From the NCBI GenBank assembly GCA_021234155.1, contig JAJEKV010000045.1, forward strand, positions 4,573,212 to 4,637,211: DNA of 64,000 bases. The letters run 5' to 3'. Under the pieces are notes generated by a model, which was not told where the DNA came from, ran no database searches, and was given only the letters and a program-made list of their open reading frames with translations. Numbering within the stretch: the stretch's first letter is position 1; each line of letters opens with the position of its first letter. Positions 1 to 64,000 of this stretch are shown in pieces. The translations under genes and the position numbers were made by a program. The DNA is from Isoetes taiwanensis. Its lineage: Eukaryota > Streptophyta > Lycopodiopsida > Isoetales > Isoetaceae.

Positions 1-1088
1 GTTGATTCTATTGTGGGGGAGGTAAGCTATTAACACAAGCAACTCTAGGTTATTCTAACTTAAAAATTAGGAACTTCAATTGCTATGTATAATTAGTACA
101 TGGGGCCAGTTGGTAAACATATTGCTCATTAAATAGTTCGATTTCCTTTTTATTAGACATAAATCAATCTTTCTTTGAAGAAGATTATGGATATCATTGT
201 GTTCCTCTAGTTATTTAAGCTCTAACGAGTAGCCTTGCGATTTCTAACTTTGCTATGTCAAATACGGGCAATAGGAATGCTATAAAACTGATGCTTTTTA
301 TATTGAAGCCAACTTACTACAAAAGATTGCATGCCACCATGGATCCTTATGTTAGTTCTTGGCACAAGAGCCACAACGACCGAAGAGGGTATGGCAGAGC
401 ACCGTCCGGGTGGTTCGCGAACGTGGTCTATAGACTACCGGCCAGATTGTGGCTATGCGATGCCCGTGGGGCGGTACGCACGAATGAGCGCTTTGCCACC
501 ACTCGTGGGATGCGACCCACTCGTGCAAAGCCTAAAACAGCACTACCACACACAAGTTAATCCAACACCGAACATGGCCCACACCGGTACTTGAAAGCGC
601 GCTATATCTATGAAGAAACGGAGAGCTATTGCCTCGCGTGAGGACGGGTCCCATCATCTCGCAATTGAAACAGTCGTTGGACTACGATGGAGGGCGAGAA
701 ATCCCCGGCATGAGAGAATATGCGGTGTTGCCACATGCGGACAGTGGAGGATGAGCACCATGCTCGCAAGATACGCATATCCGAAAGCAACACATGCCGA
801 TCTTAGATGCTCGTGGGCACCGCTGCATCAATTCTTGGCATCGCCAATGGTTGCCGCCTCGCATCCTACATTTTGCAAGTCTCTACCGTCGAGAATCCCT
901 TACGGGGACAAGGGATCCGAGAGCCTACTACCGGGTTTTTCCTCCCATGTGGGGTTTTTTTTTCATCCCAAAGGTAGGGACACATTGTATAGTAGCATTT
1001 GTCTTTTGGTGTGGTTTTATCTCGCTTTGTGTCTTGCATGTACTGCCCTCATAGGTCAAGTTTGGCCTCCAGGGGACGTTAAAATATA

Positions 1089-1125
1089 CTTCCTTCCTTC
1101 CTTCCTTCCTTCCTTCCTTCCTTCT
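1089..1125. repeat. (CTTC)n microsatellite
   Basis: About nine uninterrupted CTTC units. Confidence 0.95.
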
Positions 1126-2767
1126 ATCTTATCTTCTTACAATTTACTTTTCCTTATTAGGACTTTGTTGTCTTTTCTAGGTGGTATTACAATAGTACAC
1201 GTCAAGCTGTGCAACCATATACCATCGCATAATGGCCAAAAACAGATGATCTTGTAAGGGTTGTGACTATGGTCATCGCTAGAAAGCGCCTTGAAATAAC
1301 GCATGGTTGAAAGAAAAAACGGGGGAACAAGAAGCTACCGCAACGGTTGGGAGAAGACTAGAACAAAGGAAGGATTCCTCAGATTCCTCGTTGGGCCCAT
1401 TTTTTCTCCTCGATTTTCCCATGCTTGCTCCCCTTTTGGCCCTATCCCTCTGTCCCTTCTGCTTGTCTGTTGCCCTTCGCTTTTCCATGTGATGTCCCGG
1501 ATTTGATTCTCTTTGCTAAACCGAGAAATGCCACATTCTACCACAGAACTTCGCCCGATTTGATTCTCTTTGCTTAAATCAAATGCCGTTCGTTGGCGAT
1601 ATTCGATGCCTGTTTTAGGCCTTTTTTACTGATCTTCACAAATTTGGTTGGTCCACCTCGGCATTTAAGCCACAAATGATTTTCCACCGCAAGTTTTGAG
1701 ACATGGCCTAAAACCGTTTCCCTGCTACTATATCGAGTCCCATTGGGTAGAGTGCATTATCTGACCCCCTCCCTTATGTGGGCGATATCCGGCCTTCGAT
1801 GCTTGAAATGGAGGGCTAAGATAGCGCCACGCTGGGAGGGGCTGGGTTTATAATGCACATGTCCCGCCCCATTTTCTTCTAGGGGATTTCCCGGCCACAA
1901 AATAAGGCTACGTTTCCATGAGCCTAACCGGACTTCGAAATTCAAAGGTGTCAACCGCAACTTTCAGAAATCCTCTGCCATTCTAAAAGCTCAAAGTCAA
2001 CTTTAGCATTAACTTTGGCAATAATTTGAAGTCAGGCGACAACATGGGAACGTATCCTAAGACTGCAAATTCAGACCAATCAAGATTGGTTTCTTCCAGA
2101 ATTCTGGGTTGTTCTAGATTTGTGGAAGAATAGGACAAGGACGCTTCTTAATGCTTCGGTTCCAGGATGCGAAGTGTTCAATTCTTGGATTCTGTTTTAT
2201 TAAGTTTAAAGACTCTGCAACTATCGAAAACATGCAAAGGCCGGCTTGGTTCTTGAAAGAGTTTGAATATATAAAGTCCAAAATGAGTTACAAAATCTCT
2301 ACCAATCTGGTCGATCTGCGAAAGGTGATACCACGTTTTGCTGCAGCCCAAGTCAAACTTGAAGGAAATATTTGTATAGAACATGATGACTTTCCACAAG
2401 AATTTGAGTGCAACAGCAGACATGGTTCCTAGGCTCAGATCAGAAAGAAGGCATGGATGAGTGATGTTTTTAACAGAGAATAATGCTGCAGATTATATGC
2501 ACTGGTGCTGTGATAAAATCGGTTGAAGATGCATATGATAATAGGACTTGGAGGGTTGTTATAGGCCCTCTATAGTACGCTACAAAGGACTGTTGTCGAG
2601 TTGAAGGTGAGTTTGAAGAGAATCGGTTCTAAGATACTGGACAAGCATTTGTTGAAGAGCCTAGTGCTTAAGCAATAATGTTGTGATGTGTTGGCTTTGA
2701 AGAATGTAGAGTAAAATAGAATAGAGAGAACACAGAGCGTGTTGGAATAGACGAAATCTCGTTAAGT

Positions 2768-2905
2768 AGTGGAAAAGTAGATTTCTCGAGACATGTCATA
2801 TATTATAAGCCACGCCTTATAATGAAGTCGTGGAAAAGTAAATTTACAAGGCATGTCAAAATATAGTTACAAGACTATATTTTATGCCAACCGTGGAAAA
2901 GGGGC
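2768..2905. repeat. Short imperfect direct repeats (GTGGAAAAG motif)
   Basis: Three imperfect units of roughly 60 bp each start with GTGGAAAAG. The first two continue into a GGCATGTCA/GACATGTCA motif. There is no coding potential; the origin is unknown. Confidence 0.55.
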
Positions 2906-3844
2906 CTTAAGCATTCAAATGAGATAATGCGCAAAACGTAGTTTTTAAAAAAATGTTTTTGCAAATCTAAGCATGCCATGTACCACCCCTAACATGTTTC
3001 AACAAACTTTTCTTAGTTGTGGTGGTCTATATTAGGTAGCTTTTCAATCTTCCTTGAATAAGGTTTAGGAATGATCTCTGCATGTTCTTTTTTGCCGCCA
3101 TTGTACATTACTGTGCACTATAAAAACCTATGTATAGGCCTATGCATACCTATGTCTATCAATACCTATGTATAGGCCTTGAGATGGGTGCAGCATGCAT
3201 GCTACCCCAGAACCATCATTCTTGCATGCCAAATCCATCCACATGTTCAATTTTGGATCTGTAGCTATGTCTGGCGGTTGTCCTCCTTTGCCCATCGTCC
3301 TTGTTGTGTCGGATCTGCAACTACCAGATTGTTAATTCAAGGAAATCGGTCGCACATTTTGCAACGATGCCAAAATGCATGTAACTAACCTCCACTATTT
3401 CAATTTTTCCTTATAACTTCTAATTAAGGAATAGGATTCATAAACTAATCCTTGCAATATATTTGTCTTCTCTAGATCTTTTTAGTGATAATCCTTTCCT
3501 ATATCTTTGGAGTGTAGGTATTAAAAGAATACAAAAAGAAACAAGGTGCTGCGCACGAAGGGTTGCCCTTCTGTGATCCGAGAGTTGTGTTTGCATGCTT
3601 TTTGTTTTGTTGTTTCATAATAGATCTTGTTTGTTCAATATCGAGCCTTTGTTTTGTTGTTTCGTAATGTATCTTCTTTGTTTAATATCGAGCCTTCTAA
3701 ATGCTACAAATATAGGAATTCATTTTCATAGCCCAGAAGTTCTTAGATTTCATAACTTGTGAGGTTAATTCGTAACTAAAGAAAAAAAGAGAAGAGAAAG
3801 TACTGATAACTTCATCGTGATTAAGCATGCATTGACCCTCATGC

Positions 3845-3882
3845 ATTAGAATAGAATAGAATAGAATAGAATAGAATAGAAT
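3845..3882. repeat. (TAGAA)n pentanucleotide microsatellite
   Basis: About seven tandem TAGAA units, nearly perfect. Confidence 0.95.
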
Positions 3883-5591
3883 ATGATTTTATCGTCCACG
3901 GAGACCAACTGGCCTATGGGCATATGATTAGAATAGAAAATATTCAGTTGGTCATTTTTTCTCATTTGCACCTAAAGACAAAATATCAAGTAGCATAGTA
4001 TTTCTAGCAAAAAGAACACTTTTTATGAAACTTTAAAATAAATGCCCACAAACTTCAGCTCCACAAGAAGAATGATCTCAACAATAACATGGTTCTCCTT
4101 GAGGAGAAGATGACGTCTTTTTTAGAGCAAATAGATAGATCCTTTTGGTTAAGTATGGTGCTTCCATGCCCTAAGTTGTGGTGCTTCTATGACCATTCTT
4201 ATTTCTTGTGCTTTTTGGTGCGCAATTCTCATTTCCTTACTTTTCATGGTTGCATTTGAGTGCTCAAGAATTTAAAAACCATTGAATCACAAAAAATCTT
4301 AAGGTAGCATCAAACTTTCCATAGAAATTTCAGGCAATATCTTTTCCTCATAGACTAGGTTATGAAAGCAACTGATGATTGTGAATCTCCCACATTTTTC
4401 TATTGCAATGTCACGGACCATAACCTCATAATTGTTATGCCACATTTATGATAATCATGTCTCATATATGACAAAACGTCTTGATTTCTAAATTCATGGT
4501 AAAACCATGAACGCAATATCCACCCTGGTTTTTTAGGCCAGGCCACATCAGGCACCAGGGTTTCCCTTAAGATAAATCTTTAAATAGGTAAATTTAGAAC
4601 ATGTGGCAAATTATGTAATTTGAGATTAGCTAATATTGGCAAATTTTCTCTTTTATGCCACATATGATATAGTACCCAAGGCTAATTTCAAAAACGATTC
4701 AAAGATACACGTGAAGGAAAAAAATAAGTTATTTAGAGGATATTAACATTTTGCAAGCTCAATTATTATTTATACAATAATGACTAGCAATGGATACGAA
4801 ATATTAAAAGAATATTAAAAAGAAAAACAACGCAGAGAGAGTTACAATATTTTTTAATGGCACGGCGTGCTACACATCACCATTACGAATTACGAGTTCC
4901 ACATTGTTCCAAAGTTACACTATTCACCCGGACTATTTGCCTTTCCAATCTTTGTAACAAAATACGTTTTATAGTGAGCCTAACTATTGTATGATCACCG
5001 CACCTCATATGCTATGGTAACCATGCTATGTCAAGACTCAAGGACCAAACACTTAAACATCAAATTCAACAATAATTAGACATTCCAAACCTAGAAAATG
5101 ATGACTATTTTATAGTTAACAATAGATTCTAGTAGATCTTAATCGAAAAGGAAGTATTAAGTGCTTAAATATCATCTTGATCGATGAGCATGCCTTTGTA
5201 GAGAAGTTTATCGTAATAAAATGCATGTTTTCTCCTTCACATAAAGATGTCAATATATTATTCCATGATATAAAGATGCATAATAAATGCAACAAAATTC
5301 ACGCTTATGAAATAGTTGCATGTAAAATGTTGGCATTTCAAGATACAATAAGTTAAAAAAAAAACCGGCTAAGAGAGAGAGTAGAATTCAAGAAAAATCT
5401 ATTGAGCTATCAAGAAACATGTTTATTCTTGTCATGTAAATTCGGGATGGCTACACAGTAATTACCGAAAAAAAAAATATAATTATGATAAAAAGATGAC
5501 ATTCGGTGCAGTAGCCATAACAGATTTTGAGATTTTTCAACCATAGAAGGCGAATCTATGAAAATGGCTGGCTTATATATGTCGGGGAATT

Positions 5592-5594
5592 AAT
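5592..5594. repeat. CACTA target-site duplication, left (AAT)
   Basis: AAT directly precedes the terminal CACAACAAGAAAA and is repeated directly after the other terminus at 28883-28885. CACTA elements make 3-bp duplications. Confidence 0.8.
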
Positions 5595-6080
5595 CACAAC
5601 AAGAAAAGGGTCATTTAGCGGCGCCAATAGCGACGTCTGCCGCTGACGTCGGCGGCGTCGCTCGGCCGCGTCATTCCGAACCAGCGTCGCGTCGTCTTGT
5701 CGCATCGCGGCGTTGCGTTGGCGAACGTCAGCGCCAGACGTCGGCGGGATGTGACCGCGGGCGTCACGCAGGCGTCGCATGGCACGTGACACGTGAAATA
5801 TACACGTGGAATATACACGTGGAATATACACGTGGAACATCACCAAAATCCACGCGTGCCGTAAAAGCCCGCGTGTATCGTACGCCGCGCGGCGTGACGC
5901 GTGGAGCGGAACCGCGGGAATATACACGGAAAATACCGTGGAATATACACGCGCGTAAAAGCCGCGTGTATCGCCGGCATGCGGACGTGACGTGGAAATA
6001 TACGTGGAAAATCACGAAAAAATCGGCGTATAGAAAATCCACGTGGCAAAAAAAAGCCACGTGGATACGTCGCATGCGAC
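5595..6080. repeat. CACTA left terminus and subterminal repeat zone
   Basis: The terminal inverted repeat (5595-5623) is followed by a GC-rich zone that contrasts sharply with its AT-rich surroundings. From about 5790, units of AATATACACGTGGA repeat in tandem, and variants with ACGTGGAAAT continue to about 6060. Family knowledge: the subterminal repeats of CACTA elements bind the element's accessory DNA-binding protein (TNPA type). The open frames across this zone (for example 5556-5927 minus) are composition artefacts. Confidence 0.75.
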
Positions 6081-8879
6081 GTGTAGGGGAAAAAAAAAAA
6101 AATAAAAAAAATATTTATATAAAAAATATATTTATATTTATATAAAAATATTCATATTTTTAAATAGTCACAAAATTATTTTTATATTTATATTTTTAAA
6201 TAATCACAAAAGTGAATTGTATTTATATTTTAAATAATCACAAAAGACTTCGTTAAGAGGAGTATCCACCCTTTTAGCCTAGAGCTACTCTCTCACCAGT
6301 TCGATTCGAGTAGTCATCCGAAGTCATCGTAGTTAGAGGGCCTCAAAACGTCACCGCTTACGGTTGTGATTGGATGGCTCTCCAAGCGACGTTCTGCAGA
6401 TCCTCGCCGCCCAGAAGCGCCCCATGTCATGCTCTAGACCTTCATTCATATCCGCCATTTGCTTCCTATAAAACCAAAAGAATATGGCGTTAATGTAGTT
6501 CATAGAATTATAATAATTTTCTACAACGCATTCGCATTCCCGAAAGTGGGAGAGTTCCCTCGTCGTATAACTGTTGTCTGAGGATAAAGCGACTCCGCGT
6601 TAAAGTGGCTACTTGTGCGTCTTTGCTTGTTAGGGGGCAAACCCGTATAGATGTTCCTATGAAAATATAACGAGTATTAGCTAGTGACATTTAAAGTTCT
6701 TATTAAAATTAATGTGAACTAATATAGCTCTTCACGAATCTATAGAGAAACCCTTTTACCGTGGCCAAGGGCCAAATGAGGCGCCTTTCGGTCACTTTTA
6801 GTTGCTTTGTCGGTCCGAGCTCTATGTTTGCTTTACGGATCCTTTGCAGTTCGAATGCAATTTGATTGCAAGGCACACAACATTATCACAAGTTAAAGTG
6901 AGCGAATGACAAAAAATAAGAAATACCTTGATATCTTCCTTGTGGAGATTAAGTGGTTTAGGGACTTTGACCAATCGCCTCCTTCTTTTTCGCCAAAGTT
7001 GCTTGGTTCCTTGACCACATGGTGCCTTTGACGCCATCGATAGATCAACGCCATATCAAAATAATAAAAACAAGACTATGACTAGGTCATGTACCTCCTT
7101 TTTCGTATAAGCTTCGCCCATCATCGAAGTGAGCTTCTTCGGTTAAACGCCTTTGCTTTTTCTATCTACGGGAAACTCTGTTTCATTTTATTTTTGACGC
7201 TCTCTATTTCGCGTTGGTCATAAGCGCCGTGCCACTCCCTATACCGCTGGGAGGCCATAAGCGAGATATTATTTGTGACCGCGTCCTCGATGTAGTATAA
7301 AGACACTTCCCTCATCATCCTTCTTAGGAAGAGCGTCCACTGAAGCATAAATGGTGGGTATATAATAGCGTGTTTATGTCTCACGTCAATATACATATCC
7401 CAATCCGATTAAGAACCTTTTGAGCACTTTGCAATGTATTCTAAGTGAAGAGAATGAACAAAACAACAAATTTAGATGACAAAGTACTAATATTTAAGGT
7501 TGATATCTTAAATAATATGTTCACATAACTTACATCAAAAAATTATTATTAATATGATAGTCGGGTATATTCATGGCCAAATCACCCGGAACTTACGTGT
7601 CTAAAACAAAGCGAAATGGGCGGCTCTTCTTCATGACACGTGGGCGTCGTCGGGATCCTTCCCTCTCCAAGTCGGTGGCGACCATGTTCTTGGATCCCTA
7701 ACCTGTGATGATAAATGGCGATCTTGAAAGGTTGTGAGTCTGTTGCTCCACTACTTCTTGACACACGGGAAGTAATGAGAGAATGAGCATCTTTAACATC
7801 TTTGCAACCAAAGAAATGTTTGATGCGTGGTGGATATATATTTACACCATTTGAAATCTTCCTCCAAGTTCCTTGCATTAGAAAAATCATTCCCGTCTCT
7901 TGCCTAGAGCGGGGAGTCCATACTACGTCTAGCATTCTCAATATTCTCGCGAAGCGTGGAGGCCGATAATCAACACTATGTGCGTTGGGGAATAGGGCGG
8001 GAGGCTGCCTAACTTGGCGTTGGTGTCAAAGAGAGGCAAAATATCTTTTGCAATTTGGTCTCTCGGCGGGAGACATGTTTAGCGAGGAAAGGGAGGGGAG
8101 CGGAGGAGGCTACTTGAGAAGCACAAATATCATGCATTTATTATTTTTATTTTCATTTATTTATTATTTTTATAAAAGCTATCTTAATACCCAAACCTGC
8201 TGGTGTAGTGATAGGTGGAGGTTGGCGTCTTGGAGGACCATGGCCACGATTGCCCCTACCTCGTGGAGTCCTCCTCCTATTTTCTCTAAACTTCGTCCCT
8301 TTCCTCTACACAACAAATTAAAACTCCATGCATAAACTCACATACCTAATTAGAGGGTAAAAGCGTGTTAATAAAAACTATATAAATACTTACCTTAAGT
8401 CTTGCTCATTCTCGTGATGCGATTGCGATTACCTCTATTCATCGCTAGAAAAACACACCTAGATCAAAAGAAATTGTGAGAAAACATTTGATAACCATGA
8501 ATGATATTGGTTGCAATAATAGAATGATACTTACAAACCATAGAGATGAAAAATAGTATTTTTATGGTTGAAAATGTGCCACTAATGAGCCCCTTGCGAG
8601 ACTTCTGCTGATCTTGACCGTCTTGGCCAGGGCGGGGGAGACAGCGTAATGCCATGAATATTGCATCGGCGAGAAAGAGGGCCACAATGAGGAAAGCAGC
8701 TAAGAATTGAGCCTCCCGCCATGACTATATATATTAATTTGAACATAGCTTGAGAATTAGCGAGAGAAAAGCTTTGAACAAGTGTCTTTGAATAAATACC
8801 TAAATTTATATTCTTATCTTCTTATTTATATTAGAAAAAGTATCTCATATATATGTATGGGGTGCATATCGAACTCTAG
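6081..8879 (-). other. CACTA interior, unresolved coding-like sequence
   Basis: An AT-rich strip (6081-6245) is followed by about 2.6 kb with codon-like minus-strand segments, including 6822-7037 (basic, WRKRRRRL), 7166-7396 and 7582-7941. This is where a CACTA accessory gene (TNPA or plant transposase_24 type) might lie downstream of the transposase. I could not match enough of the sequence to claim it. Frames are short and interrupted. Confidence 0.3.
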
Positions 8880-9145
8880 GTTGCCATATTATCGGGCCAT
8901 GTATCATGTCATACTTGAACCCTAAATTATCCCGTGGCATTTTTAGTGCCACATCATGAAACCTCCCTACGTTGCGTGTGGCACATCATCAAACCCTAGG
9001 TTGTGTCGTCGCGACTTCCTATTGCCACATCATAGTAAGTGCCATGTCATCAAACCCTAGCTTAAATGTGCCACATCATCAAACCCTAGATTGTGCCACA
9101 TGGCATTTACAATCTAGGGTTTTGATGTAACACACAAAACCTAGG
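8880..9145. repeat. Short minisatellite around AAACCCTAG/TGCCACATCATC
   Basis: At least five imperfect units combine ACATCATCAAACCCTAG with TTGTGCCAC. One inverted unit (ATCTAGGGTTTTGATG) appears at the right edge. AAACCCTAG resembles but is not the telomere heptamer. Confidence 0.65.
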
Positions 9146-11030
9146 GTTTGGCGTCTGACGACACTTTATCTACAAGTTATGATTAATAATTTATTTTACC
9201 ATTAATAATAATTTTTTGATTAATAAATTACTTTTTTCATTAGTAATTTTGACTAAAAAACATTTATTGGTTGCAACAAGCCTCAAATAGGAAGACAAAA
9301 TTATATTAATCACTTCTTGCAAGCATTTAACGATAGCTTAGCCATCTCAAAGTGGATCACCACACTTCATATGTCGTCTCTCTCTCACAACTATATCGGA
9401 GAAAAGCCTGCTTGTTTTGAACACATCGACGGCCTTGAGCAATAGATGGAAGCGATCCATGTGCACCAGCTCTCTATCCATCATCATTTGGACCTTCATA
9501 TGTTGGATGATGTCCAATGTGCTAGAGTATCGATTAGGTTGGGTTTATCTCAACACACAACCCCATAAGCCCGCATTGCACGGACAAAATCAAGGAGCAT
9601 CTAAGTAAATGTAGCCCGGGGAATATATGTCCGGATATCTCATGCCCCATGATGCTTGGTCATCGATGATGATGTAAAACTCTCTTCTCCCACCAAGGAT
9701 ATCGCTGGTTCCATCTTGTAGTGTATAGCGGGCTCTTCAATTTGGGCATTAAGCTCCTTGCAAAAAAGCGGGGGGCGTGTCCCAATCACCAATAGCCACC
9801 CACACATTTGTAAAGGGAGTCATCAAAATGGAGTTTTACCCTTTTGCAATTGAGCTTTGTGTGTGTCCAACCTTGGGCGTGGATGGCATAGACTCATACA
9901 CCCAGGCGAGAGCTATTTAAGGGGCGTGCTTATACCGCGAGTCTCATTTTGGCTTTCCACTCGCTTATCTTCATATCCCGCCCTTCTTGGAGCACTATGC
10001 ATTGCATTTGACCATCTCCTATAAGAAGAGAATTGGCTGGAAGATGGTCAAAATTACGCAAAGGTTCCTCCATTCATGAATGGCGGGACTACCATTGGTC
10101 CTGTGGGCTCATCTCCACAAAAGACCTCGGGGGCAAGTCAAAGGGTGTGGCCAATCTTTGGACTTGGGCTCTTGAAGCGGATATACTTGTCGACCAACAA
10201 CCATGATGCAGCTCTATCTTGGCCTCTCCACATAATGCCGGTTATAATAATCATCTTGATTAAAAGTACGGGGTTACCAAGATCCGGATTTGGTATATTT
10301 GGCGATCTTGTTTACTACCAATGCACTTTACAACTCCAACGGCATCCACGGGGAATCTTTGTCAATAAATGCGACACATTTATCATGAGCATGTAATGAT
10401 AATCTAGCCCTGCACCAATAGAGCTCCCACCATGGATAAGACTATCTAACTCCTTCACACGCTCATCATTGAGGCGCTCGCGGCCATCTTGTGATCTTAA
10501 GTCGAACCTTTGCGCCACGCGAATTAGCCCATCGTCCCATTATGCCTCGGCATAGGGGCTCATAAGTGGCACTTTTATACCAAGTAGCATCCTCAATTAA
10601 ATTCGAGGATTGCAAACCCAAGACTTTAAGTTCTTTCTCATCATATCTTCCAACTTCGGACTCATTACTCGGCCACCTCCCACATAATTGGTGACATTCT
10701 TTCTCAAGCGATGCTACAAAGCGGTTAATTGATCATCGGTTTGCATATGTCGTTAAATCGATGCATGCGCATATTTGATTGATGAGGATGCTTCTAATTT
10801 CACTAAGCATCTCTGTCCCTTCATACGAGGCCATTTTATGCCTACAAACAAAACAAAATAATGAATACAAAAGCCAAGCATGCACAAAGTAAATGCAACA
10901 TATCTGACAATATCAAACATGTATGCGGACCATATAATCATTACTTATAACACGCCCTATGGCGACTAATACCTTATCCGGCCCCCAGCCCCAAAAGCAA
11001 GAAAAAAAAAAGAAGAAGAAACAAGAAAAA
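9146..11030. other. CACTA interior, no assignable gene
   Basis: It contains minus-strand coding-like stretches, for instance about 9340-9530 (reads as a Met/Asp/His-rich helix-like segment) and 10315-10518, separated by stops. I could not place them in a family. A cysteine-protease (Ulp1) gene, common in some transposons, was considered but no His-Asp-Cys triad pattern was visible. Confidence 0.3.
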
Positions 11031-11039
11031 CTAAATAGG

Positions 11040-11480
11040 TTAGATTAGGGTATTCGGGACCCACGGTCAATTTACATTAAGTATTACTAGTTAATTAGTT
11101 AGCGAGATAGTCCCAAATTTTAGTTAACTTTTTAACCAAAAACACTACCTAAACTTATCTTAGCACCTTGTTAGGATTAGTTAGCAAAATTAACTAAAAA
11201 TTAACTAAATTAGAAATTAGCACTATAGAGGTCACTTTAAGTTTAGTTAATTGTACATATAATTTTTTTATGCCTTTGGCTAACTTAACTAGACATGTTA
11301 GAAATAATTTAGTTAATTAGTTAAGTTATTTTTTTTACCAACGCTTTTAGTGCGAATTAGTACTACATTAAGTTAGCCTAACCTATTTTTTTTTTTAGCT
11401 TAACGGGTGTGAAGGGAATCATCGATTCTTGTTAACTTAACCTAGCCCTAGCTACCTCTAGCTAAAGCCGACAATAAAAA
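11040..11480. repeat. AT-rich TAAGTTA-type block, possibly a decayed MITE
   Basis: Dense repetition of TTAGTTAATTAG, TAACTTAAC and TTAAGTTAG on both strands resembles the subterminal composition of the Harbinger element at 46.5-51.4 kb (which has TTAACCTAACTTAAC near its right end). No clear terminal inverted repeat could be delimited. Confidence 0.3.
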
Positions 11481-11489
11481 AGCGTGAAC

Positions 11490-11885
11490 TAAGGCCCGAA
11501 ACACTGGTCCTCCCCCTTTCGCGGTGGAGCCGACCATGTCCTTCTTGAAGCCAGTAGCCACATCTACCTAAGAATGAGAAGAAAAAGTGGACTTGGACCC
11601 GGACACCTAGTCCTCTCCACGCAAAGGTGGAGCCCGACCAGTGACCTTGAACAAGCCACTACAATTTTATTTTAAACCTAAAAATAACAAGTGGGCTGGA
11701 AGTGGACTTGAACCCGCATCTGTGGTCCTCTCCACTCTAGGTGGAGCCGACCGTGCCCTTGAACAAACCACTCATTAACCTAGGAAACATTTATGATTGT
11801 AGTGAAAGTGGACTTGAACCCGGGTACATGGTCCTCCCCACTCTAGGTGGAGCCAACCATGCTGCCCTTGAACAAGCCACTCCAT
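11490..11885. repeat. Four hairpin-bearing ~105-bp repeat units (left set)
   Basis: Four diverged units have the pattern GTGGACTTGAACCCG, a short spacer, GGTCCTC, then an inverted repeat TCCAC-5 nt-GTGGA, then GCCGACC and CCTTGAACAAGCCAC. The third and fourth units are clearest at about 11700 and 11810. Three related units occur at 23.84-24.13 kb in the same orientation, on the other side of the transposase. The reverse complement contains GGTTCAAGTCC, which resembles a pol III B box, but no matching tRNA body is present. Confidence 0.6.
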
Positions 11886-12013
11886 CAATTTTTTAACCTA
11901 CTTAAAACTATAAAATAAAAATGCAAGTCGATCAACTACTTACCAAAATAAGGACGCATGTACAAGATCACAATCGGGTCCAAATCGTAATAGAAAGCTG
12001 CAAAATGTAGTAA

Positions 12014-12850
12014 CAAAGCATTAGAGGAATAAGAACAAAGAAGAAAAAAGATCGAAGAAGAAAAGAAAGGAAAAAAAAAAAGGGGGGATAGAAAACAAGA
12101 GATAGAAATAAAACAAGAGAAAGAAATAAGAGAATAGAAGGGAAGAAATAAGGATAGAATAGAGAAGAAATAAGAGAAGAAACAAGAAAGAATGAAGAAA
12201 AATAAGAGGAAATAAGAGAAGGGAAGGGAATAGAATGGAAGGAAGAAATAAGGAAGGGAAAGAAAAGGATCGAATGGAAAGTGAGGAAGAAATGTGTGAA
12301 GAATAAGAAACAAATGAAGAATGAAGAAATGAAATTAAAAAAGAATGAAGAATAAGAAATGAAAAAAAAAATGAAGAATAAGGAAGGGAAGAGAAGAAAG
12401 AAATGAGGGAAGGGAGGGGGAAAGAATTAGGAATGAGAAAGCATGAGAAAAGAATGGAAATGAGAAACAAATGAGAAAGCATGAGAAAGAAATGAGAAAG
12501 AAATGAGAAAGCATGAGGAAAAGAAATGAGAAAGCAAGAAATTAGAAAGAATGAGGAAGAATGAGAAAAGAGTGAGGAATAAAGAATGAGAAAGCATGAG
12601 GAAGAAAAGAAATGAGAAAAAAATGAGGAAGAAAAGAATGAGAAAGAAATGAGGAAAGAAGAAATATGGGAAGAAAGAATGAGGAAAGAATGAAGCATGG
12701 AAGAAGGAGGAAGAAATGAAGCATGAGGAAGAATGAGGAAGAAATGAAGCATGAAAAAGCAAACTAAGGAGGAAGAAATGAAGCGAGGCATGGAAGAATG
12801 GGAAGAAAAAAAAAATCAAGAACAAAGAAGAAGAGGAAGGAAAGGAAACC
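12014..12850. repeat. Polypurine tract, ~835 bp
   Basis: The plus strand is almost entirely A and G, built from variants of GAATGAGAAAGAAATGA and GAGGAAGAAATGAAGCATG. Long minus-strand open frames here (such as 12021-12791) translate to Phe/Ser/Leu/His runs only and are artefacts of composition. Confidence 0.9.
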
Positions 12851-13039
12851 AAAAAAGAGGAAGGTTGGGCATGCACCATCCAATCCAAAAAAACCTATTC
12901 AATCTAAAAACATGATATACTAACCTTTAGAATGGTTGCTTGCGGTGTAGATCGGTATTACTAATGCGGATCGCCCAAGAACCTCAAGAAAATAGGGCAA
13001 AAGAAGTTCCGGAAAGGATTAGAGGATTCCAGGCGGTTC

Positions 13040-13160
13040 AAAATATTTTTTAGCGTCGCATTAATTGCGCCACGCCGCATCACGGCGGTTTCAAATCTGC
13101 CCGCGACGCGGCGTCCCTGGGGCGGCCCAATTTTGTTATAGCGGCGTTATTGTTTTGCAT
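13040..13160. repeat. GC-rich block resembling a CACTA subterminal zone
   Basis: TTTTTTAGCGTCGC is followed by dense CGCC/GGCG motifs, like the TTTAGCGGCG seen just inside the outer CACTA terminus. It sits immediately before the GC-rich array. With 18085-18173 it may delimit a nested CACTA relative, but its outer end is not recognisable. Confidence 0.4.
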
Positions 13161-13199
13161 CTTTTTTTAATGTGAAGCTCATTAAAGTTTGTCCCTAGG

Positions 13200-16100
13200 C
13201 TTATTTGAACAATCCCGAAACACCAATCCTTGAACGGAGGATTCCAATCGGTTTTCGTATATGGAGGCCCCTCTCCCGGGGAGGGTGTTCATTAGCATAC
13301 ATCCCCGTGGCGGTGCGAGCCTTGAATGACGGCCCCCTCCCGAAGCGTTTTTGGGGTCCGGCTCACAGGGGCCGGGACTCCTCCCCTCTTTGAGGTGGCC
13401 ATTCCAAAAGTCGAGCGTTGTTTGACTTGGGGAAGGGTGCAGTCATGCTTGCCCAACAACGGAAGCCGGACCGTTCTAACCCCAACGCTTGGAGGCCCTG
13501 GACCTTATCCAGAAAATTTTGGGAGGCGTTTTCCTGTTTCTTTTCTGATGACCATAGAAGCCTTGTGACCAAAACCATAATTTAATTCCATGCCATGCAT
13601 TAACTACGAATTTATAAACCATAAATGCAATAAAATGCATAACTAAAAAGAGTTTGCATCGAAAAAAAGGCGAAGTCTTTGACAAGGGGGGCAACAAGGC
13701 GGTCTTTGGACACATTAAAAAATTTTCACTTGGAAACTATGAAGCAATCTTTCATCAAGGTACAATTGTTTTACGAAAACAAAACCAGTTCATTACAAGT
13801 TAGTTATGCCATCCATGTCAAATAGCTTTAGGGAGCGGAAAAACCAAAACAAAAACCCTTCTAGGCTTAAGTTTGCCAATGCAAGCAGACCAGCGGGCTG
13901 CCAACCCGTTCTAATGCTAACCCTTTGACCTGGAACCTTATCCTAAAATTTCGAAGAATTGGGGGTACGTGTCTTTGGAAATGGATTAGGATTCGGTGGC
14001 AAAAAATCGCACTTATTTTCGTACAATGCATTAATTACGAATTTATGAATGTCTTTGCCCTTTACAAAGCCCCCGACTTCTACTTGCCACATGGAGGAGG
14101 AGGACAGGGCCCAAACTCGCTCCGTCGGTTCCCCTTGCTCCGTATTCTTGTTGCGGCTTCCGGCCGGTCCCAAGTGCAACAGACCAAGTCTCGGCCCCAA
14201 AAACGCAAACCCTTCTAGAACACAGCAACCCACGGGGTTTACGTTTTGGAGGCCCTCTCCTTGTCGGTTCGGGGGGACCTTGCCGCCCTTGACGGGAGTG
14301 GGGGTGTTGGCCTTGAGCACGGACCCTAAAATCCCGGCTGCTTGCCCGAATTTCCCTCTCCCCAAGGCCACAGGGGCCGGACGGCCGACCTCCCTCTCTA
14401 GGAATCGCGATTTGACTACGCCAATGGACTCCGAAGAACGTCGACGTTGCCACGGGGACCAAGTTCCGTGGCGAGAAGACCACCCAACCTCCAAGAAGCC
14501 AAAGTAGCTCACTTCCATCACACTTTAGTCAATTGGCCTAGGATGTGGATCACGGGATCTTGTCGTGGAGGCGTGAGGTGTTTCTTTCTTTTGCAAAACC
14601 GACCTTGTAACTTGCTCCCTAGGGTAATTTTGCCATTCGGACGATTTGGCGGGACGATTTGCCATTCCGAGCCTCCCGTCCGAGCGACAAGACACTGCGC
14701 GTTTCTACAAAGCCAGCTTTCGGGGCGCCCGCGGTTTGGAAGTTCTCGGACCATATGGAATCTTTTGGGCCTTCCCGAAGAGGGGCCACATCGGAGCGGA
14801 GGATCAGCGGTCCGATAGAGGCAACCGCTCCGGGAGGGTGGTCATTAGCGTCAGCCGGCCGGAGCTAGTAGTTAAGGGCTGCCTCGGGAACTTTTTTGGA
14901 TCCCGCCTCTTGGGTGGGACTCTCCCAATCTTGTGAGGATCCAAGCCAAGGTCGGCCTCGTTTGACTTGGGGAAGGTGCCGGCTCGGTTGCCCACCAACG
15001 GGCATTCCCGGCCGTTCTAATGCTAACCCTTTGACCTAGACCTTCTCCTAAAAATTTGAAAAATTGGGCCGTCTTTGGGAAATGGATTAGGATTCCAGCC
15101 GGCAAAAATCAAATTTATTTTAGTACAATGCATTAATTGCAAATTTATGAATGTCTTGCCATTTGCAAAAGCGCCCCCGACTTCTACTTGCCACATCGGA
15201 GGAGGACAGGCCCAAACTCCATCGCTCCGCCGCCCCCCTTGCTCCGTATTCTGGCTGCGGCTTCTCGGCCCGGTCCCAAGTGCAATGAGACCAAGTCTCG
15301 GCCCCCCAAATGCAAAACCCTTCTAGAACACGGCAAACCACGGGGTTTCACGTTTTTGGAGGCCCTCTCCTTGTCCGGTGTGGCGGGACCTTGCGCGTGA
15401 CTTGGCGTGGAGTGGGGGTGTTGACGCCTTGAGCCGCGGACCCTAAAAATCCCCTGGAAGCTGCTTGCCCAATTTCCTCTCCCAAGGCCACGGGGGCGGA
15501 CGGGCAACCTCCCCTCTCGGGAATCGCTGATTTGGCTCTGCCAATGGACTGGGACGCGTCGGCGTTGCCACAGGGACCAAGTTCGTGGCAGACCACCCGA
15601 CCTCAAGAAGCGCCAAAGTAGCTCACTTCCATCACACTCGTAGTCAATTGGCCTAGGATGTGGATCACGGGATCTTGTCGTGGGCGTGAGTGTTTCTTTC
15701 TTTTGCAAAACCCGACCTTGTAACTTGCTCCTAGGGTAATTTCGCCATTCAGACGATTTGGCGGGGTCGATTTGCCATTCCGAGCCCTCCTCCTAAGTGC
15801 GAACGACAAGACAACTGCCCGGTTTCTACAAGGCCGGCCTCGGCGATTTTGGTTTGACAAGTTCTCCCGGACCGATCTGGAATCTTTTGGGCCTTCGAAG
15901 AGGGGGGCCCTGAATCGGAGGATCCAACTGGCCGGATAGGGGAACCGGCTCCCCGGAGGGTGGTCATTGGCGTCACGGCCAGGGAGCCTTGCCGGAAAGG
16001 GCTGCCTCGGGAACTTTTTGGATCCCTCAGCCTCTTGGGGTCCGGACTCTCCCCTCTTGTGAGGGATCCTGCAAGGTCCCGGGCCTCGTTTGACTTGGGA

Positions 16101-18060
16101 AGGGTGCCACGGCTCGGTTGCTCCCAACGGGCTGCCCGACCGCTCTAATGCTAACCCTTGACCTAGACCTTCTCCCAAATTTTCAAGAAATTGGGGGTAC
16201 GGTGTCTTTGGAAATGGATTAGGATTCCACCTGGCAAAAATCAATTTATTTTTAGTACAATGCATTAGTCTTCGTAATTTATGAATGTCTTTACCCTTGC
16301 AAAAGCGCCCCCGACTTCTACTTGCCACACGGGAGGAGGGATGGCCCAAACTCCGCCGCCTGTTTCCCCTTGTCTGTATTCTCGGTTGTATTTTCTCGGC
16401 CAAAGTCCCAAGTGTATCAGTCTCGCCCCCAAACGCAAAACCCTTCTAGAACCGGCAACCCACGGGGTTTACGTTTTGGAGGCCCTCTCCTTGTCGATCC
16501 AGGCGGACCTTTGGCGCCGTGACTTGATGTGGAGTGGGGGTGTTGACGCAGCACCACGGACCCTAAAATCCCCCTAAGCCGCTTTGCCCCGAATTTCCTC
16601 TCCCCCGCTCCCCGGGATCGGGACGGGCGACCTCCCCTCTCCCATCGCGATTTGACTACGGCCAATGGACTCGAACGCCGGCAAGGTTCGGGGACCAAGT
16701 TCCGCGGGCCGGCGACCACCCGACCTCCAAGAAGCGCCAAAGTAGCTCACTTCCATCACACTTTCGTAGTCAATTGGCTTAGGATGTGGATCGCGGGATA
16801 CCGGCCGTGGAGGGCGTGAAGTGTTTTCTTTCTTTTACAAAACCGACCTTGTAACTTGCTCCCTAAATTAATTTCGCCATTCCGGATGATTTGGCGGTGG
16901 TCGATTGCCATTCCGAGCCTCCCGCGTCTCAGAGCGACAAGACGCCGCGGTTTCTCTGGCCGGAGCCTCGGGACGCTCAAGGCTGGGTTTGACAAGTTCT
17001 CCGGACCGACCCGATCCTCAAGAGGGGCCCCCTGAACGAATCTTTTGGGCCTTCCCAAGAGGGGCCCCCGAACGGAGGATCCCGCGTCCTGGATTATGGG
17101 GAACCGCCTCCGGGAGGGTGGTCATTAAGCGTCACGACCCCTAATGCAACCTTTGACCTAGCCTTCTCCCCTCAAATTTGCCACGTGAAGGGCTACCTCG
17201 GGAACTTTTTTAATTAATTTATGGATCCCGCCTTGGGGTCCCACTCTCCCCCTCTTGTTCGGGGATCCCCGACAAAGGTCCTCGCCTGCGTTTTGAGGCT
17301 TGGGGAAGGTGCCATTTCGGGAGTATACCTCGCCACCCGGACCCTAAACCCCCGGCCGCTTCTAATCTCTAACCCTTTGACCTAGACCTTCTCTCCCAAA
17401 TTTCAAAATTGGGGACTCAAGACACCCCGTGAAGCCGAAATGGATTAGATTCCAGGGCGGGCAAAAAATTAGAATTTATTTTAGCACAATGCATTAATTG
17501 CTTCTCCGTAGCCTCCTGTTATGAATGCCTTGCCACCTTGCAAAAGCTCCTGACCGAATCTTCTACTTGCCACATCTGCCGGAGGGGAGGACAGGTCCAA
17601 ACTAAAGCTCCGCGCCGAACTTTTTTTGGATCCCCTTGTTCAGTGATTCTCGGCTCCCTGCTTTGATTCTCGTAGGGTCCCAGCGTAACAGACCGCTCTA
17701 GGTAACCCTCCTAGACCTTTCCCAAAACGCAAACCCTTCTAGAACCTGGCAACCCAATGCATTAATTGGTTTACGTTTTGGAGGCCCCCCGACTTCCTTG
17801 TCAGGATTCCGTCAGTTCCTGACCTTGCGCCGTGGACTTGACGACGGAGTGGGGGTGTTGACGCCAGATCACGGACCCTAAAAATCCCCCGGAAGCTGCT
17901 TGCCCCGAATTTCCTCTCCCCCCCAAGGCCCCGGGGACCCCAAGACGGGCGACCTCCCTCTCCGTGAATCGCGATTTGACTCTGCCAATGGACTCAGAAC
18001 GTCGACGTTGCCCTCGGGACCAAGTTCTGTGACCAGAAGACCACTCATGTTAACCCAACT
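13200..18060. repeat. Tandem array of GC-rich ~1.1-kb repeats
   Basis: The anchor ACAATGCATTAATT recurs near 14023, 15125, 16257 and 17486 (spacings about 1102, 1132 and 1229 bp). A weaker fifth copy lies near 13594. After each anchor come the same landmarks in order: ATTTATGAATG, a CCGACTTCTACTTGCC block, AAACCCTTCTAGAAC, GTTTACGTTTTGGAGG, GAGTGGGGGTGTTG, and CTCACTTCCATCACAC. The copies differ by very many small indels in GC-rich words, and the last copy contains scrambled pieces of other parts of the unit. Overlapping open frames on both strands are not conserved between copies in frame, so I call none of them genes. Confidence 0.8.
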
Positions 18061-18084
18061 AAGAAATGAGTTTTAAACGTCACT

Positions 18085-18173
18085 TCCAGTACATCGCGAT
18101 GCGGCGTCAATACGCCGCATGGCGTTATTTGTTATAAACGACGTCGTTTTAAACTATTTTTATTTTTGTTGTG
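18085..18173. mobile_element. Possible nested CACTA-type end
   Basis: GC-rich CGCGATGCGGCG and ACGCCGCATGGCG words lead into a terminus reading TTTTTATTTTTGTTGTG. Its reverse complement starts CACAACAAAAATA, like the outer element's CACAACAAGAAAA. It lies right after the repeat array. No matching left end with the same flanking triplet was found, so this is an orphan or truncated end. Confidence 0.4.
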
Positions 18174-18750
18174 TACATGTTTGATACTGGGGCATGTTTG
18201 AGCCTAGACAATGCTTGAGCCTAAGAGGCTTGTTTGAACCTAGGTAGCATGTTCGACCCTAAGGGAAATGCAACGCCTACACGTTCAACATCTGTAGGCT
18301 CCTCATGGTTCACTCTATGTATTTGGACTTGTTCACCCTACAAAATACCATTATTATTATCTGCTTGAAAGGTAGAGCAAACTTGATCCACAAATGTAAA
18401 GCTAGTGGATAGCATCAAATTAAGCAATGATCGTTTAACTTGGTGGTGGCAATCGGGTTTAAGGTTAGAGAAAATCTAAGTAACTAAGATACCATTGAAG
18501 ACTCTTTTGCATGTTCTAGTCTAGAGGCAATGCTTGAGCCTATGTGGCTTCTTTTGAGCCCATGTTCCAGCCGTTCTTTATTCCTCCCATATAATGTATA
18601 CCAAAAAAAGGGAGGGGAGAAAAAAGAATTGAATTGAATGGGTTTTATTGCACACCTAAGACCAATAGACATAGCCTATCGAAGGATTGCACCGAGGATG
18701 TGCATAATATTTGACATATAGAATTTAATGATCGCCTCCTCTAGGTGCTA
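18174..18750. other. Spacer between nested end and transposase remnant
   Basis: No gene is seen. TTGAGCCTA/TTGAACCTA words recur several times (18200-18240 and 18530-18560), a weak short-repeat pattern. Confidence 0.4.
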
Positions 18751-18751
18751 A

Positions 18752-19405
18752 CTAGGAGTCGCCATTGTTAGCATTGCCAACATTTGTATTAAAATGCCCG
18801 GTACATCCGTATTTCGTGGAATTGCTCGTGTAAGATGATAAAATGAGAGCCGGTGGTCCAACCTCTTGATGCTCGCTTTTCCTGAGTTTGAATGCCTTGA
18901 TCTCGCCGAGGGCTCTTCGAGACGTTATTGACTCCTCTAGCACAACACCTTGGAATATTACGCCCCGGGTTAGTTTGTATGATAAACCACCATGTTGGGT
19001 CTTGTCGACGGCAGAAAGAAAAAAAACCTGGTCAAAGAAGTCGGACGGAGATTGATATTGATGGTCTAAATTTTGAAGTGGATATGTGTATGTGTGTACC
19101 TGTTCACGCTTGTCCGAAAGGACAAGCCGCCTCACTACTGTGGTACATCTTGCTAGAGTTGACAAAAAAAAGCCACTTGTTCTATCATACTTTACCGTAG
19201 GCCCGCCCCCTTAATTGAAGGTCAAACCAATCGACATCAATATGAAGGTCTTAAAATTGCCACCAACATCCACCTCCATTATAGTCTTTAACCTCCCGAC
19301 CCAATCACGTGTGGCTTCCCGACGACACGACGAAGGCAACACTTGATTGAAACTCCATCGTGAATGATGCCATGACTCGCTAGCCACAAGTCTTCCGTAT
19401 GTCAA
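18752..19405 (-). pseudogene. DUF4216 block of the CACTA transposase
   Basis: YGRL near the start and MEVDVGGNFKTFILMSIG (19211-19405) match the DUF4216 pattern YYGVLxxIIELDYGGxxxVVLFKCDW. The next frame (18752-19165) continues with SDFFDQVFFLSAVDKTQHGG, like the family's PFILAxQAxQVFYVxD. The blocks are in separate frames, so it is disrupted. Confidence 0.7.
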
Positions 19406-19818
19406 GAGAACTCACACGATATAGTGGGTCCCATGCCACCATATCGAGGGAGTAAGATATATACCGCCAAAAGCACCATTAATGTCAATAGATACAATAA
19501 CATCAAAAGAAAATACTCGATTTCGACATCAACATAATTTGTTGCAACTACCTTTTTCATGACACCTTGTGGCGTATGCCCATTCCGTAGCCGTAATATA
19601 CCCCCTTGTGATATGCATCGGTCAAAGCCCCAGAGTACCCATTCTCTTTCCATCTTGTCCCAAGGGTTCATATCCATCGTGGTACGGGGCTCGCTTCTAT
19701 TATGTCGCTCCATTCATGCCTCTTCTCTTCCATTTCTTCCTTTGCGCTCTCATAACGAAAGCAATCCATTTTGCCATTGGTGCCGAATTGTAAAGAAGAA
19801 ATTGATTAACCTTAATGA

Positions 19819-20157
19819 TCATATCAGCGGAAATGACTTCGATACCATTGCCTTCGCCACTACCCCCCACAATCTTCGCCCCTTCATCACTCCATAAGCG
19901 AGGTGCATCCGATGTACGGCATGAAATATATTCTCGCCATATAGAAAAGTGACTCTTTCGGCAAGCCATCCCTCCGCCATACTACCTTCAGACGTGCTCT
20001 TTGACGCACCATATCCTTCAATACCTTCATAAACCTTTCCAAGAAAAACATCCATCTCGCATGTGCAGCCTCCCCTGAGCTCCACTTCCTCAATAAGATG
20101 TACCAAAAGATGGGTTTGATCACAAGAAAGCTCAGAGGGAAACTCCTTCTCCAACAA
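19819..20157 (-). pseudogene. DUF4218 block of the CACTA transposase
   Basis: An open segment of 112 codons reads LEKEFPSEL..., LLVHLIEEVELRGG..., YGASKSTSEGSMAEGWLAE, matching the plant DUF4218 pattern (LxxxFPPSFFD, HLxxEVxxxGPV, RNKARPEGSIAEGY). An alternative overlapping frame contains RQRARLKVVWRRDG, a sign that the true frame is shifted part way. Confidence 0.8.
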
Positions 20158-20678
20158 GCAACATGCCTCTCGCCATTTTCACTTTCATCTCTTCAATTTC
20201 GCCTTTCGGTATAGTTTTTTACACATCCACCTATGAGGTCCAAAACAAAAACTTAGCCACAAATAAAATAGACGGGGACCACTAAATCAACATGGGTAAC
20301 AACCTTATGACCTTTGATAGGGCACTTATTGCCTCCAATGGTCCCTTGTCTAAAACTCCCTAAAGGTCGTGGGCATGAAGAACTGCATGATCCAAACACC
20401 AAATATAAGTTATGGGTTACATTTTATAGTAGTGCATATATATGTGGACTTCAATTGCTTACATGCAAGAACTTATGCCGGGCCATGGGACTTTAAACCA
20501 ATTAGCCCCACACTACTTGTGAATGCGGTTCGCAATGATTGCATGTAACCAAGCAGGTGTTCTAAGGGCCCTTAAATCATCATAAATAGCTCGATGGTCA
20601 GACCCTAGCAATAACCCATTTTGCCGGAGGAAGTGGTTGCCCTTCACCCTCGGATCCATGCCTCTTTCTTTGTATTAC

Positions 20679-21960
20679 TTACCTTAAGGTCCATCCCGGC
20701 ATTTGTTGTGTCTTTTGACCAAATACATGCTTCCATAAAGAGTTTCCCACGCTCTTGAAGATATGCATCGGGTCTAAAAGGTGTTGAATCAATAGGTCGG
20801 TCCAATATGGTAGTCTATAAAAAAACAGACTTCCTTTTTCATATTGGCGGTAAAGACTTCCTCCTCCGCCAGCTTCCTCGCCACCATCAGATAATTCCTC
20901 ATCCTCACCGCCTAGGTCGGCCACGACTCTCCTCACCGCAGTGCCCCCTACGGATTTCTGCGGATTTTCCCCTCTTCCTTCTTATCCCAACGCCACCCCA
21001 TTCTCGTATGGTAATTCTCGCTTGGTGGTTCTCAGATAGTCTATAGTGCCACTAAATTGTGCACGCCCTCAAGGGGTGCGAGCTGCAAATACTTCCTAAA
21101 ACCCTCAGATACTACTTTCTTCGATGCTTAGAGTGATCGGTGCTGCAACTTTTCCCCACATATCATGCAAGGGAAGTGCCCCGATGTCTTAAACCCGAAC
21201 ACTTTCGGAAAACCCGTGAAAGTCATGCATAGTCCACAATAGTATACCTCTAAGATTAAAAACGCCATTTTATGGGCATCGTAGACCTGAATACCCTCGT
21301 GTTCCACAAAGGGAGTAACTCATCCACAATTATTCTTAGGTACACATCTAAATTACTTGGTTTTTCTTCCCGTGTATCAATAAAGTCATCATAATGTGCC
21401 CACTCTTCATCAACAACCATGGGGTATGTTGTAGTTCACTATCATCAATCGGCCATGTAGACCATGCAAAATATCATTGTACCATATGGGTTTACGCCAT
21501 CCGGTGGCCAGCCCAAACGCATCGCTACGTGGTTCTTTCCAAAGTCGCCATGTCGCATCGACATGCTTCCAAGCTGCACCGCCGCCGACTCGACGCATCA
21601 CATCATCACTAGATGCATGTGTAGCCGTGAAGTCCATTAGGCTAGCCAATGTCTTGCAACGGAACATCAACTTTAACCTATAGAATAAATTATAGGCAAC
21701 ATATAAGTACCGAAAATAAGTGAATTTACAACTATTTGTAAGAAGTGGTGATGCATATACCTTTGGGATTATTGGAAAGTGTCAATAACCTTCGAGGTAC
21801 CGCTTTTTCCCTTTAGGTCATTCCCTCATCTCTGCTTCATTACATACGAGACAATGAGTGGACTTCTCATGCTCTAGGGGGATAGAAGATCATACAATCA
21901 TTTGGACATGCATGTATGACTTTATAACCAAGGCCGGGGTCTTGAATCATTTTCTTAACT
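20679..21960 (-). pseudogene. Tnp2 (transposase_21) core of the CACTA transposase
   Basis: This is the catalytic core region. The segment at 20679-20936 has the most conserved signature of the family (LPYW..L....LD.MHI), which normally precedes a conserved histidine/asparagine-rich stretch. Upstream, NLDVYLRIIVDELLPLWN and the WKHVDAT block lie in the expected order. TATAG|GTTAAAG near 21690 could be an intron acceptor. Stops and frame changes occur between about 20940 and 21340. Confidence 0.85.
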
Positions 21961-22654
21961 TGAGATCCGCCGGTAGGCATATTGTTCTTCTCTCCGAAGG
22001 ATCTTCTCGTCACAACCTCGCATCTAAGAGTGGTAAGATAAAAGATGGAGATGGTGGTAAGATAGAAAGACTTGATAAGTATGTCACCTCAATAGAGCAG
22101 AGACACTTGCATTGCTCCACTTGAACTTGGTTTGGAGATTGAGAATTAGCAGGCACGCCGACAAACGAGAGGTTCGAGACGCAGGAAATAACTGCGTTTC
22201 TGCTTCGATAACAATAGGGTCATCGTCAGTACGACCAATCCTCGAGGGTATCCCACATCTTCTACCATATCCTTCCACCACCATCCTCGACATCATCTAA
22301 ATCAATATCGTAATTCTTGAAGAGCGGCAACATATCGAATCGATCGTCAAAAAGACTTCGCTCGGTTCGCCAATAGTTTCATCCTCTTCATATTGATCGT
22401 ATGCAATATCTTCATATTGGTGCGCCTCGCTTGAAATTCACGACGATAGGTTTCCCTTTGCTCGTAACTTAGAACTAATGGATCGGATGGAGACCGCCTC
22501 AATGAGTTCATTAACCAGAGTAACGATAACCATCATGTCAAATAATGTAATAAGTATAAAATACATACAACCATTTGTATAGACTCAATAATGACAAAAA
22601 CATATTAAAAAAAAAAAAAAAAAACTCTTTATTCCTTTTTTTAGTACAACAATA

Positions 22655-23120
22655 CTATTGTTCCATCTCAAATGGGAGAGGTCTATCATAGCGATAGTTG
22701 ATGAATAACTCATCTCCAATGTTTATGCTTTTAATAGCACACACCATGATATATCTGCTTTTTCTGCATCTTGTAAAAAATCTTCCTCCCCTCCTTGACA
22801 CTCTAAAAATTCACAATTGCATCGCTTTCACGGTTGTCAATAGAACTGTGATGAACCCCGCAATATTGCCATGAACCCCGGGCCGCACCATCAATAAACT
22901 TCAACTCCTCATCACATGCCCCCACAGCCTATCGACGCAAAGATTGGAATTCATTCCATAAATCCTCATACGCCAAGCATATTTAGTCAAAGTTTGCCAA
23001 GTTTTCCAATCGCATTTTGGACCTGCATATGGCATTAATGGAATGTGGGTATCTCGCCCACTTCTATACGCGTGCGTTTAGATAAGGCGAATCCAGCTGA
23101 CAAATGCGGCTCCTCGCGAT
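22655..23120 (-). pseudogene. Captured SET-domain gene fragment
   Basis: SET domains transfer methyl groups to lysines, usually on histones. Three minus-strand segments, in different frames but in the right order, match the domain. First is HLSAGFALSKRTRIEVGEI near 23100, the Gly-rich strand and xIxxGExI turn. Next is ELKFIDGAARGSW...HHSSIDN near 22880, the IDAxxRGNxxRFxNHSCxPN region. Last is VCAIKSINIGDELFINYRY ending at the TAG at 22655-22657, the closing xAxxxIxxGEELxxDYxY strand. The catalytic NHSC is degenerate (HHSS), frames shift at least twice, and a cysteine-rich post-SET is absent. It lies upstream of the CACTA transposase and is not part of it. I infer capture of a host gene piece. 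Which SET subfamily is unclear. Confidence 0.6.
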
Positions 23121-23778
23121 AATGATGTATCTTCTTCCCCAATAAGCAAATTCTTGATCCATAGGGATAGGTAAGTTCCATCGCCACAAGCCAAATGTCT
23201 TGGCGGTGCCTAACAAAGGGTCTGACTAATCTTTGCAATTCTTCAGAATTTCACGCCGGGCGTGAGGCCAAGCGCTCTTGGGAAATGTGCGACACATGCA
23301 ATGTTCTCATGATTGTAGCCCTTCGTGTTCTTTCACGCTAGGGAACACTCGGCTGAGCGGCACCCATCCACATTATTGATGAATCGGGTTACTGCTTCAG
23401 TTTCATATGCCTCTATGGACAACATTAAACCAAAATCCACATCTAGTTTGGAGGAGACATCAGCATCATCTACCTACATATTTAGATATCATAAACATCT
23501 TGAATATATACTTAAACCGAGAGATACTCTTAAAAAAAAAAAAAATAATAATTGTATACCAACCTGATATCCATGACGAGCATCGATCTGGTGGGTTGTT
23601 CAAATGTACCAAATCTTATCGATGGTCTTCAACAACCGCTCTAAGTCGCTCTCTTCAAATTTCATACATCTTTTACAATCGCAAAACTATTTTGTCCCTC
23701 CGCCAATTACAAAAAGGTAAGTACTATATACCGCATACAATAGTTTGAACGCTGTGATAGATACAATATATGGTAGTA
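23121..23778. other. CACTA interior, unassigned
   Basis: The minus-strand frame 23035-23238 extends above the SET-like fragment and may be more of the same captured gene (MQRLVRPFVRHRQD...), but I cannot match it. An A-rich run (23530-23545) and AT-rich DNA fill the remainder. Confidence 0.35.
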
Positions 23779-23833
23779 TAAACCCTAAACCCTAAACCCT
23801 AAACCCTAAACCCTAAAACCCTAAATCCTAAAT
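23779..23833 (+). repeat. Interstitial telomere-like repeat (AAACCCT)n
   Basis: Five near-perfect AAACCCT heptamers are followed by two imperfect ones (AAAACCCT, AAATCCT). This is the Arabidopsis-type telomere unit (TTTAGGG on the other strand), which supports a plant origin. Confidence 0.9.
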
Positions 23834-23839
23834 GGACGA

Positions 23840-24135
23840 TTGGGCCCTGACACGTAGTCCCTCTCCACTCAAGGTGAAGCCCACCATGCCCTTTCCCCGA
23901 GTAATGACCCTTATATAAGTTTCAATTTCAATAAAGATCTTTTTGGAGACGCCAGCTTAGCCCCCGATACATAGAGTCCCTCCACTCAAGGTGAAGTCGA
24001 CATATGACCTTGACTACGCGACACCTCAATTTTGTAATCTACATTGTACTTAGTAAGGTATGAAGGTGAGTTTGGGCCTGGCACACCGGGTCCTCCACTC
24101 AAGGTGGAGGCGACCGTGTCCTTGACCAAAAACAC
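23840..24135. repeat. Three hairpin-bearing repeat units (right set)
   Basis: These units are related to those at 11490-11885: GGGCCTGGCACACCGGGTCC, then CTCCAC-TCAAG-GTGGAG, then GCGACCGTGTCCTTGA. In the last unit the inverted repeat is 7 bp with a 5-nt loop (CCTCCAC...GTGGAGG). The stem is better preserved than the flanks. Confidence 0.6.
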
Positions 24136-24439
24136 CGCTTTTTTTTTACTACTGCAAGACACGCCCCTCTCCTAGTTTATATATGTCTAGGCTACTAAAT
24201 ACAAGAATCAAGAACTTACATGTGACGGCTCCGGATATCCAAATTCCTCCCTCGGTGGTAAGACAAAGATCAATCTGTCTCCCGCCATCTCCAAAGGCCG
24301 ATCATGCCGATGACCATGGTGATCCATGTAGGGCAAAGAACAAGTATAAGATATGGTTAAAAAGAAGAACACCAAAGGCGCTTAGGGTCGAAGAGGAGCC
24401 GAAAGAAAATAACAATGAAGGCCGAAAAAAAGTTGTTTA

Positions 24440-24925
24440 TATAGAAATCTTTAACGTCGATATGCGACGGACGCCGCCGGGCGACGAGTGTCAACTGGCC
24501 ACATGCCAAGTCACCTACGACTTGGCAAGACACACGCAAGCACGCATGCATCGCAGTGACGTTTCAGAGACCACGCCGCATGCGACGATATAGTCAACGG
24601 GCCAAAATCCGTGTCACATGCGACCGGGCAAGACACGTGGCAAGCACGCATCGACGCAGTCTTTATGTTCTCAGACGTCACATGACGCCGCATGCGACGC
24701 CCGACATTTGTCGTGACATTTGTCGTGACATTTGTCTGCTATGAAATTTATGTATACCTATGTCGCTCGAAAGCAACCTAAAATCCGAAAGCAAGTTTTG
24801 TGTAACAACCTAAAATCTCGCATACCTCAAAAACACTTGAACATAGCTTGATTAGCCGCATCACGTAGCAAATTGTGTGACAGTCCGACATTTGCCGCGA
24901 CATTTGTCGCGGACGATGCCGCCTG
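24440..24925. repeat. GC-rich internal zone with GACATTTGTCG repeats
   Basis: A GC-rich island contains two related halves (GACTTGGCAAGACAC...CAAGCACGCATGCATCG and GGGCAAGACACGTGGCAAGCACGCATCG). Three tandem GACATTTGTCGT units follow at 24698-24735 and related units at about 24885-24912. In composition it resembles the subterminal zones, and it may be another internalised element end. Confidence 0.55.
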
Positions 24926-25199
24926 TGTGGGCGATGGCATTTTTAGGCAAATTTTGATCGACGCTTTGACACATGGGACATTAATGCCTTGATTTGCAAG
25001 GAGTCGCCGGGCGCCTCCCACTATGTCGACACCAAGTTCCTCATTCGATTGCATTTTGTTGCTTCTCTAAAGATGTTGGACTCGAGGATATGGGAGTCCC
25101 ACTTTTTGACTACCCAATATTCTCGTTGTAGAAATTCTAGGGTAAATCCATATGTCATTTCTAATTCCTTCTTTTTTTTCTTTCCTCGATCAACCGGAA

Positions 25200-25595
25200 G
25201 CTAAATTATGAGCTCAAAAAATTCTGGATCAACCATCTCCAACTCCATGTCCATCACTAAATTCATCTGCTTTTTCAAAATACCCATAGCACAAATAGGC
25301 CTATACAAATTAAAACAAGCAATATTATTGTCATATCCTTATTCATCGTGGCATTCATCTTCTTGATATCCATCCTGATCATATTCATCTTCTTCATATT
25401 TTTATCTTCAAATTCCATTTTGAAAAACTGATTTCAGAAATCTATATCATATCATATATCCAGTTTTTTGTATTCTACATCATGCTTATATACATAAGGC
25501 AGTGCCTCAAAAATTCTGGATCAACCATAAGCTAAATTCTGAGCTCAAAAAATTCTGGATCAACCAGGAGCTAATCTGAGCTCAAAACTACCATA
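25200..25595. repeat. Dispersed short repeat CTCAAAAAATTCTGGATC
   Basis: Three copies of AGCTAAATTxTGAGCTCAAAAAATTCTGGATCAACC or its core (25200, 25505, 25530-25565) lie within otherwise AT-rich DNA without a gene. Confidence 0.6.
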
Positions 25596-25601
25596 TTATA
25601 G

Positions 25602-25976
25602 TTATATCAAAAGATAGAATTTAAGTTGCTTCAATACCAAATATCGACTCCAAACAAATTTGAAAACTTTCTCAAGAAGGGTCATTTGCATCCTCGTGAT
25701 CAACATCAGAATTTCCAAAGACCAAAGAGAAGGATCCCTTCGCCAGCTGATGTAAAATTTTTTACCTTGGATATCTCTCTCAAACGAAACCACATCATTC
25801 ACCTGCAAATTCTTTGCCTTGACAAACCTGCTCCAAATTTTTTTGAAGACATAACTTTGCTTAACTATCCCAATAACAAATATCTAAATTTCCACATGCA
25901 TTGATTTTAATCTATAAACGTAAGCATCTTACCTTTTTTTTCTCCACAATTCCATCGCAGTAGCAGGTAAATGTGC
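25602..25976 (-). pseudogene. Captured B3 DNA-binding domain fragment
   Basis: B3 domains are plant-specific DNA-binding domains of transcription factors (RAV, NGATHA, LEC2/ABI3, ARF). On the minus strand, HLPATAMELWRKK (near 25960), WKFRYLLLG (25900) and FVKAKNLQVNDVVSFERD followed by KKFYISWRRDP (25735-25830) match in order. The family patterns are WxFRYxYWxSSQSYVxTxGW and FVKEKxLxAGDVVxFxR...LYIDWxRRP. Wording near the end fits the RAV/NGATHA branch best. Stops interrupt the middle (after LLLG). It sits inside the CACTA element away from its transposase, so I infer gene capture. The 3' frame stays open to 25602. Confidence 0.75.
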
Positions 25977-26041
25977 TTCGCGCTGATTTTTGGAATGACG
26001 AAATAAAACAAAAAAAATCCAACGCAGAATCGCTTATCAAA

Positions 26042-28320
26042 TCAAGTCAGCCCACTTGGTTGCACAAGCACGAAATGAAATGCCGCCTCAAGGACTTTCT
26101 TATCTAACCAATCTACACTATCTTGAGAGCTAACTAGATCCACCACGTAAATATCCGGGTGGAGGTCTAGCATAATATCCTCTAGGTCAACTTTTGTGGC
26201 GCGATGGCTCAAGATCAAACGTGAATCCAAGCTCTCTAAAAGATGACGCTGCATCATTTTCTATACCCTTGCCAACCCCCATCGTGAAAACTACTAATAT
26301 CTTCGCCACAATCGAGATTATTTGCGTGGTCAACTTGATAAGAATGCATTCGCCGCAGCCTACAAGTCGAGACTCATTTGTGCACAAAATCCCATATTAG
26401 CCATTCGCAACGGACCGATAAATTGGTTAGAATATTAGAATACAATTGCGTGAGATGAAGAAGCAAATCTAGACAATGACCGATAACAATAGAACTTCAA
26501 GCACCGTGTATGACTAGATATATTATTATTTCATATTTTATAGCTGCAATTGACATGGTTGGGATGTAATATAGCCGTATTTGCCCTTGCTTGGATGGAG
26601 AAATCAAACTCGTAAGCATTGTCTGGGAACTCATATGTTTATAATTATCAAATTATCGTGGATTTGGAAAGACAATCTCGCAATTGCTTTGATTTTGAAG
26701 GCTAGACCGCCAAAACGCCAAAGATACAATGTAGAAGAATGCAGAGCACCTTGATTGTTTGCCCTAAATCGCTTTTAAAACAATGGGAACATGAATTGAA
26801 GGAAAAGTAGCACCATCCGTCAAGCTATCCGTGGTACATATACCATGAAGATCGAGAAAGAATAAATTGTGTTGAACTTTGTAAGCACGACATTGTGCTT
26901 ACTACATATGGAACCATTTGTTCAATTACGTAAGCCATCCGAAGAGGATGAAAAGAAGCAGCCCCCGTGCTAAGGGCACACCGTCGAACATTAGGTGGTT
27001 TAGAATTATTCGGATGAAGCTCAATCCATTAGAAAAGCTCACACTAAAAGTTCACGTGCTTGTCGGGCTTAAGGGCACAATGAAGATGGTGCCTTTCCGA
27101 ACATGCGACCTTCTACGACACACATATGTCACATATGTCACATATAATGAAAGTTCTAGAATGTTCTAGAAAGTTTTAAAAAGTTTTAAAATATAAGAGA
27201 ATCTTGGGTGAGCCTAAGGAATCCTTCTAGAAAATTCCGAATGTTGTAGAAAGTTCTAGAATGAATGTTGCAGAGAATACACTTATTTTCTTCCCAAAGC
27301 ATTTTGCTAGATGACCAATTAAAATATTTTAGTTCAACCAACTCCACAATTCTCTTGATTTTCGATGAACAAACTTGTCCAAGAAGGCAACAACCTCCAC
27401 AACCTCCCGGAATGGCCATAATGAAGAAATTAAAAAGACAGCTTAAGAGATTTCAAAAAGCGCATGATTTTTGGTCAGTCAGATGTTGTGACCGGGCTTG
27501 ATCATACAATCGATGCAAAGAAGAACCCATAAAAATCTTGGCGCCAAACTAACAAGTTCATGAGTCATGAAGCGAAAACAACTGAAAGCATGGCGCTAAA
27601 AAAAGCACCAAAGGACCCCAAAGAATGTCGGCAAGCTCAACCGCCTTTGTGATCCCTAAGCTCCGTGTCAAGCCCATTTTCCTTTGCACCATGACATGCT
27701 CTACTTTGAAGACTTCCAAGGTAACAAACCGGCGCTTTAGATACTCTCCATCGGCATAGCAAAATGTGAGCTATGTTCCAATTCCACTTTCCATGTATGG
27801 ATCTCCAAACAAGGCCATCAACGTGTGTAGCCACATAGTATCTCCTGCTTTTCAAAATCCTCATCAATGGGGTCGGCTTCATATGGAACTTGTGCAATTG
27901 AAACGCAAATTCCTCCACCATCATATATCACAAAATCATCCCCGACGTTTGTGTAAAGTTGCAAGTTCAAGCATTGTCACTGATTCCAACCTTGATGTTG
28001 ATCTTTCAACTTCCATAGTGCCATTAGAATTACTTGTATACCCAAAGATGAGATTTTAAATCATAACCTTCTTCCCCGTATTGACGTATCCATATGTGCT
28101 TCTTTGGTTTCTTCGATATAGTTCGAGACAATATTTTTCCAGCTCTTGCAATCTCTCAAAGCCCCAAAAACCATTTTTCTCAAAGTCTAGATGAAGGAGG
28201 TAATTCATGCAGTAGCACATCTATCGATGATGCATGTGCGCAACACGCTTTTAAATGAAGCCGCAGTTTGGTCGTCGTAGTCTTTTTTCATGTGTATCAA
28301 TCGGGCGTGTATTGAATTTG
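26042..28320 (-). other. CACTA interior with unidentified coding-like pieces
   Basis: Codon-like minus-strand stretches occur at 26042-26400 (two overlapping frames, one with DLEDIMLDLHPDIYVVDL) and 27637-27960 (including DDFVIYDGGGICVSI and ILCGYTR). They are broken by stops and could be further captured exons or a CACTA accessory gene. Near 27140-27260 the words AGTTCTAGAATGTT and AGAAAGTTTTAAAA recur. I recognise no family. Confidence 0.3.
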
Positions 28321-28329
28321 TAATCCTAA

Positions 28330-28882
28330 AACCAAAACTTCGTATAAAAAATATACGCCACATGCGACCACCCACGCCACATATAATGCATTAACGTGTC
28401 ATATACGCCACATATACATACCGACGTGTCATATACGTCACATATAATGCATGGACGTGTCATATACGTCACATATATGCACCGACGGTCATATAATGAC
28501 ACATACGCCACATACGCCATATATACGACGCCGCATCGGCGCCACGCCAGAACATCACACCGGCCGCCCACCGCAAGCGTCCACCGGGCGTGGCAGATCG
28601 CTACGCCACGTTGTCGACGTCGCACCCATACGCCGCGGCGACTGCATGACACTGTCGTCGACACCCGTGACACTGCCGGGCTCGCTGGCGGACACCGCCG
28701 GTGTCGGGCGGCGACGCCATACGTGTCGACGTCGCACCATAATGTGTCGACGCCGCGACCATGCCGCGTGCGACGCGGCGTGGCGTGACGCCGATTGACG
28801 CCGCGATGGTGACGTTATTTGGCGTCACGTCGCCGCACGTCGCCGCAAGCCCACGTCGCTAAAAGTCCATTCTCTTGTTGTG
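28330..28882. repeat. CACTA right subterminal zone and terminus
   Basis: Tandem units containing ACGTGTCATATACGTCACAT and ATATAATGCAT (28340-28500) grade into dense CGCCGC/GTCGACG words, ending with the terminal inverted repeat 28854-28882 (…CTCTTGTTGTG). It mirrors the left zone in being a GC-rich block with short tandem repeats. Open frames here are composition artefacts. Confidence 0.75.
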
Positions 28883-28885
28883 AAT
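28883..28885. repeat. CACTA target-site duplication, right (AAT)
   Basis: It matches AAT at 5592-5594. Confidence 0.8.
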
Positions 28886-28915
28886 CTTGCCTTATTTTTA
28901 TAAGTAGATAGCCAA

Positions 28916-30627
28916 TCAAACCTGTTCGAGAAGGCCGAAATATTTAGCTCCAGATACTAACTTCATGCCAATTCTATTTTGTGTAGAGTTCTGCCCGAAA
29001 TACTGGTATAGACGAACCATGAAAGCCCGACATATAGAAACAGATTCTTCTATTAACTGTAATGCATGACCTTTAGAGCATACTTTATCTATAATCATTG
29101 GCTCTTCCAAGATCTGAGATGACTTGGCATAATTATTTTCAGAGAGCATTTGACAAATAAAAATCAAAGAGTAAAGAATGAGGTTTTCTAGCACTTGCCA
29201 ATTCAAGCCATGGTTCCTTAATATCCGAGAGCAAGTTTACCGGTGAGCATGTATTAAGGTCGAAGCTTGTTCTTGTTATGCAAACATCTTTGCTCCTCTC
29301 GCTTCCTACTTCTTTTGGTCCCCGCAAATATATCCATGTCATGTTTCTTTTTTTCTACAATTTCGGGCCAAATATGCGTGACCAAGAAAGAATCTAAATA
29401 ATCGATCATCATAAATAGCGTGGAAGTGGTAAGGTTATAATGTCACCAAGAATTCACAATCGCTTGTGACAAGACATTACCTTCCAAATGCATGTGCTCA
29501 AACTTGGATTGTAAACAACCGATAGTGCTTTGGAACTAGCAAATTTACCTAAGATCCACGGATATACTTGCCAGATCAATATTATTGAATGATATCCAAG
29601 GCATTGCCATCGTTTAAGTCAAACTTTTGTGGATCTTGTGCCTCTAATGCGGTAAACTGCCCAACGGCAATTTCCCAAAGAATCGCGACATTAAAGAAGT
29701 TTCTTCATGAAGATCTTCCATGATGCATAATTGACATGGGTCAAAAGCTCAAATTACGTCAAAGGGTATCGCCAAATATCCATACTTGTAAGATATCTCA
29801 CAAGAGCTCTCAAAATCTCCTTCTTGCATTACCGATATCGCTCCAAGAAACCAGAGGAGGATCAATCTCCCTTCCAATCGACTCTGTGCTTCTCAAGAAA
29901 TAATACCCTCCTCGAAGCTGGTAAATTTTGCGTAAGAAACAACTACAAAATAGATTAGGGGCGGTCAAATTGCTTTTGAAAACCATGCATATTACTAGTC
30001 GCCTTGATGACGTGGTCGAGCAAGGGGGAACATTTACTCGGCCAAAGAGAATAACTAAAAGCATAACAAATCATGAAAACATAAAGCGAGGACAAAGATT
30101 GTTACAGAGTTGTAATGCATAACTTAATCTTTAGAGCATACTTGCCCTCGATACAAGAAATAGCTCTCACGTTAAAGACATATTGATAGCTGCCTTATCC
30201 AAAGAAAGAGGAAACATTTGCTAGGCCAAAGGAAAGGCGAACAACGAAAGCGGAAAGAGCCCATATCCGATTATGAACAACAAAGTGAAAAAATGGCGTA
30301 AAGGTGAGAAAGTTAAGAGAAATAGACCGATTCCTTACAACCTTCACCGGCCCGGGAAAATCACGCCAGGGCGTATTTCAAGTCGCCAGATGCTCTAACA
30401 AATGTTTGCAAGTCGCCGATGCTTCAACAAAGGCCGAAATCGAACTTTAAGCAGCTCACATGTCTAAATCTAAATGATCTGCTCTTGCGATTTGCTCCTG
30501 CGATTGGCGTAGGAAGACCCCTGCCATCTTCTTCCTTAAGTAGCCACCGCCATAGCCACGCCAAGGAAGGAATGGGCCGGATGATCCACCACTTACGGTG
30601 CACCGGCCGGTTTTTAGCAATCACCAA
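28916..30627 (-). pseudogene. Unidentified degenerate gene-like region
   Basis: Several minus-strand segments read like protein: LLSDIKEPWLELASARKPHS (about 29200) continues after a one-base frame change into ILEEPMIIDKVCSKGHALQ and FMVRLYQYFGQNSTQNRIG (28916-29130). Upstream, FGKFTALEAQDP-like and LVTHIWPEIVEKKKHDMD-like segments occur at about 29350-29830. Their common orientation and low repetitiveness suggest an old multi-exon gene or retrocopy, truncated near the CACTA insertion point at 28882. I do not recognise the family. Frameshifts and stops make a functional product unlikely. Confidence 0.4.
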
Positions 30628-30639
30628 GATATGCTAGGC

Positions 30640-31599
30640 ATATGCCAGCATATACCTGGATATGCCCACATACCCACATAAACGAGGGTTTGCCCCCCTA
30701 GGGGCAACCCAAAAAACCACCTTTTTTTTAGGTCAATACATGCAAATTATGTTCAAACAAACATATCATGATCATTTATGATTGGAAAGATCTTTTCTTT
30801 GCGTATCTAAAGAATCCAACGCTATAGCATTCTGATTATTGAGTCAAAAGTTATGGGGAAAAAAATAAAGTAATGAGGTTGTTGATGTTGCGTTAATTGC
30901 AATTTGATAGATGAGAGTCATTTCATCGTTGGAGGACCCTTGTGAAGATAAACAAAAAGATCTCAAACTGCCATAGGTCATGATGGCCACATGAAAAGCT
31001 AAGGAATGAGGCGCATGTTGGGTTATTTCATAATTTGAGGCCTAATTTCACATGTATATCTAGAGAAGAATTTAAAATATTCTTTGTACATGTACTTCAT
31101 GATCACTTAAGGTGACAACACAATTAATACCTCTCTAGGACTTCCAACATAAGTGAATTGCAAATTTTATAAGAGTTCTTAAAAGTGCATGAGTTTTAAG
31201 CATTTATTAGAGAAGTATGAGAACTGAATTGAATAGTAATCTTTAATGTCCACAGAGATCAAAGGTCTACCAATACAATGGATGCAGTAAGCATACTACT
31301 AGTTAGAATTAAAATATGCTCGCCCCAAAGGGTTTCGAGGAAAATACCTTGATTGTAATGAGCTCACTGAACAATATGCACACATCAAACTGCCTATCTT
31401 GGCGCCTTTGTTCAAGAAATATATTTCTCTAACACCTCTAGTATATAACCAGTGCAGCTACTTCAAACGTTTGTAGAAGCATATGTAGGAATTGATGTGG
31501 GGCCAAGAAAGCCGCATATTTTTCTCTGATACTTGCAAATGATGGACAAATCTGTTGTGTATGTTGTTTACCTTCTATAATTCTTACACTTGCATATTT
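30640..31599. other. Intergenic, no gene seen
   Basis: AT-rich DNA. A palindromic cluster of CATATGCC/GGATATG words lies near 30630-30680, and nothing else is assignable. Confidence 0.45.
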
Positions 31600-31800
31600 T
31601 GCCTGTCTCAAATTTGAGGTGGTGTCTGATGTGCGAATAGCCGCAATACGAACAACTTTTCATAATCAGGTGTGCCAATAGATATGCTTGTGGTTGACGA
31701 GAGTAGGGCTAATTTGGTCCGCGTATGTCTTGATCTTTTCCATGATACTGGCATCCCAGAGCTTGTCCAAGAAAGAAGAGAATATTGATGCTTCATGTTA
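31600..31800 (+). pseudogene. Short coding-like exon remnant
   Basis: On the plus strand, FEVVSDVRIAAIRTTFHNQ and, one frame over, IDMLVVDESRANLVRVCLD then LFHDTGIPELVQERREY form a continuous protein-like stretch with a frame change near 31670. It ends at a stop at about 31786. The family is unknown to me. The long minus-strand frame over it (31608-31796) is a shadow. Confidence 0.35.
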
Positions 31801-32092
31801 GAGCAAACTATGATATATGCATGATTTAAGTTGTAACTTATAGATAAACTTAAATCTGATAAACAAAATAAATTTCTCTTCCTTCAAGGAATGCACAATT
31901 CCCAAAAGACTTCTACTAACATTCATACGCCCACCCAACATAAAACATTATACCACTTTAAACCATGCAATGACATCAACATCTTTATATCGACTCGAGT
32001 GATCTAATCATCAAAATCTTAAAAACCCACGTGACTGATCTTTGACCATATATGATATTATTGCTCATTGAAGATACATATAGTCTTATAAT

Positions 32093-32437
32093 TTAGTTAC
32101 AAATATAGTCATTTAATATAATGACATAGTACCATATTAAGTATACAAACATCATCACTTTATGTATATAAAAGGAGCTTACTAGCACGAAGCGCTTATA
32201 TTGCAAGATCGAACAAAGACTTATTGCCTTGGCTTGCATTCCATAAGGAACCTGTTTGAAGCAATTACATAGGTCACTAATCGCAAATTTCTTTTCCTTC
32301 GCACAACAACGATCAAAGGTTGAGCACCATAATAGAACACTTCCGGGGCATGAATAAAGAATATCCATGCATGTATCCGATTTGACACATGTAAATAAAG
32401 CTAGTACGAGTAGGAAGATAAGAACTTTCTTTGCCAT
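32093..32437 (-). CDS. Small secreted cysteine-rich protein, lipid-transfer-protein-like
   Basis: The ATG at 32437 opens a hydrophobic signal peptide (about residues 1-20, MAKKVLIFLLVLALF...). The mature part has cysteines at 23, 30, 38, 44, 45, 57, 59 and 75: C-X6-C-X13-CC-X11-CXC-X15-C with an extra Cys38. This is close to the eight-cysteine pattern of plant non-specific lipid transfer proteins, which bind lipids in a hydrophobic cavity outside the cell. The eighth cysteine of the pattern is missing from this exon. A donor GTAAGC at 32182-32177 would end the exon after residue 85, so the last cysteine may lie on a second exon I could not place. Without splicing the frame reads on to 32093 as a hydrophobic, unlikely tail. 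A TATA box lies just upstream. It could instead be another cysteine-rich secreted peptide family. Confidence 0.65.
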   Translation of the reverse strand: MAKKVLIFLLVLALFTCVKSDTCMDILYSCPGSVLLWCSTFDRCCAKEKKFAISDLCNCFKQVPYGMQAKAISLCSILQYKRFVLVSSFYIHKVMMFVYLIWYYVIILNDYICN

Positions 32438-32466
32438 GATTCATCTATGATAGAGTGATCCCCCTG

Positions 32467-32475
32467 CTTTATAAG
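32467..32475 (-). promoter_or_regulatory. TATA box of the cysteine-rich peptide gene
   Basis: CTTATAAAG on the minus strand lies about 30 bp before the ATG at 32437. This implies a very short 5' leader, or initiation at a slightly downstream position with the annotated ATG close to the cap. Confidence 0.5.
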
Positions 32476-32479
32476 AGGA

Positions 32480-32955
32480 GGTAGATATTAACCATTATTA
32501 ATAAATTTAATATATTCTCTCGCCTCTTCTTCTTGACTACTGAACGTCTAGAATAGTAGTATTTTATGTATATAATCATTAAGCTTCTTGAGTGTACTTA
32601 CATTGCGTCTATAATCATGGGTGTATCTATAATCTCATATCGTCTTTTATAAATAGTCCAAACACAAAATTCCAAATAACAATGCATGCTTCGAATAATC
32701 AACAATTTAGATCTTGTTTTTGAGATGCTCCTACAACAATTTAGGTGACAATCCACTACTCGACAATTTCCATGGGAACCTACCTACAAGAAGTTTATGG
32801 TGTTTCTTCTTCTTTGACAAAAGGATAATGACAAGGAGAACAATATAATTTAAAGTCATGTACATGTATCTTGAAGGTTTTTTAGTTTTACTAGTCAAGA
32901 AATGTTAATAAAAGAATTAAATGCTTATTGGGGCGGCCTCTTTACCCACTTACAT
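32480..32955. other. Upstream region, no gene
   Basis: AT-rich, probably promoter-proximal DNA of the minus-strand peptide gene. No further element is identified. Confidence 0.4.
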
Positions 32956-32959
32956 GTTT

Positions 32960-33722
32960 GAATAAGCATAAAAATGATTGGGGGTTTCAAGGGGGAAAAT
33001 GAATGCAGTGGGATAGACAATAGTCCTATGCCATTGATGTACAAAAGGAGTAGGATTACAAAAAAATTGTAGAAAAATGTCTCCCTTCTCAAGCATGTAA
33101 AGGTATTAGGGGTATTGGTTAGAGAACTCTTCAAAAAAGTTTTCTTCTTTTATGGAGGTTCGAGTCTCTGTATTGGTGGAATTAGCAGCCATTGAGGGTA
33201 TTTGATTATAAATATAGTGCGACCAATCATTTCTAAGTGTATTCGCACCGGGTGCGCGCTGGCCATATGGGAGCCATAGAATGGGCAAATCCAATGGCCA
33301 TATGTGGTCTTGGGCGCGATGAGGGCAAATGAGCATAAAAATGATTGGGGGTTCCAATGAAGAAAATGAATATGATGGTCCCATGCCATTGATATACAAG
33401 AGGAGTAGGATCACAAAAAAAGGGTAGGAAAAGTCTCCTTTCCTAAGTATTTAAAGGTATTAGGGGTGTTGGTTAGAGGATTCTTCAAAAAGGTTTTGTT
33501 CTTCTTTTATGGAGGTTCGAGTCTTTGTATTGACAGAATTAGCAGCCATTGCAAATCATAGGGTATTTGATTACAAATACAACACGATAATGTATTCGCA
33601 CCCGGCGCACGCTGACCATATGGGAGTCATATAATGGACAAATCCGACGGCCATATGGGGCGCACGCTGACCATATGGGAGTCATAGAATGGGCAAATCC
33701 GACGGCCATATGGGGTGTTGGG
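32960..33722. repeat. 353-bp tandem duplication with nested 53-bp repeat
   Basis: The block with AGCATAAAAATGATTGGGGG, ATTAGGGGTATTGGTTAGAG and GAATTAGCAGCCATTG (from about 32963) recurs 353 bp later (ATTAGGGGT at 33107 and 33460). At the right edge a 53-bp unit, GCGCACGCTGACCATATGGG through GACGGCCATATGGG, is repeated at about 33606 and 33659. Minus-strand frames across it are weak and I do not call a gene. Confidence 0.8.
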
Positions 33723-34679
33723 CACAACGAGTGCGAATAAGAATAAAAATGACCTGTGGGGTTGAACCTACTATTAACATCTAACATTTGATGGTGTGCA
33801 AGACATACTTGAGCATGCAATATTTGAACCGAGGATTTCAGCGTATGCTCAAATACTATAGGATGTGCAATATGGTTTCGCCACCACTTCTTAGTTTAGA
33901 ATTCTCAGCAATGAAGTAGTTTCGAAATTCCTTTTTGGTATCCACCATTTTGGCCATCTACTCGTTGCCACACAATTTTGTCTCAAATGCACAACATGAA
34001 AACCCATCTCACTAGGCTTGGATCAAAGTAAGAGGTTCTTTTTGAAAATTAGCTTAAGGATCAAGTGTGGCTAGTAAAGTTTGAATGATTGTGAATTGGA
34101 GTAACAATCTTAACCGTCGTTCAAGACAATTCATGTACATTGCATGCATAGGTTACTTTATGTTCCTTTTAATGAAAAGCTTGGAACATTGATTATCCAT
34201 TGCCTTGCAACCTCCTAGTGATAGTTGATAAAAGAAATTATCTAGCACTATTACCAAACTATTTAAATTTGTTGCACCTACATAAATTCAGTTGCCAATT
34301 CAAAGACATGATTTATCAAGAACTGTTTACTGGTGGTATTATTTATATTAATAAATTGTGTTTGATTCACGGTTATTTTTTGGAAGGAAAAGAAAGGGAT
34401 GCAATTGCAGGTAATCCTTTAGTGTAATTTGGTGGGTCTCAAAATAGTTTTAAGTTTCCAATCTAGCACATAAGAAGATGAGATAGGTCAGATGAATGTA
34501 ATGTTGCATTGCCTCAAAATATTTTATTCTTAATGTAGGTCTGCTACTCTTCCCATAATTACCAATCTCTTGAGACGTCAATATAATTTCTCATCAACTT
34601 AACTCAATTCAATTCACTGGTCTTAGTCCTATTGAATTTTACCATCATGTTCTTATTTCCAAAAACAAAATCAAGATAT
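33723..34679. other. Intergenic, no gene seen
   Basis: AT-rich DNA. The plus-strand frame 34200-34427 (75 codons) has no recognisable motif. Confidence 0.4.
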
Positions 34680-35110
34680 TGACACATTCTATAAGCCATG
34701 GAATATTTATGAAACCTCATGGAATTTCTTAGAGTCCTCGAAAATCTTCATGAAATCTCATGGAAATTTAAGAAACATTCCATAATCTTTAAGGTTCTTA
34801 ATAAAACTCATGTAACATTCGGGTGCCCTACGGCAATCTGGAATACCCCTGGTGGATGTCCAGGAATCTTACTCATTTTAACACTAGTCTTTACCACGTT
34901 GCGACCACTTTAATAATTTCGAAGTCTAAAAAATTTTTAAGCAATGTAAGAAAATTTTGGAGAATGTTGAACAACATGAGACAATCTAAGGGAATCCTCA
35001 TGAATCTTGCCATGGAATTTTATGAATCTATATGAGACTTTATAGAATGTTAGAGAATCTTTTGCAATATATAAAAAATATAAGAGAATCTAGACGAATA
35101 TAGATGGAAT
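34680..35110. repeat. Degenerate short repeats around CATGGAATTTxTTAGA / GAATCT
   Basis: Words such as AAATCTCATGGAA, TAGAGAATCTT, AGAGAATCTAGACGAATATAG and AGATGGAATCTAGG recur irregularly, a simple-sequence-derived stretch with no coding sense. Confidence 0.5.
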
Positions 35111-35324
35111 CTAGGAGGAAATTGATACAATCTTCTATTGCTGCCAGATTTTTTTACCGCATGGCTTTGCTAACAGGAAAATATACTCGTTGTAGAAGAT
35201 AATGCTTGTTACACTAGGAATAAAACCGGTTCATCTTTGGCTTCTCAGATGCTACACAATTGGAAGACAAATTTGTCACACATTTTCCCGTATGTGTAGA
35301 CCCTAAATAAAAAAGGACTTGTGT

Positions 35325-35385
35325 GTAGGTAGGCAAGCAGGTAGGTAAGTAGGTAGGTAGGTAGGTAGATGGGTAGATAGGTAGA
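35325..35385. repeat. (TAGG)n tetranucleotide microsatellite
   Basis: Interrupted run of GTAG/GTAGA units. Confidence 0.9.
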
Positions 35386-35604
35386 ATACAATCTTACTTC
35401 TTAAATTGGGATATTTTGATTTGGCCAAAAACTTTTTTGTTTTGTTCTTTTTGAAAGGTCAATTTTCGTAAGGTTTCAAACGTTAAGACAGCTAGCAAAA
35501 GATTCTGACTATACAAAAATCGAAGATATATTTTTGGGGGTTTAATTTTTCCCTCTCCATCTTGGCTTGCATCTTCTTATCTAAATGCACCTGCTATGTT
35601 TGCT

Positions 35605-35715
35605 AGAAGAAGAAGAAGAAGAAGAAGAAGAAGAAGAAGAAGAAGAAGAAGAAGAAGAAGAAGAAGAAGAAGAAGAAGAAGAAGAAGAAGAAGAAGAAGA
35701 AGAAGAAGAAGAAGA
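35605..35715. repeat. (GAA)n microsatellite, ~37 units
   Basis: A perfect AGA/GAA run directly abuts GAGAATATTCTCTTTGG, the start of the first 3486-bp unit. Confidence 0.97.
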
Positions 35716-38700
35716 GAATATTCTCTTTGGATCTTTAAATGATGGAAAGCTATAATGGCACTACAAATTCGAAGAAGAAAATATTTCTAAAATAGTATTT
35801 GAAATGCTTGCTCTTCTTTGCAGGGTTTCATATCCATTAAAAAGTGGGTTTCATATCCAGAAGAAGATATTTTTTCCAGAAATATTCTTCTATAGAGCAT
35901 GTTTTTCTCTCAAACAAGCTATAATGGTTTGATGCATTTTTATGCAAATGCTTGGGGACTAGTATATGCTTACACCAGTGTGGCATTTTGAATTTTGTGT
36001 GGATCTTAAAAGCTTATTCTTGTGGGCATGTTTGCTCTTCCACTTGAGCTATGGGACATGTTCTATGGTGGTTGTTAAAATATGGAAGAAGTAGAAGAAG
36101 ATGATTGAAAGCTTGGAAAGCTTGATAAATTGAAAGGTTTGAAAATATGGTGGCATTGAAATCAAAAGGCAAACAAGTTACATGATAGTTAAATATAATA
36201 TGAGGTTTAATGGCTTGAATATGTGACATTATATTCCAATGGTGGCACATAAATAATGTTGGGCTTGATTCCATAGATGTCCAGATCTTTACTATATTTG
36301 AAATTCTTATGATTAAGTTGTGGACCCCATGAAAAATGGGGTTACGATGGTAGTTTCTTTCAATAAGTTGTTTGCAAAAGGCCAAGCTTTGGCAAGCGGC
36401 AAAAGTCGTAACATATTTTACGCACTTGGACAAACTTTGCTTAATGGTTTTATTGTATAAGGTGGGACCTTTATTTTGTTGTCATACCTTATCTAAAATT
36501 GCCAATCGAAATACTTTTGATGGCATGTGACGAGATATTATAATATTTTATTTAGGGCATGACACAGAATGGCACGGCTAGGGTTTGATGTCTTCTTTGC
36601 ATTCCACAAAAGTAGCCGCTTATTGCTTTTAGCCGCTTGTGATGCCAATACAAGTCTTTGTTCTTATATGAAATTGCTGACACGAATTTGGGATGGTCTG
36701 AACTAGCGGCTCCGGCCTTTTGACAAGATACAGGTGCAAATATCTTAAGCGCATGGGCGCTTCTTTGGCAAAGATGTGCTCTCTTAGGATGCTTGTACTG
36801 AAATGCCTTGACATAGCAGAGCATGGTAGGCATAGCAAATGCCATCTTTACAAGCTGAGCACGTGATTCGTGGAGAACTCAAGGATCATGGAGCCAATGA
36901 TAATCCGAATTGCTTATTCAGGTTTGAATAGAGTTGTATTTGATGATCTTGTTTCTAGATAAATGATAGAGATATGTGCATGGAAAAATACAGAATGCCC
37001 GATGTACTTAAGAAGTAAGATGATTTCGTTGATCAAAGTATATTTGCCGGTCGCTACGCCCCGCTTTAATAAGTTAAGTTGCAGCTATGGCGAGTTCACC
37101 GCTTGCTTACAATAAAGGGATGCTATGTAGTTAAAGATGGACCACTTAACCCCGCAGATATGTAAAGGTTAATAGGCTTAATATTATTCTGATAGGTTTC
37201 ACAATAAGTTTGAGACTATAATGCTACGGATAAAAATTGCATGCTTTATAATCAAGTTCATTTCTTTATATAGTATGTGTTGTATGTGCTAATGTTTGCA
37301 TGTTGTTTTCTTTTATACTATTTGTTATCATGATGATATGATATCCGAAGTTTGGTTGTCTGATTGGTAAAGGCGAAAGATAACGGGATGTCTATCTTGG
37401 GCCTTTAAAATATCATGTGACAAGCCCAAAACCTATCTATTTCATCCATGGGTTATAAGTCACAACACGGGTTTATGAGCTGAAATATTAACCTCATCAT
37501 CATACATATATGGCCTCTTGGTCCGAAAACTCTAGATCTATTCTAGAAGCATCTATTAACCAAAATAATAGGTGAAGGGCGAGAGCAGTTTGTTCTATTG
37601 CTTACCCGACGCCCCTTGTGTAGTTACCACTATTATGCTAACTTATGCATTGTTTGGGTGCAGGTAACTGAGGAACAATCTCTCCTGTTACTATTACCGG
37701 TTCTTGATTTTGGTACAATCGAGGGACCAGATAAAAATATTGGACCACTCAATGTATTGTACACACTTTTGGTGAGATCCTCCCTTTGTTGCTTGATTAA
37801 ATAAAAGGATACATCCCGAAGATTGAGTGATCTACAATGACACTCTCTAGAGTTGAGCATGAACTTGATATGCTCGTAGAGATCTATGAACTCACCGTGG
37901 ATCCCATCAGTAATGACAAGATTTATGATTGTTGTTCATTCTCATGGTATGATGGCTGATGGAAAATTTTATTCTATTACATATCTACATACATTAAATA
38001 CAGGTTTAAGTCTATATATATAAAATTATTATTGATAAGGTTACTGTAATACATGACGAGAAAATGATTATGATATGTTATTACTTCCATGAATTATATG
38101 TTCAAAACAGTGATATATTTGATTTCTGCATCATACAGCATGTTAAGTGACATCAAAAATTAAAATAATGTACTCTTATACTTTACTTATACTATGAAAT
38201 CTTGTGAGTGATAATGTAAAGACACATGGGAGTAGGAGTACCTGATGTGGCCTGGCTTTATAACCCAGGATAGGTATTGGCTTACATGTCCTTACTATGA
38301 ACAAGGTTGTTTAAATGTTTTTTATACTTTAATCTGACTGTAGTCTTAGTAAGAACATCATCGAAGAAGAAAATGTGACATCTATTTGTTGGAGGTATCC
38401 AACAAACACATCATTTCTGAAACCATGAAATAATGCTAATTTCCTATTTGGACATGGCATAACTAACTGTTATTATGGTTTATTACAGCTGAAAGATATT
38501 CGGCTAATATGCATAGATGACTTGGGATATGGAGCAATGGCAAAGGCTCCTAATAAGGCTATCTGATCTTTGATATGCCTTATTGACAAGAATGAGATAT
38601 ACGTGGTGATTTGGAAGTTAAATATGAGATATCCAGCAAACACATATCTTCGGCCAACCAGGTTAGATTGAGTTCTATATGATTCACCAGCTTTTGATAT

Positions 38701-39201
38701 TGAAAGCTCTGGATGTTAAAATTTTGATTTTGGCATTGTCTTATTTAATTGGAGTTTGTGGCCCGTAGTGCCATAAGATCTTACAAGTCATGAGCTGGAT
38801 GTTGGCCATGCCACATGCAAGCATTATGCAAATCTAAGGTGGTCTGGCCCATTGTGCCATGGCCTTAGTATATGGTCCAAAGTACCTTACACTCTATGTG
38901 CCAACACTATCTGATAATGAATAGAATGAATTATATATGTTCTTCGGTATGCACCTAATGTGCCTTATCCTAGTAATACTCAAATAATAAATTTGACCTG
39001 GACCATTGCGCCTTGGCTCTGGATCCTGATCCAAGATACATAATATTATTATGCTAAAGTTCATGTATTCATTCTGATTTCTTCGGTGTAAGGAAGTAGG
39101 ACCCCTCTTTTTATGAGGGAGTCCTACTTCCCTTATAAAAAGAAGTGTCCTACATCCTGAGGGAGGGATGTGGGAGAAGAAGAAGAAGAAGAAGAAGAAG
39201 A
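35716..39201. repeat. Tandem unit copy 1 (3486 bp)
   Basis: The first of two head-to-tail copies. Positions 36014-36433 and 36552-36845 recur exactly 3486-3487 bp later with identical translations. The unit has a part A (35716 to about 38370, ending AACATCATCGAAGAAG) and a part B (38371-39175). Part B starts near TGTGACATCTATTTG and ends with a TATA-bearing promoter-like segment and a short GAA run. The minus-strand frames inside (139 and 97 codons) show no domain and are conserved only because the copies are young. The layout, with a promoter near a boundary, suggests a long terminal repeat of an unknown retroelement, but no gag/pol was found. Confidence 0.8.
39060..39176 (+). promoter_or_regulatory. 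LTR-like promoter segment with hairpin and TATA box
   Basis: GGAAGTAGGACCC and GGGAGTCCTACTTCCC form a strong inverted repeat, followed by CCTTATAAAAAG (TATA box), GTGTCCTACATC and GAGGGAGGGATGTGGGAGAAG. The same segment recurs at 45715-45805 with few changes. Its position just before the GAA tract resembles a U3-R junction. The interpretation is tentative. Confidence 0.45.
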
Positions 39202-41841
39202 GAATATTCTCTTTGGATCTTTAAATGATGGAAAGCTATAATGGCACTACAAATTCGAAGAAGAAAATATTTCTAAAATAGTATTTGAAATGCTTGCTCT
39301 TCTTTGCAGGGTTTCATATCCATTAAAAAGTGGGTTTCATATCCAGAAGAAGATATTTTTTCCAGAAATATTCTTCTATAGAGCATGTTTTTCTCTCAAA
39401 CAAGCTATAATGGTTTGATGCATTTTTATGCAAATGCTTGGGGACTAGTATATGCTTACACCAGTGTGGCATTTTGAATTTTGTGTGGATCTTAAAAGCT
39501 TATTCTTGTGGGCATGTTTGCTCTTCCACTTGAGCTATGGGACATGTTCTATGGTGGTTGTTAAAATATGGAAGAAGTAGAAGAAGATGATTGAAAGCTT
39601 GGAAAGCTTGATAAATTGAAAGGTTTGAAAATATGGTGGCATTGAAATCAAAAGGCAAACAAGTTACATGATAGTTAAATATAATATGAGGTTTAATGGC
39701 TTGAATATGTGACATTATATTCCAATGGTGGCACATAAATAATGTTGGGCTTGATTCCATAGATGTCCAGATCTTTACTATATTTGAAATTCTTATGATT
39801 AAGTTGTGGACCCCATGAAAAATGGGGTTACGATGGTAGTTTCTTTCAATAAGTTGTTTGCAAAAGGCCAAGCTTTGGCAAGCGGCAAAAGTCGTAACAT
39901 ATTTTACGCACTTGGACAAACTTTGCTTAATGGTTTTTATTGTATAAGGTGGGACCTTTATTTTGTTGTCATACCTTATCTAAAATTGCCAATCGAAATA
40001 CTTTTGATGGCATGTGACGAGATATTATAATATTTTATTTAGGGCATGACACAGAATGGCACGGCTAGGGTTTGATGTCTTCTTTGCATTCCACAAAAGT
40101 AGCCGCTTATTGCTTTTAGCCGCTTGTGATGCCAATACAAGTCTTTGTTCTTATATGAAATTGCTGACACGAATTTGGGATGGTCTGAACTAGCGGCTCC
40201 GGCCTTTTGACAAGATACAGGTGCAAATATCTTAAGCGCATGGGCGCTTCTTTGGCAAAGATGTGCTCTCTTAGGATGCTTGTACTGAAATGCCTTGACA
40301 TAGCAGAGCATGGTAGGCATAGCAAATGCCATCTTTACAAGCTGAGCACGTGATTCGTGGAGAACTCAAGGATCATGGAGCCAATGATAATCCGAATCGC
40401 TTATTCAGGTTTGAATAGAGTTGTATTTGATGATCTTGTTTCGCCGATAAATGATAGAGATATGTGCATGGAAAAATACAGAATGCCTGATGTACTTAAG
40501 AAGTAAGATGATTTCGTTGATCAAAGTATATTTGCTGGCTGCTACGTCTGCTTTAATAAGTTAAGTTGCAGCCTATGGCGAGTTCTGAGCGCTGCTTGCT
40601 TACAATAAAGGGATGCTATGTAGTTAAAGATGGACCGCCTAACCTGCACAGATATGTAAAGGTTAATAGGCTTAATATTATTCTGATAGGTTTCACAATA
40701 AGTTTGAGACTATAATGCTACGGATAAAAATTGCATGCTTTATACTGAAGTTCATTTCTTTATATAGTATGTGTTGTATGTGCTAATGCTGCATGTTGTT
40801 TTCTTTTATACTACTGTTATCATGATGATATGATATCTGAGTTGGTTGCTGATTGGTAAGGCAGCATACCGGGATGTCTATGCGGGCCTTTAAAATATCA
40901 TGTGACAAGCCCAGCCCTATCTATTTCATCCATGGGTTATAAGTCACAACACGGGTTATGAGCTGAAATATTAACCTGTATCATACATATATGGCCTCTT
41001 GGTCTGAAAACTCTAGATCTATTCTAGAAGCATCTATTAACTGAAAATAATAGGTGAAGGGCGAAGAGCCAGATTGTTCTATTGCTTACCTGACGCCCCT
41101 TGTGTAGTTACCACTATTATGCTAACTTATGCATTGTTTGGGTGCAGGTAACCAGAACAATCTCTCCTGTTACTATTTTCGGTTGCAGTTTTGGTACAAT
41201 CGAGGGACCAGATAAAATATTGGACCACTCAATGTATTGTACACACTTTTGGTGAGATCCTCCCTTTTGTTGCTTGATTAAATAAAAGGATACATCCTGA
41301 AGATTGAGTGATCTACAATGACACTCTCTAGAGTTGAGCATGAACTTGATATGCTCGTAGAGATCTATGAACTACCGTGGATCCCATCGTAATGACAAGA
41401 TTTATGATTGTTGTTCATTCTCATGGTATGATGGCTGATGGAAAATTTTATTCTATTACATATCTACATACATTAAATACAGGTTTAAGTCTATATATAT
41501 AAAATTATTATTGATAAGGTTACTGTAATACATGACGAGAAAATGATTATGATATGTTATTACTTCCATGAATTATATGTTCAAAACAGTGATATATTTG
41601 ATTTCTGCATCATACAGCATGTTAAGTGACATCAAAAATTAAAATAATGTACTCTTATACTTTACTTATACTATGAAATCTTGTGAGTGATAATGTAAAG
41701 ACACATGGGAGTAGGAGTACCTGATGTGGCCTGGCTTTATAACCCAGGATAGGTATTGGCTTACATGTCCTTACTATGAACAAGGTTGTTTAAATGTTTT
41801 TTATACTTTAATCTGACTGTAGTCTTAGTAAGAACATCATC
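39202..41841. repeat. Tandem unit copy 2, part A
   Basis: Near-identical to 35716-38360 at the two ends, but a central patch (40440-41400 versus 36950-37910) carries many small differences. The copy ends at CATCATCGAAGAAG, where it passes straight into a 140-bp GAA tract rather than into part B. Confidence 0.9.
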
Positions 41842-41981
41842 GAAGAAGAAGAAGAAGAAGAAGAAGAAGAAGAAGAAGAAGAAGAAGAAGAAGAAGAAGA
41901 AGAAGAAGAAGAAGAAGAAGAAGAAGAAGAAGAAGAAGAAGAAGAAGAAGAAGAAGAAGAAGAAGAAGAAGAAGAAGAAGA
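41842..41981. repeat. (GAA)n microsatellite, ~46 units
   Basis: A perfect run at the junction between part A of copy 2 and the block starting GAGAATATTCTCTTGGAATC. Lysine-, glutamate- and serine-run open frames over it are artefacts. Confidence 0.97.
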
Positions 41982-43106
41982 GAATATTCTCTTGGAATCT
42001 TCAAATGGTAGAAAGCTACAATGGCTGTACAAATTCATTTTGAATTTTCTCTGAAAGGATGCTAAGTTAGGAAAAAGATGTTAAGTTGTGGAGATTTTTG
42101 TCCCATAGATTGAAATATGGGGTTGAACATATGGTGCCAAATTAATTTGGCAAAGAGTGTATGGTGGAGAATATACATATTAGAATTTGACCTTAGGGCA
42201 TATGGGTGTATAAATATACCTTAAAAGATGGAACACTTTAAGTATTATGGGGAAAAGACCGTGCTAGGATGCAAAAATGAAAAATATGTGCTACTCAAAT
42301 AGTACAATTTACCTTGGAGCATACGTGATGGGATGTTTGCTTTAAATGCTACACAACTATAATTGTATAGAAGCATGCATAAAGGCATAAGGGCATGCTT
42401 CGTACACAATTATGTATGGCACATTAAATGTATTTTGAAGTTGCCAAGATGTGTAGGGGAATGGAAACTGGGAATGCTGGACCAGTTTTCATTCCCCTAC
42501 AAAATAGAAATAGGGGAGACGGATTTTTCTAGAGTTTTTGTTGCAGATCACGGCTCACCTGCAAAGAAGAGCATGACTGTGAAGAAGAGCTGCAAAGAAG
42601 AACTCTGCGAAGAAGAAACATGACTGTGGCAGCGCTGTAAAGAACCCTGCTATGGCGATCTGCTATGGCGACGCTGCTATGGCGATGGCGACGCTGCTAT
42701 GGCGATCTGCTATGGTGACGTCGTGGAGAACCTTGCTCGAAGAATGCTGTGAAGAACCCTGCTATGGCGCCGCTCTGAAGAACCCTAAAACAAAAACCCT
42801 AAAGAAACCTGAGCCGCCGGTCACGCGGAATAAGGGAACCCAACTTCCATTCCGAGATATTGGCTGGTGCCACGTGTCGACATAGGAATGGGCGCCAGGG
42901 AATAAAGTCGACCCTATTTCTATTTTGTTGTACTATTGCTATGTTGAAAAAATACAAAAGGTGTTTTAGGGCCATGTCTACCTTTGGCTATTTACGGAAG
43001 TGATGGATTTTAATATGGGTTGGAAAAGTGGCTATGGAGCCGACTTGATTAATGAAAAGATTAATGTTTCCGATATGAAAAATATATCTTTGAAAAATGT
43101 CATACG
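41982..43106. repeat. Repeat block C, copy 1
   Basis: It starts GAGAATATTCTCTTGGAATC, related to but distinct from the start of part A. It recurs at 45844-46486, where it is interrupted by a 476-bp absence and truncated. Around 42640-42770 it holds GCTATGGCGA and GAAGAACCCTGCTATGG short repeats that read as weak open frames (42652-42885) without a recognisable product. Confidence 0.8.
42452..42927. repeat. 476-bp insert (or deletion interval) with inverted repeats
   Basis: It is present in block C but cleanly absent from its copy at 46313/46314. It begins TGTAGGGGAATG, with the inverted CATTCCCCTAC at 42490-42500. The 16-mer CAAAATAGAAATAGGG (42500-42515) is repeated inverted at the very end (42912-42927). 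It may be a small foldback/MITE insertion; a deletion in the other copy is the alternative. Confidence 0.5.
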
Positions 43107-44089
43107 AAATGCTTTTTGGATATTTCTCATTAGAAAATTGGTTAAGTTTGCAAAGACGGATTGCTGTGAAGAACCGGTGCTATGGAGACGCTAATAAGAG
43201 CGCCATGCTCTAACTTAGAAGATATTACATGGCTGTACATGGCTAACGTGATCTGGTTGTCCTGATGCCAAAACCGGGGAAGACATGTCTGGTTCACGGC
43301 TCATGGTCTGGGTAGCAGATTCAAACACTTTTGGTACATTGGAATCATTTGTTCCCTGCTACTAAACTCCAGAGAAGCTTATGCTTGTGGTGATAATACA
43401 GGTACTCAGTCTTTGCCTTGATCGGCATGCACAAACTTAGAATGGCACTTCCATGCCTCATCATTTTGCTGGAAGGCATATATGTTTTGCTCTTAGAGCT
43501 ATGATTTATGTACATTTTCTGTTCACTAGACCTAATGCAGGATGCCATTGTTGGTCTGATTCTATAAATGCAGCTCGATTGCTCTGAGCCTGCTTCAAGA
43601 AGATCAAAAGGAAGGATTTGGAATGAAAATGGCATGCACAGGGTTATAACGGAGCTCTTCTTTCCAGGTTTGACCATATATCTAACGGTTAAAATATCTC
43701 TTGATTCCATTTTCTAGTTTCTAGCTCATGTTAAAAGGCGATATGAGTAAGGTCGATATGAGTAAGGTCGCCTTTACCTTTGCATGGCTATGTATGACCT
43801 GATCTCAGATCTCGCATTTGTTTAACATGTGGTCTACACTTAAGCTGTTATTAAGAATGGACGTTTGTCTTGCCATATAATACTTTATAGGTAATAAGCT
43901 ATGGCCTGTGCTTAAGGCTATATTCAGATAAAGAGATGGGTCTATACATGGCATCCACCTATTTCCTATAGCTGAAAATAATCTAAGGGAAACATAAAAA
44001 GCCTGGATTGCATGACCTGTTCTTTAGAAAGATGTGATTAAGATCAAAGGGCAATGAAACTACATTGTTGCCATGTATATACAGCAAGC
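43107..44089. other. Block between C and third repeat copy, no gene
   Basis: AT-rich DNA. GGCGATATGAGTAAGGTCG is duplicated at 43737-43770. The minus-strand frame 43345-43710 has no recognisable domain. Confidence 0.4.
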
Positions 44090-45843
44090 TTGATATAATG
44101 GTTTATCCTTTAGTATTGTGTGCTGTTTGTGCTAATGCTGCAGGTTGTTTTCTTTTATACCACTGTTATCATTATGATATGATATCTAGGTTGGATGCTG
44201 AATGGTAAGGCAGCATAATGGGATGTCTATGCAGACCTCTAAAATACCATATCTAGAAAAGTCCAACCTTATCTATTTCATCAATGGGTTTTAAGTCACA
44301 ATATGGGTTATGAGGTTGAAGTATAAACCTGTATCGTACATATATGGCCTCTAAGTCCCGAAAAACTCTAGATCTATTCTAGAAGCATCTATTAACTGAA
44401 AATAATAGGTGAAGGGCGAAGAGCCAGATTGTTCTATAGCTTACCTGACGCCCCTTGTATAGTTACCATAGATTTGCTAACTTATGCATTGTTTGGGTGC
44501 AGGTAACCAGAACAATCTCTCCTGATAATATTTTCAGTTGCTTTGTTGTGCAATCGAGGGACCAGAGAAGATATTGGACCACTCTATAGATTGTACTGAT
44601 AGTTGGTGAGATCTTTCCCTTATTGATTATATAAGCAAAAGGGTACATGATAAAGGCTAAGTTGTTCTACAATGGCACCTTCTTTGAGAGCTACTAGTGA
44701 GCTTTATTTGCTCTCTAAAATATCTGAAAATGAAACTTTGTGACATGAAGTATCAAGGATGTTTGAGTTGACTTACTATCATAGATAAAACTTGATGGAA
44801 AAGTTATGATATGCGTTTACATAAAATTAAATGGAGTGGAGTGGAATATGACTATATGTGAAGTACTATAAAGGAAAAGATTAGTGTGATAAATGACTAA
44901 ATAATGGATAAAGAATAAGTTACATTTTTGAGGCGGTGTTAAAATGATATTGACCTTGTGACTCTACCAAATTATATTACATTATATGGAATTGGATATT
45001 GATATGAGTATATGAGTATGTTGCAAACTTGAGAAAATGGATTCCTTTTGAATTATTACTTATGCATGGGAATAGAGTACTGATGTGGCACAGGCGTAAA
45101 ACCTGGGGTAGATATTGGGAAATATGTGCTCACTCTGAACGAAGTCTTTTAATTGTTTTTTAAACTTTAATTGTACTTAGTCTTTGTGAGAACATCATCG
45201 AAGAAGAAACTGTGACATCTATTTGGTGGAGGTATCCAGCAAACACATCATTTCTGAAACCATGAAATAATGCTGATTCTATATTTGGTTTTGGCATAAC
45301 TAACTGCTATTATGATTTTATTATAGCAGAATGTTTGTTGGCTGATACAACTACCCGATTTGGGATATGGGCTGTGGAAAGCACTTTTGATAGGGCGGTC
45401 CAGCCTCTGTTGTACCTAAAGACCAGCATCTCTTTGACATAACAGGTCAGTTTGAATATTATCTATTCTGCTCTTTGAGCAGAAGTTATGATTTAAGGAT
45501 CATCGAAGTTATGATTTAAGGATCATCGTAACTGCTTAGGGTCTATGGTCCATGGTGCTATATGACCTGTAAAAATTGGATGTTGGCCCAATGTGCCATA
45601 TCCTAGTACTACTTAAATGTAAAACCTGGCCCATTGTGCCATGGCCTTGCAATCTGGTACAAGGTTACTGATATTCTATGTGCCAATATTACGTGTAACT
45701 CATTATATTTTCTTCGGTGTAAGGAAGTAGGACCCTCTTTTTCTGAGGGGGTCCTACTTCCCTTATAAAAAGAGGTGTCCTACATCATGAGGGAGGGATG
45801 TGGGAGAAGAAGAAGAAGAAGAAGAAGAAGAAGAAGAAGAAGA
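44090..45843. repeat. Third, diverged copy of the A-B boundary region
   Basis: From GTGCTAATGCTGCAGGTTGTTTTC (44130) to GAAGAAACTGTGACATC (45205) it follows the end of part A, then part B through the TATA-bearing segment and a 12-unit GAA run (45805-45843). Divergence is much higher than between copies 1 and 2, so this copy is older. Confidence 0.75.
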
Positions 45844-46486
45844 GAATATTCTCTTGGAATCTTCAAATGGTAGAAAGCTACAATGGCAGTACAAATTCGT
45901 TTTGAATTTTCTCTGAAAGGATGCTAAGTTAGGAAAAAGATGTTAAGTTGTGGAGATTTTTGTCCCATAGATTGAAATATGGGGTTGAACATATGGTGCC
46001 AAATTAATTTGGCAAAGAGTGTATGGTGGAGAATATACATATTAGAATTTGACCTTAGGGCATATGGGTGTATAAATATACCTTAAAAGATGGAACACTT
46101 TAAGTATTATGGGGAAAAGACCGTGCTAGGATGCAAAAATGAAAAATATGTGCTACTCAAATAGTACAATTTACCTTGGAGCATACGTGATGGGATGTTT
46201 GATTTAAATGCTACACAACTATAATTGTATAGAAGCATGCATAAAGGCATAAGGGCATGCTTCGTACACAATTATTTATGGCACATTAAATGTATTTTGA
46301 AGTTGCCAAGATGTTGTACTATTGCTATGTTGAAAAAATACAAAAGGTGTTTTAGGGCCATGTCTACCTTTGGCTATTTACGGAAGTGATGGATTTTAAT
46401 ATGGGTTGGAAAAGTGGCTATGGAGCCGACTTGATTAATGAAAAGATTAATGTTTCCGATATGAAAAATATATCTTTGAAAAATGT
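45844..46486. repeat. Repeat block C, copy 2 (truncated)
   Basis: It matches 41982-42451 and then 42928-43106 and stops at AAATGTCAT, where the Harbinger terminus CATTTCCCACT begins. Confidence 0.85.
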
Positions 46487-46984
46487 CATTTCCCACTTTC
46501 CGCTAGGGTTAGGTTAAACAAATAGGCTAATTAACTGGAACTTGTTTTCACACTGACAGTTAGGTTATCACTAGTTAAGTTAACTTTAATTAATTTTTAA
46601 CTGCGGCTAACTTAACACGGTTGACTTTCCCAGTGAAGATGGTTATGTTAAAATTTTAACCGGCCCTTTTTTTTTAAATTAAATTAAGGGAAAAGTTAAT
46701 GGACCTATAATAGGTCCACTTAACTTTTTTTATTTTGGTTAATTATTAACTTAATGGTATAATGAGAAAAGGAAGAATGAATGAAACGGTTAGGTTAAAG
46801 AAGAGAACGATTTTGTGAGAAAAAAGAATGGGCCGATGAAAAAAAAAATGATCCGGGTGATCGGGGGTCGAGGAGCTCGTGGTCGCTTGCTTTGAGAAGC
46901 CGTAATTCATCAAAAGCAGCAGTAAGCTTTTGTTACCATTCACATCGTTTTGTATCAGTCTTCAAACTGCTCTCCATTTTATAG

Positions 46985-47922
46985 ATTGTGCAAATTGAAT
47001 CGGAATCCTCTGGGCAAGAGCAATTTGACGTGCATAAAGAGCAAGAGCAAATTGATCTACATGAAACAACGGTATTTCATTTTTTATTCTTAATCATTTG
47101 ATGTATGGATCTCTATTCTAGTTGTAGTATTGATAGAGAAGTTTTAACCAACAGCAAGCCATTGGTGAAGAGCAAGAAGTTGAATTTGAAATTGATGTGG
47201 CTGGTCCATCCTCGAGTGCAAAGCGAAAACGATCAAGAAATTGGAATCTTGATGAGGCACTCTTGCTTGTGGATTTGAAAAAGAAGGAGTGGCTGATTTA
47301 TGAGCATAAAAATACAAGGGAGAAGATGGAGTATGCAAATCTGAAATGGACAAAGATAGCGGAGGAAATGCAGAAGCACGGTTACAAGGATAGAGATGGA
47401 GAAGGTTGTAGGACCAAATGGGAGAATTTGATTGGGGAATACAAGAGTGTGAAGGATTTTCAGAAACAAACAGGAAATCCAGATTTTTTCTCTCTTTCGA
47501 GTGATGAAAGAAAGCAAAGGAAGTTGCCAAATTTCCATCGTAGCATATTTGATGCCATGGATTCATTTCAATCATCAAGACCCAATGTGAACTGACCTAA
47601 CATAGTTGACACAAGCAAGGTAAACACATTGCAACCGGATCAAATTGTTGCGCACCATCCCCAAGGCAAAGGTGAGATAGGTTCATCCGGAAAAAGGAGG
47701 AAAACCATTGGAAATAACTTGGCTGCCACCATATTAGAGGCAAATAAGAACTTGATAGAGGCCATAAAGAATGCAAAGGAAGAGAGAAGGGAACGCACTG
47801 AAGCATTGTTGGAAATAGAGCAGGAAAAGTTGCAGCAGCAAAGGGATTTCAATAGGAATTTCAAAATTATTGCAAATGCATGGCGTAAAATTGCACGCAG
47901 CTTCTCAAGTGATGGTGAATAA
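46985..47922 (+). pseudogene. Harbinger accessory trihelix/Myb-like DNA-binding protein, one premature stop
   Basis: In PIF/Harbinger elements this partner protein binds DNA and helps import the transposase into the nucleus. An exon 46985-47071 (after a possible TTTATAG acceptor) joins 47155 across a GT-AG intron (47072-47154) in phase. The next 140 codons contain a basic KRKRSRNW, then a trihelix domain (WNLDEALLLVDLKKKEW, WTKIAEEM, GCRTKWENLIGEYKSVKDF). A TGA at 47593-47595 stops it, yet the same frame continues open to the TAA at 47920-47922. That continuation has a basic GKRRKTIG and a long charged helix (EERRERTEALLEIEQEKLQQQ), as expected for the family's coiled-coil tail. So a single point change separates it from a full-length frame. 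The first exon with the start codon was not located. Confidence 0.75.
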
Positions 47923-48110
47923 TGTTTTTTAACTTTTGTTCTCAAATTCCAGATTTACTTTGAGTTCTAAGTTTTGGATGTCTTTCTTGCAGGTTCTCGT
48001 TCTCAGTAGGATCTAAGAAGATTGCAGGAGAGTAGGTTAGAGCTTATTTGGCTTGGAGAAAACTAAAAAGACTAGTAATTGAGTAATTGCACTGATCAGT
48101 AGTTAGAATA

Positions 48111-49427
48111 ATGAGTTTAGAGGAAACAACTTTGATGTTAGCAGGGCAGACTTTGCCGATGATTTTTAGGGGCCAACAAATGTTTTCAGATGGAAATTTA
48201 AGTGCTATGATGGAAAATAATGAAGAGGAAGACCTGCAGTTAGTTCAACAACATGTCCAAGATCTAAACTTACTTGTAGAACAAGAGTTGTTGTCATTAG
48301 AAGATAGGTGGTGGGTCAAACCAAGGAGCTTCACTTGGTTTGACAAGTTCATGATGGGTTACTACGATGATTCAAGGTGGAAACAAAACTTTCGGATGAA
48401 GAAAGATACATTTTTTTGGTTATGTGCAAGGTTGGAACACGATGTTCAGAAATGTAATACTAACTTTCGTGATGCAGTTCCAGTCCACATTAGAGTTGGA
48501 TGTACACTCTATAAGCTTTTTAGAGGTGTTGACTTTTTGGTCCTTTCGGAGAAGTTTGGGATAGGTGTCAGTACTGCCCATAAAATTTTTGTAGAAACTT
48601 GTAGAGCAGTCTGCTCTAACTTCAATGATGTAATCAGATTTCCGGTTGGCGAGGGTATGCAACAAATTATCAATGGATTTGCTCTTGTTTCTAAGATTCC
48701 TAATGTTTGTGGGACTCTTGATTGTACACATTTGGAGATCTTGCAACCTACAGGCCCAACCGGGGCAGATTATTATGATAGAAAACAGAGGTTTAGCATA
48801 ATTTTACAAGCTGTTTGTGATAGTAACCGCAGATTTCTTGATGTTAACATTGGATATCCTGGAAGTGTTCACGACTCAAGGGTTTGGAAGAACTCATGCA
48901 TTCGTCAAAGGATTCAAAACTGTGAAATTATGCAAGAACCAGTAGTTACCATCAATTTTGGTCTACAAGTGAAACCTATTTTGTTGGCTGATAAGGGATA
49001 TACATGCAGCCCATGGCTTCTCGTCTCTTTTCTTGACAAGGTAGGACGAGTGCATACGGTTGTTGAACGGGAATTCAACAAAGAACTCGGAAAGGCTCGT
49101 GTGTTTATTGAGCAATCCTTTGGTCTATTGAAAGGAAAGTTTAAGATTTTGGACAGGAAAATGAAGATGAAACCAATATATGCCAATATTACCGCGCATG
49201 CATGTTGTATATTGCATAATGTTCTCATTGATATAGGTGAAGCAGATGTGAATGCAGAACTGGAAGAACTTGAGGCCGAAAGGTTGGCTAGACATGCTCA
49301 AAACATAGCCGGAGGTCTGCATATAGCAGCAGCAGCACCGGAGGGTCCTCTTGAAGAGGCTGAATTTGTTGGTTTAGGAGAAGAATTAAGAAAGTCCATT
49401 TCTGAATATCTTGTCCTCAATTTTTGA
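48111..49427 (+). CDS. Harbinger transposase (HARBI1/DDE_Tnp_4 family), 438 aa, intact
   Basis: A nuclease that would excise and integrate the element. The ATG at 48111 starts a single open exon. Residues about 125-175 form a helix-turn-helix-like region (LYKLFRGVDFLVLSEKFGI, STAHKIF). The catalytic acidic residues are recognisable as D204 in GTLDCTHLEI, D294 in LLADKGYTC and E334 in FIEQSFGLLKGKFKIL, with the conserved HDSRVW at 254-259. Length fits the family (about 350-450 aa). The C-terminal 60 residues are acidic with an alanine run. No stop, frameshift or missing catalytic residue is seen. It is transcribed in the same direction as the trihelix gene, 188 bp downstream of it. Confidence 0.92.
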   Translation: MSLEETTLMLAGQTLPMIFRGQQMFSDGNLSAMMENNEEEDLQLVQQHVQDLNLLVEQELLSLEDRWWVKPRSFTWFDKFMMGYYDDSRWKQNFRMKKDTFFWLCARLEHDVQKCNTNFRDAVPVHIRVGCTLYKLFRGVDFLVLSEKFGIGVSTAHKIFVETCRAVCSNFNDVIRFPVGEGMQQIINGFALVSKIPNVCGTLDCTHLEILQPTGPTGADYYDRKQRFSIILQAVCDSNRRFLDVNIGYPGSVHDSRVWKNSCIRQRIQNCEIMQEPVVTINFGLQVKPILLADKGYTCSPWLLVSFLDKVGRVHTVVEREFNKELGKARVFIEQSFGLLKGKFKILDRKMKMKPIYANITAHACCILHNVLIDIGEADVNAELEELEAERLARHAQNIAGGLHIAAAAPEGPLEEAEFVGLGEELRKSISEYLVLNF

Positions 49428-49606
49428 AGATGGTAATATTTTTCGCAAGCATTAGCAAAGCCTTTGTGCTTTTTGTGAAGTGCTCTAACTTTAGGTATGT
49501 TTTGCATATTTACAGATGGGGACACTTGTCTCATGAGGCTCAGGTTTAATTCAGACCCATTTAATCTTTGCTTCTTTTTCTGATATCTGCAGCATTAATC
49601 TATGGC

Positions 49607-49760
49607 ATGATTTTCTAGCAGATGGCAGATTATAGACTTGTTATAGATTATAGATTATAGATGCCAGATGGCAGATGAGATTAAATGCAGATGGCAGATG
49701 CAGATGGCAGATGCAGATGGCAGATTAATACATTAAATGCAGATGGCAGATTATAGCCTG
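49607..49760. repeat. Minisatellite GCAGATGGCAGAT
   Basis: About eight irregular units of AGATGGCAGATGC, mixed with ATTATAGATT units, lie downstream of the transposase gene. Confidence 0.8.
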
Positions 49761-50740
49761 AATACAGAAGCTCCATAAGTAGTAATGCAGATTATACCTC
49801 ATACTTGTTCAATCATAAAGAAATAGGAAGATGGTCACTGCATTGGAATTTACATCTCTGAATGATAGTGCATATTTAGTTGCATGATTGAGTAACAGAT
49901 TGGGTGCATAAGGCAAATGAATAGAATCCACTTTGCATGATTTTCAGTTGGCTTTACTACCTGTATTTCAAAGGTATAGATGCTGATCAGTCATGTCAAG
50001 TTTGCAGAATCAATGTTCAGGTTCATATGTTGTTTGCTTCTTTTCATACTAGCTATATGCTGATAAATATCCTTTACTTTTGCAGATACTAGGTATGTCT
50101 ACAACTGTTATGGGCACAGACAAAATGATTCAGATAACTGATGAGATTTTTGTTCATGCCATCATCTGTGTAAGTTTATGAATTTCTGAGATATCTCAGC
50201 CAAGCATAGGTGTGCTATCTTAAAATAGAGTAGTGCTCAATTATTCCTTGGGCATGATAGTGGAATAACTTGTGAAGCAAGCAAGCTTTGGAAAATTATC
50301 TGTGCATGTCTATGAATCCGTGCAGACTATGAAAATTATCTGTGCAAGCTTTGGAAAATTATCTGTGCATGGTTTATGAGGTCGTTTTTAAAGAACGAAA
50401 TGGGCAAAAGAAAATATGGATCTTAAATACAGGTAAAATTCGTAATTTCAAAAAACATCTTGCAACTTTTGTGGAAATCGATCCTGTAAGAAAAATCACT
50501 ACTTTAGACCAATTTTTGCACTGTGCTATCAAATCCGACAGCTGCAGGTAAAGGCTTCATTCATGCAGATCGATTTTGGGGATTTTTTATGCCGATTTGT
50601 CCAACAGAAGCTCGGTCAATGCATACACAATATTCTTTGACTTTATTTGCTACAGTAGCGGTTGCGATGAAACCTAGAGTGCCGAAAGTAGCAGTTGCGA
50701 TGAAACCTAGAGTGCACGAAACCATGAAAATGAAAACTTA
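49761..50740. other. Harbinger 3' region, no gene
   Basis: AT-rich DNA with local duplications (CTTTGGAAAATTATCTGTGCATG twice near 50290-50370; GTTGCGATGAAACCTAGAGTG twice near 50660-50715). Open frames here are short and unsupported. Confidence 0.5.
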
Positions 50741-51000
50741 GGATCCTTAGGAAATATCTTAGGAAATAGAACATGCTTAGGATCCTTAGGAAATACAAAT
50801 ACAATATCTTAGGAAATATCTTAGGAAATACAATATGCTTACAATATCTTAGGAAATATCTTAGGAAATACAATATCTTAGGAAATACAATATGCTTAGG
50901 ATCCTTAGGAAATACAATATCTTAGGAAATACAATATGCTTAGGAAATACAATGATCTTAGGAAACGATATTAGAAAATGAAAATGATCTTAGAGTGCAT
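50741..51000. repeat. Minisatellite CTTAGGAAATACAATAT
   Basis: More than ten irregular units combine ATCTTAGGAAATA, CAATATGCTTAGGATC and CTTAGGAAATAC. Confidence 0.9.
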
Positions 51001-51585
51001 GCCTAAGTCTATGATAATGGTCCGCCTTTGCATTAAAATACATTTGTTAATTAAATTTTTGCAATTTGCAAGCCTCCACATCCTTAACCATTGTCTATCA
51101 ACAAAACTTTAACCAATATAACTTCTTAACTATCTTTAACTTAACATATCTGCTTAACTGGCACTGTGAAACAAACATAGTTAAAGCTAACTTAACGTAG
51201 CCCTTTAAGTGCTAGTGTGGATCACCAACCGAAGCTTTAACTTAATTTTTTAAAACTAACTTAATGGGCATGATGGGAACGCAAATTTCATGCTTCAATT
51301 AAGTTAGCTCTAATTTAACCATCTCAATGGGAAACCATAATTTTTTCTTAGTTAGGTTAAGGGATAACCAAACAGTTAACCTAACTTAACTTAATGGCGA
51401 GTGGGAAATGGCCCTTATTGTTTTTACTCATCAACATATTTGAATCAGAATGCAATTATAACATACAAACATGCCATTTATCTAGGCAATATATGGTTCA
51501 CTCACCCAACCATGTTACGACTGAAATGTAATTGAATGATTGTGTGTTTATAGAGGTTGTTGAGGACAAATTTTTTTTTTTTTTT

Positions 51586-52103
51586 GAAAGTAAGAGTAGA
51601 TTTTTTCATTAAGTAGAAAAAGCCATACAAACCATATACCAATCTGCTAAAAAGCAGGGCATAATGATAAAGGACCTCATAAGAAGATCATTATCATAAT
51701 ATGTTCTCAAAATTGATCTATGAAACTGGAATTAGAGCTATAGTAATATAGTAGCATAGGAAGTAAACAATAAGGTCTTCATGCATGTAGTGTTCCCTTG
51801 AAAAATGAACATTGAAGCAGCTGCATTTGTATGGAAATCTTCAAGTTCCTGTAAAAGCAAATCAAAATACTAACCATAACCTTGATTAGATGAGAACTGG
51901 ATTCAAGTCAAAATGGTCAGGATTGTGGTAACAGGATTGTGGTAACAGGATTGTGGTAATTTATGGCTGGGAGGAAGGGTAGGTTGTGAAAAGGACAATT
52001 TGAATTAATTTTGATCTCCAAGATGAGCATCAAACCACTCATTGTGTTGCTTGTAAAATTCATTTGTCGAGCCATGGATGTATCTGTTGTGGCCAGAGTC
52101 ATT
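51586..52103 (-). other. LINE 3' untranslated region
   Basis: Non-coding sequence between the ORF2 remnant and the poly(A) tail. AGGATTGTGGTAAC is repeated three times near 51920-51955. Confidence 0.6.
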
Positions 52104-54088
52104 CTAAATGAGAAGAGATGATAGACTTTCCTTTGCCATTAGCAGGATCAAAGTTCCATATAGATCTACCAACAACTTGTGACTATAATACATTTCCCTG
52201 TATCTGCTCAACTGCCTCTTAGTCATACTGAAATGAGCGTTGTATAGAAATTCAAAAAGATAATACATCTGCATAACTTCTCTGCTGTAAACTGTAGCCC
52301 AATCTGCTTCTCTCACTCTTGAGTTTTCTATTTCCTGTATTAACAGTACACAGCTCTCTAAGGGTAAGCTGTCTCCCTGTATGCTTTGGCCAGTATATAG
52401 AAGCCTCATAATTGTCCATGTCTCTGTCGAATTTTGAAGATCCCCCCTCCCCCAAAAAGAAAGTCTAGATATTCTGTTATAGTCAGAATAAGGTGCATTA
52501 GAATCAATAACATTTAAATTAGATATAAAAATATCAAAGTGGCCCCTGTATAGCCCTATAGTTCTCCCCCTGTTGTCTCTTATGAGAAGTAGCAAAGGAT
52601 TCAATATCCAATTGAAAATGCATTTTAATCCAGAAAACAGAGAAGGATTTGGAACCATAAAGAATTCTATTTCTAGCTCTCCAAAGATTCCAGAAAGTAG
52701 TGTAAACACGAGTGTTTGCCAGAGTGTCATCTTGTTGCAGGAAAGAGAGAATATTATTAATATCCTTATGGTATAGATATCGATCAAATCTGTCAGAAAA
52801 CCAAGACCAAAAAGAGCTTAATTTAGGACAAAGGAAAATATGATCCATAGACTCTTCCTGTAGGCAGCCAGATTGACACTGAGTTGAGACATTGTATCTC
52901 TTAGACAAGGACACGAGATTAGTCAAACTTTTATGAGCCACAAGCCAAATGAAAAAACTGATCTTTGGAGCGCAATAGGAATTCCATATGTTTTTGAAAA
53001 GAGAAAGAATTCCTAATTGATTTAATGACCATTTATGCATGGCTTTGACAGGAGCATCAATATGACTCAGATAGGAATAGATATCACTAACCTTGTAGAT
53101 ATTCTTCCCTTTTAAAGTCCATCCCAGTGTAGTACTTAGGCATTGAAATTCTAGAAAGAAACAAGAATATTCTTGAAATGTGCATATATTTTTTTGTCAC
53201 TTGAAGTACCCCTGATGATTGATTTTAAGGAGGTCCAGGAAATAAAGGAGTTAATATTCTATGTAGAGGTTTTTTACTCTTAAGATCCGTTTATCAGACC
53301 ATTTATTGTAGATCCTAGATTGCTTGATGGCACTTTGGAGTGTTGATCTTCGAAGATAGGGGACCAGAATAAATTCGTGTTCATACTGGCATCAATGACT
53401 TTATCACTCTGTAGACAAGATTGAACTTTATTCCATGCCATAATCAAGTTTTGCATTAGAGGAGAAGAATTTGGAGCAGGATGCAAATGCACAAAGGCAG
53501 ATTCAGGGAGACAGTGCTTAATAGTAGGGTGACCTAAGGGATAAGATACATTCAACCAATAAGCAATAAATTTAGAAGCGGGAGGCGTTAGGATAAGTGT
53601 TCTCCAAATATATTTTCACACCAAAGAGCAAGCTTAAACATGCAAATTCTTACATCCCACCCCCCTAATTTTTTTTGGCCTAGAAATTGAATTCTAATTG
53701 ACTAAGTGACAACCATTCTAGATGAAATTCCTTATGATTTTCTCTAAGTCAAAATAAATAGCCCTTGGAGCAATTAAGGCAGAGGAGAAGAACACATGAG
53801 ATGAGGCTAGAACAGAGTTTGCAATAACAGTTCTACCAGCAAAGGATAAATGGCTCTTGTAGATATTCAATTTCCTTTTGATTCTCTCCAGAATTGGATT
53901 CCATAATCCTTTTAGACTTGGATTCAGGGAAAGGGCATACCTGTAAGGTATTTAGAACAGGGATGCCACATATAAAGTTTGTTTGATGTCACCAATAATT
54001 TTACTCTTGTCAAGATTGAGATGCACTCAGAGGCAGAGAGAGAACTCCTTAATTAAGTCCAAGAAAGAATTGACATTATTAGCATTGG
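52104..54088 (-). pseudogene. LINE ORF2 C-terminal part with zf-RVT domain
   Basis: It continues the reverse transcriptase after the insertion (LDLIKEF, HLNLDKSKIIG), then the thumb/linker region (PILERIKRKLNIYKSHLSFAG, RTVIANSVLAS). In 52534-53040 lies the zf-RVT domain: WNSYCAPKISFFIWLVAHKS, with C...C and MDHIFLCPKLSSFW supplying the zinc ligands. The remaining frame to 52104 is the LINE's C-terminal tail. It is non-functional because of several stops (for example around 53690 and 53640). Confidence 0.85.
54075..54088. repeat. 14-bp target-site duplication (left copy)
   Basis: ATTATTAGCATTGG occurs here and again at 55126-55139, exactly flanking the 1037-bp insertion. Both copies derive from the LINE sequence. 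Confidence 0.9.
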
Positions 54089-55125
54089 GACTCGCAAGAA
54101 ACCAACAAAGCGCCCATAGATAGGCTTCTCATTCATCTCAGCAGATTTTCTACAATGGTGGACAGTGGGTAGCCGCACACATGCGAACTACCCACGAAAA
54201 TAAAGGGAAAATCCAATTATATCATTTGGACCCCAAAACAAATACAATGCTAATAGATGAGTGGCTGATGTACCTGCCGAAAGCTTATCACCGGGATTAA
54301 AAAACCCCGCCCTTTCGGGTTTTCGAGGAAAAACCCTAGTGATAAGCCTTCGGCAAGGGGCTTAGACAAACGTAAGGCATAGAATTGCTCCCAAAAACCC
54401 CCGCATGGAGAAGTCGAAAGCGGTCTGCCGCTCGCCAACACGTACACGCACATCACCAACACAACAAGCGAGAAAACATACCGGAGAATAGCATCACCCG
54501 GTGGGTGGAAAAAGCATCACCAAATGGGTGGAAAAACATGATAAACAGAACTTGTACAAAATATAATAAACAAAGAAGGGGAGGGTGGGTTCAAAGAGAA
54601 TAAGGTGCTGACGAGAGAAGAGGAAGCGCCGATGAGGGCGTGGATCGCGGCGGCGCTGAAATAGCGAACTCCCAACCAAAAGCGGGCATCGCGCCGCGCA
54701 TGCATGCATGACATGCATGCTCGTCCCATTCTAGAATGGCGATCCGATGTCTCCGGATCGTCACGATTCTAGAATGGGACTCGCAAGAAACCAACAAAGC
54801 GCCCACTACAAGAGAACTTCCTTACAAACTAGGATCGAGGGGCGAAGGTCCGCGGGGCGAGGGCCAAAGGCCCGAAAAAGGATAGCATGAAAGATAATGT
54901 AAATTGGCTAAACCAGTGAGGAAGAAGCCCCTCCCCCGCACGGAAACAAGTCAAAGAGAATAAAGATGCTGGAGAGAAGAGGAAGCGCCCGATGAGGCGT
55001 GGATCACGGCTTGGCGCTGAAATAGCGAACTCCCAACCAAAACGGGCATGCGCCGCCCGCATGCATGCATGACATGCATGCTCGTCCCATTCTAGAATGG
55101 CGATCCGATGTCTCGGATCGATGCG
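54089..55125. mobile_element. 1037-bp insertion of an unrecognised two-subunit family (copy 1)
   Basis: It is inserted in the LINE with a 14-bp duplication. Two subunits each start GACTCGC followed by AAGAAACCAACAAAGCGCCC (54089 and 54780). Both end with CATTCTAGAATGGCGATCCG and a CCGGATCG or CTCGGATCG hairpin, preceded by CATGCATGACATGCATGC. Subunit 1 additionally has a CCTTTCGGGTTTTCGAGGAAAAACCCTA block inside an inverted repeat (TTATCACCGGG... / ...GTGATAAGCCTTC). There is no poly(A), no terminal inverted repeat and no convincing coding frame. A relative with the same order lies at 62026-63213. The duplication length suggests target-primed retroposition, but the family is not one I know. 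Confidence 0.7.
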
Positions 55126-55906
55126 ATTATTAGCATTGGAGTCTAAGAATGCAAAAGTATCATCTGCATATTGAGATATTGTGAGATAATCAGCATTATT
55201 AGGAAGTTTAAGGCCAATGATTTTCCCTGCAGATTGAAGATTATCTACACATCTAGTAAGCATATCAGCAACAATTAGAAATAGATAAAGGGGCGGGAGG
55301 GCGACCTTGTCTCACTCCTTTGCTAGTGGAAAGAAATTTGTTGGTGCATTGATAATGGCAATGATTTAGACATAAAATTTAAGCCATGAATGAGAGAGAT
55401 AATTTTAGAATGGAAGCCAAATTTTTTCAAGGCAATGTCAATGAAATTCCATCCGACCAGTATCAAAGGCTCTCTTCAAATCTAGCTTGAGCAGAATGCA
55501 AGCTTGCTTGGAGGTTTTATTCCAATGAAGACCTTCCATGGCATTTATATAATTGTCCAAGATAAATCTATTGGGAAGAAAGGCAGATTCCTTTTCACTG
55601 ATGTTTTTTTTGCAAAAATGTTTGAATTCTTTGTGCAATGATTTTGGCACATAGCTTATAAGTAGAATTTGTCAAAAGAAATTGGCCTCCATTCAAAGAA
55701 AAGAGCTTGGATTTTCAATTTTGGGCACTAAAGCAATAAATCCAAATAGAGATAGAGGGGTGCAAATGATTTGAATTCCAAAATCCATGCACTAGATCAA
55801 TCAAGTCTGATTTCATAATATTCCAGAAGTCGAGGTAGAACTCAGGAGGAAAGCCATCAGGCCCAGGGGATTTACCTTTACTAAAGCTCTTGAGAGTTCT
55901 TAAAAT
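55126..55906 (-). pseudogene. LINE reverse transcriptase, N-terminal part
   Basis: Recognisable RT motifs in order: SFSKGKSPGPDGFPPEFYLD (about 55885-55830), ESAFLPNRFILDNYINAMEG then LLKLDLKRAFD (55438-55600), KGVRQGRPP (about 55300), and the catalytic ISQYADDTFAFL (about 55170), with the YADD box intact. Frameshifts and stops separate the pieces. The protein would copy LINE RNA at a nicked target. The sequence is cut at NANN by the insertion that begins at 55125. Confidence 0.85.
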
Positions 55907-56310
55907 TGAAGATTTGAGTTAACTAGATATTTTCAACCAATAATGTGATTTTGCTAGCTTATTTCAATGAGCATAGACAAAAATTGCATAATCACTTAAC
56001 AACCAAAGGATATGAATTTTCAAATGTTCATTGCATATATCCTTAAATATCACCGAGCTTCCTCGGCGGTCCAAGCGGGCTTAGATCTCGATCTGCGCAA
56101 GCCTCTGTACTAGTTAACAAATTGCAATTACAGATACTTCTTAATTTCACTTGTCTCAGTCCGGCATTCATGCCGGACCGATCTGTATGTTGCCGCTTAA
56201 AATAAGTTAATATTTCAAAGGAGCCTTCTTTGTCTTAACATGATTCGACCATTGCAATATCTTCTAAAAATACTGATCTATATTACCCTTTTCCTTTTCG
56301 ATAAATAAAC
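55907..56310 (-). repeat. Copia 3' LTR
   Basis: 404 bp. It aligns along its whole length with 60833-61247 with scattered substitutions and one ~10-bp gap. It contains CAGTCCGGCATTCATGCCGG, an internal palindrome shared by both LTRs. Confidence 0.9.
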
Positions 56311-56943
56311 CGTTCAAACCATTGGATTCAATGAACTCCTTTGTGACTATGAACTCCTTTGAGACTATGAACTTCACCCTTTGTTCTTTTTTGTTCTTCA
56401 AGTCTATGTTAAATAATAGACCTTGATCTATCAAGACCATCAGAGATTGCCTTCAATATTACATGAATAATATCTTCATTCCCCCTTTCATGTAATAACT
56501 GGTTCCCCATCTCAGAATCATTCTTCATGTTAACTTTTGGAATTTTTCTGTAGTATTGCTGCTCATCAAATATGATATCTCGGCTGATTATGACTCTTCT
56601 TTTCTCAGGGTCATATAATCTCCATCCCTTGGAGTTCCAGTCATATCCAACCAAATAAGTTATGCATGCTCTGTTATCTAATTTTTTTCTCAACTCCTTA
56701 GGTACATATGCAAAGGCAAGACAGTCATATGCCCTTAAATGATCATAGCAGGGCATTTTTCCAGACCATAACATCTCTGGAACAGCTCCATTTATGCTGG
56801 AATTTGGTAGCAAATTTTGAACATGAACAACAACTTCTATTGCCTCATCCTAGACGAAATTTGGAAGCCCTGAGTATTTTATCATGGACCCTACTTGACA
56901 TTTAGAATTGTTCTATTTTTTCTTTCAGCCACTCCATTTTGTT

Positions 56944-58886
56944 TTTTTTTTTTTTCTTTGAAGAACGACAATCTATTATCAAGAAAAATCAAGATACATA
57001 CAAGGGACCTGTGACACAGGACTCAAAACCTAGAGGACGAAATAGTCCACTAAGCAAAACCACCCATACACAGTATATTCTCATACTCCTTGTGCCACCT
57101 TGAGGTGTTTAATGGCCTCGTCACAATCAACATGGTCTACCACATCGAGATGATCAACAACAGACATCAAATTATCATGCCACTGAATAGAACGAGGCGG
57201 GATAGCCTCCTGAGATGACATAACAGACTTCTTCCTTGCCGCCTTCTTCCAATTGACCTGCTGCCATGACTCTTTTGCGCACAGAAGATTAGGGCCATCA
57301 ACCATAACAACCTCAGAAACATGAGAGGAAGAAGCATCAACATGGAGAGAAGAATGAACTACAGGTACAGATGATGGCGCTAAAGACGACACTGTCGGAA
57401 CTGGAATTAGAGCATCTTCCATGGATGAGGAGTGCAACACAACTGGTAAAGGTTGATCATGAATAGATGAAGAAGTAACAACGGGAGCTTGAGCCTGAGA
57501 AGAAGGTTGAACAGATGCCTGAGATGCACGAGTGCCTCGACGAAAGCTAGCAAAAGCCTCCTTGTCAGGAAACAGACGGACTAATTCTGGACCATTCAGA
57601 AGCTTAAGATCCAACTTCTTATACCAAGGCCCACTTTTCACCACTATACAATCTAGTAAAGCCGAGTCCACTGGCATTGAGGCACAAATCCTTGGACCGT
57701 TCATGATGGAATGTGAGATATGAACCCCAAGACCAGTTGCAATTGCAACTAGAAATTGATGGGCCATTAGATCAGGAGGAAGATTAGGTATCGAGAACCA
57801 ACAAGGCATCTTTAATGCGCGAACCATATCTGGTGTAAAACCAGGAGAGTAATACTGATACATCATATACTCCCCACCAAGTGGATCAATCCCTCTTGAT
57901 ACCAAAGAGTCCACTGCATCACTACTTTCAAACATAATAAGAACAAAGTTTTTCGCCAACAACTTGATGGACTGAAAAGGAGGAAGCTGAAGGCGTCTCA
58001 AAAGCCGAGATAACCAAATACGGAACCGTGAAAAATCCAAATAGCCACCAGTAAAATAACCAAGGACTGCACTTGAGGATAGGTTCTCAGCACACTTAAT
58101 ATGAGCTTGATGGTCCACCTCAACCACAGGAATACCAGAAGCTTCAACTACATCCTGACAGTCAAACTGGTAAAATATATCATTTGGAGGCAATTGTTGT
58201 TGAAGCTGAGTCTGTCGAGCTTTCAATGTGTCCAAGATTGCGGACAACTCATCCTTACTCCCTTCAGACAATACACAGCCAAAGCAAACTGCTACCCTTG
58301 CCTTTCTAGATGCACTAGATATATCTTTACAAAGCCAATCACTAAATCTTTGATATGAAACTTTTTGCGAATGAATCGGATGACCTCCAAGCACTATCAT
58401 TTGCACGGGGCGAGCACCTACATTAGGACTAGATTCTGTACCTGTTTGATGCAAATTCCCATTAACTTCCACTCCCTTACTCGCAGCGCCTTGCAAGGGA
58501 GGAAAATCCCTTTCTTTAAGAACCCCTGGAGCAATCACCAACGATGGCAAAGAACTTTCAACTGAATTATTTACCTCTTTTTGCACCGTATCTGGGGGAT
58601 CACGTATCCTGTCCGGCGGTAGCTTCCGCCCGTTTTGCCGCAGCCTTAGAAGCTGGAGCAATATCTGTCTTCCCCATCTCTACTAAAAGTGGCCGAAATC
58701 ACACAGGCCCAAATCCGGCCACCAACCTGATAATAAACCCTAATAAAATTTATACTGATTCGGAATAAGCTTTCCAACGAACTAAAGATCATCGAAAACG
58801 GAGTCCTGATGCTCAAGTTACAAGAACGGTATTTGGCAACCCTAAAGCGCCATACTCACGGCGCCCATCTCCCTTCCCTTTCCGTC
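56944..58886 (-). mobile_element. ORF1-only LINE (HAL1-like) inserted in the copia integrase
   Basis: The insertion is bounded by an 18-bp direct repeat CAGCCACTCCATTTTGTT (56926-56943 and 58887-58904), which is copia sequence. On the minus strand it ends in a run of A (14 T at 56942-56955). It has a 5' leader of about 0.2 kb, one long DUF4283-like frame and a 3' UTR of about 125 bp, with no endonuclease or reverse transcriptase. Full-length plant L1 elements would carry ORF2 after ORF1, so this is either a stable non-autonomous derivative or a retrocopy of a DUF4283 gene. Confidence 0.85.
57081..58661 (-). CDS. LINE ORF1-type protein with DUF4283-like domain, 526 codons open
   Basis: Plant L1 ORF1 proteins bind RNA and form the transposition particle. 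The DUF4283-like core is at about residues 199-312 (VLGYFTGGYLDFSRFRIWL, AKNFVLIMFESSDAVDSLV, MPCWFSIPNLPPDLMAHQFL, IATGLGV), followed by a Ser/Pro/Gln-rich tail and a basic WKKAARKKS near the end. The open frame begins at a non-ATG (TTG). A likelier ATG at 58677 (MGKTDIAPASKAAAKR) is in another frame and hits a stop, so a one-base shift near 58615-58660 probably separates them. Otherwise no stop occurs over 526 codons, which suggests a young copy. Confidence 0.75.
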   Translation of the reverse strand: MLQLLRLRQNGRKLPPDRIRDPPDTVQKEVNNSVESSLPSLVIAPGVLKERDFPPLQGAASKGVEVNGNLHQTGTESSPNVGARPVQMIVLGGHPIHSQKVSYQRFSDWLCKDISSASRKARVAVCFGCVLSEGSKDELSAILDTLKARQTQLQQQLPPNDIFYQFDCQDVVEASGIPVVEVDHQAHIKCAENLSSSAVLGYFTGGYLDFSRFRIWLSRLLRRLQLPPFQSIKLLAKNFVLIMFESSDAVDSLVSRGIDPLGGEYMMYQYYSPGFTPDMVRALKMPCWFSIPNLPPDLMAHQFLVAIATGLGVHISHSIMNGPRICASMPVDSALLDCIVVKSGPWYKKLDLKLLNGPELVRLFPDKEAFASFRRGTRASQASVQPSSQAQAPVVTSSSIHDQPLPVVLHSSSMEDALIPVPTVSSLAPSSVPVVHSSLHVDASSSHVSEVVMVDGPNLLCAKESWQQVNWKKAARKKSVMSSQEAIPPRSIQWHDNLMSVVDHLDVVDHVDCDEAIKHLKVAQGV

Positions 58887-58904
58887 CAGCCACTCCATTT
58901 TGTT
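58887..58904. repeat. 18-bp target-site duplication of the HAL1-like element (right copy)
   Basis: CAGCCACTCCATTTTGTT, identical to 56926-56943. Confidence 0.92.
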
Positions 58905-60029
58905 GAGGAGAAAATCTGCAAGTCATTTGCCTCCTAATTCCTTTGTCAGCACAAAATTTTTTAAATTCATAAGATAAGTACTCACCTCCTCTGTCTGATC
59001 TTATGCACTTCATCTTTCTCCCTGTTTGAGTTTGTACTTCTGCAACAAATAGTTTTAGTGCATTATATGCCTGATCCTTGGTTTTCAAACAGTAGCATTG
59101 AGTCTTTCTGCTAAAATCGTCTATAAATGTCATGAAGTATCTATTTCCAGTCATGCTAGTGACATTTATAGGTCCACACAAATCTGTATGAACTAAATCC
59201 AAGATTCCCTTTGCTCTTTTGGTTGATTTTTTAAATGGTAACCTTGTCTGCTTTCCCAAAATTGCAGCCTGCACATAATGTCTTTTTTATGTCATCATTC
59301 TTTGCTGCTATCATGCCTTTGTTTGCCATCAGTTCCACATTTATCATATTAGTGTGGCACAATCGAGCATGCCAAGTATTTAAGGATGCATATTCTATCA
59401 CATTCAAGGTAGGTAGATGCTCAAGTTCAAGACCAAATAAATTTCCAACTCTCTTTCCAACAAACTTTAATTCATTTCCAAAGAAAATTTTACATTCAAG
59501 TTTCTCAAACACGACCTTATAATCAAGGTCAACTAATTGACACACAGAAATTAGATTTCTAACTAGATTTGGCACACATAAGACTTCCTTCAGTTCAACA
59601 GCTTTTCCTTTTAGATCAAAAATCTCCAAAACTCCAGTGTCCTCAATTTTTTGCAAAGCTCCATCTCCTAATTGTACGTGTCCAGCTCCAAACTTCTTGC
59701 AATTTTTCAAAAGCTTTAAATTGCATGTCACGGTTTTCTCTGCGCCTGAATCTATTATCATAAACTTGTTATTGTTTTGTCCAAATTATTTGAAACAGAC
59801 AAAATATTTTCATGTTTTACCTCGACTAACTCATGGCGGTTGCTCTTCTTCATCTTCATTTGTTTCCTTCTCTTGTACTATGTTCATGGCTGGATTTCCT
59901 CTGAATTTTCCTCTTAGAAACCTCCTCTAATATTGGCATTTCTCTCCTTACCTTGGCCTTTACCAATTGCACTCTTAGGGCTTGGACAATTTCTGCCATA
60001 TGTCCTTTACCATCCGGTTGAAGCATTTG

Positions 60030-60807
60030 ATTATCTTGGTCTCATTGGGGATCCAATTTTCAAATGTCCATATTGATGGCAATTAAAACATGGCCCAAGT
60101 TTTTTTTCTTTCTGGTACTACCTTTCCTTTTTGTTTTTTTTTCGGCATACATGATTTCAGTGAGATTGATCATTGTCTTCTATTCCACCTCTCCTTTGCT
60201 CAAATTCAGTTCTGATCATTCTTATGGCGTGCTTCTTTGAAGTGGCAACATTTCTTATCAAGGTGGCAATTCCAGCTCCTTCAAGATCAGCTATTATTTA
60301 GTCAAACTTTTCAAAATAGTCTGTCATATTATCTTTCTCATAAAGCTTAAGCTTTCTAAGCTGTTTTTCTAAAACATCTATCTGTGACGAGGTCTTTACT
60401 TCATATTGTTTGATCAGATATTCCCACATTTTCTTAGGACTCATACCTCTTAATTTGAGTTTGATTGCTGCTCCAACTTTGCTGGTTATTATGGCATGGG
60501 CTTCCATAATCTTCATAGCTTCACTTTGTCCTGCAACTCCTGCAGTTAGTCTTGAAGTAACAGCACCACTGGTATTACTTCCCCCTTCTGTTATTGGTCT
60601 TCCAACCTCTGAGCTCTCACCTTCTTATGCATTTGAATCTCCTGTACTTGATCCAGGTGAAGCCTTGACAGCATCTTCATCAACAAGATACCACAAATTT
60701 TCAAACTCCAGTACTTGCCTAATGCTTTGTTTCCAAATCTGGAATCCACCTTCTCCCTTAAACACTTCAATAGAAGTCAGTAAATTGGCACCAAATCGTG
60801 TAGACAT
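60030..60807 (-). pseudogene. Copia gag remnant
   Basis: The ATG at 60807 begins MSTRFGANLLTSIEVFKGEG..., and the frame carries WKQSIRQVLEFENLWYLV, the usual start of copia gag. After a frame change, MSPKKMWEYLIKQYEVKTS and LEKQLRKLKLYEKDNMTDY (60298-60516) form the UBN2-like capsid region. A zinc knuckle CFNCHQYGHLKIGS near 60075 has lost its last cysteine (serine instead). Stops interrupt it. Confidence 0.85.
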
Positions 60808-60818
60808 TTCTCAAATTT

Positions 60819-60831
60819 GGCTCTGATACCA
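60819..60831 (-). other. Copia primer-binding site (initiator tRNA-Met)
   Basis: TGGTATCAGAGCC on the minus strand, one base inside the 5' LTR. This is the standard copia primer site, complementary to the 3' end of initiator tRNA-Met. Confidence 0.92.
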
Positions 60832-60832
60832 A

Positions 60833-61247
60833 TGAAGATTTGAGTTAACTAGATATTTTCAACCAATACACCAATTTTGCTAGCTTATTTCAATGAGCAT
60901 AGACAAAAATTGCATAATCACTTAACAATCAAAGGATATGAATTTTTAAATGTTCATTGCATATATCCTTAAATATCACTGACTTCCTCGACAGCCCAAG
61001 CCGACTTAGATCTCGATCTGCAAGCCTCTATACTAGTTAACAAATTGCAATTACAGATACTTCTTAATTTCACTTGTCTCAGTCCGGCATTCATGCCGGA
61101 CCGATCTGTATGTTGCCGCTTAAAATAAGTTGATATTTCAAAGGAGCCTTTTTTGGCTTAACACGATTCTACCATTGCAATATCTTCTAAAAATACTGAT
61201 CTATATTTTAAGCAACATTTACCCTTCTCCTTTTCGATAAATAAACA
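60833..61247 (-). repeat. Copia 5' LTR
   Basis: 415 bp, the partner of 55907-56310. It is longer owing to AAGCAACATT near 61210. Confidence 0.9.
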
Positions 61248-62025
61248 TCCTGCCAGGTCATGCTCAAGCAGCTGGGCATAGATCCCCTGCGATTAAGTAG
61301 TCCAGGAAGAATCGGGCACCTCCAGGTGTGTTGAGGCAGCGATAGATGCGGGGAGCACGCCAATGGAGATACACGTCATCTGCAAGCTATACACCCTCAT
61401 CTTCGCTATGAAGTATTTTCTCTATTTATTTGGTGGCTTTAAAATGCAATCTTTATGAAATCATTTACAATAACGTAAGTTTTTTATTGGTATTTATGTT
61501 TTGTGCAAAGCCTATATCTTTATGATTTGTTATCTGCAGGTTTATTGTGCCCGATCCTTGCAGCGTTTACATTCCAAAATACTTATACATTGATAAAAAA
61601 TAAGCAACAAAGAAGTACACTAAATTTCCAACTACAAGTAGTTCAGTTTTTTGCAAATCAGTTAGCCACCTACCTTGATGTAGTTTTGTTGTGTTCAGAT
61701 TTAGGTGACAAAATGGTCTAAAACTTTCCAGTGGAACCCATAGCCAATTCCTTCATGTTCTATTCTCATCATCTTGTGATGGCAATTCCGTCAAAGTTGT
61801 TTGCAGATGTTTTAAGCAGTTTCGTTCCAGCACTATCGTGGATATGCAAATTTGCTCCATTTTTCTTTTGCGTCTCAAGCTCTCCGACAATTTGGTGTGT
61901 TGCTGTTTTGTTTGTTCCTATTCCTGCAAGTTTGTTCGCGAGAATCGAAGCCTGACAAGAATTACCTAGCAAGACATAAATCTTTGATTACCATATGCAC
62001 AACAAACACCAAATTCTCGAGCTGC
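61248..62025. other. Unassigned region beyond the copia 5' LTR
   Basis: The first 150 bases are GC-richer and read on the minus strand as DDVYLHWRAPRIYRCLN and GGARFFLDYLIAGDL, which look like part of an exon. I do not recognise the family, and an in-frame stop follows. The remainder is AT-rich. LINE sequence expected here, had copia simply split it, is not present. Confidence 0.35.
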
Positions 62026-63213
62026 GACTCGCATGACACAACAACGCCCGATGGATGGGGCTTTTCTATTCATCCCAGCAGTGTAATTACAATGGTAGAG
62101 AGTGGGTAGCTGCATATCGCAAGCTACCCAAAAAACAAAAAATACAGGGAATATCCAGTCATAACACCTGGACCCCAAAATACAAAAATATATCATAGAT
62201 GTTTGGCTAGTGTACACCGCCTAGGGCTTATCACGGATTAAAAACCAGCCCTTTCGGGTTTTCGAGGAAAAACCTAGCGATAAGCCCTAGGCCCAGGCTT
62301 AGACAACGCCGGCTGCTAAACTTCCCAAAAACCCACGCCTCCAAAAGAAACCAACGCCGTTAACGCCAGCACAGATAAGACCACAAAAACACAATAGAGA
62401 AGAACAAAACCTCGAAAAGCGAGGGTCGAAAAGCGCCGTGCCACGCGAACAACATATATAAACAAAATACTTAAGGGAGGGAGGGAGGGAGAGCATAGAA
62501 CATAACCTGAAACACTGCTGGGCGAAGAGAAAACGCCGATGAGAAGCTGGAGGCGAATGCAGGAAGAAATAGCGATCCCCAACCGGATGAGAGGGCCCGA
62601 ATGCATGCAATGCATGCAAAGCAACGATGTAACTCTTAGATGCTCGTCTGCTCGAGAATCGCGATCCGGCTTCGGATCGATCAGATTCTCGAAATACGCG
62701 ATCGCATGACACAACAACGCCCGAAGAAGAGAACTTCCCACCGATCCGAGATGAAGGCTCAAGAATTGCCCCATAGTGGAGGAATGCCGAGGTAGAAGCC
62801 CGAGACGAGAAGGATAGGAAGAGATAATTTAGAAAGATAGGAAACGCCGAAAAAGGGATGCGCCAGGAAAGGTCAACGCAGGCCAAGGTAGAAGAGAACC
62901 GAGAACGATAAGAAACGCCAGGAAGGGATACGCCAGGAAAGGTCAGGTCGAAGAGAAACAAGAATGATAGGAAATGCCACGAAAGGTCAACCCATGCAAG
63001 AGGAAGCCCCTCCTCTGCATGAGAGCATAGAACATAACCTGAAACACTGCTGGGCGAAGAGAAAACGCCGATGAGAAGCTGGAGGCGAATGCAGGAAGAA
63101 ATAGCGATCCCCTAACCGGATGAGAGGCCCGAAATGCATGCAATGCATGCAGGCAACGCATGCAACTCTTGCATGCTCGTCTGGCTCGAGAATCGCGATC
63201 CGTCGGATCGATC
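62026..63213. mobile_element. Second copy of the two-subunit 1-kb insertion family
   Basis: Same order as 54089-55125: GACTCGCATGACACAACAACGCCC, a CATCCCAGCAG...GAGTGGGTAGCTGC block, GGCTTATCAC...CCTTTCGGGTTTTCGAGG...GATAAGCCC, ATGCATGCAATGCATGC, and an AATCGCGATCCG...CGGATCGATC hairpin. The second subunit follows at about 62700 (ATCGCATGACACAACAACGCCCG). A further ~60-bp partial duplication (ACGCCAGGAAGGGATACGCC and AACACTGCTGGGCGAAGAG words) sits in the second subunit. Target duplication is uncertain (only CTGC is shared). Minus-strand frames across it (62299-62961) are not conserved with copy 1. Confidence 0.65.
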
Positions 63214-64000
63214 TGCATTTTTTCTATTTCTTTGAATGCTCACCTACTGCAATAACATTAAGCTTCTTTTGCATCATCAAATGTTTTGTCAACGTAATCA
63301 TTCAATCAATTGGTGGTGTGCCAGATTTCCTCTTCATAAATAAGCAAACAGTTGAGAGATCTGTTTGTTTGTCAATAATTCTTCAAAAACTTATTGGTTG
63401 GAAGTCTTATACAGAACCAGATGTGCATAGAGAATCATCTACCATAACTTTAGTTCACCCATTTGTTGCATTGAAAATAGTATTAGATGTTTCTAGAGCT
63501 TGGTTCATTGTCGAATTTTGCAATCACTTATTTGAATCATTATCGAATCATAGTACATTTTGAGGCCTAATATAAGACTTAAAAGGTTAGAGATACTTGA
63601 ATGTGTTTGTGCCCCTTATCTCCAACTTTCTTTATGTGATTTAGCTACATGGACTGCAATCATCACAGAATTTTTATACGATCAATTCTTGAAACAAATG
63701 TAAGTTGCCTAGCAAGTTGAACTAAAAGGTTCACAATTATTCAACGGATTCATTAGTTGACCAATTAAAAATCATTTATAAAATCAACATAATTCCTTAT
63801 TCCTTAAATTGGACATTACTTTAAGCCCAAATTTACGCCTATGGGACCATTTATTTTTGCTTAATTTAGAATAGAAATGGGTCTTTTACATTGCCTCATA
63901 TAAGCAATAATGTGTTTCCAATTGAAACACAATGTGAGGTGAAACTTATAATTTTGTTATCGGAGGAATATTGTGATGTTTTGATGTGGTGTTCATATGT
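63214..64000. other. Right edge, no assigned gene
   Basis: The plus-strand frame 63120-63563 has a protein-like stretch (VERSVCLSIILQKLIGW, LVHPFVALKIVLDVSRAW) that begins inside the repeat copy and ends at TGA 63561-63563. No family is recognised. The rest is AT-rich. Confidence 0.35.

Follow-up and report, generated by a model that had tools for sequence, protein, structure and literature searches.

A 23,288-bp CACTA-type transposon with captured gene fragments and an internal tandem array in Isoetes taiwanensis

The interval 5595–28882 of the window (the 64,000-nucleotide stretch of Isoetes taiwanensis DNA analysed here) is, with a probability that we put at about 0.95, one complete element of 23,288 bp from a large and young family of CACTA-type (EnSpm) DNA transposons with CACAACAAGA termini. 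This 23,288-base element moved as a single unit, carrying pieces of host genes and a tandem array inside it. Direct observation covers the two boundaries of the element, its 3-bp duplication, the empty site, and five further complete copies with duplications of their own and common internal cargo, a tnp2 transposase region among it. The boundaries comprise the following features:

5592..5594, no strand: left target site duplication AAT, 3 bp; a single AAT in 7 of 7 empty sites
5595..5623, plus strand: left terminal inverted repeat, 29 bp, a family terminus; 24 of 29 bases match the right end
28854..28882, minus strand: right terminal inverted repeat, a family terminus
28883..28885, no strand: right target site duplication AAT; a single AAT in 7 of 7 empty sites

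The CACAACAAGA sequence lies exactly at 5595 on the plus strand and, as its reverse complement, at 28882. When the left 29-mer is compared with all minus-strand positions of the window, the best match after the right end has only 18 matching bases. The joined flanks were found without the element in seven other genomic places (five over bases 1–500, and two more over 1–456 and 20–456), and in all seven the junction reads AATTAAT directly followed by CTT, with one AAT. An earlier note on this DNA had taken the whole interval for one mobile unit, given the inverted termini and the same AAT triplet on both flanks, and this reading stands: termini and triplet were found again at the exact coordinates, the empty site lacking 5595–28882 plus one AAT exists in the genome, the empty sites carry exactly these breakpoints and not the unrelated ones that the note had named as counter-evidence, and the sister copies described below agree.

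Probing the genome with 201 bases of the left end yielded 41 listed matches (366 candidates, 40 scored) and with 201 bases of the right end 40 (598 candidates, 40 scored), the window included in both. Among those listed, 40 of 41 left and 40 of 40 right matches start at base 1 of the probe, so positions 5595 and 28882 are the true termini of the family. The genome contains 1,187 termini of the CACAACAAGA type, against none in the reversed control, with CACAA as the form found at the ends of the family; the terminus that the earlier note had singled out is indeed present at both ends of the element, but it is a family standard rather than an oddity of one element. A literature search on the CACAA or CACAACAAGA terminus returned nothing useful, which, with loose term matching, does not imply absence. 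Among the best 40 left and 40 right ends, there are six left-right pairs (including the window) no more than 80 kb apart in the correct order and orientation, and none in the wrong one; the two ends therefore pair with each other in other genomic copies and do not represent different families. Among 100 listed termini, 20 neighbouring pairs are convergent, of which 19 consist of a left-type and a right-type end and one is right-right; in addition, four adjacent right-type pairs share the same orientation. The listed end pairs fall into two size classes, 5–11 kb and 21–59 kb, and 8 of the 19 listed left-right pairs exceed 20 kb, i.e., elements of this size are common in the family.

Five other complete copies, from 18.3 to 51.4 kb long, each carry their own perfect 3-bp duplication (AAA, GAA, AAG, AGA and GCA) within flanks unrelated to those of the window (of 200 bases, 0–8 are covered on the left side and 0–2 on the right). 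Because of the empty sites and these five copies, the element is a real, repeatedly transposed unit. The interiors of the five copies are shared with the window in whole or in part, with long collinear blocks at ~84–92% raw identity. Copy C909 lacks window positions 12999–20540, and C921 lacks most of 7704–25522, with a divergent array in that place; thus, the interior is not constant across copies. Copy C1060 aligns to all 23,288 bases of the element, and no gap exceeds 100 bases; this alignment revealed no nested insertion private to the window copy, so the size of that copy cannot be put down to nesting. Of the sources of size invoked in the earlier note, the internal array and the captured gene fragments are confirmed, and nesting is not.

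The subterminal and transposase regions are as follows:

5595..6094, plus strand: left subterminal region, G+C 0.57, with short repeats ACGTCGC/GCGACGT and ACGTGGAATATAC
28382..28882, minus strand: right subterminal region, G+C 0.59, with short repeats, ACGTCGC in common with the left end
19948..20223, minus strand: DUF4218 (PF13960), part of the transposase gene; E 4.5e-07, 30.1 bits against the curated 27
21080..21607, minus strand: tnp2 transposase domain PF02992, with its match divided among three frames of the assembly

The short terminal inverted repeat opens with a CAC-xA motif (CACAA, the literal CACTA being absent). The missing CACTA is a point against the assignment; the CACTA superfamily tolerates variants of its terminal motif. 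The target site duplication is 3 bp long here and in all five of the other paired copies. Subterminal repeats occupy the last few hundred bases: ACGTCGC occurs eight times in the two 500-bp ends and 0 times in the interior 6601–28300, and ATACACG, CACGTGG and ACGTGGA are repeated at the left end. The transposase is of the tnp2 type, PF02992. No single frame of this domain is open in the window, where the best frame scores 27.8 bits, just below the curated 28.6; the best frames in three other copies reach 96.5, 72.7 and 60.8 bits, the match being split over two frames in all three copies tested. In C932, the domain scores 231.9 bits, is open over its matched length with no stops, and lies at the same distance from the right end as in the window copy. 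A 9.5-kb member of the shorter class, C299, has a tnp2 match with two stops. Pfam searches of 5594–15195 on both strands and of 18600–28501 recognised no TNPA-like gene, and within 5594–15195 there was no match of any kind on either strand. Rfam at the gathering threshold gave 0 matches in 5595–28882.

The remainder of the interior includes the array and the captured fragments:

12020..12890, no strand: purine-rich low-complexity tract, GAAGAAAT-like
13890..18045, plus strand: tandem array, ~4 units of ~1.1 kb
25737..25862, minus strand: B3 DNA-binding domain fragment, 25.6 bits, below the curated 30.1
26712..27098, plus strand: SNF2-related helicase fragment PF00176, in at least 40 genomic places (best 40 of 259 candidates)

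By the same probe, the array has 9 units in C1060 and 16 in C1081, is ragged in C1072 and is missing from C909. Both gene fragments are also present in other copies of the family, with B3 in C1060 recognised at E 3.4e-15. A listed right end lies within 12 kb downstream of 29 of the 40 listed SNF2 matches, in 23 cases at 1.7–2.2 kb; by position, these 29 are transposon copies. The other 11 have no listed right end nearby (compared with 40 right ends and 5 pattern termini).

Could the bracket be accidental, with the ends of separate CACTA elements facing each other across unrelated DNA that was never mobile as a whole, or that was carried a single time in a macrotransposon? With 1,187 ends, the family is common enough for unrelated ends to be neighbours, as the same-orientation and right-right pairs attest, but the empty sites with exactly one AAT, the five collinear copies with their own 3-bp duplications and the lack of wrong-order pairs among the listed end-probe matches make this explanation scarcely credible, although the long form could still go back to a macrotransposition in the distant past. 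An ancient insertion with a decayed transposase would fit the raw divergence of 5–10% between copies (pairwise identity 0.90–0.946) and a tnp2 domain broken across frames here and in the three copies tested. The substitutions, however, are concentrated at CG/CHG sites and clustered with indels, a pattern that methylation-linked base-calling errors would give. In the right 8 kb, clean columns (those away from CG/CHG) differ between copies by just 0.26–0.56%, and because of this low divergence the copies look young; in the left segment, the difference is higher, 0.5–2.8%, and the two halves may therefore differ in history. Furthermore, the window contains an unrelated duplicate of 2.7 kb, whose 48 substitutions all lie no more than 3 nt from CG/CHG; the 1,883 columns further away have none. 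Gap columns in the right segment amount to 10–12% near CG/CHG and to ~5% away from it, the latter being more in line with an old insertion. The argument for errors rests on these clean-column, gap-column and duplicate results. A leave-one-out count of 10-mers agrees with it more weakly: 12.9% differ at CG centres (264 cases), 13.0% at CCG (46) and 66.7% at CWG (only 15 cases), against 4.4–4.8% without CG/CHG (12,226 WW, 2,072 CC/GG and 688 GC; 4.6% overall), so real differences exist away from these sites, as great age would imply. The trinucleotide counts point both ways, since depletion in the element is strongest for CAG and CTG, which speaks against decay, and TAG, a deamination product of CAG, is raised to 1.21 of expectation. 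Given also the open tnp2 domain of C932, we consider an old, dead element highly unlikely; broken reading frames are not to be relied on in this assembly.

Within the reading of a young mobile family, there is a narrower question, namely, whether the long form is a non-autonomous passenger moved in trans by a sister, such as one of the 5–11 kb class. The chances of this seem to us slightly under even: the shorter class exists, C299 has a tnp2 match despite its stops, and no TNPA-like gene was recognised in the parts scanned with Pfam, but the long forms carry tnp2, the window copy also DUF4218, and frames in the assembly are a poor guide to coding capacity. It is highly unlikely that the long form is a selected, currently mobile unit with B3 and SNF2 as working parts and with a 1.1-kb satellite born and resized inside the transposon. 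Under such selection, a B3 protein might, for instance, take the place of TNPA as the subterminal binder, and a remodeller fragment might make heterochromatin accessible. A codon-position selection test of the interior, which has low power with few real differences, gave no 450-bp window with p<0.01 in either segment.

By analogy with known CACTA elements, we propose that a TNPD-type tnp2 transposase and a TNPA-type subterminal-repeat-binding protein would act on the GC-rich repeats, and that the two ends would be paired and the unit excised and reinserted with a 3-bp stagger. The B3 and SNF2 fragments and the 1.1-kb unit were probably acquired by an ancestor of the family and have remained passengers ever since; array growth and shrinkage between copies, together with later insertions in some relatives, probably produce the size spread.

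With size, breakpoints, empty site and sister copies concordant, the family can be used to study cut-and-paste transposition of 20–50 kb. The two size classes, common gene fragments and variable array form a natural series for the gain of cargo and satellites. There is also a warning: repeats in this assembly appear 5–10% diverged and frameshifted and are probably much closer, which would mislead dating and dead-gene calls.

Plant CACTA elements over 20 kb have been described in soybean, where Tgmt*/Tgm9 is 20.5 kb long, one 14.6-kb transposase gene makes up much of Tgmt*, and Tgm9 activity has been observed (PMC2613891, PMC5552171). As far as these descriptions go, Tgmt* also has short imperfect terminal inverted repeats, asymmetric subterminal repeats, a 3-bp duplication and a tnp2 transposase, whereas the Isoetes element ends in CACAA instead of CACTA, consists in large part of arrays and gene fragments, and is active only as we infer it. 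The Tpn1 family of Ipomoea nil (339 copies identified, mean 7,081 bp, longest 40,619 bp) likewise has hundreds of copies, AT-rich 3-bp duplications and captured host gene regions (PMC5105172); in the Tpn1 elements so described, captured sequence replaces the interior, whereas the same long interior recurs in several Isoetes copies. The Jozin CACTA elements of Chenopodium contain captured gene fragments too, and a 16,523-bp element of C. quinoa has a satellite array (32.5 x 171 bp) inside it (PMC8978399); compared with Jozin as reported there, the Isoetes element is larger, and its ~1.1-kb array unit varies from 0 to 16 units between copies. The LsC1 family of lettuce, with over 1,700 CACTA members, was similarly recognised by a shared ~28-nt terminal inverted repeat and has 3-bp duplications, but according to the account cited it averages 6.8 kb and LsC1 itself has no transposase gene (PMC8195511), unlike the 23,288-bp Isoetes element with its tnp2. 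The Isoetes transposons are a new giant CACTA family of a known kind, with similarly huge relatives known in a few other plants.

The earlier note, made from the sequence alone, placed a CACTA element at 5595 to 28882, and both end positions are exact, with AAT on either side and 24 of the first 29 bases of the inverted termini identical. When the left 29-mer was compared with all minus-strand positions of the window, a single 24-base match was found, the next best reaching at most 18.

Features of the window element (array units by single-probe count)
5592-5594 and 28883-28885: AAT target site duplication
5595, plus strand: start of the left terminus, which begins CACAACAAGAAAAGGGTCATTTAGCG
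28882, reverse complement: start of the right terminus, which begins CACAACAAGAGAATGGACTTTTAGCG
13890-18045: 1.1-kb tandem array, 4 units
19948-20223, minus strand: DUF4218
21080-21607, minus strand: tnp2 transposase region (PF02992), its matches divided among three frames, of which the best scores 27.8 bits (curated 28.6)
26712-27098: SNF2 helicase fragment, E 4.1e-09

Searches of the 1.66-Gb genome (1,110 contigs) with 201-base probes, as proposed in that note, retrieved other copies at both ends: 41 rows for the left end (best 40 of 366 candidates scored) and 40 for the right (best 40 of 598). Among the matches listed, 40 of 41 on the left (the exception is a 36-base fragment) and 40 of 40 on the right start at probe base 1, and 5595 and 28882 are therefore true ends. 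The two-type terminus pattern, allowing at most 2 mismatches, occurs 607 times in forward and 580 times in reverse orientation (1,187), and its reversed control gave 0 and 0 in the same genome. A large family has CACAACAAGA as its standard terminus; the sequence is no damaged form of CACTACAAGA.

The two ends belong together rather than to different families, the outcome that the note had named as fatal: the 40 left and 40 right ends listed form six pairs within 80 kb, all with correct order and orientation, and no wrong pair. The five pairs other than the window element measure 18,269, 24,903, 29,237, 46,539 and 51,420 bp, and each has a perfect 3-bp duplication (GAA, AAA, AAG, AGA and GCA) and flanks unrelated to those of the window element. 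Their interiors match it in long collinear blocks at ~84-92% raw identity. These are six separate insertions, each with its own duplication.

Window-element bases covered by the other complete copies (matches of at least 150 bases; array units may substitute for one another in these figures)
C1060: 23,288 of 23,288
C1081: 23,253
C1072: 22,729
C909: 14,863, lacking 12999-20540
C921: 7,207, lacking most of 7704-25522

Among the first 100 of the 1,187 pattern termini, 20 neighbouring pairs converge within 80 kb, 19 of them joining a left-type to a right-type end; these measure 5.0-11.2 kb (11 pairs) or 20.9-59.1 kb (8 pairs). The twentieth is a right-right pair of 12.6 kb, and four more neighbours have the same orientation. 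Judged by end type and orientation in this sample, there are provisionally two size classes; the probe-paired C921 (18.3 kb) lies slightly under the lower bound of the long one.

The empty site that the note had suggested looking for was also found. Fusing both flanks of the window element with one AAT gave a query that matched over its full 500 bases at five genomic places (89-92% identity) and over bases 1-456 and 20-456 at two more (85% and 83%). At all seven the junction reads AATTAAT|CTT, so that exactly 23,288 bases and one AAT are missing; these places are paralogous copies of a different repeat rather than allelic sites from other individuals. One copy of that repeat is where the window element inserted. 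The host flanks (5345-5594 and 28886-29135) are themselves a dispersed repeat with at least seven related copies.

Raw identity among the window element, C1060, C1081, C1072 and C909 (C921 was too incomplete to align) is 0.90-0.946, which, taken alone, suggests an old family. The differences, both substitutions and indels, are however clustered at CG and CHG sites, with identical stretches between clusters. In the right 8 kb of the alignment, substitutions amount to 9-13% within 4-8 nt of CG/CHG and 0.4-0.8% beyond, against 1.8-3.6% left with control motifs; in the left segment the contrast is weaker (11-15%, 1.6-1.9% and 2.1-3.6%, respectively). Gap columns, long deletions counted, fall from 10-12% to 5% on the right and from 13-15% to 6-7% on the left. 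A 2.7-kb duplication elsewhere in the window, unrelated to the element (35716-38371 and 39202-41850; 97.2% identity), served as an independent control. Its 48 substitutions are all found no more than 3 nt from CG/CHG, as are 31 of its 33 gap columns; the 1,883 columns farther away hold no substitution and two gap columns, a sign of methylation-linked base-calling errors in the assembly. A second direct duplicate (41943-42452 and 45805-46314; 510 bp, 99.2%), perhaps made up of retroelement terminal repeats, is situated next to long GAA/AGA microsatellites; these are found at the 2.7-kb pair as well.

Deamination by itself yields C-to-T changes and no indels, and methylation-linked base-calling error is therefore the likely main cause of the differences at these sites. 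Some real deamination is likely too, given that CAG and CTG, at 0.39 and 0.43 of expectation, are the two most depleted trinucleotides of the element and that TAG stands above expectation there at 1.21; over the remainder of the window CAG and CTG again rank lowest, at 0.72. Methylation-linked errors are described for nanopore data in a bacterial study (PMC12506013), and the Isoetes sequencing platform may differ. In columns at least 8 nt from any CG/CHG, divergence is 0.26-0.56% on the right and 0.5-2.8% on the left, somewhat low-biased because changes that create CG or CHG remove themselves; on this reading, the copies look young. At 7e-9 substitutions per site per year, this corresponds to roughly 0.2-0.4 million years for the right segment and ~0.4-2 million for the left. 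Given likely base-calling error, frameshifts in tnp2, B3 and SNF2 are no proof of decay and, in this assembly, cannot be read as such.

In three other copies, the best tnp2 frame scores 96.5, 72.7 and 60.8 bits, with two frames each. In a further family copy, C932 (left end not located), no stop interrupts the tnp2 match (domain positions 1-186 of 213) within a 425-aa frame; the match lies 7.2-7.8 kb from a right end as in the window element, and is collinear with it over 1.3 kb around tnp2 (91%). A Pfam scan of 5594-15195 on both strands gave zero matches. Elsewhere in the window, an open 443-aa frame (48096-49424) carries a DDE_Tnp_4 domain (E 4.5e-34) and is PIF/Harbinger-like by that domain, and minus-strand retroelement-type matches lie at 52537-53196, 57084-58679 and 59234-59785 (zf-RVT, DUF4283, and Pol_BBD with gag_pre-integrs).

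The internal array and captured gene fragments claimed in the earlier note were located. The B3 fragment scores 25.6 bits in the window element, below the curated 30.1, and E 3.4e-15 in C1060; the SNF2 fragment reaches E 1.5e-17 in C1081, is present in C1060 and matches a solved SNF2-family helicase at E 8.2e-07. Both are cargo common to several copies. The best 40 of 259 candidate SNF2 matches share 93-97% identity, the window's own copy not counted. Downstream of 29 of these 40 stands a listed right end in the proper orientation, in 23 cases at a distance of 1.7-2.2 kb; for the other 11, the listed right ends include none inside 12 kb. By the single-probe count, the 1.1-kb unit occurs 9 times in C1060, 16 in C1081, 6 (ragged) in C1072 and 0 in C909; C921 has a divergent array spaced at ~0.81 kb. 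A short interstitial repeat of plant telomere type, (TAAACCC)n, at 23779-23832 adjoins a diverged repeat of ~105-120 bp spacing, also seen at 11490-11866.

Nesting, which the note counted towards the size of the element, fared differently: comparison with sister copies found no insertion private to the window copy, and an old insertion common to all copies may be present. Relatives do carry insertions, a ~28-kb stretch in C1072 and 9 kb in C909. The latter (~L020:4409 to L021:3389), at the place equivalent to 26542-26546, ends in the near-inverted sequences GGTGTAAATAT and comes with a duplication of 5 bp, AGCTG.

With terminal inverted repeats, GC-rich subterminal repeats, a 3-bp duplication and tnp2, the window element is built like a cut-and-paste CACTA transposon. 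B3, SNF2 and the 1.1-kb array would be passengers, and the transposase would come from a source copy that we infer rather than observe. As far as their published descriptions go, known systems share part of these features: soybean Tgmt*/Tgm9 at 20.5 kb (PMC2613891, PMC5552171), Ipomoea Tpn1 with a mean of 7,081 bp and a longest copy of 40,619 bp (PMC5105172), and Chenopodium Jozin, in which gene fragments have been captured and a satellite array is present (PMC8978399); a review mentions red alga En/Spm families of 16-20 kb (PMC6431247). We regard the family as a further example of the known giant CACTA kind. With its CACAA termini, recurrent long class and 1.1-kb array of changing length, the family itself looks new, although it may already have a name.
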